Assembly: GCA_024305745.1 (NCBI GenBank)
Contig: JAHRBS010000003.1
Span: forward strand, 2,418,001-2,482,000
Source: Polyporus tsugae
Taxonomy: Eukaryota; Basidiomycota; Agaricomycetes; Polyporales; Polyporaceae
DNA: 64,000 nucleotides
Reading direction: 5' to 3'
Shown here: piece by piece, positions 1-64,000 of the stretch
Numbering within the stretch: the stretch's first letter is position 1
Layout: the number at the start of each line of letters is the position of its first letter
Program-made: the position numbers and the translations under genes
The notes under the pieces: generated by a model
What the model was told of the DNA's origin: nothing
What the model saw: only the letters and a program-made list of their open reading frames with translations
The model's database searches: none

Positions 1-86
1 GTACAACTATATCACATATAGCTTTAAACGTCTAGCTAAACAGGCGCAATAGTCAGCATAAGTCACTCGGATGTTCTCGCCCTTAA

Positions 87-880
87 CTATTCAAGCACCA
101 CTCGACTGAGTCCGGGGCCCACAATCATGCCTGACACCTTGCCCGGATGCCGCGTATACCGCCGTTCCATCTGGTCCAGATATTCGTGCGAGAACGCGCT
201 TTCCGCGTTCAGAGATATATTCACACAGCTCTTGTCCTCGTACGGCGCCCCCGCTCTGACTCTACGACCGAGGGCGAAACCGAGTGTTTGCATTTTCCCC
301 GGAGCGGGAATCGCTCTGCCCGCTGCGCAAGAAGTACGAGCCGGTCGGCGCCTCCCATGAACTTCGCCTCGAGAGCAGGGACATCGCGGATCCCGGTCGT
401 GGCGTAGAGCTTGGACCTGGCGGGACGTGCGAGTTCGAACTGAGATGCTCTATGAGAATGTAGTGCGTCAGCCCCTTTGCTCCTGCTCGCGCCACCGTAC
501 TCACCTTCATACCTATGCCCGATGTCCAAGACGACATCGACAAGATCGATACCCCGAGCACGCTCTCCGAATGCGAGTGCTGCGACGCCTGCTCCACGCG
601 GAACTTGATCCTACCGTCGCCCACAACAGCGACAGAGCGGAGTTCGAGGTGCGGAAGCTCGAGGCCGAGGCCGACAGCAGGATCCTCGGCTTGCGTCTGC
701 AGCACCTCCTTACGCGCGCTCACCCCGAAGTCGACGAGTTGCTTCAGCGCCTCGTGGTTGTATACTGCGCGCTGCTGGATGGTTCGTCCGATCGTGCTTG
801 CATGGACCAACGTCTGGAAAGGGGTGGCGAGGTTCAGGCGGAATGGTGTCGTGGGTGGTGACGAGGCCCGACGGGGTGCG
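87..880 (-). pseudogene. Decayed 3' fragment of the AGC-type kinase gene
   Basis: Read on the minus strand this stretch encodes, in several broken frames, the non-catalytic C-terminal tail of the kinase at 24.2-27.0 kb. Matching segments include VAVVGDG, QASQHSHSES, PRPGSAMS, GSYFLRSGQS and, near 90-200, HEYLDQMERRY. No kinase catalytic motif is present and the frame changes at least twice, so it cannot make the protein. It marks the outer edge of the left array. The intact gene lies on the plus strand beside the right array, so this copy was probably carried along when the array was duplicated and inverted. The limits are approximate. Confidence 0.85.
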
Positions 881-1727
881 TCTGAGTTAAATGTCGTTCA
901 TGAGTGACTAGATTTGTAGGGACCGCGATGTGTACGAGACTGACTCGGAGGAGATATAGACTCCACTGAGAGTCCGCCTATCTGTCTTGGAGAAGGATAT
1001 CGCATTCCAATTGTAGCGAGCACTGCTGTGAATGGTCAGAGTCAGGAAGGTGTTTCAATCAAGCGATATCATCTTCATAGCATCCCCGTTCTCGACTCAC
1101 GGATATATAGGCGTCCATTCTGGAGGCGACGACGCCGGTCTGCAGTACATATCCGCGTCATCATGTTTTGCATACTCTGTCAAGGAAACATCTCTGGCAC
1201 TGCAAGCGTGCACAAGTTCTCGACTTGCGGGCATAGAGGTCTCCGTCCGTTCTGCAGGTGACGACGTCAATATGGAGAACAAAACTGGCAACCAGTGAAA
1301 AGTAGAGATGAGGACCAGAGATGAAACAACAAAGAGGGCCGCGTCGGCTGGCGTTCTCGGCGTCTCCCGGCATCACCATAACGAGTAAGCGAGACGCCCA
1401 GAACCAAAACGTGGCCACAAATATGTACTATCGATGGACTCGTCTGTAGAATCCTACAGCTTCCTGCTCCCACAGCTTCAGCTCATCGATGTTCACTGGC
1501 TTGTCACACGCTTTCAATACCTCACTGGGATTATCTGGGACAATTAACTCCTCAACCCGCTCCTAACACGAGCATCGGTGACGATGACAAGATCCTGCGC
1601 ACACGCTGGCTACTACTAGTACTGGACAACCATATGCTGACTAGAACACTGCAGGCTGGCAACCTGCTCGTCTTATCTACCTGGCGCGCCTGACTGGAGG
1701 CAACCATATTCACACTCAGATTGGGTT
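881..1727. other. Distal end of unit L1, no gene assigned
   Basis: No convincing coding gene is seen. Positions 1385-1418 hold the unit-end element shared by the units, a GTAAGCGAGACGCC motif followed by the palindrome GTGGCCAC, and about 60-70 nt further comes CTCATCGATGTTC. These motifs recur at the far end of most other units. The segment could be the 5' part of an antisense transcript running toward the L1 gene. Short peptide-like stretches such as LIDVHWL recur between units, but their frames are not kept, so I do not call a gene. Confidence 0.5.
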
Positions 1728-1773
1728 GCTATGGGTAATGCATTTCGAATTGTCGAACTGCGTTGCCCATAGC
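1728..1773. repeat. Hairpin of unit L1 (46 nt)
   Basis: Inverted repeat GCTATGGG...CCCATAGC. On the gene strand the 3' arm contains AATGCATTACCCATAGC, nearly identical to the L1 tag. It lies 227 nt from the tag. Confidence 0.85.
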
Positions 1774-1867
1774 GTTTCATTCATACGGGGTGCCTCTTCG
1801 TACCTGCCACCACGACCAAAACCATTGGAGGGAGTAGTTGGGACATATGCGTCATTGGGGAACAGAG

Positions 1868-1914
1868 GTGAGTACATCATAATTACATCTCTAGGAGGGG
1901 TAGAGAAGTGTTAG
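1868..1914 (+). other. Candidate antisense intron, unit L1 (47 nt)
   Basis: On the strand opposite the L1 gene, GAG|GTGAGTACATC forms a good splice donor and AAGTGTTAG a good acceptor exactly 47 nt apart. Units L2, R2 and R6 have an intron-like segment of the same length at the same place. Confidence 0.55.
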
Positions 1915-3941
1915 TCTTTTGGTCCTGTCCGAGGTTCTCTTGCAGCGTGGTCCCTGCATGGGCGCAATTTGCTGAGGTTGTACCGAGGGGACCTACTATG
2001 GCTGATATGGGTAATGCATTCCAAATTTGATCTTCCTGCGATGTCGAAACAGTCACGAGCTTCTTGATGGGGTCGCTCGACTGTCCCACCGCGAAGTCCG
2101 CGCCGAAGAGGAGCGACATGATGGGAAGCGGCAAAGGCTCGTAATCGTCGAAGCATCCTTCGAAGATGCGAGCCATCTCATCGTCGGGCGAGTGCAACTG
2201 CGAGGCGACGTGCCCAGATGCGTTCATCGATGGAGTTCCAGTCGCGCTGCCCCAAAATTGTGCGGAGGACAGAGGAGCTTCGACTGCGCCGTGGGCAGTG
2301 CTGCGCTGCGTGGCAGATGGGGCCTCGGCGTGGTAGTCGACGAGGGCGTGCGCGAGCTCGCTGTATGCGCTGATACTGGTGACGGCGTGCACCGACTGAA
2401 CGTGTTGTTGCACGTTCACTGTGGTCGGCGCGCCTGAGGGGTACTGGTTGGTGGGACTGGCAAGGTGCGAGGCGACGATGGGCTGCGTGACCTTGGTGTC
2501 AGTGTAGACTGGGACTGCAGAGAACTCTGCCGCTGCGAGGTGGATGGGGGTATATCCCGCGCTCAGCGCATTGAAGTGGCCGGGAGAAGAGAATTCGGCG
2601 TCGAAGGTCGCAGGCGTCGCAGACGCATAACGAGCCGTTCCAGGAGTACTAGTCGCGCGTGACTCGCCCCTCTCGACAGGGTCGCGCCACTCGTAGCGCG
2701 ATGATGCCCCAGACGGATTGGCAGCTGGTTCGCCCCACTGGTGCTTCGAGGTCCAGATGTCAGTCCCCATCGAGAATGAGGCGCACGTGGAGGCATCGGG
2801 AGGGCTGACGACGCTGGGGAGTGGATGGTGGAGGAGATTGGATGTGTTCCCAGCCGTGTTCTGGGACATGTGAACAATGTTGGGGACGACGGATGGGGCT
2901 TCCGTGTACTCTGGTCTCAGCGGTGGGGTGGCCCAGCGGTCACCACCCAAGGGACGGCGAACAATGAAATTCTTATAGGCATGGTTGGAGCAGTTCTCGC
3001 TTTGCGTGCTGCCACAGGTTGCGGACAGCCCGGGATCGAGCTGGGATGTGGTGTATGAGGACGGTGGCCTCGCACTCAGTCCTGGGCTCTGCGGCCATGT
3101 CTCCGGTAGTAGCGGCGATAAGTCTGTCGAATGGCTTCCGCGGTCTGCCTCTAGATATGGCGTGGTTATGCGAGACTCTGTAGCGTGTACGATCCGAGGT
3201 ACAACATGGAAGCCAGAGTACGCTGCGTTGTGGGCGTATTGTTCACAGATTTCCCTCGCGGCTGGCGGCCGTTGGTCGATGGGGTCGGCAGGGACCATGG
3301 ATACTGGAACCGTGGAGGGGCGCGAGTCGAATGGCCCCGGCGACACGGAGTACGAAAGAGCGTGCTGGTAGGGAAGAGATGGAGAAGGCGCACGCGTGTC
3401 GCGAGGCAACGCGCCCTGCGTGGTTGGGAGGTCGGTAATTGACGGCGGAGGGGACACGGAGAAGACGGTCATGATTGGACCGGGAAGATCAGGTGGAAAT
3501 GTGCTATTTCCAGTTGAGCAGGGCTGTCGCGACATTCAGTTTTGTTGACAGGATCCCGGGACCAACGAGAATGAACGCACCTTCCTCTTCACCGTCCTCT
3601 TGCTTGGGCCCCTGGCCTGGCCTTGCTTAGACCAGATGGCATTGGCTTTCGCCTCTTTCTTGCGCGCCTTCCGACGCACGTAGTCGTCCTTCGATTCGGG
3701 TGAGAGAGGCTCGGCCTGATCTCCAAGGTTCGGTTGCCCGTATGAGGGGCAGAACGCCATCGCCTGCCAAGCGGGTTCATACATGTGGAGAGCGAGAGAT
3801 CCGAACGCGTATGCTCACCCGCTCGTCATTCCCCACTGCTCTCCTGAGTGCAGCTGGGGGCTGATCTCTCTGTCGGAACTCGTTCAGACGGCTGTCCTTC
3901 TCGCCGTACTTCTTCGCCTTTTGCGACTTGGCGGCGACCAT
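1883..3941 (-). CDS. Array family protein L1, stop codon lost
   Basis: Three exons on the minus strand: 3941-3819, 3763-3581 and 3523-1883, introns 55 and 57 nt, both in phase 0, predicted product 648 residues. It is the mirror-image partner of R6. The start is the ATG that opens the exon 1 shared by the family (VAAKSQKAKKYGEKD). Two differences from R6 stand out. About 46-50 residues are missing in frame from the middle of exon 3. The terminal TGA of R6 is TGG here, so the frame runs on for about 35 residues through the tag, and the added tail would not be conserved. The C-terminal motif MARIFEGCFDD is present. The gene may still make protein, but the lost stop makes function uncertain. The role is unknown. 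Confidence 0.7.
2001..2030 (-). other. 3' tag of unit L1
   Basis: Gene-strand core AATGCATTACCCATATC, 16 of 17 bases identical to the 3' arm of the L1 hairpin. Because the normal stop is lost, the tag is inside the extended reading frame. Confidence 0.8.
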
Positions 3942-4074
3942 GGTTCGGAAGTTATGAATTGTCTTGGGACGAAGAGACTGAAAGCAGCGATGAGGTTCAG
4001 AGATGGAAAGTTGAGGGGGGATGGTTGTGATTGTGATTGGAGCTGGACCTTGAGACTCGAGTTCTACCCAGGGC

Positions 4075-4310
4075 CGTGTATTGAGGTCGGGACGCGACCA
4101 CCCCGGTTTACTTCTCACACACCGAACGCGTGGATCAGACAGCTTCGAAGGCACCCTGGCTACTGGCGGCACCTGGACAAAGCAATCGGCGGTGTCACGG
4201 TGCTTCCCGGATATGGACTCCGCAGACACTAGACACCTTTCGACATCAATAGCGGCCCCCCAAAGACGCCCTGATCCTAGTGTCAAAATCTAAACAATTT
4301 GTAAGTGTCG
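4075..4310 (-). promoter_or_regulatory. Conserved promoter block of unit L1
   Basis: Lies 130-370 nt upstream of the L1 start codon. It contains the family-wide segment CCGATTGCTTTGTCCAGGTG and, farther out, the motif TGACACTAGGAT. The same block stands at a similar distance before eight of the ten genes, while open reading frames across it are not kept. That favours a promoter or 5' leader. Confidence 0.6.
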
Positions 4311-4489
4311 CCCTGCGAAAACCTGTCCAAGGGATCCTTAAGGGTATGTTTGTGGTGCTGATAAACAGTGTGCAGGTTTATCGCACCGTCTCTCGAACTC
4401 GTCCGTATATTTGCTCCACAGACATGGCCTATGATATTCTACCTTTTATAATTCCCACCGGCGGATAAAACGAACAGCCTGCTTTCCAG

Positions 4490-4740
4490 GATAACCCACT
4501 CACGAAAACGCGAGAAACGCAAGCTCAATCCCCGCCGAGTGGCACCGGCCTGTTCCACGGGAAAACGCTCGCCCGTTTCCAAGAGAAGCCCTTCCTCGTC
4601 GGAGTTCCTCAGTAACTCTTTTAGGTATGCCTTGTGTTCTCGCGTAGTCACGACGAGTCGACGGCACCTTCCGCCGCACGGGCACGCTGGCACGACCGTA
4701 TGCCAGTGAATAGGCAGATCCCGAGGGCCCACAACGCAGA
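4490..4740 (-). repeat. Conserved upstream block of unit L1
   Basis: Shared with other units about 0.5-0.8 kb upstream of the gene. On the minus strand it reads REHKAYLKELLRNSDEEG, similar to the L2 reading REKNKDYLIRLLRDTDG, but in a frame interrupted elsewhere. It could be the remnant of a coding exon or a conserved upstream control region. Confidence 0.45.
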
Positions 4741-5805
4741 TGAATGAACCGCGGAAAAGAAATTGCAGTGCGTCAGATCAGCAGTGTTCTGTGTTCCTGA
4801 TGCACTGTGCCGAGAATCCGCTTACTTCATCACAAGATTCGGACGTTGGTCGGAGGGTTGGCGATGCGGCCTTAGAAGCATGAGCGAAGAATAGCGGGGG
4901 GACGTCTCTCGGAAGCCCCGTATTACATCGGCACATCTCATGGCAGCGTCAACTAGCGGAAAGAGGCTTCACAGTCGTAGGACGGAAGCATGTGGGCGGG
5001 AGGCAGTGATGGATGCGGAGAGATTAAGCGCGGGCTGGACAATGACAATTCGACAATAACGGCTGAAGATAGGACGTTCCCCTCAGCTGGTCAATAATTT
5101 TTTTTTCATCGGAGATAGGCCTTCCATGGGGAATCGGTTCGGAGTACAGTGTTGCACTTGCGAGTCTTCAACACACAGTATACGTGCAATCATCTAGACG
5201 ACCATGTGGGAATAGCATAGCGACTTGTCTCAGGTGGATTAGTATAAGTCCTGTAAAAACGACTAGATGTGCTACGGTGTACTCTCTATATCGCGTCAGA
5301 AAGTTTAGGTAGGAGTTTAGCCCCAGGCAGTGCACTGGCAGTCTAGACTCAGGCATACCGTTGCCACTAGATCCAGCGGTAGGCTGGTGCCATCATGCCA
5401 CTTTACCTGGTAGGACAAGTTGATCCACGTAGGTGTTAGAGAGTCGACCGAGCCTGTTTATACACTTGAAAGTTGAAAGTAGCACAGATCGTCCGAGTCG
5501 TCCGAGTCGGAGACCCCGGCCCGGGCTCAAAGCAGTAAGCGAGACGCCCGAGCCGAAACGTGGCCACAGCTTCCTGGAAGATTTGATCGATGCTCGGTCT
5601 GCTTTCACCACCATCACTCTTCCCTAGCTTGTCACTGGCTTTCAATAACCCTCCTGATCTTTTCGGTCTACGCACATCTCAGGCTTGTAATTCTATGGCT
5701 TGCTGGAACATATTGTTTCTCGACGACGGCTCCACAGCACCGTGATCTTCCTAGCAACCCTCGTTTAGGCAGATTCATCACAGTTGTACTCACCCAGAAT
5801 GGTTT
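4741..5805. other. Spacer between units L1 and L2
   Basis: No gene recognised. Nearly the whole stretch is matched in inverted orientation by about 46.3-47.5 kb between R5 and R6. Near 5528-5570 is the L2 unit-end element (GTAAGCGAGACGCC followed by GTGGCCAC). Confidence 0.6.
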
Positions 5806-5851
5806 GCTATGGGTAATATGGTCTGAGGAATCAAACCCTATTGCCCATAGC
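5806..5851. repeat. Hairpin of unit L2 (46 nt)
   Basis: Inverted repeat GCTATGGG...CCCATAGC. Gene-strand 3' arm GACCATATTACCCATAGC equals the L2 tag with one mismatch. Distance to the tag is 250 nt. Confidence 0.85.
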
Positions 5852-5966
5852 ATTTCATTCATGGGCTATTCTTCAAGAACCAGAGACTGCCACTGCTACC
5901 GATACCGATGGTATTGCATGCAGTAATCGAGGCCTTTACATTGGGTCAATGGAACAGGATACAGAG

Positions 5967-6013
5967 GTGAGTATTCACAAGCAACATATCTATGTGAGAT
6001 GGAGTAGCACGAG
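5967..6013 (+). other. Candidate antisense intron, unit L2 (47 nt)
   Basis: Donor GAG|GTGAGTATTC and acceptor AGCACGAG on the strand opposite the L2 gene. Confidence 0.5.
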
Positions 6014-6101
6014 TCATTGGTGGTCTCACCCGAGGCGGACGTCCAGCTTGATCTGTTTGGTGCAGTTCGCTGAGAGTATGCCCGACGGTGAACACACGGG
6101 A

Positions 6102-6127
6102 TCGATATGGGTAATATGGTCAAAGTC
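6102..6127 (-). other. 3' tag of unit L2
   Basis: Gene-strand core GACCATATTACCCATATC, overlapping the stop codon TGA of the L2 gene. Confidence 0.85.
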
Positions 6128-7914
6128 GAGCTTCTTGCCACGTCGAAGTGGTGAGAAGCTGCTGGCTGGCGTCGCTTGCCTGTCCCGTCGCGAAGTCCAT
6201 GTTGAGGAGTAGCGATGAGATGTCCGACAACAAATGATCGCTGAGGGCGAAGCATTCCTGGATGATGCGAGCGCATTCCTCCTCGCTGATCGCGACGTCT
6301 TGCGGGCATGGCGGGGCGAGGAAGACTGGGCCCGGGGAGTGGACGCCTACACCGCCGTTGGAGGTGTGGATGTAGAGGGGCGTGTCAGGCTCCACAGAGG
6401 CGGTGGTACGCGAAGCTGTCGCCGAACCGTTCGCGCTGGACGGGGCGCAGTCGTCGACGAAAGCGCGGGGAGGATACTGCAGGGCCTGCGCTAGCTCCGA
6501 GTAGGAGCTCAGTGGAGTGGGCAGAGACGGGTGCATGTCGCCCTCGTAGGTCCACGTCGCGGGCGGCGCGAGGGGAGGGTATTGGATTTGGGCGTCGTGT
6601 CTGTCGTTCGCGCCGCTCTCCATTTCGTACGATCCCTCGCGATCGACATGCTCTACTCCAGCCGGCCAGATGACAGATTGGTCGCCCGCAGGCTGGGTCG
6701 CGTAAGATGACACCGGGGCCACGTCGCCAGGACCTTGCTCTGTCATCCCGTGGTTGGAGGATCCGCCGACGGCGTTGTCGATGGCCGCGAACTCGGTGGG
6801 ATGCGCCTGAGGAACAGGTCCGTCGTGCGCCGGGTGCGGCGTGTCGGCGTAGTGTTCGCTCAGTGCTTGGCTGGTCAGGTGATGACTGTCGGAGGAAGAA
6901 TGGACAGCGAAGCCGTAGTAGACAGGGTTGCAGTGTCCCACGCCGTCCTGTGCGGTCAACAGTCCAGGATCGAGCTGGGACGCACTATGGACGGACGGCG
7001 GCGTCACGGTCACTCCCCGGCTCTCAGCCTGTACCGCGAGAGGCGACGGCGATGAGCACATCGAAGGGCTTCCGTTGTTCGTCTGCGGATCGGGCCTGGC
7101 TGCGGGCGAATACGCGATATATGCGTTGTCTACTGCATATGTCGCGTCTGGGCTGGAGCTCCGGCCGACGGTAGTGGCGTGGGGGGGCTGCGATCCGACG
7201 TGGAGGCTAGTGTGGTATGCGTCCACGGTGTGCCGCTCATATGCACCCGTCGGGGCCTGTGGCTGATAATAGGCTGGGCCGGGGACAGTGTACGCGGGTG
7301 AGGTCGGCGGGTGCTGGTCAACTGGCGTTACCGGGGTGGGGGGGTCGTAGATCGACCACTCGTGGTAGTACGCCGCTTGAGGGACCGATGCGGTGTGCGC
7401 GGGCTCGTCGCTGGGTGTGGTTGGGTCCGTGAGCGCAGGTGGTGCAGTCGTCGGGGTGGTGGCAGCGCCTGCCAAAGCGGGCGGCAGTGTGCCACCGGAT
7501 GAGGAGGACTATAACAACGGTATGCGCGCCCTGTCAGTGGCATGCTGAGGTAGTCGAAGAGTGAAACTCACGTTCTTCCTCCCCTGAGCCCTCTTTCTCA
7601 CAGAACCTCGGGCCTGACCTTTGTCACCACCCTCAGACCGAGTCGCATTTGCCTTTGCCTTTGCCTTTGCCTCCCGCTCGCGCGCTTTCCGACGGACGTA
7701 GTTCAGCCTGTTCGCCCGTGGGAGAGGCCCAGCCTGACCGCCAAATGGTGTTCCGTATACGGGACAACAGGCCCTCAACTACCAAGCCGGTTCAGATATC
7801 TCGACCTCCACATGGAGAAATGGGTATGCTCACCTTTACATCATTTCCCACCTGTTTTCGGAGGGCAGGCGGGAGACGATGCTTCTGGCGGAGCGCGTCC
7901 TCGCCGCTTACCAT
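6120..7914 (-). CDS. Array family protein L2, intact
   Basis: Exons 7914-7834, 7778-7572 and 7508-6120, introns 55 and 63 nt, phase 0, 558 residues. Exon 1 is the short 27-codon form (VSGEDALRQKHRLPPALRK). Exon 2 begins LRACCPVYG and carries YVRRKAREREAKAKAK, a basic run built partly from GCAAAG repeats, likely helical and possibly nuclear-targeting. Exon 3 is rich in Pro, Ser, Thr, Tyr and Asp, and ends with SYSELAQALQYPP and ISEEECARIIQECF followed by LLSDISSLLLNMDFATGQ. There is no signal peptide or membrane segment. The sequence is a mosaic: its first half follows R3, its middle R5 and its C-terminal part R4. Function is unknown. Confidence 0.8.
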
Positions 7915-8084
7915 CTCAGACCAGTCCTTGTGCGTTTTTGGTGATTTTTAGACAACGGGTGCGCTCGGGAGCGTGTTTGGATGAGGAAGAAATGGGACAA
8001 AGCGATGAGCTTCGTATGCGGGTGGCCGGGAGTCGGTGGTTGGAGTCGGTGGTTGGAGACTGACCGTTGAAATATAGATTCTGG

Positions 8085-8355
8085 GCAAGCCGCCGGTGTG
8101 CGACCAAAAGCGGAGTCTGTGGATTGGGGGCAATAAGCGACGACCCCGGTTCGCTTGTTCGCACGCAGCGCGTGGATCAGATAGCTTCGGAGACCCTGGC
8201 GACTGGCGGCACCTGGACAAAGCAATCGGCGGTGTCACCGTGCCTCCGGGATATGAACTGCGCCGGTACCACACCTTCTGTAACAAATAGCGGCCGCACA
8301 AAGCGCGCGTGTCCTAGTGTCGAAATTCACCCTATTTCCGCACAATTTGTGAGTG
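8085..8355 (-). promoter_or_regulatory. Conserved promoter block of unit L2
   Basis: Contains the family segment at 8215-8235, the CCTAGTGTCGAAAT form of the TGACACTAGGAT motif near 8315, and CACAATTTGTGAGTGT near 8340. Confidence 0.6.
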
Positions 8356-8529
8356 TAGCAAGCCTTGGGTGGGAGGAGAATCTGGTTGACGGCGCTGACA
8401 AGCATACAAGTTACCAGTAATCTGTCCGTCCATTTTCCTCGACATGCACTGTACCCTCGGAATCTGTGTCATGCACTCGTACACGAAGGAATCTCCGTGC
8501 TTTACAAGACTTAGATATTATCCAGGTGA

Positions 8530-8770
8530 AAATGCGAGGTACGCACGCTCGATTCCGGCTGGGTCGCACAACCCGGCCTGGCACGGGAAAACGCTCACCC
8601 ATTTCCACTAGAAGCGATTTTTCCCATCGGTGTCCCTCAGTAACCGTATCAGGTAGTCCTTGTTCTTCTCCCTTAGTCTCTCCGACTCGACGTAACCTAC
8701 TGCTGCACATGCGTCCGGGTACAGATCGACGTGGCGTATGACTCGAGGTTGAGCTCGAGGGGGCCCTCAG
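8530..8770 (-). repeat. Conserved upstream block of unit L2
   Basis: Best preserved reading of the upstream block. The minus strand encodes VDLYPDACAAVGYVESERL followed directly by REKNKDYLIRLLRDTDG, then a stop. The same peptide begins in R3 (VDLYPDACAAVGYVESERL) and is degraded in L4, R5 and R6. I do not recognise the family. Confidence 0.5.
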
Positions 8771-9571
8771 CACGGACGAATGGCACTGCGTCAATTGCAG
8801 TGCTCAGGGTTGGAAGTAATTTAAACCTTTCATGCCATGGTGCCCGGTGTGCGCGAAACTGCGCCGTTGATACTTGCTTTGCCACGATATGCGGACATTG
8901 GGAGGTGTTTGCGATTCGGCCCGAGGGTCCAATGTGTCGAGTGAGCGAAGAATGGCCGGATAAATGCTCTTGTAGGAGTGTACCTACCTACCTGTCTCTG
9001 TCATGGTTATCCACCATGATAACTGTAGAAGCGAAGCTGGTCTTCCAGCTGTCCGAGCCGGCGGGTGGTAGTAGTTGTATCAGTCATCATTCCAAACGTA
9101 GTACAGTAGTGCTGCAACTTTAAGCCGATTTTTTCACGTTGCTGTTAAATTGTTATCCAGAGAGTGTGAGGGGTGATGACCACCGAAGACGATAAGTACT
9201 TGGTCTCGTCCGACATTCGAGGCTGTTGCAAAAGAGCACCACGGAAGCATTGAGTCGGACCCGGGCCGCCACTGAGTCGTGGGAGTCCACCATAATGGGT
9301 AATCGAGACGCCCAGAACGAGGGCCGGCCCCGGCCACACAAATTGATGATCGCATCCAGCCTCCTTCCACCGCTCATCGATGTTCATTGGCTCCGTCGCT
9401 GTCCTTCTTTCACTGGTCTTCATGGCGTCCTCGTACAATCTACCCTCAACAACCCTCAGACCCGACGACCTGGGATCGCTAGATCAGGCTGCGCGTACAC
9501 CTGACAACCGTCCATGATTCTTGGCGACCCCCACTTGACAGGCTCGCATCGCAGTCGTACTTGGATGGTTT
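8771..9571. other. Spacer between units L2 and L3
   Basis: No gene assigned. Near 9300-9385 is a diverged L3 unit-end element (GAGACGCCCAGAACGAG, then CTCATCGATGTTC), matched in inverted orientation near 34.78-34.87 kb. Confidence 0.5.
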
Positions 9572-9618
9572 GCTATGGGTGAGGAAGATTGAATCTTTCA
9601 AGCTTCTGTACCCATAGC
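9572..9618. repeat. Hairpin of unit L3 (47 nt)
   Basis: Inverted repeat GCTATGGG...CCCATAGC. Gene-strand 3' arm AATCTTCCTCACCCATAGC matches the L3 tag at 16 of 19 positions. Its flank (AAACCATCCAAGTACGAC) identifies the second R2 hairpin at 34589 as its mirror copy. Confidence 0.8.
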
Positions 9619-9890
9619 GATCCATTCATACGCGAGCCCACCTCGTCACTTTACTACTACCGAAGCTGCTACTGGCGCCGAGAAGGATCATTGACGGAGG
9701 GAGGAGACAAGACTTATACATTGCGTCAATTGACCTGGGAGAACAAGGGTGCGTACATCACAAAAATATACTAGGAAATAGAAGGAAATCTGTCATTCTC
9801 TTCGTGTTCCCCGGGGTCCGCCATCAGCCTGAGCCCTACATTGGTGCGATTTGCTGAGGAAGGTGTACCCTTGGGATGAACACGTTCTGG

Positions 9891-9920
9891 TTGATATGGG
9901 TGGGGAAGACCAAATTCAGC
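9891..9920 (-). other. 3' tag of unit L3
   Basis: Gene-strand core GGTCTTCCCCACCCATATC, about 40-65 nt after the natural stop codon of L3. Confidence 0.75.
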
Positions 9921-9956
9921 TAGTAGGATCGTCCTGCGGGGGGCCGGACGGTGATC

Positions 9957-11768
9957 CTACTGGTACGTGTCGTGACCCTGTCGGGCCGTCGCAAGGTCCA
10001 TGTCGAGGAGTAGCGACGAGATTTGCAACAGCAAGCGCTCATTATCGTCGAAGCACTCCTGGAAGATGCGAGCGCAATCCTCCTCGCTGATAGGGATGTT
10101 TGCTGGGTACGGCTGAGCGAAGGGGACCTGGCCTGGGGAGTAGATGCTCGAACCAATGCCAGAGGGATGAACGTCCAAGGACGGTGCGGTGGTACGGGGA
10201 GTTGTCGCTTGGCCGTCCGTGCTCCGAGTCAACGACGCGTAGCTGTCGGTGAAACATTCGGGAGGGTACTGCAGGGCCTGTGCGAGCTCCTAGTACGAGC
10301 TCTGTCGAGTGGGCAGAGATGGGTGGATGTCGTAGGTCGCCGCCGGCGCCACGGGAGGGGACTCGACTGAGAAGTCTTGCATGTATGCGTATACGTCGTT
10401 CGTGGCGCTCTCGACGTGGTCCGATCGCTCACGATCGGCATGCGCAGCAACAGCAGGCGGGGTGGACCAGACGTTGGGTTCGCTGCCTTCAGGCTGGGCC
10501 ACATAGGCTGGGTCAGACACTTGGCCTATGCCGCGAGGATCTTGCTCTGCGGTGCCATGGCCCGCGGTCGTTCCGAAGGTGTTGGCGATGGAGGTGGTCG
10601 CCGTTGAATAGGCCGGAGGCGCGGGCTCACCGTTCACCCCCTGCGGCGTGTCGGTGTAGTACGCGCTAAGCACTGGAGCCAGCACTTGACTGCTGGAGTG
10701 GTGGTTGTCCAAGGAATGACGGACAAAAAAGTCCTGGTAAACGGTGTTGAAGGACTGCGCACTCCTTCCGCTGTCCTGCGCCGCCGACACAGCTGGATTG
10801 AACCCGGACACGATGTGCGCGGACGGCGGCGCCATGTTCACTCCTGGGTTCTCCGACCAGAATGCTGGTGGCGGCGGTGACCAGCCCGTCGAAGGGGTCC
10901 CGTGGTCTATCTCCAGATCCGGTGTGGTTGCGGGAGAGTGGGCGGCGTAGTAGGCGTTGCCCGCCACATACGTCGAGTCTGGGCTGGGGCTAGGCGAGAC
11001 GGTGGTGGCGGATGGGGATGGCCATTGGACCTGGACGTTGGAGTAGTCTGCGGCGTGCTGCTCATGCACGTCCGTCGGTGCTGGTGGTGGATAGTAGGAG
11101 GGGTCATCGACGGTGTCCGCCGGTGCCGTAGAGAGATGTTGGTCGACCGGCATTGGCGGGGCGGGGGGGTCGAAGATGGACCAGGTATGGTACGCCCCTT
11201 GAAGTTGAGGGGCCGATGCAGTGGGCGCAGGCTCGCCACTGGCCATCACTGTCGTCGAGGGGTGGAGGACGGTCGTGGCGTCGGAGAAAATAGGTGGCAG
11301 AGTGCGACTTGAAGGCGACTGTCGCAACGGCATGTCGGTCTTGTCAGTCGATGCTGAGGTGATTGTGGAGTGAAACTCACGCTCTTCCTCCCTTTCGCCT
11401 GTTTTCTCGTCGCACCCTTGGCCGGGCCCCTGCTTCCGCCAACACCAGACCCCATCTGCTTTGCACCGGCCTCTTTCGCCTCCTTCTCGCGCTCTTTCCG
11501 AAGCAGGTACAACCGCTCCGCCTCCGGCGAGAGAGGCTTGGCCTGACGTCCCAGCTCGAACATCCCGTATGATGGAAAGAGGTTGAGAAACTACCAAGAG
11601 GGTTGAGATGTGTTGACATTGAGAAGGAGAAATGGGCACACTCACCTTCTCGTCATCCCCGACCATTTCCCTGATTTTAGGTGGGGGTCTATTTTTCTGT
11701 CGGAGCCGGTCCACACCGGATCTGGTCTTGACACTCTTCTTTACTTTGAGGGACTTCTTGGAGACCAT
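9957..11768 (-). pseudogene. Array family gene L3, interrupted by a nonsense codon
   Basis: Exons 11768-11646, 11590-11381 and 11318-9957, introns 55 and 62 nt, phase 0. It is a near-identical inverted copy of R2. In the conserved SYSELAQALQYPP segment the Ser codon TCG of R2 is TAG here (10292-10290), so translation stops after about 453 residues and the acidic C-terminal segment is lost. The same frame then stays open to the natural stop at 9957, so the nonsense change is probably recent. The region near the last codons differs from R2: L3 would end DLATARQGHDTYQ and R2 ends EFATGE. That is exactly where the tag also differs. Confidence 0.85.
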
Positions 11769-11924
11769 TGGGATGGGGAGTGGAGTGGGTTGGGATGGGT
11801 GAATAAGTGATAGAGCGATGAGGTTTGTTGAAGGGGGCGGAGTGGGGATGGTTCAAGGAGTGGTGGTTGGAGTTGGACTTACGACGAACGCTCAACGTTG
11901 AAATACAGATTTTGGGCAAGGCTG

Positions 11925-12130
11925 CCCGTACTTATCGGACCAAAAGCAGAGTTTTTGGATTGGGGTCGACAAGCGAACACCCCCGTTTGCTTGTTCGCAC
12001 GGGGGCGCGTGGATCGGACAGCTTCGAAGAGACTCTGACAAGTGGCGGCACCTGGACAAAGCAATCGGCGGTTTCACGGTGGCTGCCGGATATGAATTGC
12101 GCTGACACGGGGCATTATTCTGATGCGACG
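11925..12130 (-). promoter_or_regulatory. Conserved promoter block of unit L3
   Basis: Family segment at 12045-12075 in the form CCGATTGCTTTGTCCAGGTG, about 300 nt upstream of the start codon. The block and its flank to about 12250 are nearly identical to 31.56-31.95 kb. Confidence 0.6.
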
Positions 12131-12744
12131 AGGTGTGGGCCGTATTATCATTAATATTTACCCGTTGTGAGTCAGAGTAAGCTGTCTTGCCACGGCGCAA
12201 AAATCACTTGTCTTATGTTTTAGCTATGCTTGCGAATGTATCCCTCCATCAGCTGAAGCGCTGCGGTTCTTCGCTGCATAGCCGTCGCCGCGGTTGACAC
12301 GGCTATAACCGACATCCTGAACGAGGTTGGAAGGGGGTGAAGAGGAAGTGTAGTAGGGGCCTGATCTGTCGGAGTCCACAATTGAAAAAGCCCGGCATGA
12401 CCGGGCCGCCACACGAGGGGGTGCCGAAACGAGTAATAGAGACGCCCAAAGCCGAAACGTGGCCACAACTTGATACCATCGATTGAGGTTTGGAGAATCC
12501 CTGCTCCTTCAGCTCATCGATGTTCACTGGCTTATCACTGGCTTTCAGTCACTTACTGCGATCATCTTGGGCAGTCAACTCTCCAACTTGCTCCGAACGC
12601 GAGCCCGTCGCCGATGCCAAGATCCTGCGCACGCGTTGGCAACTGGACCACCAAATGCTGACGAGAACACACAGCCTGCCCGTCTGATCTGCCTCGCGTG
12701 CCTGACTGGACGCAAATACATTGAAGTCACACTCAGAATGGATT
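12131..12744. other. Spacer between units L3 and L4
   Basis: No gene assigned. It holds the L4 unit-end element near 12431-12470 (GAGACGCCCAAAGCCG, then GTGGCCAC) and CTCATCGATGTTCACTGGC near 12513. A plus-strand open frame across the hairpin resembles stretches beside L1 and R6, but stops and frame shifts differ. Confidence 0.5.
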
Positions 12745-12790
12745 GCTATGGGTACTGTATTTCGAACTGTCGAACTACATTGCCCATAGC
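12745..12790. repeat. Hairpin of unit L4 (46 nt)
   Basis: Inverted repeat GCTATGGG...CCCATAGC. Gene-strand 3' arm GAAATACAGTACCCATAGC equals the L4 tag with one mismatch. Confidence 0.85.
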
Positions 12791-12876
12791 GGTTCATTCA
12801 CACGGAGTACCTCTACCACGACAACCAAAACCGTTGGAGGGAGTAGTTGGGACTTGTGCGTTGTTGGATAACATAG

Positions 12877-12929
12877 GTGAGTACATTACAATGACATCTG
12901 TTAGGGAGTGGGGGGTGGAGAAGTGTTAG
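12877..12929 (+). other. Candidate antisense intron, unit L4 (53 nt)
   Basis: Donor AG|GTGAGTACATT and acceptor AAGTGTTAG on the strand opposite the gene. It is slightly longer than in the other units. Confidence 0.5.
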
Positions 12930-13011
12930 TCTTTCAGTCCTACCCGAGATCATCCTTCAGCTCGCTCCATGCTTCGGCGCGTTTGCTGAGGTTGTGCGGG
13001 GGGACTACAAT

Positions 13012-13040
13012 GGCTGATATGGGTACTGTATTTCAATCCT
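13012..13040 (-). other. 3' tag of unit L4
   Basis: Gene-strand core GAAATACAGTACCCATATC, overlapping the ancestral stop TGA at 13035-13033. Confidence 0.8.
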
Positions 13041-15077
13041 GAGCTTCAGGCGACATTGAAGTGGCCAAGAGCTGCTGGTCGAGGTTGCTCGACTGTCCCG
13101 TCGCGAAGTCTGCGCCGAGAAGTAGCGACATGATGGGAGACGCCACCTCTGATTTGCGGGATGTATAGCGGCGTCCCCTGACCAGCGCTGGCCTGCGTGG
13201 CGGATGGAGTCCCCGCGTAGTGATCAACGAGGGCGTGCGCGAGCTCACTGTATGTGCTGATGGATGTGCGCGTTGGATGAGTGTGTTGTTGCGCATCCGT
13301 CGTGGTCGGTGCACCCAAGGAATGCTGGTTGACGAGCGGCGCGGACGTCGTGTATGTGATCGGAGGAGCGCCGACGTGGCCGGTGTGTGCGTGCGATGAT
13401 GGGGTCCTTGTCGAGACGTGGTGCCCGTTGTTGGGCGGGATATGGGCCTGGATGGCGGATACGTCATGCTGCTGGACTTGATGCGACGCGGCGGTAGCGA
13501 GGGGCGGCGCGACCACGTCATGAGCGTATCTGGCGCCAGCGGAGAGCTCTACGGTCGCGAGAGACTGGTCGAGGCCCGCGTGGCCCGCGCTGGACCCAAT
13601 GGAATGGCTGGGACAAGGGCCTTGGTTAAGCTGACGGTCGAAGCTCGTGGGTGTCGCACATGCAGGACCATCCACTCTAGGAGCACCGATGATGCTTGAT
13701 CGGGCCCTACTGGTAGACTCGCGCCACTGGTAGTCCGACAATGCTCCGTACGCAGCGGTGGCTTGTTCCTCTTGAGACTCCGAGTGGCGCCCCTGGTGTG
13801 GTGTCGAGGTCCAGATGGCCGTCCTGCCCGTCTCCACTGAGGTTGAATCGCGCACGCGGAAATCGGGAGAGCTCATGACTGTAGGAGGGGAAGGGACAGG
13901 ATGGAAGGGGCAATCGGGCATGCTCGCCACAGTATTCCAGGACCTGCAATGAGCAGTGATGGGGACGACCGGTGGGGCATTCGCGTGTTCCTCCCCCAGC
14001 ACCGGAACGGGCGATTCGTGGCCGCCCGACGAATGACGAACGAAAGATTGATGGTAAACATGGAAGCGGTCCTCGCTTCGTGCACCACCTTGTGCTGCTG
14101 ACGGCTGGGCCGCCGTGTAAGAGGACGGTGGTGTCATACTCGGTGCTGGGCTCTCAGCCCATGCCCACAGTGGCGGTGGGGGCGGCGACTGATTCGTCGA
14201 AGGGCTTCCGCGGTACGAATCCAGTGACGGCGTGGTTACAGGAGAAGCTGCGGTGCAAACATTGTCCACCATGTATGGACCATGGCTCGGTGCGAGGGCT
14301 GTGGCGTGTGCAGCATAGAAGCCGGAGTACGCTGTGTTGTGGGCACGGTGCTCAGAGACTCCCGTCGCGGCCGGTAGCGGTTGGTAGATGCAACAGATCG
14401 AGCGGGAACGGGAGATGGGGTCAGGCTCCCTGGATGCCGGAGCCGTAAAGGGGCGCGAGTCCAATGGCCTCGGCAGCATCGAGTACGAGAGAGCGGGCCG
14501 GGGAAGATATGGAGAAGGCCCGTGCGTGTCGCGAGGCAACGCGGCGTGCCAGTGCGTGGTTGAAGGTTGCAGAACTGGCGGCGGAGGGGTCACGAAGAAC
14601 ACAGTCATGATTGGACCGGGGAGATCAGGTGGAAATGTGTGATTCCCAGTTGAACAGGGCTGTCGCAACATTCAGTTTTGTTGGCAGGATCCCGGGACCA
14701 ACGAGAATGAACGCACCTTCCTCTTCACCGTCCTCTTTCTCGGGCCCTTGGCCTGGCCTTGCTTAGACCGAATAGCCTGCGCCTTGGCCTCTTTCTCGCG
14801 TGCTTTCCGACGCACGTAGTCGTCCTTCGAATCGGGTGAGAGAGGCTTAGCCTGGTCCCCAAGGTTCTCCTGCCCGTATGAGGGGCACAGCGCCATCAAC
14901 TGCCAAACAGGTTCATACATGTCGAGAGCGAGAGATAAAAACGTGTATGCTCACCTCCTCATCGTTCCCCACTGCTCTCTTGAGTGCAACGGGGGGCTGA
15001 TGTTTCTGCCCGAACTCCTTGAGACGGGCATCCTTCTCGCCGTACTTCTTTGCCTTTCGAGACTGCGTGACTGTCAT
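13033..15077 (-). pseudogene. Array family gene L4, 3' deletion and frameshift
   Basis: Exons 15077-14955, 14899-14717 and 14659-13046, introns 55 and 57 nt, phase 0. The type is that of L1/R6 (exon 2 LCPSYGQENLGDQ and YVRRKAREKEAKAQ). Near 13150 a deletion removes the segment that in R6 encodes MARIFEGCFDD and shifts the frame. The open frame ends at 13046 with an unrelated tail, whereas the ancestral frame (SLLLGADFATGQSS) resumes and ends at 13033. A product of about 639 residues could be made, without the normal C-terminus. Confidence 0.75.
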
Positions 15078-15224
15078 GGTGCGGCAGTTATGGGTTTCAA
15101 GTTGGGATGGTTGAGGAGACGGGACGCAGCGATGAAATTCAAAGGGGAGTGCCAAGTGGGGATGGTTGTGGTTGGAGTCGGATTTTGCGACTCGAGTTCT
15201 ACCCAGGGCCGTCCCTGTCCGACC

Positions 15225-15470
15225 AAAAGCGGAGTTGGTGGATTGAGGTCGAGACGCGACCACCCCGGTTTACTTTCTCGCACAATGAAAACGTGGATCA
15301 GACACCCGAGGAGAGTTCCTGGCGGTACCTCGACAAAACAAGGGATGGTGGCACGGCGCCCCCCGGATATGAACTCCGCAGACACCAGACCTTCTGAGAC
15401 AAATAGCGGCTTCGCAAAGACGCCTAGATCCTAGTGTCAAATTTCGCCCTTTTCCACACAATTTGTGAGT
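15225..15470 (-). promoter_or_regulatory. Conserved promoter block of unit L4
   Basis: A diverged version of the family block. The gene-proximal segment is altered, but the reverse of TGACACTAGGAT near 15430 and CACAATTTGTGAGTGT near 15460 are well kept. Confidence 0.5.
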
Positions 15471-16520
15471 GTTGTAACGCCTTTTCGAGCCAATATGTTT
15501 ATGTAGCGCTGACGGGCGTACAGGTTGGTCGTGCTCTGTCGTGCTGGCATGCCATGCAGTTCAACTGGCGTTATTCTGCTACACGCTGAACATGACGTCC
15601 ATATCTGTCAGATTCACGATACGCACCGGCGGATAACGCATCACCCGCCTTTCCAAGATAGCCCATGCATGGATATGGGAGGAACGCAAGCTCGATCCTC
15701 TTCCAGTGGCACACGGGCAGACCAGTCTAGTGCGGAAAAATGCTGACCCATTTGGAAGAGAAGTTTTCCCTCCATCTCCCTCTGGTAAGTGTCCCTAAGT
15801 AATCATTTCAGGTGCTCGTTGTATTTCTCGCCTGATCTCGGCGAGTCGACGTATCCGTCGAAGCACCGTACGGATGCGCAGCCCGGATGGACCCTCCTCG
15901 AGGCCAAACCCGAAGCTCAAAACGCCATCGAATAGCACCCCGCGGTTCGGTGCAGTGCTAAGGATCAGAAGTAGACGGACGCTCTCATGCCCTCACATCC
16001 ATTACGGATAATCGTGCACTGACTTTGTTATGAGGAAACCAGTTTAGAGCGGCAGGCTGTGCCATTGCTCTTAGCGGTTCATTCGCCGGCGGAACCTCGT
16101 TGTAACAGTCTGCAGTAGTGGTGGGATCAACGTAGAGTTGGTTATGTCGAACGACATCTGCGAGCCTGATGCTTCATACAAGTCGTTTTTGGTGAACAGT
16201 TACGTCGATGTCTGTTCAAGGTTCGAAGCTCAATGTGTTCAATCCTCAGGGGGCCCCCGACCGCTGTCATGTTTCGAATCCCCAAATGGCTCTGACTCTC
16301 TGCGGTTGAAGGCGACGACTGTGCTTCTCTGATGCTCTGGCAGAACAGAACGCTGACCACCCATGTCCGTGCACCACCGCCGAGAATATACTAGTACTAA
16401 CATAAATCACGACATTATTACGAAGCTTTGTATTCTACATATCCGTTCCGTTCCGATCCAAGGCGTAATGGACATTGGAAGTAGCTGCCATGCGTTGAAG
16501 CCCGTCCATCACGGCTGGAT
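15471..16520. other. Inner edge of the left array
   Basis: No gene recognised. Positions 15780-15900 hold a degraded copy of the conserved upstream block (minus-strand reading GYVDSPRSGEKYNEHLK, then a stop). Beyond about 15.95 kb I see no similarity to the array units. Confidence 0.5.
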
Positions 16521-17301
16521 TCACGGGCAGAAGGTGTGAGTGAAGGTCTGGCCTAGCGCGGAGTTACGATCGGCAGCGTAGTCGTTGGGACTATTGTAGG
16601 CCTGATTAGCGGGGCAGTTCGACGCTCTACAAACGACCGTTTGGCCGTCAGATGAAGAGAGTTGCGTGTCGATGTTGATAGCTGTAGAGCGTCACGTTCT
16701 AACGTCAGCACTTGGCAGGGGACGAGAGCGAGAGGCCAAAGGAACGCAAGCAATGTAACCTAAAAACTCACAAGCATCAACGCGGGACAGGTCCCAGGCG
16801 GTGCGCTGGCCGCCGAACTCGCCAAAGTCGCCAAAGCCGTATTCGGAGAGGATCGCACGGGAAGTGATGCCAGCGTCATTGCAGACGAGGCCGCCGTTGC
16901 AAGCACCGGTCTTGCAGTTGGCGCCGTTCGCGTCGCAGCCGGTACGGCCCCACGCGCGGATGCCCTGATGAAACGTCAGCGCATTCTACGGAAGGCGCTG
17001 ATGATGGATACAGGACTGACCAGGGCATGGTCATCGACACCGAAGCTTGCGCTTTGGCCGGGGTTCAGCCTCTTGCCGAACTTGACAGAGGGGTCGGGCC
17101 GGCCGTTAGAAGCCTTACCGACAGCAGGCCAGACAGCTGTTCGTTGGTGAGGGAGATGATGGTGATGATGTCAGAACACTTGTACATCCGCACGCGGAAT
17201 GGGGTTAACGTACTGAACGTGCACTTGTTCATGAACTTTATCGTGAAGGCAGAGGCAGAGGCGGCGTAGCCAACGAAAGCGATAAGAGCGAGGGCCTTCA
17301 T
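16521..17301 (-). CDS. Thaumatin-like protein
   Basis: Four exons on the minus strand: 17301-17214, 17136-17021, 16964-16772 and 16681-16521. All junctions are GT-AG and the phases match, giving 185 residues. The product starts with a typical secretion signal (about 19 residues, ending ASASA), then FTIKFMNKC, the thaumatin-type beginning of the mature protein. Further family marks are WGRTGCDANG, CKTGACNGGLVC and the C-terminal THTFCP. The size fits small fungal thaumatin-like proteins, which are secreted, disulfide-rich and in some cases act on beta-glucans. It is outside the arrays and shows no sign of being part of them. Confidence 0.93.
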
Positions 17302-18089
17302 AATTGGAATAAAAGTTTTGAGAGTCAGAAGTGGGGGATGGAAGGTGGTGAAGGGGGGTGAGGAGGCCTTGAGGATCCGAAGCATAGTACTTGTCCCTCT
17401 TATAGCTGGGCCGGGCAGTTGTAGACCGGGAGGAAACGAAATGGCGCGTATGCCACCGTTCGCGATGTGTCAGTCCGGAAACTTACTAGTATGACTGCGC
17501 GACCGCTGGAGTTTGCAACCTTCCGTACCCACTATAGCCACACGGCGCCCGAGAATTGACAGATGTGATGTCGGAGGCGGCAATCCTGGAATTCTGGTCG
17601 GTGGGGTCCGGTGTTGTTCGGCAGCAAAATAACAGGCGACAAGCTAGATGGGGGGCTGCGAGTGTGGTGTCTTCTGAACGAGCTCCCGAAGCTGCATCGG
17701 CGTTAATAGCTAGTAACTGGCTCTGCAAAAAGCCGTCTCCTGCAAGTGTCAAATCCGTTGGAATCGTGCTTACTCTCGACGACACGTACCATGGTACCAA
17801 GCGGGGAGCAAAAGCTAGACGCGCGTTTTAGACTACCCCCACAGTCCCACCCTCCCCAGCGGTTCGGGGTCCTGATGTGAACTTTTGGTCAAACTTTTTG
17901 TTATGCATCCATGTACATGGATTAACCACTTTCAATCGATCTGTAATGCCTCCCTGGGTACGAATATCGGCATTTGACGGCATGCTACGCATTGCTGAGA
18001 GGATGGGAGTCGAAACATATCGCCGACCACCCTCAGCCTTCCTAATCTGACATCCGACGGCATTCGCCGTGACCTCACCTTTCCCAACC

Positions 18090-18341
18090 TAAGGTAGGCC
18101 CAGTTCAGATTCCACACCTTGTGACAGCGTGACAAGACGTTTCCGCTGCTCCTCTGCCCTTCGTCCCTCCCTCCCCTGGGCTCAAATTGACTTCAGATTT
18201 TGCCAGGATGGTCCCGAGACCACCTCCGCGACATCGCGCAGGTTTATCGGCCTGGGGATGGGCGAACGGAAGGAAAAAGAGACCTTGCTCAGCACGTGAT
18301 TATCACGTGATAGGTGTGGAATCTGAACTGGGCCTACCTTA
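18090..18341. repeat. Perfect 29-bp inverted repeat around a 194-nt spacer
   Basis: Positions 18090-18118 are the exact reverse complement of 18313-18341. Directly inside the right copy, at 18293-18309, is a palindrome with two CACGTG boxes (CACGTGATTATCACGTG). It could be a non-autonomous DNA-transposon remnant, or a transcribed hairpin with a long loop. No flanking target duplication is obvious. Confidence 0.8.
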
Positions 18342-18974
18342 CCCTAACCTACCTCGGGGACGATGGCTGCGGGTTTCTGTTGCCTTCTGACCACGTGTTA
18401 ACGCCTATGGGAGGGCTTCGCATGTTGGGAAGAAGACCTTTCCTCAATTTATCCCGTGAATTTGCTACGCACAGGAAGTTGGAGGCCGTCCCAAGTTGGT
18501 CCTGCAGTTCGGGTGCCCCAAGACGTGTCGCTGACCCCATCTCATTAGTGCGAAGCCAAGCAAAGCCGTACGAGCGTACTAGTGACGTGTGCACAGCTTG
18601 AATCTATGTATTAAGGGCGGGTGCGCATCGTCCCAGCTTCGGCTTGGAGCGTCAGCTTTCTTGTGAGCTTGTGGCGCGGCGTGTTCTGTACTGCAATACT
18701 TCGAGTGCTCCATTGCGTCCAGACACATCCAGCTAGCCAGTCAATATGAGCGCGAACACGATGCCAGTGGGTGCGCGCACCAGATGACTTCATTGCAGGC
18801 TTTCGCCCACCCTCAGGCTGACAGGGACTCTTATGGCAGTACTTGGGAGGCAGGGCGAGGCTTAAGTCCTGGCTCCGGCATGCAACTCTTGCTAGTCGCC
18901 AATACACATTGTAATAGTCATCAATAAAACATGAACAAAACAGGACTTTGCATCGGGATGGGCTGGACCAGTAA

Positions 18975-19045
18975 ACTGCACGAGTGGGATTCGAACCTGG
19001 CGCCAGCCGATCACCTGTTAACCGCTGAGTGACCTTGTCGAACGT
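18975..19045 (-). other. tRNA-like fragment
   Basis: On the minus strand GGTTCGAATCC at about 18998-18988 fits the polymerase III B box and the T-arm loop, and TCACTCAGCGGTTAA upstream resembles the A box. Only about 20 nt separate them, too few for a full anticodon arm and variable loop, and the ends do not pair into an acceptor stem. It is probably a decayed tRNA or the head of a SINE. Confidence 0.35.
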
Positions 19046-22000
19046 CCAAAACGGGGTGGAGGGTGGGTGGTAGGTGCATCCGGGGTCCTAGCTGAACTTT
19101 TTGGAGTTGAAATGAAGATTCCTTGAAACGCGCCCCGCTTGCATGGTACTAACAAGACAGCAATCCCGCCTTGTGGCGCACGACGCATAGAGCTTAGCCA
19201 CAGCATGATGAATACATCAATCTTTGCTTCAGATCCTGAAACATCATACTTGAGCTCCAAAGTCCGGTCGGACTACCAGACGGAGCGCCGGATTGATGCG
19301 CCGGGTGGAGCGGGGTGGAACAGGATGAGGTAGAAGCAGTGCGAACGTTCGAGTAATAGCCCGGGCCGAACCACGAAGTATCGCATTCCCGTCAAAGTTT
19401 CACTCGCGCGATGCCGGTACTTGCGTTTGTGTTCAAGACGTTCGCATCGACGAATCGGGTGTCGAAGGTCTGCGTCCGAGGCCGGCGGTTGCAACTTGAA
19501 GGTCAGGTTTCGAGTCCACTCCCAAGACGAACTCAGGTGCGCTGAGTGCGTTGATGCTCCAGACGCTGCCGACCCGACAGCTCGGTGGATGGAATCGCGT
19601 TGACCGCATAGATGGCGGATGCCAGCACGGCATGAGAGTCGACGAGTGTCTCTGAGTTCGCCTGACAGTGTCAGGATGCGTTCACGGGACGTGCTTTTGC
19701 CAGTCCGCGATGGTTGACGTGTCGTTCCTCAAGAGGTAATGGTCGAAGCGAGTTCGTGACGAGGGTCGTAGAGGAGGAGTACGCGATCAGAGTGTAACGA
19801 AAGACTTCCTCATGTCCATGAGGAGAACGACCCCGCCACAAAGCGTACCAAGTCGAGAGGCATGTACTTTGTGATTTATTGGCGTGTCGCATGACGGAAG
19901 AGGACCAATGGGGGGACACGGTGTGCGGCGTAGGAGCCTATGGTAGGCGCTGGACCCCCGGCGCGACTGTGTCACTGGGAAGGGAAAGCTCGGCGTCGGG
20001 CCCAAGTCTAGGGATTGGCACAGACGTCGCAGGCACATAGTTGAACGTTGGGGCACCACTCAGGGCATCGGGGCGAGATCACGGGGTTGGCAATCTCTCA
20101 GGAAGCAGCGGGCCGTGTGTAAGAAGTACATAGCACTCTCTAGCTGGGAGAGAGAGCTCGCGATGCTGGGATGTTAAAGGAGAAGTGGATTCGGAGGGGG
20201 AGGTCCTGTAGGCCTTCGTGATCGTTGGAGGCTAGTGACGGGCCTTTCGCGGCTTTGTCGACCTATATAGGAGCTGCAGGTCAGTGAGGATGCGAGTATG
20301 TCAGGGTTTGACATACTTCCATTTCTCTCGGAGGCTCTAACAGATTGGGGCTTGGGCTCCGGCCTCGATGGCCTGAACTGCCCTTCGAATGCCTTGCACG
20401 TGTATTGAAGACGGAGCTAGGCTGCAAACAACGATGCCCTCGAAAGCTGTACACAAGACCCTAGCGGGGTCACTGTGTGCCCAGGAGGTCGGACAAAACG
20501 CGACGTAATGACGACCCATAAGGTCGCAGTTTTTACAGTGGAAACCCGGGAGAAATGCGAATAAGTTACATCTGGCGCCCGGGGTTTTTCGCGACATTAG
20601 CTGGGACAGGAAAGCCGGATTTTTTCATGACAAACTTTCCCTTTTACGACCTTCACATTTCGGATTGCAGCGGGTTCGCTGCCGGCAGGGGTCCACCACC
20701 CATCCGCATTGCTGTCAGTTTCTGATCCCAGCGCCATAATAGAAAGCAAAATAATAAATTGATTGAAGGAGATTATCTACGTCTACATGACTGAAGTTCC
20801 TGCCCGTCTAGTATAGAAACAGCGCGCTCATGATGTAGACCTCTCCTACCCGCGGTCCCCATACGCGTCTATACCGGCATTGGTGCAGGTGCACCGCGGT
20901 CAGCACGTGCTCATGCGCTCATGCACCACCCAAGTTGCCGTGCGGAGCTAGACTCCGGGCGAGCTCCTAGTCACCAGTGGCCTGCTTTCGGATGGAGCCA
21001 CTGGGGCATCACACACAGGTGCGAGTCGATTGTTGTCATCGCAGTAGACAAGGCGCCTAGAGTACCAACCATCACTCCGCTCGCACCGGCTGGTGCGCGT
21101 GAAACCCTGACTTGAAGCTTGAAGCTGCAGAGGGCACGTCCATCCACAATAATGCGTGTGCGGGGGTAAAGGTGCTGGCACAGGCGAGTGGGAATACGAC
21201 AGGTGGGAGTAGTTAATAGATGCGTGAAATGCAGCGCAAAACGTACCATTATCCTACCAATAGCAAGCGGCCGTCACAACCACCAAGATGGGGAGGGTAT
21301 CATACCAATCTGCGCACACTCGCATTGGGTGAGCCTCAATTTTGTGGGTAGAAGTTAGAACAGACAACTTACCTCGATTGCAACAGATGGCGCAATATGG
21401 GAACTGTCCTTGTGCCGGAAGCTTGAGATGATGGCCGAGGGTGAAACTGTACTAGAAGACGGCCGAGGGCCACAATCTCGTCAAGGCATCAAACAGTATA
21501 AGGTATAGAAGCGGGGGGAGAACGTACAATATACCCCTCGCATCCAAGCGTGGATTCAAGGCGTGAGAGCGTCCACCAGATCTACAGCCAAGATGCACCA
21601 CGCATGCCAGCGAGACGTTAGAATGACCCCTCTAGTTAAGCACCCAGATGGAGATAGGACAGCCAATTGGCCAGCACAAGAGGAACAGACTGGTCGGCGG
21701 AGACCCAGGGAACCAGAGAGCAGCAAGAGTCAAACGAGTTGAACGCTGAAAAAGAGGCGATAATCGATGCGGACCAAATGCTGACTCAGAGCCAACTGCT
21801 CTATTTGTCTCTATTTGTCTCGTCCGACGAACGTCCAGCTAAGCGCTCACTCAATGTCGCGAGCTGTATGCGCGCTACATCGGGTCGTATTTTTACTGGC
21901 TAAACATGGGCTTTCGGCTGGCAGGACAAAACCCGACTTTAAAGTGGGGTCCGACCTTGCTCCCACTTAAGGTAGCGAAGCGCGAAAAATACGACTAAAA

Positions 22001-22146
22001 TTCTCACTTATCCCGGGCACTGAGGCGCGTAGTGGGTAGAAAGGCCGCGCAAAGCATCCCAAGTAGTTGGAGCCTGAATTAATTTCATACTTGAGGCATA
22101 CTATGCTACATTACGCATCCAGCGTTGAGGGTTCGTATGGAGTAGA

Positions 22147-23166
22147 TTACCGCTGAGACGGAACCTGCAGTCCTGCGCGAGAGACGATTGAACCCTGATT
22201 AGGAAGGTTTGTTGGTCCAGAGAAACTGCCATCCGAGGTGAACGCAGCAAACTCAGAGTGTGAGCTCAGTTGATACTCGGGTGGATACGCGAAGAAGGCA
22301 TGATCTACGACGCGTCCGTCGCCGTCTGTATAATCTGCAGAGTCATTGAAAGCGTTTGGAAGAGAGCCTGCGTAGATTTCAGACATGAACATATCTGGGA
22401 CCAGGGGTGCGATAGAACAGACTGGAAAGAACGGAGTCGGAGTCGAAGAGCGGCTCTCGAAGTTTACTGAGGGAAGACCCGAGGTAAGGGGGGAATGAAG
22501 ATGACTGGTGGATAGTCGCAGAGTTTTTTGGGGGGCGTGTGGACCCGTCCGATGTAGCTTGCGAGCGCTTGCAAGCTCAGGCTGGGGAAGTGAGCGTGGC
22601 GTAGGCCCCGGATGGAGAGGAACGGGCGCGGGGAGAACATTATTTTTGGCGGACGCCGCACTGGAAGTGCCCCTGGGGCTCTCAAGGGTGTGAACTTTCA
22701 TAGAGGCTTCATTACCGCTGCCATGTGCGGGGTCCGCAGGGGCGGTCTACGGGAAAGGGGTGCGTCAAGGTCAAAATTTCCTAACCTCTGGATTACCACA
22801 CTCACCGTGTGAGGGCTGAAATGTGTAGGTGTGTTGGGGGCAATTATCGAAGACGACTTTGAAGCGACACAACCGATTTGTGTAGTTGAACGGGGTACAA
22901 GTGCAGACGATGATGGGAATGAACGGATTTGTGGCTGGTCCGACATGTTTGGCGGGGTAGGATGCACAAGATTCTTAGCTGCGAGCCGACGACGGGGACA
23001 CGGAGTAGTCCATCGAACGCCCCATAACGGGACGAAGTTTTTGATCTGATTCGTCTTGTTCAGCGCGTTGGAAGTAGCTGTGGCGACGTGCACTCACCTG
23101 ATTGTCGCAACCTGCTACAAGTCGCGCCGGGATAGTTTGCTTTGGCCCAGTGCTCCTAGTGTGCAT
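22147..23166 (-). CDS. Small three-exon protein, possible distant array relative
   Basis: Exons 23166-23098, 23045-22806 and 22746-22147, introns 52 and 59 nt with GT-AG borders, both phase 0, 302 residues. I do not recognise a domain. The architecture mirrors the array genes: a very short exon 1, a basic exon 2, a long Pro/Ser-rich exon 3 and phase-0 introns. Exon 1 ends PKQTIPARLVAGCDNQ, comparable with RQKNRPPPKIREMVGDDEK in R2. Exon 2 begins IKNFVPLWG, comparable with FLNLFPSYG. The array C-terminal motif is absent and no tag or hairpin was found downstream. The resemblance is weak and could be chance. Confidence 0.5.
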
Positions 23167-24199
23167 CTCGCAGGAATATTGTAGGGGGTGGTGAAATGGA
23201 TGTAGACTCGGAGAGGTGTGAGGGTCCGTGAAGCCTACCCCCCTGGCCTTATAAATGAAATTGACCTGTATTATTCCTAACGCATGAGCTCATTGGTCCT
23301 CGTAGTATCACGGATGCATCAAGGACGCCCACAACGAATAATGTTCCATCTTCATCGTTGGTTGGAGGCAGACCCTGGGCGCGTGCTGTGGGTCAAACCT
23401 ACAGTATCGTCCGAGCACGTTTACACTTTCCGTATCCTGCTCTACGAATGGTGAGTTCCAAATAATCTTAGCCTAGGTGAGATGTACTCGCATCTTGCGA
23501 CTTGGAGGGTTGACGGACGGGGTAGGTCGATCAATCACGGCCAGAATTCGCGAGGGACGAGCCAGTCGAAGTGGCGATGTCGGCATTCAAAAGGTGAAGA
23601 TCGCAGATCGTTCACACTCGATGCGTTGTCCGGTCATTGGATTCTTCTATCGAAAGCGGAGAGCCAGATGGTGCCTGCTTGGGTACGTGGCGCGTTTGAG
23701 TTCGACCAGAATCGTCCTAAGATTAGAACTTCTTCGCTTCTAGTTCCTCTGTCCGACTGTTGGAGGTGTCTGGACGACTCTTCAAAGTCCAACGACCCAG
23801 CGATAAAGACATCGCCAGCGGGAGGGGGGGGAGGTGCTGTCCGGGAACTGGTGGGGAAATTCAGCTACTGTCGGAAGCCGCTAAATTTGGGTGCATACAT
23901 CGACTTGATTTTCCAAAACGTTACGAAAGGCCGCCTGTGGAGGACGGCCCTGAGTTGATGCGGCGGTGAGCGTCGAAGACGAAGAACAAGGACTGCCACC
24001 AAAAGAGGGATGGGTGGTTGCGAAGCGGCCATGTGACAAGCGCGTGGGACGCGGACGCGGTCGCGAGGAATCTCGATGCTCGAGTCGCTTGACCACCTCC
24101 GTCTCCCCTTCCGTCGACTCTGGACCTTTTGGGCCCCTGCATGCCTCCGCGCACCTCACTTGAGCTTCTCTCGTTCTGATACTGGCCTGATGGTCTCGG
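23167..24199. other. Interval upstream of the kinase gene
   Basis: It should contain the promoters of the small minus-strand gene and of the plus-strand kinase, which are divergent. A 158-codon open frame (23482-23958) has no recognisable feature and is not called. Confidence 0.5.
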
Positions 24200-26954
24200 A
24201 TGTCCCTACCATGGCACAAGCGCAAAACTCGTCTAAGCTCCCTCATCGGCGCCGAAGGAGGAGAAGATGCTGAGAGTTCTCTATTGGACCAATTGATGCA
24301 TGGGCAGACAGTCATTGGAAAGACTGGTGAGTAGACAACGTTAATGGGCACGCGCCTCCGACTCAACCGCTCCCTGCAAAGCTAAGACAATCCAAATCGA
24401 CTCTCTGCGTTTCGGCGACGAGGATCTTGACCTTGTCGGTACTCTAGAGTACGGACAATTCGGCGTGGTAAGTCCTCCTGCTCTTATCCTGCGCTTTCGC
24501 TTGGGGCTATATGCAAGGTGGGCTGACGGCTATATCCTGCAGATCGACGTCGTTACCTGCAAACTAGATGGCTGCCTCTATGTCCGCAAGTCGACCGAGA
24601 AGAGGTTTGCTTTGAAGACGCGAGACGTACGTTTCCACTCCCATCTTTTGTGTTTTTTTTTTACCCTTCCCGACCCCTGCCCTTCATAGCAATGCTCGCC
24701 ACAACTGGAACGCGACATCCTTCTCCAAGCCAGAAAGACGGAGTCTCATTGGGCTCCGCATCTCCTCTGCGCATTCCAGACGCCTACTCATCTCAACTTG
24801 GTTATGGACTACGTTGAAGGTGGAACGCTGTGGGATGTGCTAGAGTCAAGTCCTCACGATGGCAAGATCTTAGAGGCCGACCTTCGTTGGTGGGCGCCCC
24901 AGATCGTCAGTGCGATCCACTGGTGCCACTCCCAGGGCTTCGTACACCGGTTCGTTTTGTTCCGCTGTTGGTGCGCGATATTGCATCTCCACTCACCAAC
25001 CTGCCAGTGACATCAAGCCGCACAACTTCGTTCTCACCAGCACCGCCCACGTTCGGCTGATCGACTTCGGTTCGGCTGCCCCGTTACTTCCTCCAGCTGG
25101 TGACGGAAGTCAAACAGTTCCACTGGACCACTGCCTCGTGCCCTGTGGGACATGTGACTACATTTCCCCCGAGATCTTGGAGGCCCATGAACAGGCTCTT
25201 GTGGCATTGGAGATGGACGACGACGAACGGTGGCGGACAGAACACAAGCAACATGGCTACGGTCGCGAGACCGATTGGTGGAGCATGGGTGCCATGTTGT
25301 ATGAGATGGCGTATGGCGTTGCACCGTTCTTTTCAAGAGAGATCCGCCACACATACGTGAAAATCATGGAGCACCATGTAAGTCCCCTCGCCTATCTCGC
25401 CATCGTCTGCATGATTTACTGTGATTACAGAGGTGTCTCAAGTTTGATGCGACTGCCCCGCTCTCTACGCAGTTACAGGACTTCCTTCGTCGGTATGTCA
25501 TTCTGTCTAGCTGTGGTTCTCCTCTGACGTATTGGAAATTGTAGATTGTTGACGAGCGCAGAGCTGAGGCTAGGTCGATGTGATGCACAGGAGCTCAAGA
25601 ATCATTCCTTTTTCTCCGACATACACTTCCACGACCTCCATCTCAGTGGGTGCTCGCCGTGCTCGGCAGACAGCCACTTACTAATGTCATCATAGAAGAG
25701 AAGCCGGCGGACCTGCATATCCCCCAGTTTACATACGCGACCCCTGTCATGCCAACCGCACCCACAGCTATGGACTCCCCGGAGGAGTCCAAATCTCGCG
25801 CTTTTGCCTTCTCAGCCTTATTCCAATCGTCACCTATGACTGCGCCAAGTAGCTCGCAGATGTCCATCGTCCAGGCAACGCCTTCGCATGGTTCGACCCG
25901 TTCTATCCTTCGCGAACAACCCGTCGCAGCTTTCATAGGGTTTTCCTGGGGCCCGCCGAAGGACGCATTCGACAAGACAACATCCTCTAGCCCTCAGCAA
26001 CGCGGGAACCTGAGTACCCCACGGCCGCTTCACCACCTCTTCGCGCCTCCTACGCCATTTGGTCAACTATCGCTGAACAACGTCCAGAGTACTCCGGTCG
26101 GACCCCGCTACCCCTTCGCGACGCCCGTCCGCCCGAACCCACTTACCCCCTTCCAGACGCTGCCCCGCGCAAGCACGGTCCGACGGACCGTCCAGCGGCG
26201 CGTAGTGTCGGACCGTGAAGCGATGAAGCAGCTCGTCGACTGCGTCGGAATGAGCGCACGCAAGAAGGTGCTCGAGAGCGGTCGCAAGCCGCGCATCCTG
26301 CTCCCGGGCTCGAGTATCCGTGGCTCGGGCTCGCTCAAAGAGCTCCGGTTCAACCGCTCCGTCGCCGTTGTGGGCGACGGCGGGATCTCGTTCCGCGTCG
26401 ACCAGGCGTCGCAGCACTCGCACTCGGAGAGCATGCTGGGCGCGTCGATCTTATCAACATCGTCGAGGATATCTGGCATGGGTATGAGCATGGGTCCTGG
26501 CGCTGGTGGCGCGAGCGGGAGCACGACGGGGCTGACGCAGGAGATTATGGTGGAGGACATCAGTTCGGATCTGGATTCGGACGTCCCTCCGAGTCCGAGC
26601 CCTACCCCACGACCGGGCTCTGCGATGTCCATGCTGTCAAGGCGAAGTCAGACGCCGACCGGGTCCTACTTCTTGCGGAGCGGACAGAGCAACTCGCGCT
26701 CTGGGGAAGATGCGAGACGGTCCGTTTCGCCATCGGTCGTGGAGTCCGAGCGGGCACCTTCGCGCGCGGCGCCGTACGAGGACAAGAGCTCGATGAATAT
26801 GTTTATGAAGACGGAGAGCACGTTCTCGTACGAATACCTGGACCAGATGGAGCGGAGGTACAAGCGACTCATGGGCGACATCACGGTCGTGGAGGGGCGT
26901 CTGGACGAGGTGTCGGGGATGATTGTGGTGGAGTCGAGTAGGGCTTCGAGATGA
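24200..26954 (+). CDS. AGC/DMPK-type serine/threonine protein kinase
   Basis: Eight exons: 24200-24326, 24382-24467, 24543-24626, 24690-24949, 25008-25377, 25431-25492, 25545-25645 and 25696-26954. All phases agree, and the last intron holds the branch site TTACTAAT. Predicted product 782 residues. The catalytic domain (about residues 45-360) shows LEYGQFGV as glycine loop, the lysine in RFALK, the glutamate in QLERDIL, the catalytic loop HRDIKPHN (split by an intron after the Arg), DFGSA, GTCDYISPEIL and DWWSMGAMLYEM. NHSFFSDIHF follows, typical of AGC kinases. The order and the DWWS motif fit the DMPK/NDR side of the AGC group. The last 420 residues, in one exon, are Ser/Pro-rich without a known domain, with a short helical stretch EYLDQMERRYKRLM near the end. 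The start is the first ATG giving a continuous frame through exon 1. A decayed copy of the tail is at 0.1-0.9 kb. Confidence 0.9.
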
Positions 26955-28217
26955 AGAGGTAAGGGCGGGAGTGTATAGGTAACTTATACTGATTATTGCG
27001 CTTGTTTATTTTAGACATGTAGATGGTTATGGGATCTAACTGTACTGTAAGATTTGTAGCAAGTACGACGCTGCGTTCCTGCTATCCTTGAAGACGATCG
27101 TGTCGCGCCTGAACGACCATTTAAGCATCCAGGTCCATATCGCGAATGACCAGCCAATACCTATCACTGGCCCAACAATGACCTGTTCAATGTGTTGGAG
27201 GCAGTACTTGCCGTAGCATGGGAAGGAGAGATTAGGAGTTATTATTGTTGGTCTACTAGTACCCGGCTTGTGAAGCTTCGTGTCAACAATCGGTGTGGTC
27301 CGTAGACAGGGGCCGAGGGGGTACGTAGATTTGGAGAGGATTCCTCCTGCTAGTATTACCTTGCGGCTCGCGCTCACTACGTCCACTAGATCCCACATTG
27401 CTACCACCCCGCAACGTCCGCGTGTTGGGACAAAGCAAGCACTGACACGGCATTCTCACGCGTGGCAGTCGACCGCTCTAGGAACAAGGTCTAGAGGAGG
27501 TGCACTGGTAGAGTTTTGTATGGGGATTAGCGTAGGGTCATTGGCTCGCATTGTGGGTTGAGCCGAGCCTCCGGACCCTCGAACGGTACTTGCGCGCCCG
27601 TGCGGCAGAAGCGTCCTTCCAAGTTGGGTGAGAAGCACAATCGATCTACGCCCATAACGGTTAATGGGGGTCCAATGACTGAAGGGGAGCTTCTCTTGGA
27701 AACGGATGCGCATTACCTTCAACTCCCCTGGCGGTGCCGCTCAGCAAACGGGGCCTCTGTCCTCGAGTCACGACCTGCATCGCGAGCTTCGAGGACGGAG
27801 TTGGTTGGCTTTTCCCGCCGTGCTAGCATGACTCGTAGACTACCCGAGAACATCTGTCGTATGGGGCATCTTTCATCCCCTAGGATGTCCGGTAGTTGGG
27901 TTCGGAGCTCGGGCGGGAGTCTTTGGATCCACGCCCTTCAGCTGTGCGCAGCCCGCTTTTCTCCGCCGCGAGATCAACTTCACTTCTTCTCTGGAACACG
28001 GCGCCACAGGCTGTCACGCCGATGTCCCGGCGTGATAGTCATTGATGCACGCGTTCCAGGGCCCCATGTACAGCGTCGCCGTTGAGGCTCAGCGCCGTGT
28101 TTGATATATACTCTAAAGTGGAGCACGCGGCCGGTCAAAGCATTTGCGCTCTTACTCTTCCGCCGCTAGTGCACCATTCATTATCCAGCTCTAATCACTA
28201 ACGACATCGCATCCACA
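26955..28217. other. Spacer before R1, start of the right array
   Basis: After the kinase stop there is no gene. From about 27.2 kb the sequence resembles 38.8-39.9 kb upstream of R4, with shared short blocks such as CGTCCGCGTGT and CACATTCTCACGC-like segments, and weaker echoes upstream of R3 and R5. Around 27570-27720 is a diverged conserved upstream block. Confidence 0.55.
28099..28110 (+). promoter_or_regulatory. TATA-like element of R1
   Basis: GATATATACTC about 118 nt before the R1 ATG, at the same place as GATATATACATC before R4. Confidence 0.45.
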
Positions 28218-30298
28218 ATGGTCGGAATCACTTCTCAACTTGAAGAAGCCGGACAGTTCACCGGGACCATGCCCCTCACAGGCTTTAATATTCAGGGACA
28301 CTCGGTGAACGCGAGCCTGGTACGAGACGTGCCTGCGGAAGTGGTGAGACTACGCCCCTACAAGAACGCATACGCAAAGACTCATTCGTGACATAGCTGA
28401 GGACCGCGGTCATGCACTTCGGAACGCGAGGGCTCTTTGGAAAGGCGACCGGACAACCCAGCACGACAGAGACAACGTGCGCAGGAAGAAGTAGAGGGCA
28501 GCGAAGCCATTGAAGCCCAAGCCCAAGCCCAAGCACCGATTTGACAACAACCCAGGGCGAGGTTGTCTGTCAGTGGGGGTCTCTGAAGGCAACGTAAGTC
28601 AAGCCATGACACTCGCACGAGTCCCAGTTATTCACCTGCTTTGATATAGGCGGATACCCCGCCACCAGTCTCCAACGCTCCCGCGTCCGGGAATGCGGCC
28701 AGCGAGAGTGTCCTTGACCTTTATCTTCCTCCCCACCCTTCCCCTCCGCCCAGCATTGCAATTGCTTCGTCTCCGTCAGCACACTCCACCCACGGCGAAC
28801 AGACACTCCCCCTCCCCGCAGAATACCGGCTGTTCTACGAGAAGTCGCTGTACTCGCGCCCTAAGACCCTACCTAGCGCGTTAGGGTCGGACGGCGCGCT
28901 CGCAGTGTTCACGGTCCCCGAGGGTCCCAACAGCCAGATCCCTACTTCTTCCAGCCACTTCGATACACCAGACGCGGCATATCCTTGGGGCAGCTCACCG
29001 ACGACCACAGGTCTCTGCGCCGAGGGAACCTACCCAACAAGCGTCCTCACCCATCCCGCCATCGATCCCTTTCCGCAATGCGACGCATCCGTCAACCCAG
29101 GCTACACGCCTCTCGATAAGAGGTATGCCCCGCCGGTGTGGACATCGGCCGGGTATATGGTTGATACACCCCTCCCTACCGAGCTGCTCAGGGGTCGCGG
29201 AATCGTCGACGCATCAAAGAGCGAACCAGGATTCATCTGGGAGGCGAACGCAGAAATGCACCTCGCTACCAGGGCCGAGCAGACCCCCAACGCCTTCGCC
29301 GGCGACGGAAACGCGAACACAGACGTTCCCATCTCGGAGACCTTCCCCACACAAGGCCAGTTTCTCCGCGAGAAGAGACCGCGCTCGCGCTACGATGCCC
29401 CACTAGATACGCCAAGGTCATACCATCCATTCACAAGATTTGCGGACCCCGAAGGTCCGAGCAACCAGGTCCCTTCTCTTAGCGATTTTTATGCGCTAGG
29501 CGCGGCGTATCCCTGGCACAGCTCGCAAGCGACTGCAGAACTCTACGCCAACGGGACCGGTACCACTGCCGTCGCTACCTGTCCAGCCATCGCTCCTTCC
29601 CCGCCACGAGACGCATCTCATATCCAGGACTACACGCCTCTCGACAATGGGTACGCCGCGTCTATGTAGTGGAGCTCGGCTAGGCATGAGCGCGAAGGCT
29701 TGATCAGTCCACCTCCGACTGCATACCCCGTATATCCCGCTTCCCTATCGCTCGCCGCCGCATTCAACCGGTATTCACTAGGCAACGACATGCAGACACG
29801 CGTCTCGACCATCCCGTCAGACGGGCTTGCAAACGCTCTCATCGATCACTACGTGTCCTCCCTCCGCCTCCAGGCTCCTATGTCAAGGCATGCTTTTATC
29901 CAACGAGCCGATTGGAAGTTGCCGGATCGACAAGCCCACCTGAGGTCATGTGGCCGATGGTCCCAGAACCCCACCTCGCTACTGTGGCCGATCAGACCCC
30001 CAACGGTTACGCCTTCCACTGCGGTGGAGCCAGCGTCGGCGTGAACGTCCTCGCTAACGCAAGCCTCCCATCCACTGACTCTATCCGAGAGAGCGAGACC
30101 CATTACACCCACATCTTCGAGGGGTGCTTGGACGCATACAGCCTGTTGTGGGCGCCCCCAATGCCTCCCAAGGAGCACGTCTACGTCGGCTTCGCGAGAG
30201 GACAGTGGGACGACGGCGCGTATTCGACCGCGTCGTGGTCCCGCTGTCCTGCGGGTCCTGTATTTGCGTATCCCTTTCATGGGGTAGGCAGCCGCTAA
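28218..30298 (+). pseudogene. Array family gene R1, degenerate
   Basis: Exon 1 (28218-28343) encodes an R4-like start with FTGTMPLTGFNIQGHSV, and intron borders resemble those of R4 (exon 2 from 28397, exon 3 from about 28650). In exon 2 the R4-like peptide QHDRDNVRRKK runs into a stop after a shift of frame. Exon 3 survives as separate frames: 28905-29669, holding an internal duplication (DAAYPWGSS/GAAYPWHSS and GYTPLDKRYA/DYTPLDNGYA), then 29912-30298, ending with THIFEGCLDAYSLLW, a decayed form of the family C-terminus. Several independent lesions mean it cannot make the full protein. Confidence 0.8.
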
Positions 30299-30318
30299 TT
30301 ATACTCTACCTATATTCA
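30294..30318 (+). other. 3' tag of unit R1
   Basis: TAATTATACTCTACCTATA at the last stop codon. The hairpin arm reads TAATCTATACCCTACCTATA. Confidence 0.75.
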
Positions 30319-30644
30319 CTGTAGGGGAGCTGTCACGAGCGACAACCTCTACAAAGCACTGCATCAACACTTCCGAGTCCCGGGACAAAGAACTTTCCGA
30401 GGACCCATAGAACAGAATTCTTCATGGCGCACGCCTCGTTCCGAATTACGAATCTACAACCTGGCGTAGTACTCACCTTTCCCCCTCCGTAGTTCGTTTG
30501 GTTTGTTCAATAAATTGTATGCGTCACTTCGATCGCGCCGATTCGGCCTTGATCTCTCTGCGGTGCAGTCCATCAAGTTGATGTTGGCGAGTTCGGGATA
30601 GTTCTGTAATGGTGAGTGTCCTGAATCGGTTTTACGATTGAATT

Positions 30645-30688
30645 GCTATGGGCAGGGTATAGATGCTAATCTATACCCTACCTATAAC
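30645..30688. repeat. Hairpin of unit R1 (44 nt)
   Basis: GCTATGGG...ACCTATAAC, with the uninterrupted inner stem GGGTATAGAT/ATCTATACCC. The 3' arm repeats the R1 tag, 327 nt upstream, although the gene itself is decayed. Confidence 0.8.
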
Positions 30689-31719
30689 ATGCCCATCGTG
30701 TGCGATTGCGAGAACGAAATAGTAAAGGGTCGATGATAACAGGAATAAGATGGACAGGTTAAGCTGAACCGTAGCAGCGCATGAGATTGATCGGCGACCA
30801 GTGCGCGACTGTGCACGAGCCGCGACAATTTTCGAGGCTGGGGAAAGTCGATCGGGATGATCGATAAGCTCTGCTTCTCATATTGAACTCCCACGAGCAC
30901 TGGTACCGTCGAGTTCACTAAACGTACCATCTTTGCAGTCACTGCTCTCAATTCAGTATGCGTATGCCATGGAATTCATGCTGCATATAGGTCCTTAGTG
31001 GAAGGGCTGGAAGGAGGCCAATCATGACCGTAACATGCTCTGTTTGAACTTTCAACGGATCGACCTCAAGGTGAGTGGTACTCCCGATTAGGCAGCCTTT
31101 GTAGTTCGTTCTCCGAGCGCCTACCGCGACTCTTGCGAGCCACTCAAAACCCACCCTTAAAAATATGCCTCTGCCTATCCTGCTTAAAATCAATAAGCAG
31201 TGTTGAAGTGTGATTGACGGCAAATCCACCCAGGAGGGTGCAGGTAGACGGGACGGGGAACCTGAACGGGGCAGTTCAAGTCCAACCCAAAGAATCGGAC
31301 ATGCGACAAATGATATGTAGTGTTCGACACCACATGCAACATCCAGATAGACTGGAAGGAGGATAATTGAGCATCTGACAGTAACTGAGAGGTTCGACGG
31401 ACTCAACCCTGGAATTCCTCTCCACCAGGACGATCGCCGCCGCCTATGATTAAGTTTAAGTCATAGCCTATCAAAATTGGGTTTGGCAAATCATGCTCCC
31501 CTCTTCTTCGCTGTTCCGTCGATGTCGGTTGACATGTTGACATATACATATTGCGTGCCACGCTGATGGAGGGATACATCCGCAAGCACCGCTAAAACAT
31601 AAGATAAAAAAAAGGTGATTCTTGCGCCGTGGCAAGACAGCTTACTCTGACTCACAACGGGTAAATATTGATGATAATACGGCCCACAACTTGTCGCAGT
31701 GCCGCCAGTCGCATCAGAA
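30689..31719. other. Spacer between units R1 and R2
   Basis: No gene seen. The inverted similarity to L3 begins near 31560. Confidence 0.5.
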
Positions 31720-31940
31720 TCGTGTCCCGTGTCAGCGCAGTTCATATCCGGCAGCCACCGTGAAACCGCCGATTGCTTTGTCCAGGTGCCGCCACTTGCC
31801 AGGGTCTCTTCGAAGCTGTCCGATCCACGCGCCCCCGTGCGAACAAGCAAACGGGGGTGTTCGCTTGTCGACCCCAATCCAAAAACTCTGCTTTTGGTCC
31901 GATAAGTACGGGCAGCCTTGCCCAAAATCTGTATTTCAAC
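31720..31940 (+). promoter_or_regulatory. Conserved promoter block of unit R2
   Basis: Contains CCGATTGCTTTGTCCAGGTG near 31772, about 300 nt before the ATG. Close inverted copy of the L3 block. Confidence 0.6.
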
Positions 31941-32068
31941 GTTGAGCGTTCGTCGTAAGTCCAACTCCAACCACCACTCCTTGAACCATCCCCACTCCGC
32001 CCCCTTCAACAAACCTCATCGCTCTATCACTTATTCACCCATCCCAACCCACTCCACTCCCCATCCCA

Positions 32069-33829
32069 ATGGTCTCCAAGAAGTCCCTCAAAGTAAAGAA
32101 GAGTGTCAAGACCAGATCCGGTGTGGACCGGCTCCGACAGAAAAATAGACCCCCACCTAAAATCAGGGAAATGGTCGGGGATGACGAGAAGGTGAGTGTG
32201 CCCATTTCTCCTTCTCAATGTCAACACATCTCAACCCTCTTGGTAGTTTCTCAACCTCTTTCCATCATACGGGATGTTCGAGCTGGGACGTCAGGCCAAG
32301 CCTCTCTCGCCGGAGGCGGAGCGGTTGTACCTGGTTCGGAAAGAGCGCGAGAAGGAGGCGAAAGAGGCCGGTGCAAAGCAGATGGGGTCTGGTGTTGGCG
32401 GAAGCAGAGGCCCGGCCAAGGGTGCGACGAGAAAACAGGCGAAAGGGAGGAAGAGCGTGAGTTTCACTCCACAATCACCTCAGCATCTACTGACAAGACC
32501 GACGTGCCGTCGCGACAGTCGCCTTCAAGTCGCACTCTGCCACCTATTTTCTCCGACGCCACGACCGTCCTCCACCCCTCGACGACAGTGATGGCCAGTG
32601 GCGAGCCTGCGCCCACTGCATCGGCCCCTCAACTTCAAGGGGCGTACCATACCTGGTCCATCTTCGACCCCCCCGCCCCGCCAATGCCGGTCGACCAACA
32701 TCTCTCTACGGCACCGGCGGACACCGTCGATGACCCCTCCTACTATCCACCACCAGCACCGACGGACGTGCATGAGCAGCACGCCGCAGACTACTCCAAC
32801 GTCCAGGTCCAATGGCCATCCCCATCCGCCACCACCGTCTCGCCTAGCCCCAGCCCAGACTCGACGTATGTGGCGGACAGCGCCTACTACGCCGCCCACT
32901 CTCCCGCAACCACACCGGATCTGGAGATAGACCACGGGACCCCTTCGACGGGCTGGTCACTGCCGCCACCAGCATTCTGGTCGGAGAACCCAGGAGTGAA
33001 CACGGCGCCGCCGTCCGCGCACATCGTGTCCGGGTTCAATCCGGCCATGGCGGCCGCACGGGACAGCGGAAGGAGCGTGCAGTCCTTCAACGCCGTTTAC
33101 CAGGACTTTTTCGTCCGTCGTTCCTTGGACAATCACCACTCCAGCGGTCAAGTGCTGGCTCCAGTGCTTAGCAGGCCCTACACCGACACACGCCGCAGCA
33201 GCTATTCAACGGCGACCATCTCCATCGCCAACACCTTCGGAACGACCGGGGGCCATGGCACCGCAGAGCGAGATCCTCGCGGCATGCGCCAAATGTCAGT
33301 TGCAGCCCATGTGGCCCAGCCTGAAGGCAGCGAACCCAACGGCTGGTCCGCCCCGCCTTCTGTTGCTGCGCATGCCGATCGTGAGCGATCGGACCACGTC
33401 GAGAGTGCCACGAACGACGCATACGCATACATGCAGGACGTCTCAGTCGAGTCCCCTCCCGTGGCGCCGGCGGCGACCTACGACATCCACCCGTCTCTGC
33501 CCACTCGGCAGAGCTCGTACTCGGAGCTCGCGCAGGCCCTGCAGTACCCTCCCGAATGTTTCACCGACAGCTACGCGTCGTCGAGCACGGACAGCCAAGC
33601 GACAACTCCCCGTACCACCGCGCCGTCCCTGGACGTTCATCCCTCTGGTATTGGTTCGAGCATCTACTCCCCGAGCCAGGTCCCCTTCGCTCCGCTGTAC
33701 CCAGCAGACACCCCCATCAGCGAGGAGGAATGCGCCCGCATCTTCCAGGAGTGCTTCGACGATAACGAGCGCTTGCTGTCGAAAATCTCGTCGTTACTCC
33801 TCGACATGGAGTTCGCGACGGGAGAGTGA
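32069..33829 (+). CDS. Array family protein R2, intact
   Basis: Exons 32069-32191, 32247-32456 and 32519-33829, introns 55 and 62 nt, phase 0, 547 residues. The frame of exon 1 happens to stay open through both introns into exon 3, but splicing is supported. The exon 2 frame (FLNLFPSYG, QAKPLSPEAERLYLVRKER) matches the other family members, and the donor and acceptor positions are shared. The product has a basic N-terminus (VSKKSLKVKKSVKTR), a Pro/Ser/Tyr-rich middle, SYSELAQALQYPP, and ISEEECARIFQECFDDNER followed by LLSKISSLLLDMEFATGE at the C-terminus. It is the intact counterpart of L3. Function is unknown. Confidence 0.8.
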   Translation: MVSKKSLKVKKSVKTRSGVDRLRQKNRPPPKIREMVGDDEKVSVPISPSQCQHISTLLVVSQPLSIIRDVRAGTSGQASLAGGGAVVPGSERAREGGERGRCKADGVWCWRKQRPGQGCDEKTGEREEEREFHSTITSASTDKTDVPSRQSPSSRTLPPIFSDATTVLHPSTTVMASGEPAPTASAPQLQGAYHTWSIFDPPAPPMPVDQHLSTAPADTVDDPSYYPPPAPTDVHEQHAADYSNVQVQWPSPSATTVSPSPSPDSTYVADSAYYAAHSPATTPDLEIDHGTPSTGWSLPPPAFWSENPGVNTAPPSAHIVSGFNPAMAAARDSGRSVQSFNAVYQDFFVRRSLDNHHSSGQVLAPVLSRPYTDTRRSSYSTATISIANTFGTTGGHGTAERDPRGMRQMSVAAHVAQPEGSEPNGWSAPPSVAAHADRERSDHVESATNDAYAYMQDVSVESPPVAPAATYDIHPSLPTRQSSYSELAQALQYPPECFTDSYASSSTDSQATTPRTTAPSLDVHPSGIGSSIYSPSQVPFAPLYPADTPISEEECARIFQECFDDNERLLSKISSLLLDMEFATGE

Positions 33830-33900
33830 GGCGCCAGTGTGCGGCTTCATGGGCGACTGCAGTTGTCACCTACCGGCAACGTCGACATTGCCGGTACCTT

Positions 33901-33934
33901 AATCCGAGTTATATTACCTATATAAACCACCGAA
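33901..33934 (+). other. 3' tag of unit R2
   Basis: GAGTTATATTACCTATATA, about 70-100 nt after the stop. It matches the first R2 hairpin (AAGTTATCTTACCTATAGC), with similarity continuing to ACC...CCGAA. It does not match the L3 tag, although the genes are nearly identical. Confidence 0.8.
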
Positions 33935-34014
33935 CGTTCGCCCCAGAGAACATCCTCAGAATCGACCCATGCCGGTGTCCAAACTGAGGGTTGATCTCGG
34001 GCAGAACCAAAAGA

Positions 34015-34061
34015 CTGATGCTTCTCCATCCCAGCAGTAGACATATTTGCGATGTACTCAC
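34015..34061 (-). other. Candidate antisense intron, unit R2 (47 nt)
   Basis: On the minus strand, donor GAG|GTGAGTACATC and acceptor AAGCATCAG, followed by TCTTTTGGTTCTGCCCGAG. The same exon start follows the L1 intron (TCTTTTGGTCCTGTCCGAG). Confidence 0.55.
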
Positions 34062-34146
34062 CTCTGTTCCCTAAGTCCAAATATCTTCAATGTATCCATT
34101 TCCATTCGAATGATAGTCTCTGGGTGGTACCGCGCGCAAATGACCT

Positions 34147-34192
34147 GCTATGGGCAAGAGAGCTTGACATTCCAAGTTATCTTACCTATAGC
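34147..34192. repeat. First hairpin of unit R2 (46 nt)
   Basis: GCTATGGG...ACCTATAGC. The 3' arm repeats the R2 tag 213 nt upstream. Confidence 0.85.
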
Positions 34193-34588
34193 AAACCATT
34201 CCGAATGCGAGTGCAATATCTGCATATCCAGTTGACTTCATCGGGAGGTCCATGGCGATTGGCGGGTAAGTTGTGTGTTTCGGTCAGGAGATGGCTGCCA
34301 TCGATGCGCCAGGAGGTGATGCCAATCGCCTACGGTCGTCCGGTCGCGAGTCCAAAAATCGCCTGTACGAGAAAATCAAGGAGAGCGAATGAAAGCCAGT
34401 GACAAGGTAGTGAACGCCAATGCGCAAGATGGTGAGGTAGAGTGTATGAGTCTGCCGATCTCCTTGAAAAGACCAATCAGAAGTTTGTGTGGCCAGCTGG
34501 CATCGGATATGGGCGTCTCGCTTCCTCGTTTTGGTGAACTGTCACGTCTCCTCGGAGCCACAGCGGAAGGGTCGCGTGCAAATGAACC

Positions 34589-34634
34589 GCTATGGGTAAG
34601 AAGTTTGATAATTTCAAGCTTCCTTACCCATAGC
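34589..34634. repeat. Second hairpin of unit R2 (46 nt)
   Basis: GCTATGGGTAAG...CTTACCCATAGC, a 12-bp perfect outer stem. Arm and flank resemble the L3 hairpin, not the R2 tag. It is the only extra hairpin in the window. Confidence 0.85.
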
Positions 34635-35389
34635 AAACCATCCAAGTACGACTGCCATGCGAACATGTCAAGCGCGCTGGGGGTCGCAGGATCTGGCGGT
34701 CCCGACTCCTCGCATGCGGTGGAGTCCGAGTATTGATTGTACGAAGAAGTCCTTGAATACCGTGAAAGAAAGGCAGTGACGAGCATCGATGAGCGGTGGA
34801 AGGAGGCTGGATGCGATCAATCTTAAATCTCTCAGGCAGTGGCCAAGTTCTTGTCTTGGGCGTCTCGACTACCTGTTCTGGTGAACTCCCACGGGGACTC
34901 ACTGGCAAGTACTCAATGCTGAGCTCTTTTGTCACGAAGATCGGACTAAAGCTGGCACTTATCATCTTACGATGTCGTCAACTCCGACGCTCTCTCTCAT
35001 GGATGAACTTTACCAGTAAGGTGAATATGAAATGATTACACTACTGTTTTAGTACGGGATTTGATACCACCACCGCCCGGCCAGGCCGGCCGCCGACGGT
35101 TTGAAGACCAGCAGCCCATCACTGTGTCCTAGGATTGTGAAGCTCCATGTCGAAAATTATTGACAGAAGCCGAAAGGGTCCGTAGACCCCGAGAGCACTC
35201 CTCATGCTATTTTGCGCTCACTCTGCATATCGGACCCTCCACTACATCCAAACGTCCGCATGTTGCGGCAGAGCACACATTAACAGCGCAATTTCACGCA
35301 CAGAAGACCCATGGTATGAAAGAGTCACGCTACCTCTAATCCTGAGCCCTGCGATTCCCACAGCGCCATTCGTCCGTGCTGCGGCCCCC
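34635..35389. other. Spacer between units R2 and R3
   Basis: Unit-end element near 34783-34880 (CATCGATGAGCGGTGG, then GGGCGTCTCG). From about 35050 the start of the R3 unit resembles 43.0-43.2 kb (GAAGACCAGCAGCCCATCAC, CTCTGCATATCGGACC). No gene. Confidence 0.5.
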
Positions 35390-35600
35390 TCGAGCTCAGC
35401 CTCGAGTCATACGCCACGTCGATCTGTACCCGGACGCATGTGCAGCAGTAGGTTACGTCGAGTCGGAGAGACTAAGCGAGGAGCACAAGGACTACATACC
35501 TGAAACGGTTACTGAGGGACCCCACGGGAGGAACGGCTTCTGGTGGAAATGGGTGAGCGTTTTCCCGAGCCAGGCCGAGTTGTGCGACCCGGCCGAAATC
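35390..35600 (+). repeat. Conserved upstream block of unit R3
   Basis: The plus strand encodes VDLYPDACAAVGYVESERL, identical to the L2 reading, then diverges with a frame change. Confidence 0.5.
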
Positions 35601-35819
35601 GTGCGTGGGTACCTCACATTTTCACCTAGGTAATCTCCTAGAGAGCACGATAATTTCTTCATGCACGGGTGCATGACACGGATTCCGAGGGTACAATGTA
35701 CGTCGCACTCGTCGAGGAAAATGGACGGACAGATTATGAACTTGAACTTGTATGCTTGTCAGCGCCGTCAACCAGATTCTCCTCCCACCCAAGGCTTGCT
35801 ACGCTCACAAACTGTGCGG

Positions 35820-36080
35820 AAATAGGGTGAATTTTGACACTAGGATACGCGCGCTTTGCGGCGCCGCTATGGTGCCGGCGCAGTTCATATCGGGGAGGTA
35901 CCGTGACACCGCCAATTGCTTTGTCCAGGTGCCTCCAGTCGCTAGGGTCTCCGAAGCTATCTGATCCACGCGCTGCGTGCGAACAAGCGAACCAGGGTGG
36001 TCGTTTAATGCCCCCAATCCACAGACTCCGCTTTTGGTCGCACAACGGCGGCTTGCGCAGAATCTATATTTCAACGGTCA
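35820..36080 (+). promoter_or_regulatory. Conserved promoter block of unit R3
   Basis: TGACACTAGGAT at about 35835, followed by CCGCCAATTGCTTTGTCCAG near 35910. Ends about 145 nt before the ATG. Confidence 0.6.
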
Positions 36081-36225
36081 GTGTCCAACCACTGCTCCAA
36101 CCATCTCCCCTCAGCCACCCGCATACAAATCTCATCGCTTTGTCCCATTTCTTCCTCATCCAAACACGCTCCCGAGCGCACCCGTTGTCTAAAAATCACC
36201 AAAAACGCACAAGGACTGGTCTGAG

Positions 36226-38042
36226 ATGGTAAGCGGCGAGGACGCGCTCCGCCAGAAGCATCGTCTCCCGCCTGCCCTCCGAAAACAGGTGGGCAACGAC
36301 GCAAAGGTGAGCAAACCCATTTCTCCATGTGGAGGTCGAGATATCTGAACCCGCTTCGTAGTTGAGGGCCCACTGTCCGGTATACGGGACACCATTTGGC
36401 GGTCAAGCTGGGCCTCTCCCACGGGCGAACAAGCTGAACTACGTCCGTCGGAAGGAGCGCGAGCGGGAGGCAAAGGCAAAGGCAAAGGCAAAGGCAAGTC
36501 GGTCTGAGGGTGGTGACAAAGGTCAGGCCCGAGGTTCTGTGAGAAAGAGGGCTCAGGGGAGGAAGAACGTGAGTTTCATTTTTTGACTACCTCGGCACGC
36601 CACTGACAGGAAGCGCATACCGTCGTTATAGTCCTCAGCATCCGGTGGCACACTGCCGCCCGCTTTGGCAGGCGCTGCCACCACCCCGACGACTGCACCA
36701 CCACCTGCGCTCACGGACCCAACCACACCCAGCGACGAGCGCGCGCACACCGCATCGGTCCCTCAAGTGGTGTACTACCACTCGTGGTCCATCTACGACC
36801 CCCTCACCCCGGGAACGCCAGTTGACCAACATCCCCCGACCGCACCCGCGTACACTGTCCCCGACACAGCATATTATCAGCCACGGGCCCCGACTGGTGC
36901 ATATGAGCAGTACACCGTGGGCGCGTACAACTCGAGCCTCCACGTCGGATCGCAGCCCCCCCACGCCACTACCGTCGGCCCGAGCTCCAGCCCAGACGCG
37001 ACGTATGCAGGAGCCAACGCATATACCACGTACTCGCCCGCAGCCATGCCCGATCCGCAGACGAACAACGGAAGCCCTTCGATGTGCTCATCGCCGTCGC
37101 CTCTCGCGGTACAGGCTGAGAGCCGGGGAGCGAGCGTGACGCCACCGTCCGTCCACATTGCGTCTCAGCTCGATCCTGAACTATTGACCGCACAGCACAG
37201 CGCGGACCACTTCAATGCTGCCTACCAGGACTTCTTTATCCGTTCTTCCTCCGACAGTCATCGCTCGACCAGTCAGGCACTGGCCCCGTCGCTGAGCCGC
37301 CACTACGCCGATACGCCGCAGCTGGCGCACGACGGACCTGTTCCTCAGGTGCACCCTACTGAGTTCGCGGCCGCCGCCAACGCCTTCAGTGGAGCCTCTA
37401 CTCACGGGACGACAGAGCAAGATTTTTCCAAAGTCGGCCCAGTGTCCACGACCCACCCTGAAAGCGACCAACCTGTTGTCTGGTACGCACCACCCGCTGG
37501 AGTAGGGCATGTCGATCGCGAGGGATCGTACAACATGGAGAGCGGCGCGAACGACGGACACGACGTCCAAATCCCATACTCTCCCATCGCGCCGCCCGCG
37601 ACATCTACCTACGACATGCACCCGTCTCCACCCACTCCGCAGAGCTCGTACTCGGAGCTGGCGCAGGCCCTGCAGTTCTCTCCCCGCATGTTCACCCACG
37701 ACTGCGGCCCGTCTAGCGGGGAATGGTTTGGAGACAGCTCCGCGTACCACTGTCTCTGCAGTGCCTGACATGGCCCTCTACACCCAGTCCTCTAACGGCG
37801 GTGTGGGCATTCACTCCCCAGACATAGTCTTCCTCACTCCGGTGTACCCGGAAGACGTCATGATCAGCGAGGACGAATGTGTTCGCATCATCCAGGAGTG
37901 CTTCGACTATAGCGATCGTTTGTTATCGGAAATCAGGCTACTCCTCAGCCGGAGGGACGTCGCTACAGGACAGGGAGGCGACCGCATGTATCCCCAGAAT
38001 AGTCACCCAGCTCCCTGGGCGACCCAACACAGCAGCTCCTGA
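36226..38042 (+). pseudogene. Array family gene R3, frameshifted
   Basis: Exons 36226-36306, 36362-36568 and 36632 onward, introns 55 and 63 nt, phase 0. It is close to L2 and R5 in exons 1 and 2 (LRAHCPVYG, YVRRKERERE and an Ala-Lys run from GCAAAG repeats). In exon 3, near 37720 (CCGTCTAGCGGGGAATGG, against CCGTCCAGGCGGGACGG in R5), an indel shifts the frame. The open frame ends at 37768 after about 474 residues. The conserved end (ISEDECVRIIQECFDYSD) continues in another frame to 38042. The central segment is nearly the same as in R4. Confidence 0.8.
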
Positions 38043-38066
38043 TCACATTAATGTGGTCATGAGCTC

Positions 38067-38092
38067 GATGAACCTTGACACACATATCAACC
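38067..38092 (+). other. 3' tag of unit R3
   Basis: GAACCTTGACACACATATC, 25-50 nt after the terminal TGA. Hairpin arm GAACTTTGACACACATAGC. Confidence 0.85.
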
Positions 38093-38186
38093 GCTATCGG
38101 CTCATCGCCTCGCACAACCTCAGCCCAAAGTTACGCCCATGCCTTGGCGGGCCGAGAGCGGGACCCAGAGACCCTCATGCCCCAGA

Positions 38187-38232
38187 CTGATATTCCTCCA
38201 CCTTTCCTAAGACATGGTTGTGATTTACTCAC
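38187..38232 (-). other. Candidate antisense intron, unit R3 (46 nt)
   Basis: Minus-strand donor CG|GTGAGTAAATC and acceptor AATATCAG. Confidence 0.5.
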
Positions 38233-38337
38233 CGTTGTTGTAATAGTTTGGCCCAATGTACTGTTACTACCTATCATTCCCTCCCAATAGAGATCCATCC
38301 GAGTGGTAGGGGTACAGGTATCGCGCAGGCACGAACT

Positions 38338-38383
38338 GCTATGTGCAACAAAGTTTACAACTGTGAACTTTGACACACATAGC
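38338..38383. repeat. Hairpin of unit R3 (46 nt)
   Basis: GCTATGTG...CACATAGC. Here even the otherwise constant GGG/CCC is changed to GTG/CAC on both arms, and the tag shows the same change (CACATATC). Confidence 0.88.
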
Positions 38384-39775
38384 ACACCATTTAGCGCGAT
38401 TATCACGGACGTGTGGATTGAGGTCCGCTAGGGAGGGTTGCGTGTTGGACTTGCAGCAATAACGCCCGCAGGATCGAGTAGGCGCGCCAGCGGTGACCGC
38501 ACGAGAAAGTTGAGAACGGCAAGGGGAAGCTAGTGGCAAGGGGTGACAAGCCATGGAACATCGATGAGCGGTTGGAGCAGACTAGGCAGAACGGCGGCAA
38601 AGGACGCATCGATCTCAGAGGTTGCGGCCACGTTTCCGAAGCTCTGAGCGTCTCGCTTACTGCTTATGGTGACTTCCCCACATGGTAACTTCCGGGGGAC
38701 GCCGAGAATGCCACTTCCACACGAATTCACACAGCATCAGTAACTCGTACATGCCCCTGGACGACTTCACACTACATGCGCGGGTGCTAGGTTAGTAGTG
38801 CAGGTATACGATGTGAAAGTTTGCATGTGGTGCAAGTCCAATATTTGGGAAATAATGATAGCGATGTGGGAGCGATAGTGAATAATGCATGGTGTGCGCG
38901 GTGCGAAGAATACAAACGCGGTCCGGTTCAAACGTTTCAAGGCTCTGTCGATGTGCCATAACTCTGTCTATCGTTTCTGTATCTTGTATATGCTCATCTA
39001 TAGCTTCATTGATATGCAACATCGTCGGGTACTTGGTGGCGTCGACGCGTGGGGGCACATCCTGGCCGCCGCTACTACCTCAAGCACAGATCTTGCATCA
39101 CCGCCACTGCCCTTACAACGTCCGCGTGTCGGGATAAAGCGAGGACTGGCAACACATTCTCACGCATAGCAAACGGCCGTACTGGGAATAAGGCCTCAGG
39201 TCTCGAGGTGGAGCACATCTGGGTGTTCATATTGGGATATTGGAGCAGCGTGATTGGTCGGTACTGTAGGTTGCGCCGCGCCTCTCCGTACGGACGGCAC
39301 TTGAGCTTGAGCGCCGGTGTAGCCGGAGTGTCCTTCCACGCTTGGCGAGAGGCACGATCTATGTCCTCAAAGGTCTGAGGGATCCGACCACTCTCCCTAG
39401 CTGTACCGCCTTCCTGTGGCCTCGACGCATGACCTGCACGGCGGGCTGGATCTCCATAGACTCGGAGGACGCTGCGCACCGAGCTTCGCCCGCCGTGGTG
39501 ACATGACTCGCAGACTATCTGAGAGCATATGGTATGTGGAGAATATTTCTCCCCTGGTATGTCCGGTGTTTGGGTTCCGATCTCGGGCTGGGGTATCTGG
39601 ATCCACATCTCTGGTTACACAAAAATCTTTACTCCGCCGCGAGGTCGGCTTCCGCTTCTTCTCTGGAACATCGCCGCGCCACCCGACGTCCCGGCGTGGT
39701 TGGCAGTGATGCACGTGTTCCAGGGTCCAATGTTCAGTTTCTGAACCTGTCGCCGTTTGCAGCCCAGGCCAGTGT
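38384..39775. other. Spacer between units R3 and R4
   Basis: Unit-end element near 38560-38655 (CATCGATGAGCGGTTGG, GGCCACG). Then about 1 kb resembling the region upstream of R1, with a diverged conserved upstream block at about 39285-39420. No gene. Confidence 0.5.
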
Positions 39776-39790
39776 TCGATATATACATCA
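39776..39790 (+). promoter_or_regulatory. TATA-like element of R4
   Basis: GATATATACATC about 118 nt before the R4 start codon. Confidence 0.45.
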
Positions 39791-39897
39791 AGTTCGAGTA
39801 CTACGTCGCCAGCCAAAGCATCTACCCTTCAACTCTTCAAGTTACTCCATCTGTCCACTGTCATTATCATCCCATTCGCCCCATACCTCAGTCCACA

Positions 39898-42041
39898 ATG
39901 GTCGGGCAGTTCACTGGCAACACGCCCCTCACCGGCCATAATATCCAAGGCCACTCGGTGAGCGCGGTCCTTGTGAGAGAGGTGCCCGAGGAAGTGGTGA
40001 GATTCTATTCGTCCTACAAAGCATATACAATGACTCATTTGCAACACAGTTATCGACCTCAGTCACCCACTACGGAACACAAGGGCTGTTTGGAGAGCCG
40101 ACGCAAAGGACGGTCAAACATGATCGGGACAACGAGCGTAGGCGGAAGTGGAGGGCGACGCAGTCATCGAAGCGGAAGGCAAAGCTGAACAAGAAGGCTC
40201 AGTTTGAGGGGGTCTCTGGGGGAAGTGTAAGCCAAGCCGCAATAACACGCACAGTGGTGAGTTACTTACCTACTCTGATACAGGTCGGCGAAGCCAGGGG
40301 AGCCCCGACATTACCCCCCAATGCTCACGAACTCGGGCATACGTCCGGCCACTGGCAGGGGATATCTGATTCCCATCCTCCCCTTCTCCATGGATCTCCC
40401 CTTCCCAGTCCGCTCGTCCTTGGATCGAGCCCTTCTCCCAGCATCGTAAGCTCTCCCTCCTCGCAAGAGGGCACCACTCCCAGTGCGAATACAAATACGC
40501 CTCTTGCACAAGGCCAGCTGCTTCGTGAGTGGACCCCGTACTCGCTCCCCGATGCCCCGAGTGGCGCTCCAACGTTCAACCATGCACCCACGACATCTGC
40601 GACCCCTGGAGGAGGCCGCCACAACGAGCTCTCTTGTCCCGCTCACGTAACTGGGCCGGGGAGGGGATGTCCCTGCTTTAGCACAGACGTCTGCGCCGCC
40701 GCATCCCGCACCGACAGCCCCAACTCTTCGCAGTACGACGGGCCTATAGATCAGGGCCACACGCGTCCGACCTACAACGAGTACGCAACGTGGACGGCAG
40801 GGAACTCTCCTGGCAGCCATGGATGCGAAAATTTCGTCGGTTTCCCTCCCATCGCATATCATACCTCTACGGCGTTCGTCACCGACTTCGACCAGTACCA
40901 CATGGGTATGCACGACGTGCGCTATTCCGGTGCCCATCTCCAACCACCGTCCCCGTATGTCACTACTGGTGCGCTAAACTCTAGCCCAGACGCGACCTAT
41001 GTGGCGGACGACTCCACCAAACACTTTCACGCAACCACACCCGGTCTGGAGACGGACCACGGGGGCCGCTCGACGACCTCGTCGCAGCCACCACCGACGT
41101 TCTGGTCTGAGAGCCCAGAGGCCTTGAACGCGCCGCCACCGTCCGCCTACACCACGTCCGGGTTCGGTCCGGACTTGTCGACCGCGCAGGAGAACGGAAG
41201 GAGCGCGAACCACTTCAATGCTGCCTACCAGGACTTCTTTGTCCGTTCTTCCTCGGACAGTCATCGCTCGACTGGTCAAGCACTGACCCCGTCGCTGAGC
41301 CGCCACTACGCCGATACGCCGCAGCTGGCGCACGACGGACCTGTTCCTCAGGCGCATCCTACTGAGTTCGTGGCCGCCGCCAACGCCTTTGGTGGAGCCT
41401 CTACTCACGGGACGACAGAGCAAGATTTTGCCAACGCCGGCCCTGTATCCACGATTCACCCTGAGAGTGACCAACCTGTTGTCTGGTACGCACCGCCTGC
41501 TGTCGTAGCGCATGTCGATCGTGAGCGATCGTACGACATCGAGAGGGGCGCGAACGACGGATGCGAGGCCCAAATCCACTACCCTGCCCTCGCGCCACCC
41601 GCGACGTCGACCTACGAAGGCGACATGCACTCGTCTCCGCCCACTCCGCAGAGCTCGTACTCGGAGCTGGCGCAGGCCCTGCAGTATCCTCCCCGCGCCT
41701 TCATCGACGACCGCGCCCCGTCCAGCGCGAACGGTTCGGCAACAGCTTCGCGTACCATCGCCTCTGCGGAGCTTGACACGCCCCTCTACATCTACACCTC
41801 CAACGGCGGTGTAGGTGTCCACTCCCCGGGCCTAGTCTTCCTCGCCCCACCATGCTCGCAAGATGTCGCAATCAGCGAGGAGGAATGCGCTCGCATCATC
41901 CAGGAATGCTTCGACTACAGCGATCATCTGTTGTCCGATATCTCGTCACTACTCCTCGACATGGACTTCGCGACTGGACAGTCGAGCGATGTCAGCCAGG
42001 AGCTCCTGACTAACTCTACGTGGACAGAAGCATCCATCTGA
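39898..42041 (+). CDS. Array family protein R4, intact and chimeric
   Basis: Exons 39898-39996, 40050-40226 and 40284-42041, introns 53 and 57 nt, phase 0, 677 residues. Exons 1 and 2 are of the R1 type (FTGNTPLTGHNIQGHSV, then LSTSVTHYGTQGLFGE and the basic DRDNERRRKWRATQSSKRK). The second half of exon 3 is of the L2/R3/R5 type (SSDSHRSTGQALTPSLSRHY, SYSELAQALQYPP, ISEEECARIIQECFDYSD). The gene thus joins an R1-type 5' end to an R3-type body, presumably by recombination, with all frames kept. Like its relatives it has no signal peptide or membrane span. Function is unknown. Confidence 0.8.
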
Positions 42042-42062
42042 ACTGAACAACCCATATCAACC
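42036..42062 (+). other. 3' tag of unit R4
   Basis: GAACTGAACAACCCATATC, overlapping the stop codon. Hairpin arm AAACTGTACAACCCATAGC. Confidence 0.85.
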
Positions 42063-42150
42063 CCTCAGTCTATCCTCGGGTACAATGTCAGCAAATTGCG
42101 CCGATGCAACTGCGAAGCTGAACGTGGACCTCGGACGAGACCAAGAGACT

Positions 42151-42198
42151 CTATCCATTTCCTAATCTCTTCCCTAGATACGTTTATGATGTACTCAC
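42151..42198 (-). other. Candidate antisense intron, unit R4 (48 nt)
   Basis: Minus-strand donor CG|GTGAGTACATC and acceptor AATGGATAG. Confidence 0.5.
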
Positions 42199-42312
42199 CG
42201 CTGTTCACCCGGCGTGCTCCGAGTCTACCAGATGTATCCCCCCCTGTAATAGCCTGAGTCCCAGTCTGAGTTAATTTCTGAACGACGAGGAGGTGCCGCG
42301 CGGGGATGAACT

Positions 42313-42358
42313 GCTATGGATTATACAGGTTGTCCATCCAAACTGTACAACCCATAGC
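42313..42358. repeat. Hairpin of unit R4 (46 nt)
   Basis: GCTATGG...CCCATAGC with inner ACAGGTTG/CAAACTGT pairing. 251 nt from the tag. Confidence 0.85.
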
Positions 42359-43369
42359 AACCCATCCTGAATGCGACCGTGATATGTCCGCCAAGTGAAC
42401 ATCGGCAGGAACTTCAGAACGAGATTGAAGGTAGACGGTTGTCGAGTTGCGCCTCCTACGGGAGCTTTGGTCATTAGTACTGGTGCGTGAGGGGGCTCGA
42501 GAGGAGACCAAATGAGGAAGTCCAGGAGAGCCGGTGGAAGAAAGCTGGCAGGGAGAAGCTGTTGAGAGCGGAACATCATCGATGTGCGGTGGAAGGCATC
42601 AATCAATCTTGTGGCCACGTTCCAGCTTTGCGCGTCTCGCTTACTCGTTTTGGTCACTCAGCCGAGTCGGCCCAGTGCCGGCCCGCTCGAGTCTGTGGGC
42701 TCGGAGAGGCTCGATTGGCACTTTGAGACCACTTCAACTTGTTCTCGTCTTCGTTCGTCATTCTCCTCGAGTCTCCCTCATGCCATATGGAATTGAAGAG
42801 AAAGGTGAAGAAATGAACAGAGAACTGGTCTAGTATGGCATCTGGATTGAGTGATAGACACTTTACGGAAGTTCCTCTGAGGTTTAATGTTGGAAGTCGT
42901 TCAATGAAGCACTGGCAGTGAAGGCTGTCGGGAACCGCTTGCTATAGGTTAACATCACGCGGGATTCCCGATCAGATACAGAAACTAGTAGGTATAGTAC
43001 AACACTGTTGTCTGAGTCCGCCGGCCACCAACGACCCGAAGACCAGCAGCCCATCACTGGGTTCTAGCATTGTGAAGTTTTGTGTCGACAGTTATGATTG
43101 TAGACAGCCATGACAGAAGCCGATAAGGTACATAGATTCCGAGAGCACTCCTCCCGCTATTCCTCGCTCACTCTGCATATCGGACCCCGCCGCGGCATCG
43201 CCAACACTTCCCAAGGCCGGCATCTTGTGGAAAAGCAAGTGTCAACAGCGCAGTTTCACGCATAGCGGACATTATGGCACGAAAGAGCTAGACCAAGTAC
43301 TTCCGATCCTGAGCGCTACAATTAAAGCAGTGTTATTCGTCCGTGTTGCGGGCCGCCAAGTTCAGCCTC
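42359..43369. other. Spacer between units R4 and R5
   Basis: Unit-end element near 42577-42650 (CATCGATGTGCGGTGG, GTGGCCACG). From about 43.0 kb the unit start resembles that of R3. A 128-codon minus-strand frame (42271-42657) crosses the R4 hairpin but is not kept in other units. Confidence 0.5.
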
Positions 43370-43540
43370 GAGTCATAAGTACCATCCGAGTCGGTCGAGG
43401 CATGTGCGGCATAAGGTTACGTCGACTCGTAGAGACTAGGCGAGGAGCACAAGGACTGCCTGAAATGGCTACCGAGGGACTCCGGCGGGGGAAGGGCTTC
43501 TGGTGGAAATTTGGGTGAGGGTTTTCCCATAACTGGCCCG
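43370..43540 (+). repeat. Conserved upstream block of unit R5
   Basis: Nucleotide match to the L2 and R3 blocks (CGAGTCATA..., GAGACTAGGCGAGGAGCA). The peptide reading is broken. Confidence 0.45.
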
Positions 43541-43744
43541 GTTGCGCAACATCGATCCTACGTACCTCACATTATCATCTGGGCAGCACCTTGGCTGCTT
43601 CATTCACGGGTGCATATTACGGATTCCAGGGATATTATATTTCACGCTTGTCGAGGAAATGGACGGACCGACTCCGCAGAACGAGACCGTGCGATCGACG
43701 GGTATACTTGTCGGCGCCATGAAACAGATTCCTCTCCCAATGAA

Positions 43745-44020
43745 GGGGTGCATTCTGACACTAGGATATGCGCGCTCTTGCAGGGCCGCCATTTGCATCA
43801 CAATCGTGTCCGGTGCCTGCGCAGTTCATATCCGGGAGGCACCGTGACACCGCCGATTGCTTTGTCCAGGTGCCGCCAGTCGCCAGGGTCTCCGAAGCTA
43901 TCTGATCCACGCGCTGCGTGCGAACAAGCGGACCGGGGTCATCGCTTATTGCCCCCAATCCACAGACCTGCTTTTGGTCGGACGCCGGCGGCTTGCGCAG
44001 GATCTGTATTTCAACGGTCA
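43745..44020 (+). promoter_or_regulatory. Conserved promoter block of unit R5
   Basis: TGACACTAGGAT at about 43758 and CCGATTGCTTTGTCCAGGTG at about 43853. Confidence 0.6.
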
Positions 44021-44165
44021 GTCTCCAACCACTGCTCCAACCACCTCCCCTCGGCCACCCACAAACGAACCTCATTGCTTTTTTCCATTTCTTCTTCATC
44101 CAAACACGCTCCCGAGCGCACCCGTTGTCTAAAAGTCACCCAAAACGCACAAGGACTGCTCCGAG

Positions 44166-45942
44166 ATGGCAAGCGGCGAGGATGAACTACGGCAGAAACA
44201 TCGACTGCCACCTGCCCTCCGAAAACAGGTGGGCAACGACGAAAAGGTGAGCATACCCATTTCTCCATGTGGAGGTCGATATATCTGAACCCGCTCGGCA
44301 GTTGAGGGCCCACTGTCCCGTTTACGGTACGGCGTTTGGCGGTCAGGCTGGGCCTCTCCCACGGGCGAACAGGCTGAACTACGTCCGTCGGAAAGAGCGC
44401 GAGCGGGAGGCAAAGGCAAAGGCAAAGGCAAAGGCGAGTCGGTCTGGGGGTGGTGACAAAGGTCAGGCTGGAGGTTCTGTGAGACAGAGGGCTCAGGGGA
44501 GGAAGAACGTGAGTTTCATTCTTTGACTACCTCAGCATGCCACTGACAGGGCGCGCATACCGTTGTTATAGTCCTCCTCATCCGGTGGCACACTGCCGCC
44601 CGCTTTGGCAGGCGCTGCCACCACCCCGACGACTGCACCACCTGCTCTCACGGACCCAACCACACCCAGCGACGAGTGCGCGCACACCGCATCGGTCCCT
44701 CAAGCGGCGTACTACCACGAGTGGTCGATCTACGATCCCCCCACCCCGGTAACGCACGTTGACCAACATCCCCCGACCCCACCCGCGTACACTGTCCCGG
44801 ACCCAGACTATTATCAGCCACCGATCCCAACAGGTGCGTATGAGCAGTCTACCAGGGGCGCACACAACTTCGGCCTCCACGTCGGATTGCAGGCCCCGCA
44901 CGCCGCTACTGTCGGGCCCAGCTCTAGCCCAGATGCGACGTACATGGTCGGCAACGTCTACGCCGCAACCTGTCCCACAACCACCCACGGTCTGGAAATA
45001 GACAACGGAAGCCCCTCGACAGGCTCACCGCCGGCGGTCTGGTCTGAGAGTGCGGACTGGGTGAGCACGACGCCACCATCCGCTCCCATCGGGTCCCAGC
45101 TCGATCCTGAACTGTTGACCGCACAGGACGGCATGGGCCACTTCAATCCTGTCTACCACGGCCTATCTGTCCGTTCTTCTTCGGACAGTCATTACTCGAC
45201 CAGCCAAGGGCTGAGCGAGCACTACGCCGACACGCCACACCCGGCGCACGACGGACCTGTTCCTCAGGCCCATCCTACCGAGTTCGCGGCCATCGACAAC
45301 GCCGTCGGCGCATCCTCCAACCACGGGACGACAGAGCAAGGTCCTGGCGAGGCTCACGCGACCCAGCCTGCTGGCGACCAATCTGTCGTCTGGCCGGCTG
45401 GAGTAGGGCATGTCGATCGCGAGGGGTTGTACGACATAGAGAGCGGCGCGAACGACGGACACGATGTCCAAACCCCATACTCTCCCATCGCGCCGCCCAC
45501 GACGCCTACCTACGGCATGCACCCGTCTCCACCCACTCCGCAGAGCTCGTACTCGGAGCTGGCGCAGGCCCTGCAGTTCTCTCCCCGCATGTTCACCCAC
45601 GACTGCGGCCCGTCCAGGCGGGACGGTTCGGGGACAGCTCCGCATATCACCCCCTCTGCAGTGCCTGACATGCCCCGCTACATCCACACCTCCAACGGCG
45701 ATGTGGGCATCCCCTCCCAGGGCCCAGTCGTCTTCACCCCGCCGTACCCGCAAGACGTAATTATCAGCGAGGACGAATGCGCTCGCATCATTCAGGAGTG
45801 CTTCGACTATAGCGAGCCCTTGTTGTCAGAGATCTCATCGCTACTCTCCACCCTAAGGGCAGACTCCTTCGCGACAGGACAAGCACGCGATGCCAACCAG
45901 CAGCTTCTGACCACTTGGATGTGGCAAGAAGCTCGCGTTTGA
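44166..45942 (+). CDS. Array family protein R5, intact
   Basis: Exons 44166-44246, 44302-44508 and 44572-45942, introns 55 and 63 nt, phase 0, 552 residues. The short exon 1 (ASGEDELRQKHRLPPALRK) and exon 2 (LRAHCPVYG, YVRRKERERE, Ala-Lys run) mark the L2/R3/R5 type. The C-terminal segment ISEDECARIIQECFDYSE is followed by LLSEISSLL and a short insertion before DSFATGQARD. The C-terminal third agrees with R3, the middle (HPTEFAAIDNAVG) with L2. The spacer after the gene is shared in inverted orientation with the region after L2. Function is unknown. Confidence 0.8.
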
Positions 45943-45962
45943 CCGTATTACCCATATCGACC
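45936..45962 (+). other. 3' tag of unit R5
   Basis: GACCGTATTACCCATATC, starting inside the stop codon. Hairpin arm GACCGTATTACCCATAAC. Confidence 0.88.
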
Positions 45963-46049
45963 CCCTGTGGTCACCGCCGGGCATACCCTCAGCGGACTGC
46001 ACTCATGCAGATCAGGCTGGATGTTCACCTCGGGCGGGACCACCAATGA

Positions 46050-46098
46050 CTCATGCTATTCCATATCTCATATAGATACATTGTTTGTGTATACTCAC
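46050..46098 (-). other. Candidate antisense intron, unit R5 (49 nt)
   Basis: Minus-strand donor GAG|GTGAGTATAC and acceptor AGCATGAG, followed by TCATTGGTGGTC as in L2. Confidence 0.5.
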
Positions 46099-46213
46099 CT
46101 CAGTTACCTGCTCCATTGACCCAATGTAAAGGTCTCGATTACTGCGTGTAATACCCATCGGTATCGGTGCAAGTGGCTGTTTCTGGTTCCCGACGAATCG
46201 CGTATGAATGAAC

Positions 46214-46260
46214 TGCTATGGGCAATAAGGTTTGACGTTTCAGACCGTATTACCCATAAC
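46214..46260. repeat. Hairpin of unit R5 (47 nt)
   Basis: GCTATGGGCAATA...TATTACCCATAAC. 251 nt from the tag, whose core it repeats with one mismatch. Confidence 0.85.
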
Positions 46261-47499
46261 AAACCATTCTAGGTGAGTGCGACTGTGGTGAATCCGTCTA
46301 AACGAGGGTTGCTATGTTGAAGGTCTGTGCTGCGGGGCCGTCGTCGGGAAACCATATGTTCCTGCAAGCCATAGAATTGCAAGCCTGAGATGTGCGTATA
46401 CCAAAAATATCAAGAAGGTTATTGAAAATCAGTGACAAGCTAAGGAAGGGTGATGGTGGTGAAAGCAGACCCGGTACGGCGAGCATCGATCAAATTTTCC
46501 AGGAAGCTGTGGCCACGTTTCGGCTCGGGCGTCTCGCTTACTGCTTTTGGTGAGCTCTCACGGCGCCTGGTCGGTCCGCGGACGCCGGACGGATCTCCGA
46601 CGACGACTCGTCTCTGTGCTACTTTCAACTTTCAAGTGTAGAACCAGGCTCGGTTGACTCTCCAACACTTACGTGGATCATTTTGTCATACCAGGTGAAG
46701 CGGCATGATGGCGCCAGCCTGCCGCTGGATCTGGCGGCAACGCCGCCGGTCGGTATGCCATGGCCGCAGCCTGAGCCTGAGTGCCACTGGTCAACCTCTA
46801 GGCTCGAGTCGGACTGGGCACTGTACTGCCTGCCGAATTCCTACCAGAACTTTCTGGCGCGATATAGAGAGTACACCCTGGCGCATCTGGTCTTTTTACA
46901 GTATTGATACTAATACACCTGGGACTTGGACAAGTCACTATGCTGTTCTCACATAGTCGTCTGGACGATTGCACTGCGTATACTACTAGTACTGTCAGTG
47001 TGTGTTGAAGACTTGCGCAGGTGCAACACTGTACTCCGAACCGATTCGCCATTGAAGGCCTATCTCTAATCAAAAAATCCCTATTGACCATGTTGAAGAT
47101 AATCACCCTCGTTCATGCTGAGGGGAAACGTCCCATTTTCAGCCATAATTGTCAAATTATTGTCATTGTCCAGCCTGCACTTAATCTCTCCACATCCATC
47201 GCTGCTCCCGCCCACATGCTCCCGTCCTAGTACTGCGAAGCCTCTTTCCGCTAGTTACGCTGCCATGAGACGTGCCGATGTAATACGGGGCTTCCGAGGG
47301 ACGTCTCCCCGCTATTCTTCGCCCGCGCTTCTAAGGCCGCGTCACCACCCTCTCCGACCAACGTCCGAATCTTGTGATGAAGCAAGCGGATTCTCGTGCA
47401 CAGCGAACACAGGGCATCAGGAACACAGAACACTGCTGATCTGACGCACTGCAATTTCCGCGGTTCATTCATCTGCGTTGTGGGCCCTCGGGATCTGCC
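46261..47499. other. Spacer between units R5 and R6
   Basis: Inverted counterpart of about 4.7-5.8 kb. Unit-end element near 46482-46545 (GTGGCCACG, GGGCGTCTCGCTTACTG). No gene called. Confidence 0.55.
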
Positions 47500-47770
47500 T
47501 ATTCACTGGCATACGGTCGTGCGTGCCCGTGCGGCGGAAGGTGGCGTCGACTCGTGGTGACTACGCGAGAACACAAGGCATACCTAAAAGAGTTACTGAG
47601 GAACTCCGACGAGGAAGGGCTTCTCTTGGAAACGGGCGAGCGTTTTCCCGTGGAACAGGCCGGTGCCACTCGGCGGGGATCGAGCTTGCGCTTCTCGCGT
47701 TTTCCTGAGTGGGTTGTCCTGGAAAGCAGGCTGTTCGTTTTATCCGCCGGTGGGCATTACAGAATGTAGA
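47500..47770 (+). repeat. Conserved upstream block of unit R6
   Basis: Close copy of the L1 block (reading REHKAYLKELLRNSDEEG on the plus strand, ending FVLSAGGHYRM). Confidence 0.45.
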
Positions 47771-47914
47771 ATATCATAGACCATGTCTGTGAAGCAAATG
47801 TACGGACGAGTTCGAGAGACGGTGCGATAAACCTGCACACTGTTTATCAGCACCACAAACATACCCTTAAGGAGCCCTTGGACAGGCTTTCGCAGGGCGA
47901 CACTTACAAATTGT

Positions 47915-48180
47915 TTAGATTTTGACACTAGGATCAGGGCGTCTTTGGGGGCCCGCTATTGATGTCGAAGTGTGTCTAGTGTCTGCGGAGTCCATATCCG
48001 GGAAGCACCGTGACACCGCCGATTGCTTTGTCCAGGTGCCGCCAGTATCCAGGGTCTCTTCGAAGCTGTCTGATACACGCGTTCGGTGTGTGAGAAGTAA
48101 ACCGGGGTGGTCGCGTCTCGACCTCAATCCACGAACTCTGCTTTGGGTCCGAGTCGGACGGGGACGACCCTGGGTAGAAC
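47915..48180 (+). promoter_or_regulatory. Conserved promoter block of unit R6
   Basis: TGACACTAGGAT at about 47924 and CCGATTGCTTTGTCCAGGTG at about 48019, some 280 nt before the ATG. Confidence 0.6.
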
Positions 48181-48298
48181 TTGAGTCTTAAGGTCCAACT
48201 CCAACCATAACCACATCCATCCCCACTCAGCTTTCCGTCTCTCAGCCTCATCGCTGCGTTCCGTCTCTTCGTCCCAGAACAATCATAACTTCCAAACC

Positions 48299-50369
48299 AT
48301 GGTCGCCGCCAAGTCGCAAAAGGCGACGAAGTATGGCGAGAAGGACAGCCGTCTGAACGAGTTCCGACAGAGAGATCAGCCCCCAGCTGCATTCAGGAGA
48401 GCAGTGGGGAATGACGAGCAGGTGAGCATACGCGTTCGAATCTCTCGCTCTCCACATGTATGAACCCGCTTGGCAGGCGATGTCGTTCTGCCCCTCATAC
48501 GGGCAACCGAACCTTGGAGATCAGGCCGAGCCTCTCCCACCCGAATCGAAGGACGACTACGTGCGTCGGAAGGCGCGCAAGAAAGAGGCCAAAGACAAGG
48601 CCATGTGGTCTAAGCAAGGCCAGGCCAGGGGCCCGAGCAAGAGGACGGTGAAGAGGAAGGTGCGTTCATTCTCGTTGGTCCCATGATCCTGCCAACAAAA
48701 CTGAATGTCGCGACAGCCCTGCTCAACAGGGAATCGCACATTTCCACCTGATCTTCCCGGTCCAATCATGACCGTCTTCTCCGTGTCCCCTCCGCCGCCA
48801 ATTACCCACCTTCCAACCACGCAGGGCGCGTTGCCTCGCGACACGCGTGCGCCTTCTCCATCTCTTCCCTGCCAGCACGCTCTTTCGTACTCCGTGTCGC
48901 CGGGGCCATTCGACTCGCGCCCCTCCATGGTTCCAGTATCCATGGTCCCCGCCGATCCCATCGACCAACGGCCGCCAGCCACGAGGGAAATCTGTGAGCA
49001 ATACGCCCACAACGCAGCGTACTCTGGCTTCCATGTTGTACCTCGGATCGTACACGCTACAGAGTCTCGCATAACCACGCCATATCTAGAGGCAGACCGC
49101 GGAAGCCATTCGACAGACCTATCGCCGCTACTACCGGAGACATGGCCGCAGAGCCCAGGACCGAGTGCGAGGCCACCGTCCTCATACATCACGTCCCAGC
49201 TCGATCTCGGGCTGTCCGCAACCTGTGGCAACACGCAAAGCGAGAACTGCTCCAACCATGCCTACAAGAATTTCGTTGTTCGCCGTCCCTTGGGTTGTGA
49301 CCGCTGGGCCACCCCACCGCTGAGACCAGAGTACACGGAAGCCCCATCCGTCGTCCCTAACTACATGTCCCAGAACACGGCTGGGAACACGTCCAATCTC
49401 CTCCACCATCCACCCCCCAGCATCATCAGCCCTTCCGATGCCTCCACGTGCGCCTCATTCTCGATGGGGACTGATATCTGGACCTCGAAGAACCAGTGGG
49501 GCGAACCAGCTGCCAATCCGTCCGGAGCATCATCGCGCTACGAATGGCACGACCCTGTCGGGAGGGGCAAGTCGCGCGCGACTAGTACTCCTGGAACGGA
49601 TCGTTATGGGTCTGCGACGCCTGCGACCTTCGACGCCGAATTCTCTTCTCCTGGCCACTTCAATGCGTTGAGCGTGGGATATACCCGCCCCATCCACCTC
49701 GCAACGGCAGAGTTCTCTGTAGTCCCAGTCTACGCTGACGCCGAGGTCACACAGCCCATCGTCGCCCCCATATCGCATCAAATTCTACAATACAACGTAT
49801 CCGCCCACCCGGCCCGTACGCCGCTCAACAACGGGTACGGCGTCTCGACGAGGAGCTCGCCCTCGTACGCCCACTTCCGCCACGTCCGCGCCGCTCCAAC
49901 TACATACGCGATAACGCCCTCGCGCCTTGCCAGTCCCACCAACCAGCACCCCTCGGGGGTGCCGACCACGGCGAACATGCAACAAGACGTTCAGTCTGCG
50001 CGCATCGTCACCAGAATCAGCGAATACAGCGAGCTCGCGCACGCCCTCGTCGACTACCACGCCGAGGCTCCACCCGCCACGCAGCCCAGCGCTGCCCACG
50101 GCGCTGTCGAAGCCCCTCTGTCCTCCCCACAATTTTGGGGCAACGCGATTGGAACTCTGACGACAAACGCCTCTGGGCACGTCGCCTCGCAGTTGGAATC
50201 GCCCGACGATGAGATGGCTCGCATCTTCGAAGGGTGCTTCGACGATTGCGAGCCTTTGCCGCTTCCCATCGTGTCGCTCCTCTTCGGCGCGGACTTCGCA
50301 GCGGGACAGTCGAGCGACGCAAGCCAGCACCTGTTGACCACTTCGACGTGGCAGGAAGCTCAAGTTTGA
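48299..50369 (+). CDS. Array family protein R6, intact reference member
   Basis: Exons 48299-48421, 48477-48659 and 48717-50369, introns 55 and 57 nt, phase 0, 652 residues. Domains in order: residues 1-41, basic start (VAAKSQKATKYGEKD) ending AVGNDE; residues 42-102, FCPSYGQPNLGDQAEPL, then YVRRKARKKEAKDKA and a Lys/Arg-rich end, probably helical and suited to nucleic-acid binding or nuclear import; about 103-560, disordered and rich in Pro, Ser, Thr, Tyr and His; about 560-652, ELAHALVDYHAEA, MARIFEGCFDD, SLLFGADFAAGQSSD and a final TSTWQEAQV. The AVGNDE and CPSYG parts meet across intron 1 in every copy, so the module was split before the family expanded. I do not recognise the family. A nuclear regulatory or self-recognition role is conjecture only. 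Confidence 0.82.
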
Positions 50370-50389
50370 AATTACCACCCATATCAACC
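50363..50389 (+). other. 3' tag of unit R6
   Basis: TTGAAATTACCACCCATATC, starting within the stop codon. Hairpin arm GAAATATACCACCCATAGC. Confidence 0.85.
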
Positions 50390-50481
50390 ACCTTATGTTT
50401 ACCCCCCAAAACAAGCTGAACAAATTGCGCCCACGCACTGGGGATCGAGCTGAAGGTGAAGCCTCGACCTCGACGCAAGGG

Positions 50482-50528
50482 CTAGCATTTCTCCGCTGCT
50501 CCTATAGATATGTTTTTGATGTACTCAC
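50482..50528 (-). other. Candidate antisense intron, unit R6 (47 nt)
   Basis: Minus-strand donor GAG|GTGAGTACATC and acceptor AAATGCTAG. Confidence 0.55.
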
Positions 50529-50637
50529 CTCTATCATCCTACTCCGGTAGGCTCAATGATGCACCAGTCCCAATTACACACTCCAATGGCCTGGGTCTTC
50601 GTGGTAGTTACCAAGAGGTACCCCGCATGAATGAACC

Positions 50638-50683
50638 GCTATGGGCAATACAGTTCAACAGTTTGAAATATACCACCCATAGC
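50638..50683. repeat. Hairpin of unit R6 (46 nt)
   Basis: GCTATGGG...CCCATAGC, 249 nt after the tag. The 3' arm keeps the tag well, while the 5' arm has more mismatches. Confidence 0.82.
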
Positions 50684-51612
50684 AACCCATTCTGAGAGTG
50701 ACTTCAGTCAGGCGCGCCAGGTAGATCAGCCGGACAAGCTATGGGTTCTAGTTAGTCCAGTTGCCAGCACGCGCGCAGGATCTTGTCGTCGCCGATGCTC
50801 ATGTTCGGAGCGAATTGAAGAGTCAACTGCCCAGATAATCCCAGTGAGCGATTGAAAGCGAGTGTCAAGCCAGCGAACATCGATGAGCTGATGGAGCGAG
50901 ATTGAAATTCTGCAAAGCGGCTCGATGGCCGGGGTGGCCACGTTTTGGTTCTCGGCGTCTCACTTACTCGTTATGGGTTTCCCGCCCGGGAGCGGCACTA
51001 GCCTCTGATCCGCAGTCTGTGTCAGACCCGGTGAGGTTGACAAGTTCGAAACACATGGGACCTGGCGCCTTTCTCTAGGTATATCTGTTCTAAACTCCTC
51101 GCTTCATGGCTACATCTGGGACCTCTGTGGCGAAAAATGGCCACCGCCACAATGTAACTCGCTGGCAGTGGCTTGACGTGCGATGAATTAGGTATGCACT
51201 CAACCACGGTTCCCATACGTCCTTTGCTGTACAAATGATTTACGTTCCCGGATCCGCCACATCCGTGGCGACGAGTTGTGGCCTTTGCATCACGATGGTT
51301 GAATCATGGGGCGGTGAACTTGAGGTATCACTTCCAGAACCCCTCGCAATAAAGGCGGAGCTGTTTCTGAAGCTCTCCGTCTGTCATTCCAGACAGTGCG
51401 AATCATCTCCATGGTGGATTGGACGCATTACCGGCGCATCAACGCCGGACGCCGCATGTGGTATGTCTCCCTTGTTCGAGTCTGGGAGCGAAGTAGAACA
51501 GATCTCAGACCATGCAACTCCACCAAGAACATGATTCTGTCCTGCAGGCCATCGTTGGTTCATAAAGCGGGCGGATCCGTGGAGATACAACACCATCTCT
51601 CCACACGTCGCC
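50684..51612. other. Outer edge of the right array and ICMT upstream region
   Basis: Unit-end element of R6 at about 50878-50970 (CATCGATGAGC, GTGGCCACG, GGCGTCTCACTTACTCG). Array similarity ends near 51.0 kb. The remainder is upstream of the methyltransferase gene. No other gene seen. Confidence 0.5.
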
Positions 51613-52361
51613 ATGTCCTACCTCAAAGCCTTCGCCCTCATCGCATCCGCTACGCTTTATACCGTGGCAATTACTCCGCCTCAACCACGCATTGTCAGCG
51701 ATGCCGTGTACAAGGGTCAGACATGGGAGTACATAGTCCGCTCTATTTCGTACACAGCAGGGGTAAGCATCTTCCCTTCAATCCATTCTAATCCAACACT
51801 CACCGCTGCCTCCAGGCGATGATCATGATCCCATCCTTCCTCCACTCATTTCTTCTCGTCTACCCAGGCGTCCGCTCCCTCCCACTCACTCCGCTCATTT
51901 GCCCCACCACTCCCTCCCACACCCAACTCGCCGCGCTCTCCCCCTCCTTCCTCGCCGGCCTCGTCGTCCTCCTATGCGGCGCGTCCATCCGGCTCTGGTC
52001 CTACCACGTCCTCGGGAGCCTCTTCACCTTCGAGGTCGTCATCAAAGACGACCACAAGCTCGTCACCGCCGGGCCCTACGCCCACGTCCGCCACCCGTCC
52101 TACACCGGCATCGTCCTCCTCACCACCGGCGCATACCTCATGCACTTCGGCGCCGGGGGCTACGTCGCCGCGTGCGGCATCGAGGGCAACCCCGCGCTTG
52201 CCATCCTCGGTTGGTCGTGGCGCATCTCGTCCCTGTTCGGGTTCGTGTCGCTATATCGCCGATGCGGCGTCGAGGACGCGAAGCTGAAGGCGCAATTCGG
52301 GGCGGGGTGGGTGAAGTACAGGGAGGAGGTGCCGTATGCGCTGGTCCCGTATGTGATCTAG
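51613..52361 (+). CDS. Isoprenylcysteine carboxyl methyltransferase family protein
   Basis: Two exons, 51613-51762 and 51816-52361, one 53-nt phase-0 intron, 231 residues. The family methylates the C-terminal prenylated cysteine of CaaX proteins in the ER membrane (Ras and Rho types, fungal lipopeptide pheromones) using S-adenosylmethionine. Family marks are LVTAGPYAHVRHPSYTG, where the HP pair belongs to the cofactor and substrate region, and near the C-terminus RRCGVEDAKLKAQFG and WVKYREEVPY. Hydrophobic stretches near the N-terminus, at about 90-110 and 140-160, fit a multi-span membrane enzyme of normal length. Basidiomycetes often carry several paralogues, so it need not be the STE14 orthologue. 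It sits just outside the right array, with no evident link to it. Confidence 0.9.
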
Positions 52362-52762
52362 GGGTTGCACGGTGCTCGTACTACAGGACCCGGAAGTCCA
52401 GCAATCTCTTGCGGGAGACAAATCCCGTGAGCTCGATGCAGTGTATTGTCGTTGTTAACGTGTTTTTGGCGTCGGAACTCTTGCGTGCTGCGTATCCAGA
52501 CAATGCGGAGTGGGTGGCGGGGCACAGAGGATGTGGGATGGGAGAGCTTGGCAATCTCGTTAGACATCGCAGTGACTAGTGCCAGAGCGTGTCCGTTCCA
52601 CGCACGACTCGGTCGCAGTGTCTACAATGCCACCTCGCGGCGAGGGAAGTCCGGGGCGCCGGTATGCTCTATGAACCCGGTTGCGCTGAGGACGCGCCGT
52701 CGACTATAAAGGATAATGCTGAGCCTCCGTCACTAGAAACCCCAGACGATTCAAAGCCAGAC

Positions 52763-53991
52763 TTACTCATAAATGTAAGCCTTCACGATGCCTCTCCTGC
52801 ACAGTTTTGGGAGCTCGCGTTCCATCCACGCGCAGAGCCTGTTATACTCCTCCGGCAAATTTTGGTCCGGCCAAGGGCAATACGCCACGAGCTCCACGGA
52901 CTGGGTGGACTGAAACCTCTTTTCCGCGAGGACGGAGTCTAACTCGTCCAAACCGGTACCAAAAACCTCCCCCTTCTCGCCGTCGCGGGAAGGCCAACGC
53001 CTAATTGTGAAGTTGAACATCAAGCGAATACGATGAATGCGACCGACAGCCTGGAGCAATGCGAAGAGAGAGCGGAAGTGTGGCCGTACAAAGAAGAAAT
53101 CGAACGTGATGTTGAGATGAAGCGGCTCCGCGTCAGCCAATCGCGAGAGAAGCTTCCTGGCTTCCGCAACCCAAACCTCCAAGCTGTCTGAGGAAAAATA
53201 AGCCAGTGAGAAAGGCTGACGATTGAATAAGTAAGGGTCGACCTCACTTTTCAAGTCCAGTACATCCGGAATGTACAGCGTCAACGTCGACAGGTTCCGA
53301 GTTCCACCCATGAATCCCAGGTATGCTTCGACATTGCGTATATCGATGGTAAGATCCTTGACGGCATATCTTGTGGGAGTTCCGGCCAGCCAAAAGAAGA
53401 CGCCGTTGAAAGGGGTCGCGACAGCGAGATGGGAAAGAGATGGTCGCGTCAAATCAGAGTGTATCGACCTCGGCACCACGAGCCAATCCGAAGATTTGTA
53501 CCCATGCGATGCCCATAACGTGAGGGAGTCCAGGGAAGGAAACAAGACAGGGATACGTCCAATATATTGTGGGGTGGCATTCTGGATCACGAGCTTTCGA
53601 AGGGATGTCAAAGGGCGGTGAGTGAGGTCGGGGTCGGGGCCGGGAACCTCGGACGGACACCCGTCTAGATCCAAGGTATGGAGATTCGGCAAGCATTCGG
53701 CCAGCTTCAGGAATTCGGCTTCATCCACGGCTCGATCCTTGAATGAAAATGAGAGCTTGCGTGTTGCTGTGAGCGAGGAGTGCAGGTGTTCTGAGGGAAG
53801 GACACGGGAGACAAACAAATGAAGCGTCTTCTGGCTGTCGATATTGATGTGACGGAAGGATTCCTGCTCTCCACCAGCCAGTCTTGACACACCAGCGCAC
53901 ATGCGAGCAAAGTAGGGATATCGCCGGGAGAGACAAAGTTGAGGGTCTCCCCGATCAACTCTGGGGGTAGTCTGCGGCCGTGTGTTGACAT
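52763..53991 (-). CDS. F-box/LRR-type protein with an apparent frameshift
   Basis: The start at 53991 gives an F-box-like N-terminus (LPPELIGETLNFVSPGDIP, then LACALVCQDWLVESR). After about 43 residues the related sequence continues in another frame (ESFRHINIDSQKTLHLFVS) to the stop at 52763. It contains leucine-rich segments such as LPNLHTLDLDG, in total about 410 residues. No splice signals fit the frame change at about 53861 (GAGAGCAGGAATCCTTCC). One missing base, for instance an A in the AGGAAT run, would restore the frame. Fungal F-box proteins with irregular LRRs usually serve as substrate receptors of SCF ubiquitin ligases. Either a recent pseudogene or a sequence error. Confidence 0.7.
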
Positions 53992-54424
53992 GAAAACCTG
54001 CAGCAGCTGTCAGGTCGTAAAAAATGGTGTTGGGGTTCTTGGTTGGGCTGGTGGGCGGGTGCTGTACGAGGTTCAGGCTGACCTGGTCCAAGTTCCGGCA
54101 GGATGGCGGACTGAAAAGTGGAGAACATCGAACTGGCATCAAAACGGTGAGAATGGCCAGTACTTTATATGGTAAGTACTATCTATGCACTTATCACCGC
54201 GGGCCGCTCAAAGGATCCATGACAGTGGAGTATATTCGCGTGTGCTCAAGGTGTACTAGACACCGGTCGCTACTCAGATCAGAGTGAGTACTCGGATGAT
54301 ATCAGACAGCGCTCGCTGCACACAGAAACAACATGTACATATAGTAGGACAAGTGTCAGTAAGGGTAGCATAGCGAGTAGGACAACATATCGTAGCCCGT
54401 GTCAATCCAACTCATAGAGACGAA

Positions 54425-56793
54425 TCACTTGAACTTTTTCAGCGGGTCCGACCTCTTCTTTCCTCCACGACCAGCTCCCCCACCGCCTCTACCACCCCTA
54501 CCCCTCCCGCGACCTCTCCCGCGCCCTCGGGCGTTTTTGTTAAATGGAACGAAGCCGACGTCTGCCGGCCCTGGAGCAGGCTTGCCGTCGCCGTCGCCTT
54601 CACCACCAGCATCCGCCCCCGGTACAGGCGCGATCCGCGGTAAGAGGTACTTCGGAACATGCTTCATATGCGACTGCACCCGCGTAGGATGCAGCGGCTT
54701 GTCATGCCGGAGGTACTCCAAGTCGAGCGGGTTGTCTTCAAAGTGTGCCTGCATCCAACCGACCGACCGACCTCATCAGCCTCTCCGACGCAGCCCGACA
54801 CATGAGAACGAGACGCACCTTGAGCTTGTCAGAGTTCAAGATCTCCGTCTTGAGCTCCTTGATCCGCGCCTCCTTGATCGCGCTCCGCGTCACCGCCCGC
54901 AGCGCGTCCTCCATCCGGTACCGGAACGCCTCGACCTGCTTCATGTCGAACTGGTACTCCTTGATTGCGCTCCCCCGCGCGCCTTGTTCCCGCTCGATCC
55001 GCGCGAACACCTCCTCGTCTCGCCTCGCACTCTCAAGCCCAATGACTTTGTTCTTCCCCCACAGCTCGCCGGGCACGATGAACGAGAGCGCCATGCCCGT
55101 ACGGCCCGCCCGCGCGGTGCGGCCGACGCGGTGCGTGTACGCGCGGGATGAGGAGGGAAGATCGAAGTTGATGACGCACGAGACATCGATGAAGTCCACA
55201 CCGCGCGACACGCCGTACTCGGCGTCGGGGCCGCCCTTGCGCCGTTTGCGCTTGCTGGACTTCGATTTTGATGAAGACTCTGGGGCTGGTGAACTCGCGC
55301 GCGCTTTCCGCTTCTTGTGGAGTTTGGCTGGTGTTGGGTCGGCGTCGTCTTCAGGCTGAGAGCCACTTGGTTCGGGTTCTTCGCGCTGGGTAGACATGAC
55401 TGCCTCCACGTCAGTTTGGTCTTAGAGGAGACATTGGGCGATAGACTCACAATCGTCGTCATCGGCTTCCGCCGTCTCTTCGTCCTGCTCATCATCAGGG
55501 TCTTGCTCCGCTTTCCCCGAACTTTCATCGGAGGCGATAATGTAGTCGTACACGCCCTTGTTGAACTCTTGAACAACGTGATACCTCGAATTCAATGGCA
55601 GCTCCGAGTTAAGGACACAGCTCTTGATCGAGAATTGTTCGAGGAACAGCTTGAGACGATAACACCGGTCGACGTCATTGACGAAGAGGATGCACTTGCC
55701 CTTGATGAGCCTGAGTTTCAAGATGACGTAGGTCAACAGGAACTTGTCGGCCTCCGAACAACTAACAATAGACGAAACGATCAGGTTGGCCATTCCGCGC
55801 TAGTTGGATGTTGCTCACCGAACAGAGTATTGCGTGAGGTTCGCGGCCTCGTCTTCGTCCTCTTCAAGTTTGAGGATAGCCTAGCACCCTTGAGTTAGCA
55901 TGTGCTCGGCATGAGTGCTTGTTGCACTCACTGGACTCCTCAGCGCAAGCCCTTTTAGTGTCTCGACATCTTCTGTCATTGTCGCGCTCATGAGGAAGGA
56001 CTGGAACACTTTTGGCAGGAAACCGCCACTGAAGATTTGTCGGATATCCTCGTCATGGCCATACGAGAGGATAAGGTCCGCCTCGTCTATCACGAGAGAT
56101 TCGAGCGAAGCCAAAGACAAGTTCTGTGAAAATGAGCCTAGATCTCACGCTCGCATGCGAAATAGCATACCTTGGACTGAAGGAGGGCGAGTGCCCGGGA
56201 GGGTGTCGCGATGACGACGTCAGGGTTGTCTGAAAGTGCGGTTCTAACGACACCCAATTCAATGCCATCCAGCAACCAGAACAAACTCAAACGACTTACT
56301 CACTTCTGGAGATGAGCAGTCGTCCCGCTCGTGACGTTCGCCACACCAACTTCTTCTCCGCAATATGCGAGGAGGCTCCTCAGATGCGCCGACACTTGTT
56401 CCGCCAGCTCGCGCGTAGGGACGAGGATCAGTACGCGTGTGGCTTCTCGCCTGGAGTCTCCTTCCGCTAGGCTCTGAGTTCATCAATGAGTAACGCTCTA
56501 CGTAAACGATAGAGGTCAAGGGTAGGATGTAGTATGCAGTCGGAAGGACTCGCCATCTTCGCATTCAGAACTTTCTGGACCACCGGTATACAGTACGCAG
56601 CAGTCTTCCCGCTCCCTGTCCTTGCCCGGGCGAGGATGTCGCGGTTTTCCAATGCAAGCGGTATCGCCTTCGATTGAACAAGTGTTGGCCGCGCAAATCC
56701 CATGTCCGCGAGGGCTCGTAGTATGCGCGCATCCAGAATGTGGCTCAGGGAGACAAAGGTCGCCTTCGAGTCGACGAGGCGTGCGTCAGGCAT
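54425..56793 (-). CDS. DBP9: ATP-dependent RNA helicase DBP9 (DDX56 family)
   Basis: Eight exons: 56793-56508, 56466-56304, 56243-56171, 56123-55932, 55880-55819, 55761-55451, 55399-54819 and 54748-54425, 663 residues. The first intron (41 nt) is unusually short and its borders are the least certain part. DEAD-box motifs in order: [17 protein letters not shown] (Q motif), [11 protein letters not shown] (I), VPTRELA (Ia), TPSRAL (Ib), DEAD in [12 protein letters not shown] (II), SAT (III), [19 protein letters not shown] (IV), ASD near the end of the RecA2 loop (V) and [10 protein letters not shown] (VI). The C-terminal [20 protein letters not shown] is typical of the DBP9/DDX56 group, which acts in the nucleolus in 60S ribosome assembly. 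The insert between motifs V and VI is long and acidic. The tail is an RG/RGG-rich run. It is a normal housekeeping gene. Confidence 0.92.
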
Positions 56794-57381
56794 CTTGAGT
56801 CGGAGTAAGTCAAGTTTGATAAGTTTGTTGCCCTAGCTCAGATAATGACCATGAACGTTGGAATCGTTTGCGTCGCTCGGGAAGATGGGTTGGACGACGA
56901 CGACGACGGCGACGGTGAGAAGGAAGCTGGGGAACTTTGCCTCGCGAGTCGATGAAATTTCCAGGCAAGGAAAGCATCACGTGCCTTACGGTGCGGAGAA
57001 GGCGCCTATTATAGTCGTAGGCTCCTACCTGAGTCTACCTCTTCGAAGCGAGCGAGCCTTCCACTGAGATCTAAAGGGGCTGAGGCTTTGGAAACCTTGA
57101 TGTTAGCCCACCTTCAATCAATTTGTCACAGACTTCTATATTCATAACATCGAGAATGATACACATGACGCGGTCATGTTCTTCAACATAGCGCTACCAA
57201 TACATACTACTTGCATACTACAACGAGACATACTTAGTCCGACGATACCGAACACGACAAAAAAATGATAGCATGATGAACGAAGATAGCATAATCAGCA
57301 ATTACGAAAATCAGGGAGACTCGACACCAAGATGGGATAGGCCACTGCGAGCGTGAAACACGATGTGCGCCACCCGCCGGC
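56794..57381. other. DBP9 promoter and 3' region of the next gene
   Basis: Between two minus-strand genes. No further gene seen. Confidence 0.5.
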
Positions 57382-58885
57382 TCAGAGAGCGTGCAGCCCG
57401 CCACGCTGGGGATGGACAGCGGCGGCAGCGCGGCCGCCCCCGGTGCAAGGATTACCGACACCAAAGCTAGGGATGGTGCCCTGTCCGGGATAGCGAGGCG
57501 CCACACGCGTCGCCGCCGACAGACTGAGCGTCGGAACCGGGGTGGCAGACTCCACCATCCTCGCGGTGCGGCGACGGCGTGAGGACGTGGGTGACCTGCG
57601 TTTCTTGGTAGGAGCCTGGTGGATGAGAAGTTTGTCTGCGAGAGTAGTCTCGGGTTGGGCCTGCGATCGCGACCCGGACTGCGTGCGTCGATGCTCGTCG
57701 GTCTCTAGCTGGTCCAGCAGCAGTTGCAGGGGCGGGAGGTCGGTTTCGCTCTCCTTGTGCGCAGCCCCCGACGCATTGGGGATGATGTGATATGGCGAAT
57801 GCCTGGCGGTGCGCTCCGGCCGACGGGACGCATCAAAGTCCCGCCCTTCGTCAGTGAAGCCTTGTGGATCCGAACCAGAGGAGTGGACGCGAAGTGCTGG
57901 AAGAACGAGGCCCATTCCCATACGCGGGAGATCCAACTCTGGCGATGATGCAACCGGCTTCTCGAAGTTCATCGGAGGCAGTCTGCGTTGGCAGCACGCT
58001 TCATAGACGCTGAGGGCCTCCTCGCCGCGACTCTGAGAGGATGTCTTGGGAGGATCAGAGCGAGCTCTAGCGATGGCAGGAGAGCCATTCGCAGGATCCC
58101 CTCGAGAAAGGCATTCACCAAGCATCAAGGGTGGCAGACAGTTTTCGAGAGGGGAAGACCAAGGGCGGGGCGGCGGGGAGGACGGGGGAGTGGCGACGGA
58201 AGTGGATGGCGAGCTCGTCCTAGAGACCGAGCACAACGAGCGTTCTGGTGAAGAATCGTCACATTCAAGCCCACAGCACTGTTGAGGACCAGAGCCATAG
58301 TCCGCAGGAGGAAGTTCCTCAGCCACGAGTTCGTTCTTCAAGTGGAGTGGCGGCGATGGCAAATGTGAAATGTAGCCCGTACTGTGTGGCGATGGGGGCG
58401 GCCCCGGACCTCGAGATGAGTCCGTGACCAACGAAGGGGCGATGGTGGAAGAGCAGGGCGGAACATGCGAAAGCGATTGCGACGAGGGATGCAATGCCGG
58501 GAGGAGTCGCGCTCGAATTGACTTGAGGCGTGGAGCGCGAGACGTGGTGACAAAGGCGATCCCAGCTATCGGGGGTGGTGCAATGGGCGGGGGGATTTGG
58601 AATGAGTAAGGAAGCGGGCGAGACGGGTCCTTAGCATCCCATATTGACGTGTTTGTAGGCACCACTGGGGGAACCCGACGGAAAGAGTCGTTCCCCCACA
58701 TTGAGAAAAGCTAGTGTAATGGTTATGAGTTTGGCTTATGGGTAATTATAGCGACAACAACTCACCTGTTCGCTGTTCGGTATATCTCTAAGTTTCGCTG
58801 GAAGACCTCTCCATTGAGAAGAGGAGCTGGATTTCTTCCTAGGCTGCGCCACAGCACCCGACTTTGTCTTCGTGTGCTTCGGCAT
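57382..58885 (-). CDS. Uncharacterised Ser/Pro-rich protein
   Basis: Two exons, 58885-58766 and 58710-57382, one 55-nt phase-0 intron, 482 residues. The start is the ATG opening the basic exon 1 (PKHTKTKSGAVAQPRKK). Exon 1 ends with WRGLPAKLRDIPNSEQ and exon 2 begins with LFSMWGNDSFRRVPP. Most of the protein is Pro/Ser-rich and probably disordered. Near residue 410 is KKRRSPTSSRRRRTARM, which would serve as a nuclear localisation signal. I recognise no domain and assign no function. Confidence 0.65.
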
Positions 58886-60076
58886 TTCGGAGGCTGGGTG
58901 TCGCGAAGGGGTGAATGAAGGAGAGAAGGAATGGGTAGCGCAACGGAATTATCGCCCGACCATTGCGGGACTTTATAGCTCGCTGAACTGCGACGCGACA
59001 TATGCTGTCCCATTGTGGTCTTTCAGCAGAGCCTCGCGGCACCACGACAAACGATATCACCGCCCGGCACGCTTTGAGCAACACGATTCACGCCAACTCC
59101 TTCCAATTGTAGCTCAAAGGGGCCGCGCGAGTTGCCAAGAAGGGCGCCGCGAGGCGCACCCCCGCCACTCGCCTCCGCAAGCGAGAGAAACCAAATATCA
59201 CGCGGCACGGGCGTGCTCGTACGTCCCTGTGCTTCTGCGAAAAAGACGGCCAGGAATGGCAGGTGTCCTTGAGAGGCATTTCCAAACAAAGGGATATGTG
59301 AGGAAGGAGCCCCCCTTCGCGAGGCGTACAGCCGCCACGCAGCAGTTCTCTGCGCTCGTCAAAATATGTACCTTTATCGGGCCCATCGATAGGGAGACGT
59401 ATTCGGATCGCATAAGGCAAGTGGCGGAAACCCACCACGCAGAGTACATACACCTGCCATAGCGGCGATTTGACTCCTCGTGCGGTCCGCGATTGGAATG
59501 CCGACGCAGGCCGAAGCCCGCTCGAGACTCGTCTGCACAATAAGATAGCCATTTCAGCAGCCATGGAGTCGAATGCCTCTGATCAGAACTGTCAGCATGT
59601 CGTGCCTCGGTTAACAAACTCCTGTCCACATACAGTCATTAAAATGGCTTCGAATGGTAAGTCGCAAGACCATCTTGGGATACACTGCCTCAGGTTGCCT
59701 CCAAGGGGGCAACGCTGGGCAACGTGGTGGAAGAGAAGGAGGGCGTGTGTGAGCGGATGTGAGCCTTTGATGCGCTCGACACTTTTGTGTGTCGTAAAAG
59801 TGCCAACGTCAGCCCTAAACAGGAAGGGAAACACTACCCTATACTGAACGCCACTAGATCAGCCCAGGGCGGATGGCAAAATTTAAAGCCTCGCTGTTCA
59901 AAATGCGCGCGTCAGAATGTGGCACCGGATGATAAGACCTGCTTCTCAGAACCACCCGCCCTCGCACGCTCCATCGATTGCAGGGTCATGCTCGTTCACA
60001 GCATCTCACGCTCACCCACCACCCAAGTACCCCCACGGGCCACCAGCCTGACTCAAACCTGTCCTTCCACCGAGTC
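58886..60076. other. Intergenic interval
   Basis: No gene I can support. A 196-codon plus-strand frame (58872-59462) overlaps the start of the neighbouring gene on the other strand and has no domain-like feature. Confidence 0.5.
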
Positions 60077-60424
60077 ATGATGCCACAGGCGAAGTCCGTC
60101 ACAATTACGCGGTGAGGCGGTTTACTACTGACGGAGTCCGCTCGGCAAACCCGCAGCCGGAACCCCAACGTGCACCCCAACGGGAAAGCTAGAATCGCCA
60201 TCCGCGACGTGCAGCGCGTCTACGGAGATGTGGCGAGGATCCCCCTGGACGCATACAGGACGAGCGGCGCTCTGGCGCAGCCCCGGCCATCCTCCATGGT
60301 GACCCCGAGGCAAGTGCAGATGGCGTCGAATCGATGGGATGCAGAGAGCGTCCTGGAGGATATAGACACGCAATGGGGCGCTTTGCCCGAGGGTGGGGCT
60401 TTGGAGGGATATGGCAGCAACTGA
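60077..60424 (+). CDS. Small two-exon protein (about 100 residues)
   Basis: Exons 60077-60111 and 60157-60424, one 45-nt phase-2 intron (CG|GTGAGG ... CCCGCAG), 100 residues. Exon 1 reads MPQAKSVTITR. The intron join gives RRNPNVHPNGKARIAIRDV, continuing with QRVYGDVARIPLDAYRTSG to a stop after LEGYGSN. The composition looks like a real protein, not a shadow frame, but no family is recognised. A second ATG directly after the first (60080) could be used instead. Confidence 0.45.
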
Positions 60425-61828
60425 GCACAGTGAGGGAGGCACGCACCGTTCTAACGACCACACATTCATACTCGCCCCCGCAGCGCTCCTTCGGTATGAA
60501 CCCGAGTAAACTCCAGCGGCGATGGATCTGCAAGATGTTGGGGTGATGTGTTACACATAGGAGGGGACGAAGCCGAGGCTTATAGTGTAAGGGCGGCAGG
60601 AGAGGGCCGGGGCCAAGGTGTCAGCTTTCGCTCAAACAGTGACCCATCGAAATTGGTTCCTGAAACAGGCGAAGAAAGACCCCAGACCTCTAAATGCCCC
60701 GTTCAGAGGATCGTCGAGAGTGGGCAAGGAGATGGAAGAAAGCAGGTGGCAGAACCACGGAGCCGCAGTTGTGGGTCGGATCTAAGCGAGATGGGATCTG
60801 TCCTCTGTACGAGTCGAGCGTCTACTTCCCTCTACTTTCAAGTTCCCCGGGGGTCAAGGAGCGAACGAAGGGAGGGATGTTGGCATTGCAGTCCAAGATC
60901 TCCAAGAGTCCTTGCATTCGAACATGCAAAGGCTGGGCTTTAAGCTTGAACGGGTATAGTTATTTCGTGCCAGATGTGAAAGCGAGCGACAGGCGAGCGA
61001 TTGGGAGCAGAACACGAGAGGCGAGGGCTCAAGCTGCGAGGGCGTGGATGTTGTTATGGAGGAAGTCAATAGCATATTCTGCCATTTCGATGGGAAGGGT
61101 TGAAGGTAGCTCTGTGGATGGGGACAAAGCAGAGGATACGGATGGGAAAAGGAGGGAGACTCAGGGCAACAGAGGGGGTATGCTGCAGACGGTGCGCCAA
61201 CGAACTACGCCCGGATGAATAATTGAACGCCACTCGAGTGAATGAACACACATCGAAGCACGCAACTACGTCTCTTGCTAATCGCTTCGCTGTCGGGCCC
61301 CAAACTGCACGAGCTCGGACTAGTGCTAAGGTAGAGGAGACATCTGAGTTGAGCAGACGAGTGCAGTGCAAGAGAGATAGTAAGGGGGGGGGGGGCAAGA
61401 GAGGTGTACGGACGCAGACGGGGCTCCACGCGAAATACTTAACCATACCGTGACAGTGACATGGCAACAAGAGAGTAGTGGAGAGAAGTGGAGTCGGTGA
61501 CGGGTATCCGATCGATCGAGGTGGAGCCCAAGTTTGGTGGCAGTACTATGCAGCTTGAAGAGCCTCATCAAAAGCGAAAACATGCATCTACCACGCCGAG
61601 TGATGGCATCTGGACAACACCGATACCACTGCCAGCGCTCGAGGACGCCGGAGCCGCGTGCACGTAATATTATCAGATACGCTGCCGCGAGCGGGCCTTC
61701 TTGCCGAAGGCCCCAGCCCGCTCTCGCTCTCGCCACTCGCTCTTCGCATAACGGCCATATACCCACCTTCGCGACTGACAGCGCACGACGCCCCAGACGA
61801 CACCTATACCTCCTCCAAGGTTGATACC
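60425..61828. other. Interval upstream of SFH5
   Basis: No gene called. It includes a run of 12 G near 61384. A 174-codon plus-strand frame (60694-61218) shows no family features. Confidence 0.5.
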
Positions 61829-63503
61829 ATGTCGAGCGAGAACACCGAGCCTATCCCCGTCCCTCCTCCAATAACTGACGCCACGGACGTTGTCCCCGTG
61901 CCCAGTATGACCGAAACATCATCTCCTGCCACGACTGCTGTTATTGCCTCCGAACCGGAAGCTACACCCGCAGCGGCTGCACCAGAACCAACACCCGCAC
62001 CCACGCCTGCAGCAGAAGCCACTGCAAAGTCCGAAGGTACGTTCTCAGACTACGTAGCCCGAGCCTCTCCGTGGGACGCTGACTCGTGGTCTTGTCATGC
62101 CACTCTCATATCGCTTTATCCCAACTTACATGCTGCGCTCGTGCTCGTGTCCGTGGGTGTGCTTCTGGGCGTGCCCGTTCGCCTTACACCCCTGGTCTGA
62201 CTGCCACATCCACATCGACTTCCACGTCTTCACGTCGGCGCACCTGCACACGTACATACCGCCATGTCCGTCACAGAGCCCCAGCCGCCGGAACCTTCCG
62301 TCATCACGGTCGATGTCAAGAAGGAAGACGAGGAGCCGCAGAACGAGCTGACGACGAAGTTCACCGACACCGAGTGGAAGGCCGTCAAGGAGCTGCGCGT
62401 ACGTCTCCCCCCTCCCTCTGTGCATCGTTCCCCCCGACCATCGTCTGACGTGCGTCTCACCTCTTGCCCAGGCCCAGCTCCCGAGCGTCTTCGAGAAAGC
62501 GTACCCCGACACGCACCCCGCGCCGTCGTCCATCACGATCTGGGGCATCAAGCTCTCCCCGACGGCGCCGTCGGCCAAGGCGTCCGTGATCCTCGTCAAG
62601 TTCCTGCGCGCACGCACCCTCGTCGTGGGCGACGCGGCGGAAATGCTCGTCGCGACGCTCAAGTGGCGTGCGGAGGTCGACGTCGACGCGATCATGCAGG
62701 AGGAGTTCGACCAGGATGTGTTCGGGCGGCTCGGGAAGGTGTACGGGAAGGACAAAGACGGGCGGCCTGTCGCGTGGAACCTTTATGGGGAGGTGAAGGA
62801 CATGAAGGCGGTGTTTGGGGACACGCAGAAGTTTATCAGGTGCGTCTCTGTCTCTGTCTCTGTCTGCGGGAGGGGGTGAGGGCGTGGATGGCGCGTGCCG
62901 AAGGTGTGCTGAACGGGTGCTGACGGAGTTGTATGCGAAGGTGGCGCGTGCAGTTCATGGAGCAGAGTATCGCGTTCCTCGACTTCGAGACGATCGACCA
63001 GATGGTCCAGATCCACGGTACGTCTGCCTTGCCATCACTATGTCATCATTGACCCATTGTTCCCCGGAACATGGTGTCCGTAATAGACTACGAGGGCGTC
63101 AGTCTGACGCAGCGCGACGCGGCGCAGAAAGCGGCCGCGAAGGAGGCGACGACCATCTTCCAGAACCACTACCCCGAGTTCCTGGTGCGTCCTCCCTTCC
63201 CCTCCCCCTCTGTCTCTTTGCCTCAGAGTCCGCCCGCTGACGCTTCTCCCGCGATCTTCTCCCGCGCTGCTCGTCATCTTCGCCTTTGTGCTTATCGCGC
63301 CACAGTCGCGTAAGTTCTTCATCAACGTGCCGACGCTGCTCACGTGGGTCTTCTGGCTGTTCAAGCCGCTCATCTCGGCCGCGACGCTCGCGAAGATGAA
63401 CGTCGTCGGCACGGGCGCGAAGACGATTGGTGCGGAGCTGTCGCAGGTCATCGACGTGAAGGAGCTGCCCAAGAAGTATGGCGGCGAGGCGGAGGATTTC
63501 TGA
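61829..63503 (+). CDS. SFH5: Sec14-like phosphatidylinositol transfer protein SFH5
   Basis: Six exons: 61829-62036, 62277-62398, 62472-62839, 62941-63017, 63087-63184 and 63306-63503, 356 residues, all junction phases consistent. The N-terminus is rich in Pro, Ala, Thr and Glu. Then comes the CRAL-TRIO N-terminal helix region (VILVKFLRARTLVVGDA, then ATLKWRAEVDVD). The lipid-binding core includes VYGKDKDGRPVAWNLYG, FFINVPTLLTWVFWLFKP and the C-terminal VIDVKELPKKYGGEAEDF. WGIKLSPTAPSAK before the helix region fits the SFH5 branch, which moves phosphatidylinositol between the ER and the plasma membrane. The first intron (240 nt) is long for this genome. The third starts with TCTCTG repeats. 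Confidence 0.9.
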
Positions 63504-63874
63504 GTACTCCTTCAGAGTACTTAATTGGGTTGGGAGCATCGAGTTGCGCTCGAGGATGTGCGCTCGTAATGTGGGGCGCACTGACTTGCGGGCTCGGTGC
63601 GTCTGTGTTTTCATTTATAGCGTTATAGTTTTGGATACCGTTGTACGATAGTTGTGGTCTCTTCATACCCGGAGCTTGCAGGCTTACATTGTCATCCACT
63701 CCTTCATGATTATCTTCCTTAACCTCCCCTCATTACTCAATTCTACGCACCGGCTTTATCTCAACTCACAATGGCGCAGAAGACATGGAGAATGCAAAGG
63801 AGATAATTAACTAATGAACAATAGAAATACAGCCCGATACGACGATACAAAGACGACAACAAATCCGGAATCCG

Positions 63875-64000
63875 TCATGCGCGCTCGCCGCGCAACCGGC
63901 GGGCGAGGGCGAGGTCTTTGGGCTGGATGGTGACGCGCTTCGCGTGGATTGCGGCGAGGTTGGTGTCCTCGAAGAGCGAGACAAGGTAGGCCTCCGAGGC
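63875..64000 (-). CDS. Histone H3, C-terminal part, cut by the window edge
   Basis: Minus-strand frame of 41 codons and a stop, from the window end to 63875: [20 protein letters not shown], then [19 protein letters not shown]. This is the end of the histone fold of H3 (loop 2 and helix 3). The last residue is Ala, where canonical fungal H3 usually has Ser. A centromeric or variant H3 cannot be excluded without the N-terminal part. Confidence 0.9.

Follow-up and report, generated by a model that had tools for sequence, protein, structure and literature searches.

A gene array in Polyporus tsugae pairs each member with a private hairpin, a candidate antisense miRNA-like gene

Results

Each unit of the array carries a tag and a hairpin

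The window, a 64,000-nt stretch of the Polyporus tsugae genome, holds ten units of a gene array, and all ten (10/10) carry a 22-nt tag followed, 224-330 nt beyond the end of the tag, by the core of a short hairpin (Table 1). The core is 46 nt long in eight of the ten units, 47 nt in L3 and 44 nt in R1, in agreement with an earlier note on this DNA, which had given a nearly fixed length of 44-47 nt and placed tag and hairpin in every unit; L3 and R6 (50362-50683) are additional to the eight pairs listed there. The observation is real and larger in extent than that note had it, since the array runs leftward past the window into six further tag/hairpin units, and C17:2342182-2468683 contains 18 hairpins. 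No tag was found for the orphan hairpin R2b as a best local match within 3 kb on either side, and one weak hairpin relic at the locus (L037) is likewise without a tag. The array units lie in inverted duplications with patchy identity. An Rfam scan of the window gave no matches at the gathering score. Identity of the locus with the B mating-type locus was rejected, as each of the 27 STE3 matches among those listed was on C3.

Table 1 Positions of tags, hairpins and array genes in the window. Tags are the predicted 22-nt targets; the strand given for a hairpin is that of the predicted RNA
Feature	Position	Strand	Guide source	Remark
L1 hairpin core	1728..1773	+	1730-1751	gene on -
L1 tag	2006..2027	-		
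L1 array gene, large exon	1883..3535	-		frame passes through tag and stops 124 nt beyond
L2 hairpin core	5806..5851	+	5808-5829	
L2 tag	6106..6127	-		overlaps stop codon
L2 array gene, large exon	6120..7508	-		
L3 hairpin core	9572..9618	+	9574-9595	
L3 tag	9895..9916	-		
L3 array gene	10290..11852	-		frame broken near 3′ end
L4 hairpin core	12745..12790	+	12747-12768	
L4 tag	13018..13039	-		overlaps stop codon of frame with the family's C-terminal part
L4 array gene, large exon	13046..14671	-		frame shift close to 3′ end
R1 tag	30293..30314	+		overlaps stop codon of open frame 29690-30295
R1 hairpin core	30645..30688	-	30665-30686	
R2 array gene	31985..33829	+		frame stops upstream of tag
R2 tag	33901..33922	+		
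R2 hairpin core	34147..34192	-	34169-34190	
R2b orphan hairpin	34589..34634	-		R2 hairpin arms match best within 3 kb; no tag
R3 array gene	36632..37765	+		broken frame
R3 tag	38065..38086	+		
R3 hairpin core	38338..38383	-	38360-38381	
R4 array gene	39942..42041	+		
R4 tag	42035..42056	+		overlaps stop codon
R4 hairpin core	42313..42358	-	42335-42356	
R5 array gene, large exon	44572..45942	+		
R5 tag	45935..45956	+		overlaps stop codon
R5 hairpin core	46215..46260	-	46237-46258	
R6 array gene, large exon	48705..50369	+		last unit in the window
R6 tag	50362..50383	+		overlaps stop codon
R6 hairpin core	50638..50683	-	50660-50681	

Tag and stop codon overlap in 8/16 units, and in X3 and X4 the tag sits within the last codons. 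L3, L4, R2, R3, LL2 and LL3 have frames that are broken or stop early, and the tag/hairpin pairs are nonetheless kept; the R1 open frame had no BLASTP match to the array members. Branches of the array with a common architecture are approximately one third identical in protein. Pfam gave no usable match for those array proteins that were scanned; for P0002 there was a single sub-threshold BH3-like match, and a guessed HMG-box-like N-terminal region was unsupported by Pfam, with one match (E 0.45) in a PDB sequence search. The AlphaFold2 model of P0004 has a mean pLDDT of 40.7, with two helices and the remainder mostly of low confidence. Homologues were found only in Ganoderma in protein searches that each scored approximately 8000 candidates sharing most words, and a profile search, with approximately 8000 candidates scored, returned P0004 alone. 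With regard to a coding explanation of the hairpin, 11/16 units have an antisense frame that stays open through it and 5 have none.

The tag/hairpin code is private to each unit

The tag is identical to the 3′ arm of the hairpin at 288/352 positions and to the complement of the 5′ arm at 213/352. This upholds the repetition of the tag in the 3′ arm described in the earlier note; its further statement that the 5′ arm is roughly antisense to the end of the gene needs correction, since the antisense of a gene's own tag lies on the strand opposite the 3′ arm. In a hairpin read antisense to the gene, that sequence is the 5′ arm. This arm is the source of the predicted guides, which mostly read 5′-UAUGGGU followed by approximately 15 private letters.

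Tags were located by searching 3 kb to the left and right of each hairpin for the best local match to its 3′ half, a procedure that favours own pairs, and with tags so defined each tag had its own hairpin as best partner, and vice versa, in 16/16 units; the code is private. The tag sites fall at a near-constant place. Over the variable 15 nt, within-unit tag/arm identity was 176/240 in the 16 units, relative to a permuted mean of 92.4 (sd 8.7), and none of 100,000 permutations reached 176. Each of the 16 hairpin guides has a complementary target, a mark of a fungal milRNA gene: the own tag was the best pairing of the guide in 16/16 units, ahead of all sites scanned in 4-nt steps over 1 kb of sequence upstream of the hairpin, and paired better than each of 20 shuffles of itself (16/16). 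The mean guide:tag duplex energy was -28.9 kcal/mol for own and -13.0 kcal/mol for non-own pairs, with own pairs best in 16/16 rows and 16/16 columns. These results bear out the earlier observation that tag and hairpin change together from unit to unit, and, in the sense that own pairs are best, its suggestion of an addressing code between paralogues.

Tag/arm identity spans approximately 22 nt with sharp edges. With one gap allowed, guide nt 1-8 were each identical to the tag in all 16 units, nt 9-10 in 13, nt 11-15 in 15, nt 16 in 13, nt 19 in 15, nt 20-21 in 13, nt 22 in 10, nt 23 in 6 and nt 24 in 3; nt 17 and 18 were weakly kept (identical in just 7 and 8 of 16). Identity at nt 19-23 (57/80) exceeded that obtained by permutation within families (42.8; P = 1e-4), whereas nt 24-27 were not distinguished (P = 0.48), background level being reached from about nt 24, and the base adjoining the match (+1) was identical in 0/16 units. 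Guide/tag identity extends into the hairpin loop. Among 42 guide/tag substitutions, 21 keep a G:U pair with the antisense guide; the rest divide into 7 opposite transitions and 14 transversions.

The hairpin fits an RNA antisense to the gene

In folds, the hairpin has a stem of approximately 30 bp and a small loop, with near-invariant ends (GCTATGGG...CCCATAGC). Stem cells are paired at 91.8% in the antisense RNA and 76.9% in the sense RNA. Two-sided changes, which occur in 13/25 stem pairs, maintain the pairing of the precursor, again a mark of a milRNA gene; the antisense alignment has 46 two-sided-change cells compared with 13.8 (sd 3.0) in shuffles, of which 0/500 reached this value, and the sense alignment also exceeds its own shuffles (43 cells versus 14.6). 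A covarying stem must beat shuffles on either strand, and the assignment of the strand thus rests on pairing percentage, folding energy and the type of wobble. Gene-strand A:C cells, which are G:U in the antisense RNA, number 67 and gene-strand G:U cells 16, with most cells coming from a few columns and the units being related; by column the bias is weaker (13 lean antisense, 6 sense, 1 tie). The antisense fold is the more stable in 17/18 hairpins if X1 is taken by its plus-strand gene (16/18 with the X1 gene as minus), the exception being X3, which folds better in sense. The X1 hairpin, left out of the model, scored 39.1 bits antisense and 26.2 bits sense relative to the plus-strand gene. In R1 and R2, a C->T change at guide nt 4 breaks a pair of the antisense hairpin and suits a sense RNA. 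On the antisense strand, 12/13 non-X units have a splice-donor-like GGTGAGTA at a distance of 131-212 nt from where the hairpin core starts. By these sequence measures, the hairpin behaves as an RNA read from the strand opposite the gene.

A decayed copy on C16 retains the signature

A decayed copy on C16, first met by protein search, took no part in building the case. It was recovered by a genome-wide pattern that occurred at 10 places, nine of them known units (controls 1 and 1). The C16 guide pairs with its own tag at -28.2 kcal/mol, while the other 16 guides give -5.8 to -20.9 kcal/mol on this tag, and the hairpin folds at -34.1 in antisense and -24.0 in sense. On the C16 hairpin the hairpin model reached 4.3 bits at best, short of recognition.

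The genome encodes candidate small-RNA machinery

Piwi matches were present on C6, C7, C8, C11 and C13. RNase III matches occurred in pairs on C2 and C7 and were weaker on C13; judged by these matches, the genome encodes Argonaute- and Dicer-type domains.

Discussion

Most probably, every gene of the array has a miRNA-like gene of its own, whose antisense hairpin would give a guide that silences the same gene via Argonaute. This reading draws on the antisense pairing fit, stem covariation, private 22-nt complementarity, guide:target wobble and C16 signature demonstrated at the sequence level, and from it we infer transcription, processing to approximately 22 nt, Argonaute loading and silencing. 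A transcript convergent with, and antisense to, the array gene would fold into the small-loop hairpin of approximately 30 bp; a guide of approximately 22 nt would be cut from its 5′ arm; and the guide-loaded Argonaute would find the tag in the mRNA of its own gene, at or just past the stop codon, and recognition would silence that gene. More tentatively, the extension of guide/tag identity into the loop suggests that the guide may be cut in the manner of miR-451, by slicing and trimming. The gene-specific small RNA that the earlier note listed among possible meanings is strongly supported, coming, however, from the opposite strand and arm. Since the potential 22-letter RNA of each hairpin best matches the adjacent gene, the array suggests that every gene copy may have its own private off-switch.

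Antisense regulation without Argonaute, in which the intact, structured antisense hairpin RNA acts on its own mRNA, would share the convergent layout implied by an antisense hairpin and could account for the splice-donor-like site on the antisense strand. We nevertheless consider it improbable, because an antisense transcript reaching the end of the gene would be complementary to the entire tag from the outset, and the separate, private 22-nt copy in the hairpin points instead to a guide that is small, diffusible and fixed at its ends. More improbable still is an RNA switch within one transcript, a meaning that the earlier note had offered in its sense form. Here the hairpin arms and the tag would be rivals for pairing: in the sense mRNA, the 5′ arm would bind the tag or the 3′ arm; alternatively, in the antisense RNA, the 3p arm would bind the 5p arm or the tag antisense. 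All three segments could share one transcript and their spacing is fairly constant, but mean duplex energies disfavour both forms (-16.3 kcal/mol for the antisense switch and -15.3 kcal/mol for 5′ arm:tag in the sense switch, compared with -28.9 kcal/mol for guide:tag, the lowest in 16/16 units), as do the non-standard cells (104 and 97 of 352, respectively, versus 39 for guide:tag) and the tag identity that runs on into the loop, where the hairpin has no competing partner.

The least credible readings, in our estimate, dispense with RNA function. A DNA-level element at the gene ends, whether a protein-binding palindrome, a recombination site or a MITE terminal repeat, would suit the near-invariant ends of the hairpin, the 44-47 nt core in the window and the placing of units within inverted duplications of patchy identity. 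Its symmetry predicts no strand preference, contrary to the antisense bias in pairing, which counts against the DNA-level site proposed earlier, and a terminal-repeat or MITE model predicts the closest match between the tag and the 5′ arm's complement, yet the 3′ arm matches the tag better. Equally hard to credit is a neutral history of functionless tag/arm duplicates held alike by recent duplication or gene conversion. Duplication and patchy identity are indeed present at the locus; however, identity is higher within than between units, although the tag/arm split should predate the unit splits, given an architecture common to branches approximately one third identical in protein. The sharp edges of the identity (+1 base in 0/16, background at nt 24-27) also argue against it, and the 21:7 direction of the wobbles and the strand bias are not given by conversion alone. 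The simple model of recent local duplication that the earlier note had set against its own observation thus does not explain the pairs.

The preferred reading, a private miRNA-like gene per paralogue, has partial parallels in known systems. Plant MIRNA genes that arise by inverted duplication of a target have both arms resembling that target, as the arms do here, but are generally single loci acting on families and not, as in the array, one hairpin per paralogue. Bacterial type I toxin-antitoxin modules have a small convergent antisense RNA beside their own protein gene, which pairs with its 3′ region, and the predicted antisense RNA of the array is likewise complementary to its own neighbouring protein gene; the array differs in being eukaryotic, in its hairpin and in a guide that is probably of Argonaute type, and the likeness is one of layout, not toxicity. 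Drosophila hpRNAs are long inverted repeats that give many siRNAs and lie mostly apart from their targets. The array hairpins lack such a long inverted-repeat stem, having approximately 30 bp in folds, and imply one guide, with hairpin and target adjacent and private. For Nmy/Tmy versus Dox, co-evolution is reported between the hairpins and the target genes that they resemble (PMC10317233). In Teosinte Pollen Drive, a selfish system, hairpin-derived 22-nt RNAs kill pollen via a linked responder gene (PMC11390486). Such 22-nt RNAs are also predicted in the array, where, in contrast, each hairpin matches its own neighbour; the comparison does not extend to any harmful effect.

Fungal milRNAs are reported to show a 5′ U preference and single-arm origin and to be made by four or more routes that involve Dicers, QDE-2 and QIP (PMC3547838), and in G. 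sinense, for which mycelium and fruiting-body libraries are described, 63 milRNAs of 18-25 nt have U as their commonest 5′ base (PMC4457147). The array resembles these systems (Neurospora milR-1 to -4, Ganoderma sinense) in its short hairpin precursor and in its predicted preferred arm and U-starting guide, but differs in being an array of 16 hairpins, each antisense to and specific for a neighbouring gene, with guide and target co-changing. No layout of this type was found in the abstract and three Results sections of PMC9757828, nor was the arrangement found in titles and abstract openings listed by searches on fungal milRNAs, hairpin RNA co-evolution, pre-miR-451 in fungi and type I toxin-antitoxin systems.

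Speculatively, private codes would hold each paralogue under its own control without cross-silencing, either as copy-by-copy regulation or as a selfish pair of poison and RNA antidote. A tentative and rather unlikely extension is that the array is a eukaryotic counterpart of type I toxin-antitoxin modules, in which proteins of a loosely constrained family, harmful or self-recognising when expressed, would have linked private small-RNA antidotes antisense to the stop-codon region, the code diversifying until protection by one copy or haplotype no longer extends to another, with nonself recognition or meiotic drive as the outcome. If the miRNA-like reading is correct, the array would be a case of self-silencing, paralogue by paralogue, in a fungus, and the function of fungal hairpin RNAs would become directly testable through small-RNA libraries. 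The 16 guide/target pairs evolving in parallel at one locus would constitute a natural experiment on regulator-target matching during divergence and on the tolerance of each guide position for mismatches, wobbles and bulges, and an RNA-antidote selfish system would possibly be revealed.

Census of the tag/hairpin units

The data set comprises one genome, that of Polyporus tsugae (43.2 Mb in 18 contigs, with the window at C17:2418001-2482000), and all folding and duplex energies are predicted values. In the 184 kb surrounding the window, a relaxed scan identified 18 hairpins within C17:2342182-2468683; since the units are kin through duplication, such counts are not independent events. A genome-wide search with the exact pattern GCTATGGGN{18,46}CCCATAGC returned 12 matches, all inside this interval (control matches, 0). 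Separately, a fuzzy search placed a 42-nt core at at least 5 places. A tag was present upstream of 16 hairpins (X2-X4 and LL2-LL4, left of the window, and L1-L4 and R1-R6, within it), at a distance of 115-372 nt between the tag and arm anchors. The tag of X1, also left of the window, is weak and gapped (-25.1 kcal/mol), the orphan hairpin R2b finds its best matches within 3 kb in both arms of the adjoining R2 hairpin, and for a degenerate relic in L037 a search of 1.5 kb revealed no recognisable tag. The R2 gene, which is ~94% like the L3 gene, has a different tag/hairpin module, although the flanks of R2b resemble those beside the L3 hairpin; modules may have been swapped between genes. The array at 1376-50976 of the window is laid out as inverted arms of very patchy identity, which suggests repeated conversion or exchange between the arms.

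Features of the array and of other stretches of the genome (window positions unless a contig or stretch is named)
Feature	Position	Remarks
L2 hairpin	5806-5851	
R5 hairpin	46215-46260	
R2b orphan hairpin	34589-34634	Flanking sequence similar to that beside the L3 hairpin
Degenerate hairpin relic	L037:6018-6091	Covariance model 18.6 bits, E 0.0099
Decayed, dispersed X-like gene 3′ end (L054)	C16:2019401-2020900	Private tag, partly decayed hairpin
Protein-kinase fragment	24874-25524; 25584-26951	Pkinase 5e-17 and neighbouring frame; diverged partial copies of this frame at 151-875 and beyond the window's left end
Hexamer repeat AGGCAA/TTTGCC	7648-7672, 36468-36497, 44408-44435	Matching spots upstream of large exons of L2, R3, R5
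STE3 receptor match cluster	C3:1680443-1732148	Probably the B mating-type region

Each tag matches its own hairpin

Across the variable 15 nt, tag and 3′ arm were identical within units at 176 of 240 positions, whereas permutation gave a mean of 92.4 (sd 8.7; 0 of 100,000 permutations reached the observed value). In this test unit kinship acts against the result, and selecting tags as best matches acts in its favour. As a control for this selection, the own tag was compared with every other scanned site up to 1 kb upstream of the hairpin; it won in 16/16 units and also beat 20/20 shuffles in each of the 16. RNAduplex analysis of the guide, the predicted ~22-nt RNA from the 5′ arm of the hairpin read antisense to the gene, ranked the own guide top for its tag and the own tag top for its guide in all 16 units (mean energies of -28.9 for own, -13.0 for non-own and -20.4 for best non-own pairs). 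In L2 and R5, guide nt 12 and the facing base of the opposite arm (the star) have traded letters (U:C vs C:U), and the tag follows the guide base.

The stem fits antisense RNA

On the gene strand the stems of the 16 units contain 327 Watson-Crick, 67 A:C, 16 G:U and 38 other cells (a cell being one stem column in one unit), and a gene-strand A:C is a G:U in antisense RNA. Counted by column, 13 lean antisense and 6 sense, with 1 tie. The antisense fold was more stable in 16/18 hairpins (mean difference -6.1 kcal/mol), with X1 scored as if its gene lay on the minus strand; by the plus-strand frame that bears its weak tag, X1 favours the antisense fold too, leaving X3 as the exception. The covariance model likewise scored X1 at 39.1 bits antisense vs 26.2 sense. 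In matched alignments of 17 sequences (X1 excluded), 91.8% of 425 cells were paired antisense vs 76.9% sense, and structures slid along the antisense alignment paired 34.8-41.7%. Two-sided change was seen in 13/25 antisense pairs and 46 cells (shuffled means 7.9 and 13.8; 0/500 each); covariation in the sense alignment was nearly equal (13 pairs, 43 cells), as expected since one stem is read on both strands.

The match has the footprint expected of a ~22-nt guide

Identity of tag and arm was counted from the U opposite the last A of CCCATA, with one gap allowed (n = 16). It was 16 at each of guide nt 1-8, 13 at nt 9 and 10, 15 at nt 11-15, 13 at nt 16, 7 at nt 17, 8 at nt 18, 15 at nt 19, 13 at nt 20 and 21, 10 at nt 22, 6 at nt 23 and 3 at nt 24; the adjoining outer base (+1) was identical in 0/16. 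The loop-side nt 19-23 are unit-specific (57/80 vs 42.8 when permuted within families, sd 3.5, P = 1e-4) and nt 24-27 are not (10/64, P = 0.48). Among 42 substitutions in nt 1-22, 21 retain G:U with an antisense guide; transitions of the opposite kind number 7 and transversions 14. This is the trace that a ~22-nt guide would leave if it came from the antisense hairpin's 5′ arm and reached into the loop. The guide begins UAUGGGU in 13 of the 16 units, UAUAGGU in R1 and R2, and UAUGUGU in R3.

At the level of sequence, then, pairing fits the antisense strand, each unit carries a private 22-nt match to its gene end, and the two change together. We infer a convergent primary transcript, antisense to the gene, as the source of the hairpin. 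The antisense strand bears a splice-donor-like GGTGAGTA 131-212 nt from the start of the hairpin core in 12/13 non-X units, with variants GGTGCGTA in L3 and GGTACGT in X4 and no such site in X2 or X3. A YAG lies 41-53 nt beyond it in 10/13 units and 78-79 nt in LL3 and L3, with none found in R1; it is a weak sign of splicing because YAG is common by chance. The genome encodes Piwi and RNase III domains. Dicer-independent guide maturation is a possibility; a passage of PMC3919586 describes vertebrate pre-mir-451 as a 42-nt hairpin matured through Ago2 slicing.

The array genes

Most units belong to a single family whose genes have short 5′ exons and encode low-complexity proteins of about 450-700 aa; X4 shares 33-36% identity with array members, and BLASTP at E 0.001 did not match the open frames neighbouring R1 and X1 to the others. 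Family members were found on C17 at this locus, with one distant piece on C16 (counts are lower bounds), and among the matches found all relatives are from Ganoderma (G. leucocontextum P0001, P0002 and P0004; G. adspersum P0003). In P0002, Pfam matches residues 395-415 to a BH3-like motif below threshold (E 0.0083; 16.4 bits vs a cut-off of 25), probably by chance. With dN/dS of 0.52-0.77 across nine paralogue pairs, the array genes are coding and under loose constraint. Taking the open frame as that of the gene, the stop codon lies within the tag in 8/16 units (LL4, LL3, L2, L4, R1, R4, R5 and R6); X3 and X4 have a coding tag, with the end of the stop codon lying 51 nt past it. L1 and R6 share about 96% identity over much of the gene body, vs 72-74% in the tag region and 79-84% in the hairpin region, and because of this the 3′ modules would seem either to diverge faster than gene bodies or to be exchanged.

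A dispersed copy on C16

The diverged C16 piece was first met by protein search, and its tag and decayed hairpin were recognised on reading 1.5 kb; with the hairpin model the copy went unrecognised, scoring 4.3 bits at best. The pattern ACCCATAT...ACCCATAG, with gaps of 257-287 and 288-318 set from known-unit spacing, was run genome-wide and found 5 + 5 places (controls 1 + 1), nine being known units and the tenth the C16 copy, which it thus confirms genome-wide without having discovered it. The C16 guide pairs with its own tag at -28.2, the other 16 guides with that tag at -5.8 to -20.9, and the C16 guide with other tags at -19.4 at best; its hairpin folds at -34.1 antisense vs -24.0 sense.

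Role of the private match

Plain dosage control would not need a private code; copy-by-copy regulation or selfish pairs would. Selfish pairs, in which cross-protection is a disadvantage, are an attractive reading, for which hairpin-RNA and drive systems as presented in passages of PMC10317233 and PMC11390486 provide an analogy; under this reading the array proteins would have to be harmful. A mostly shared guide start with a private remainder would mean a code that separates paralogues.
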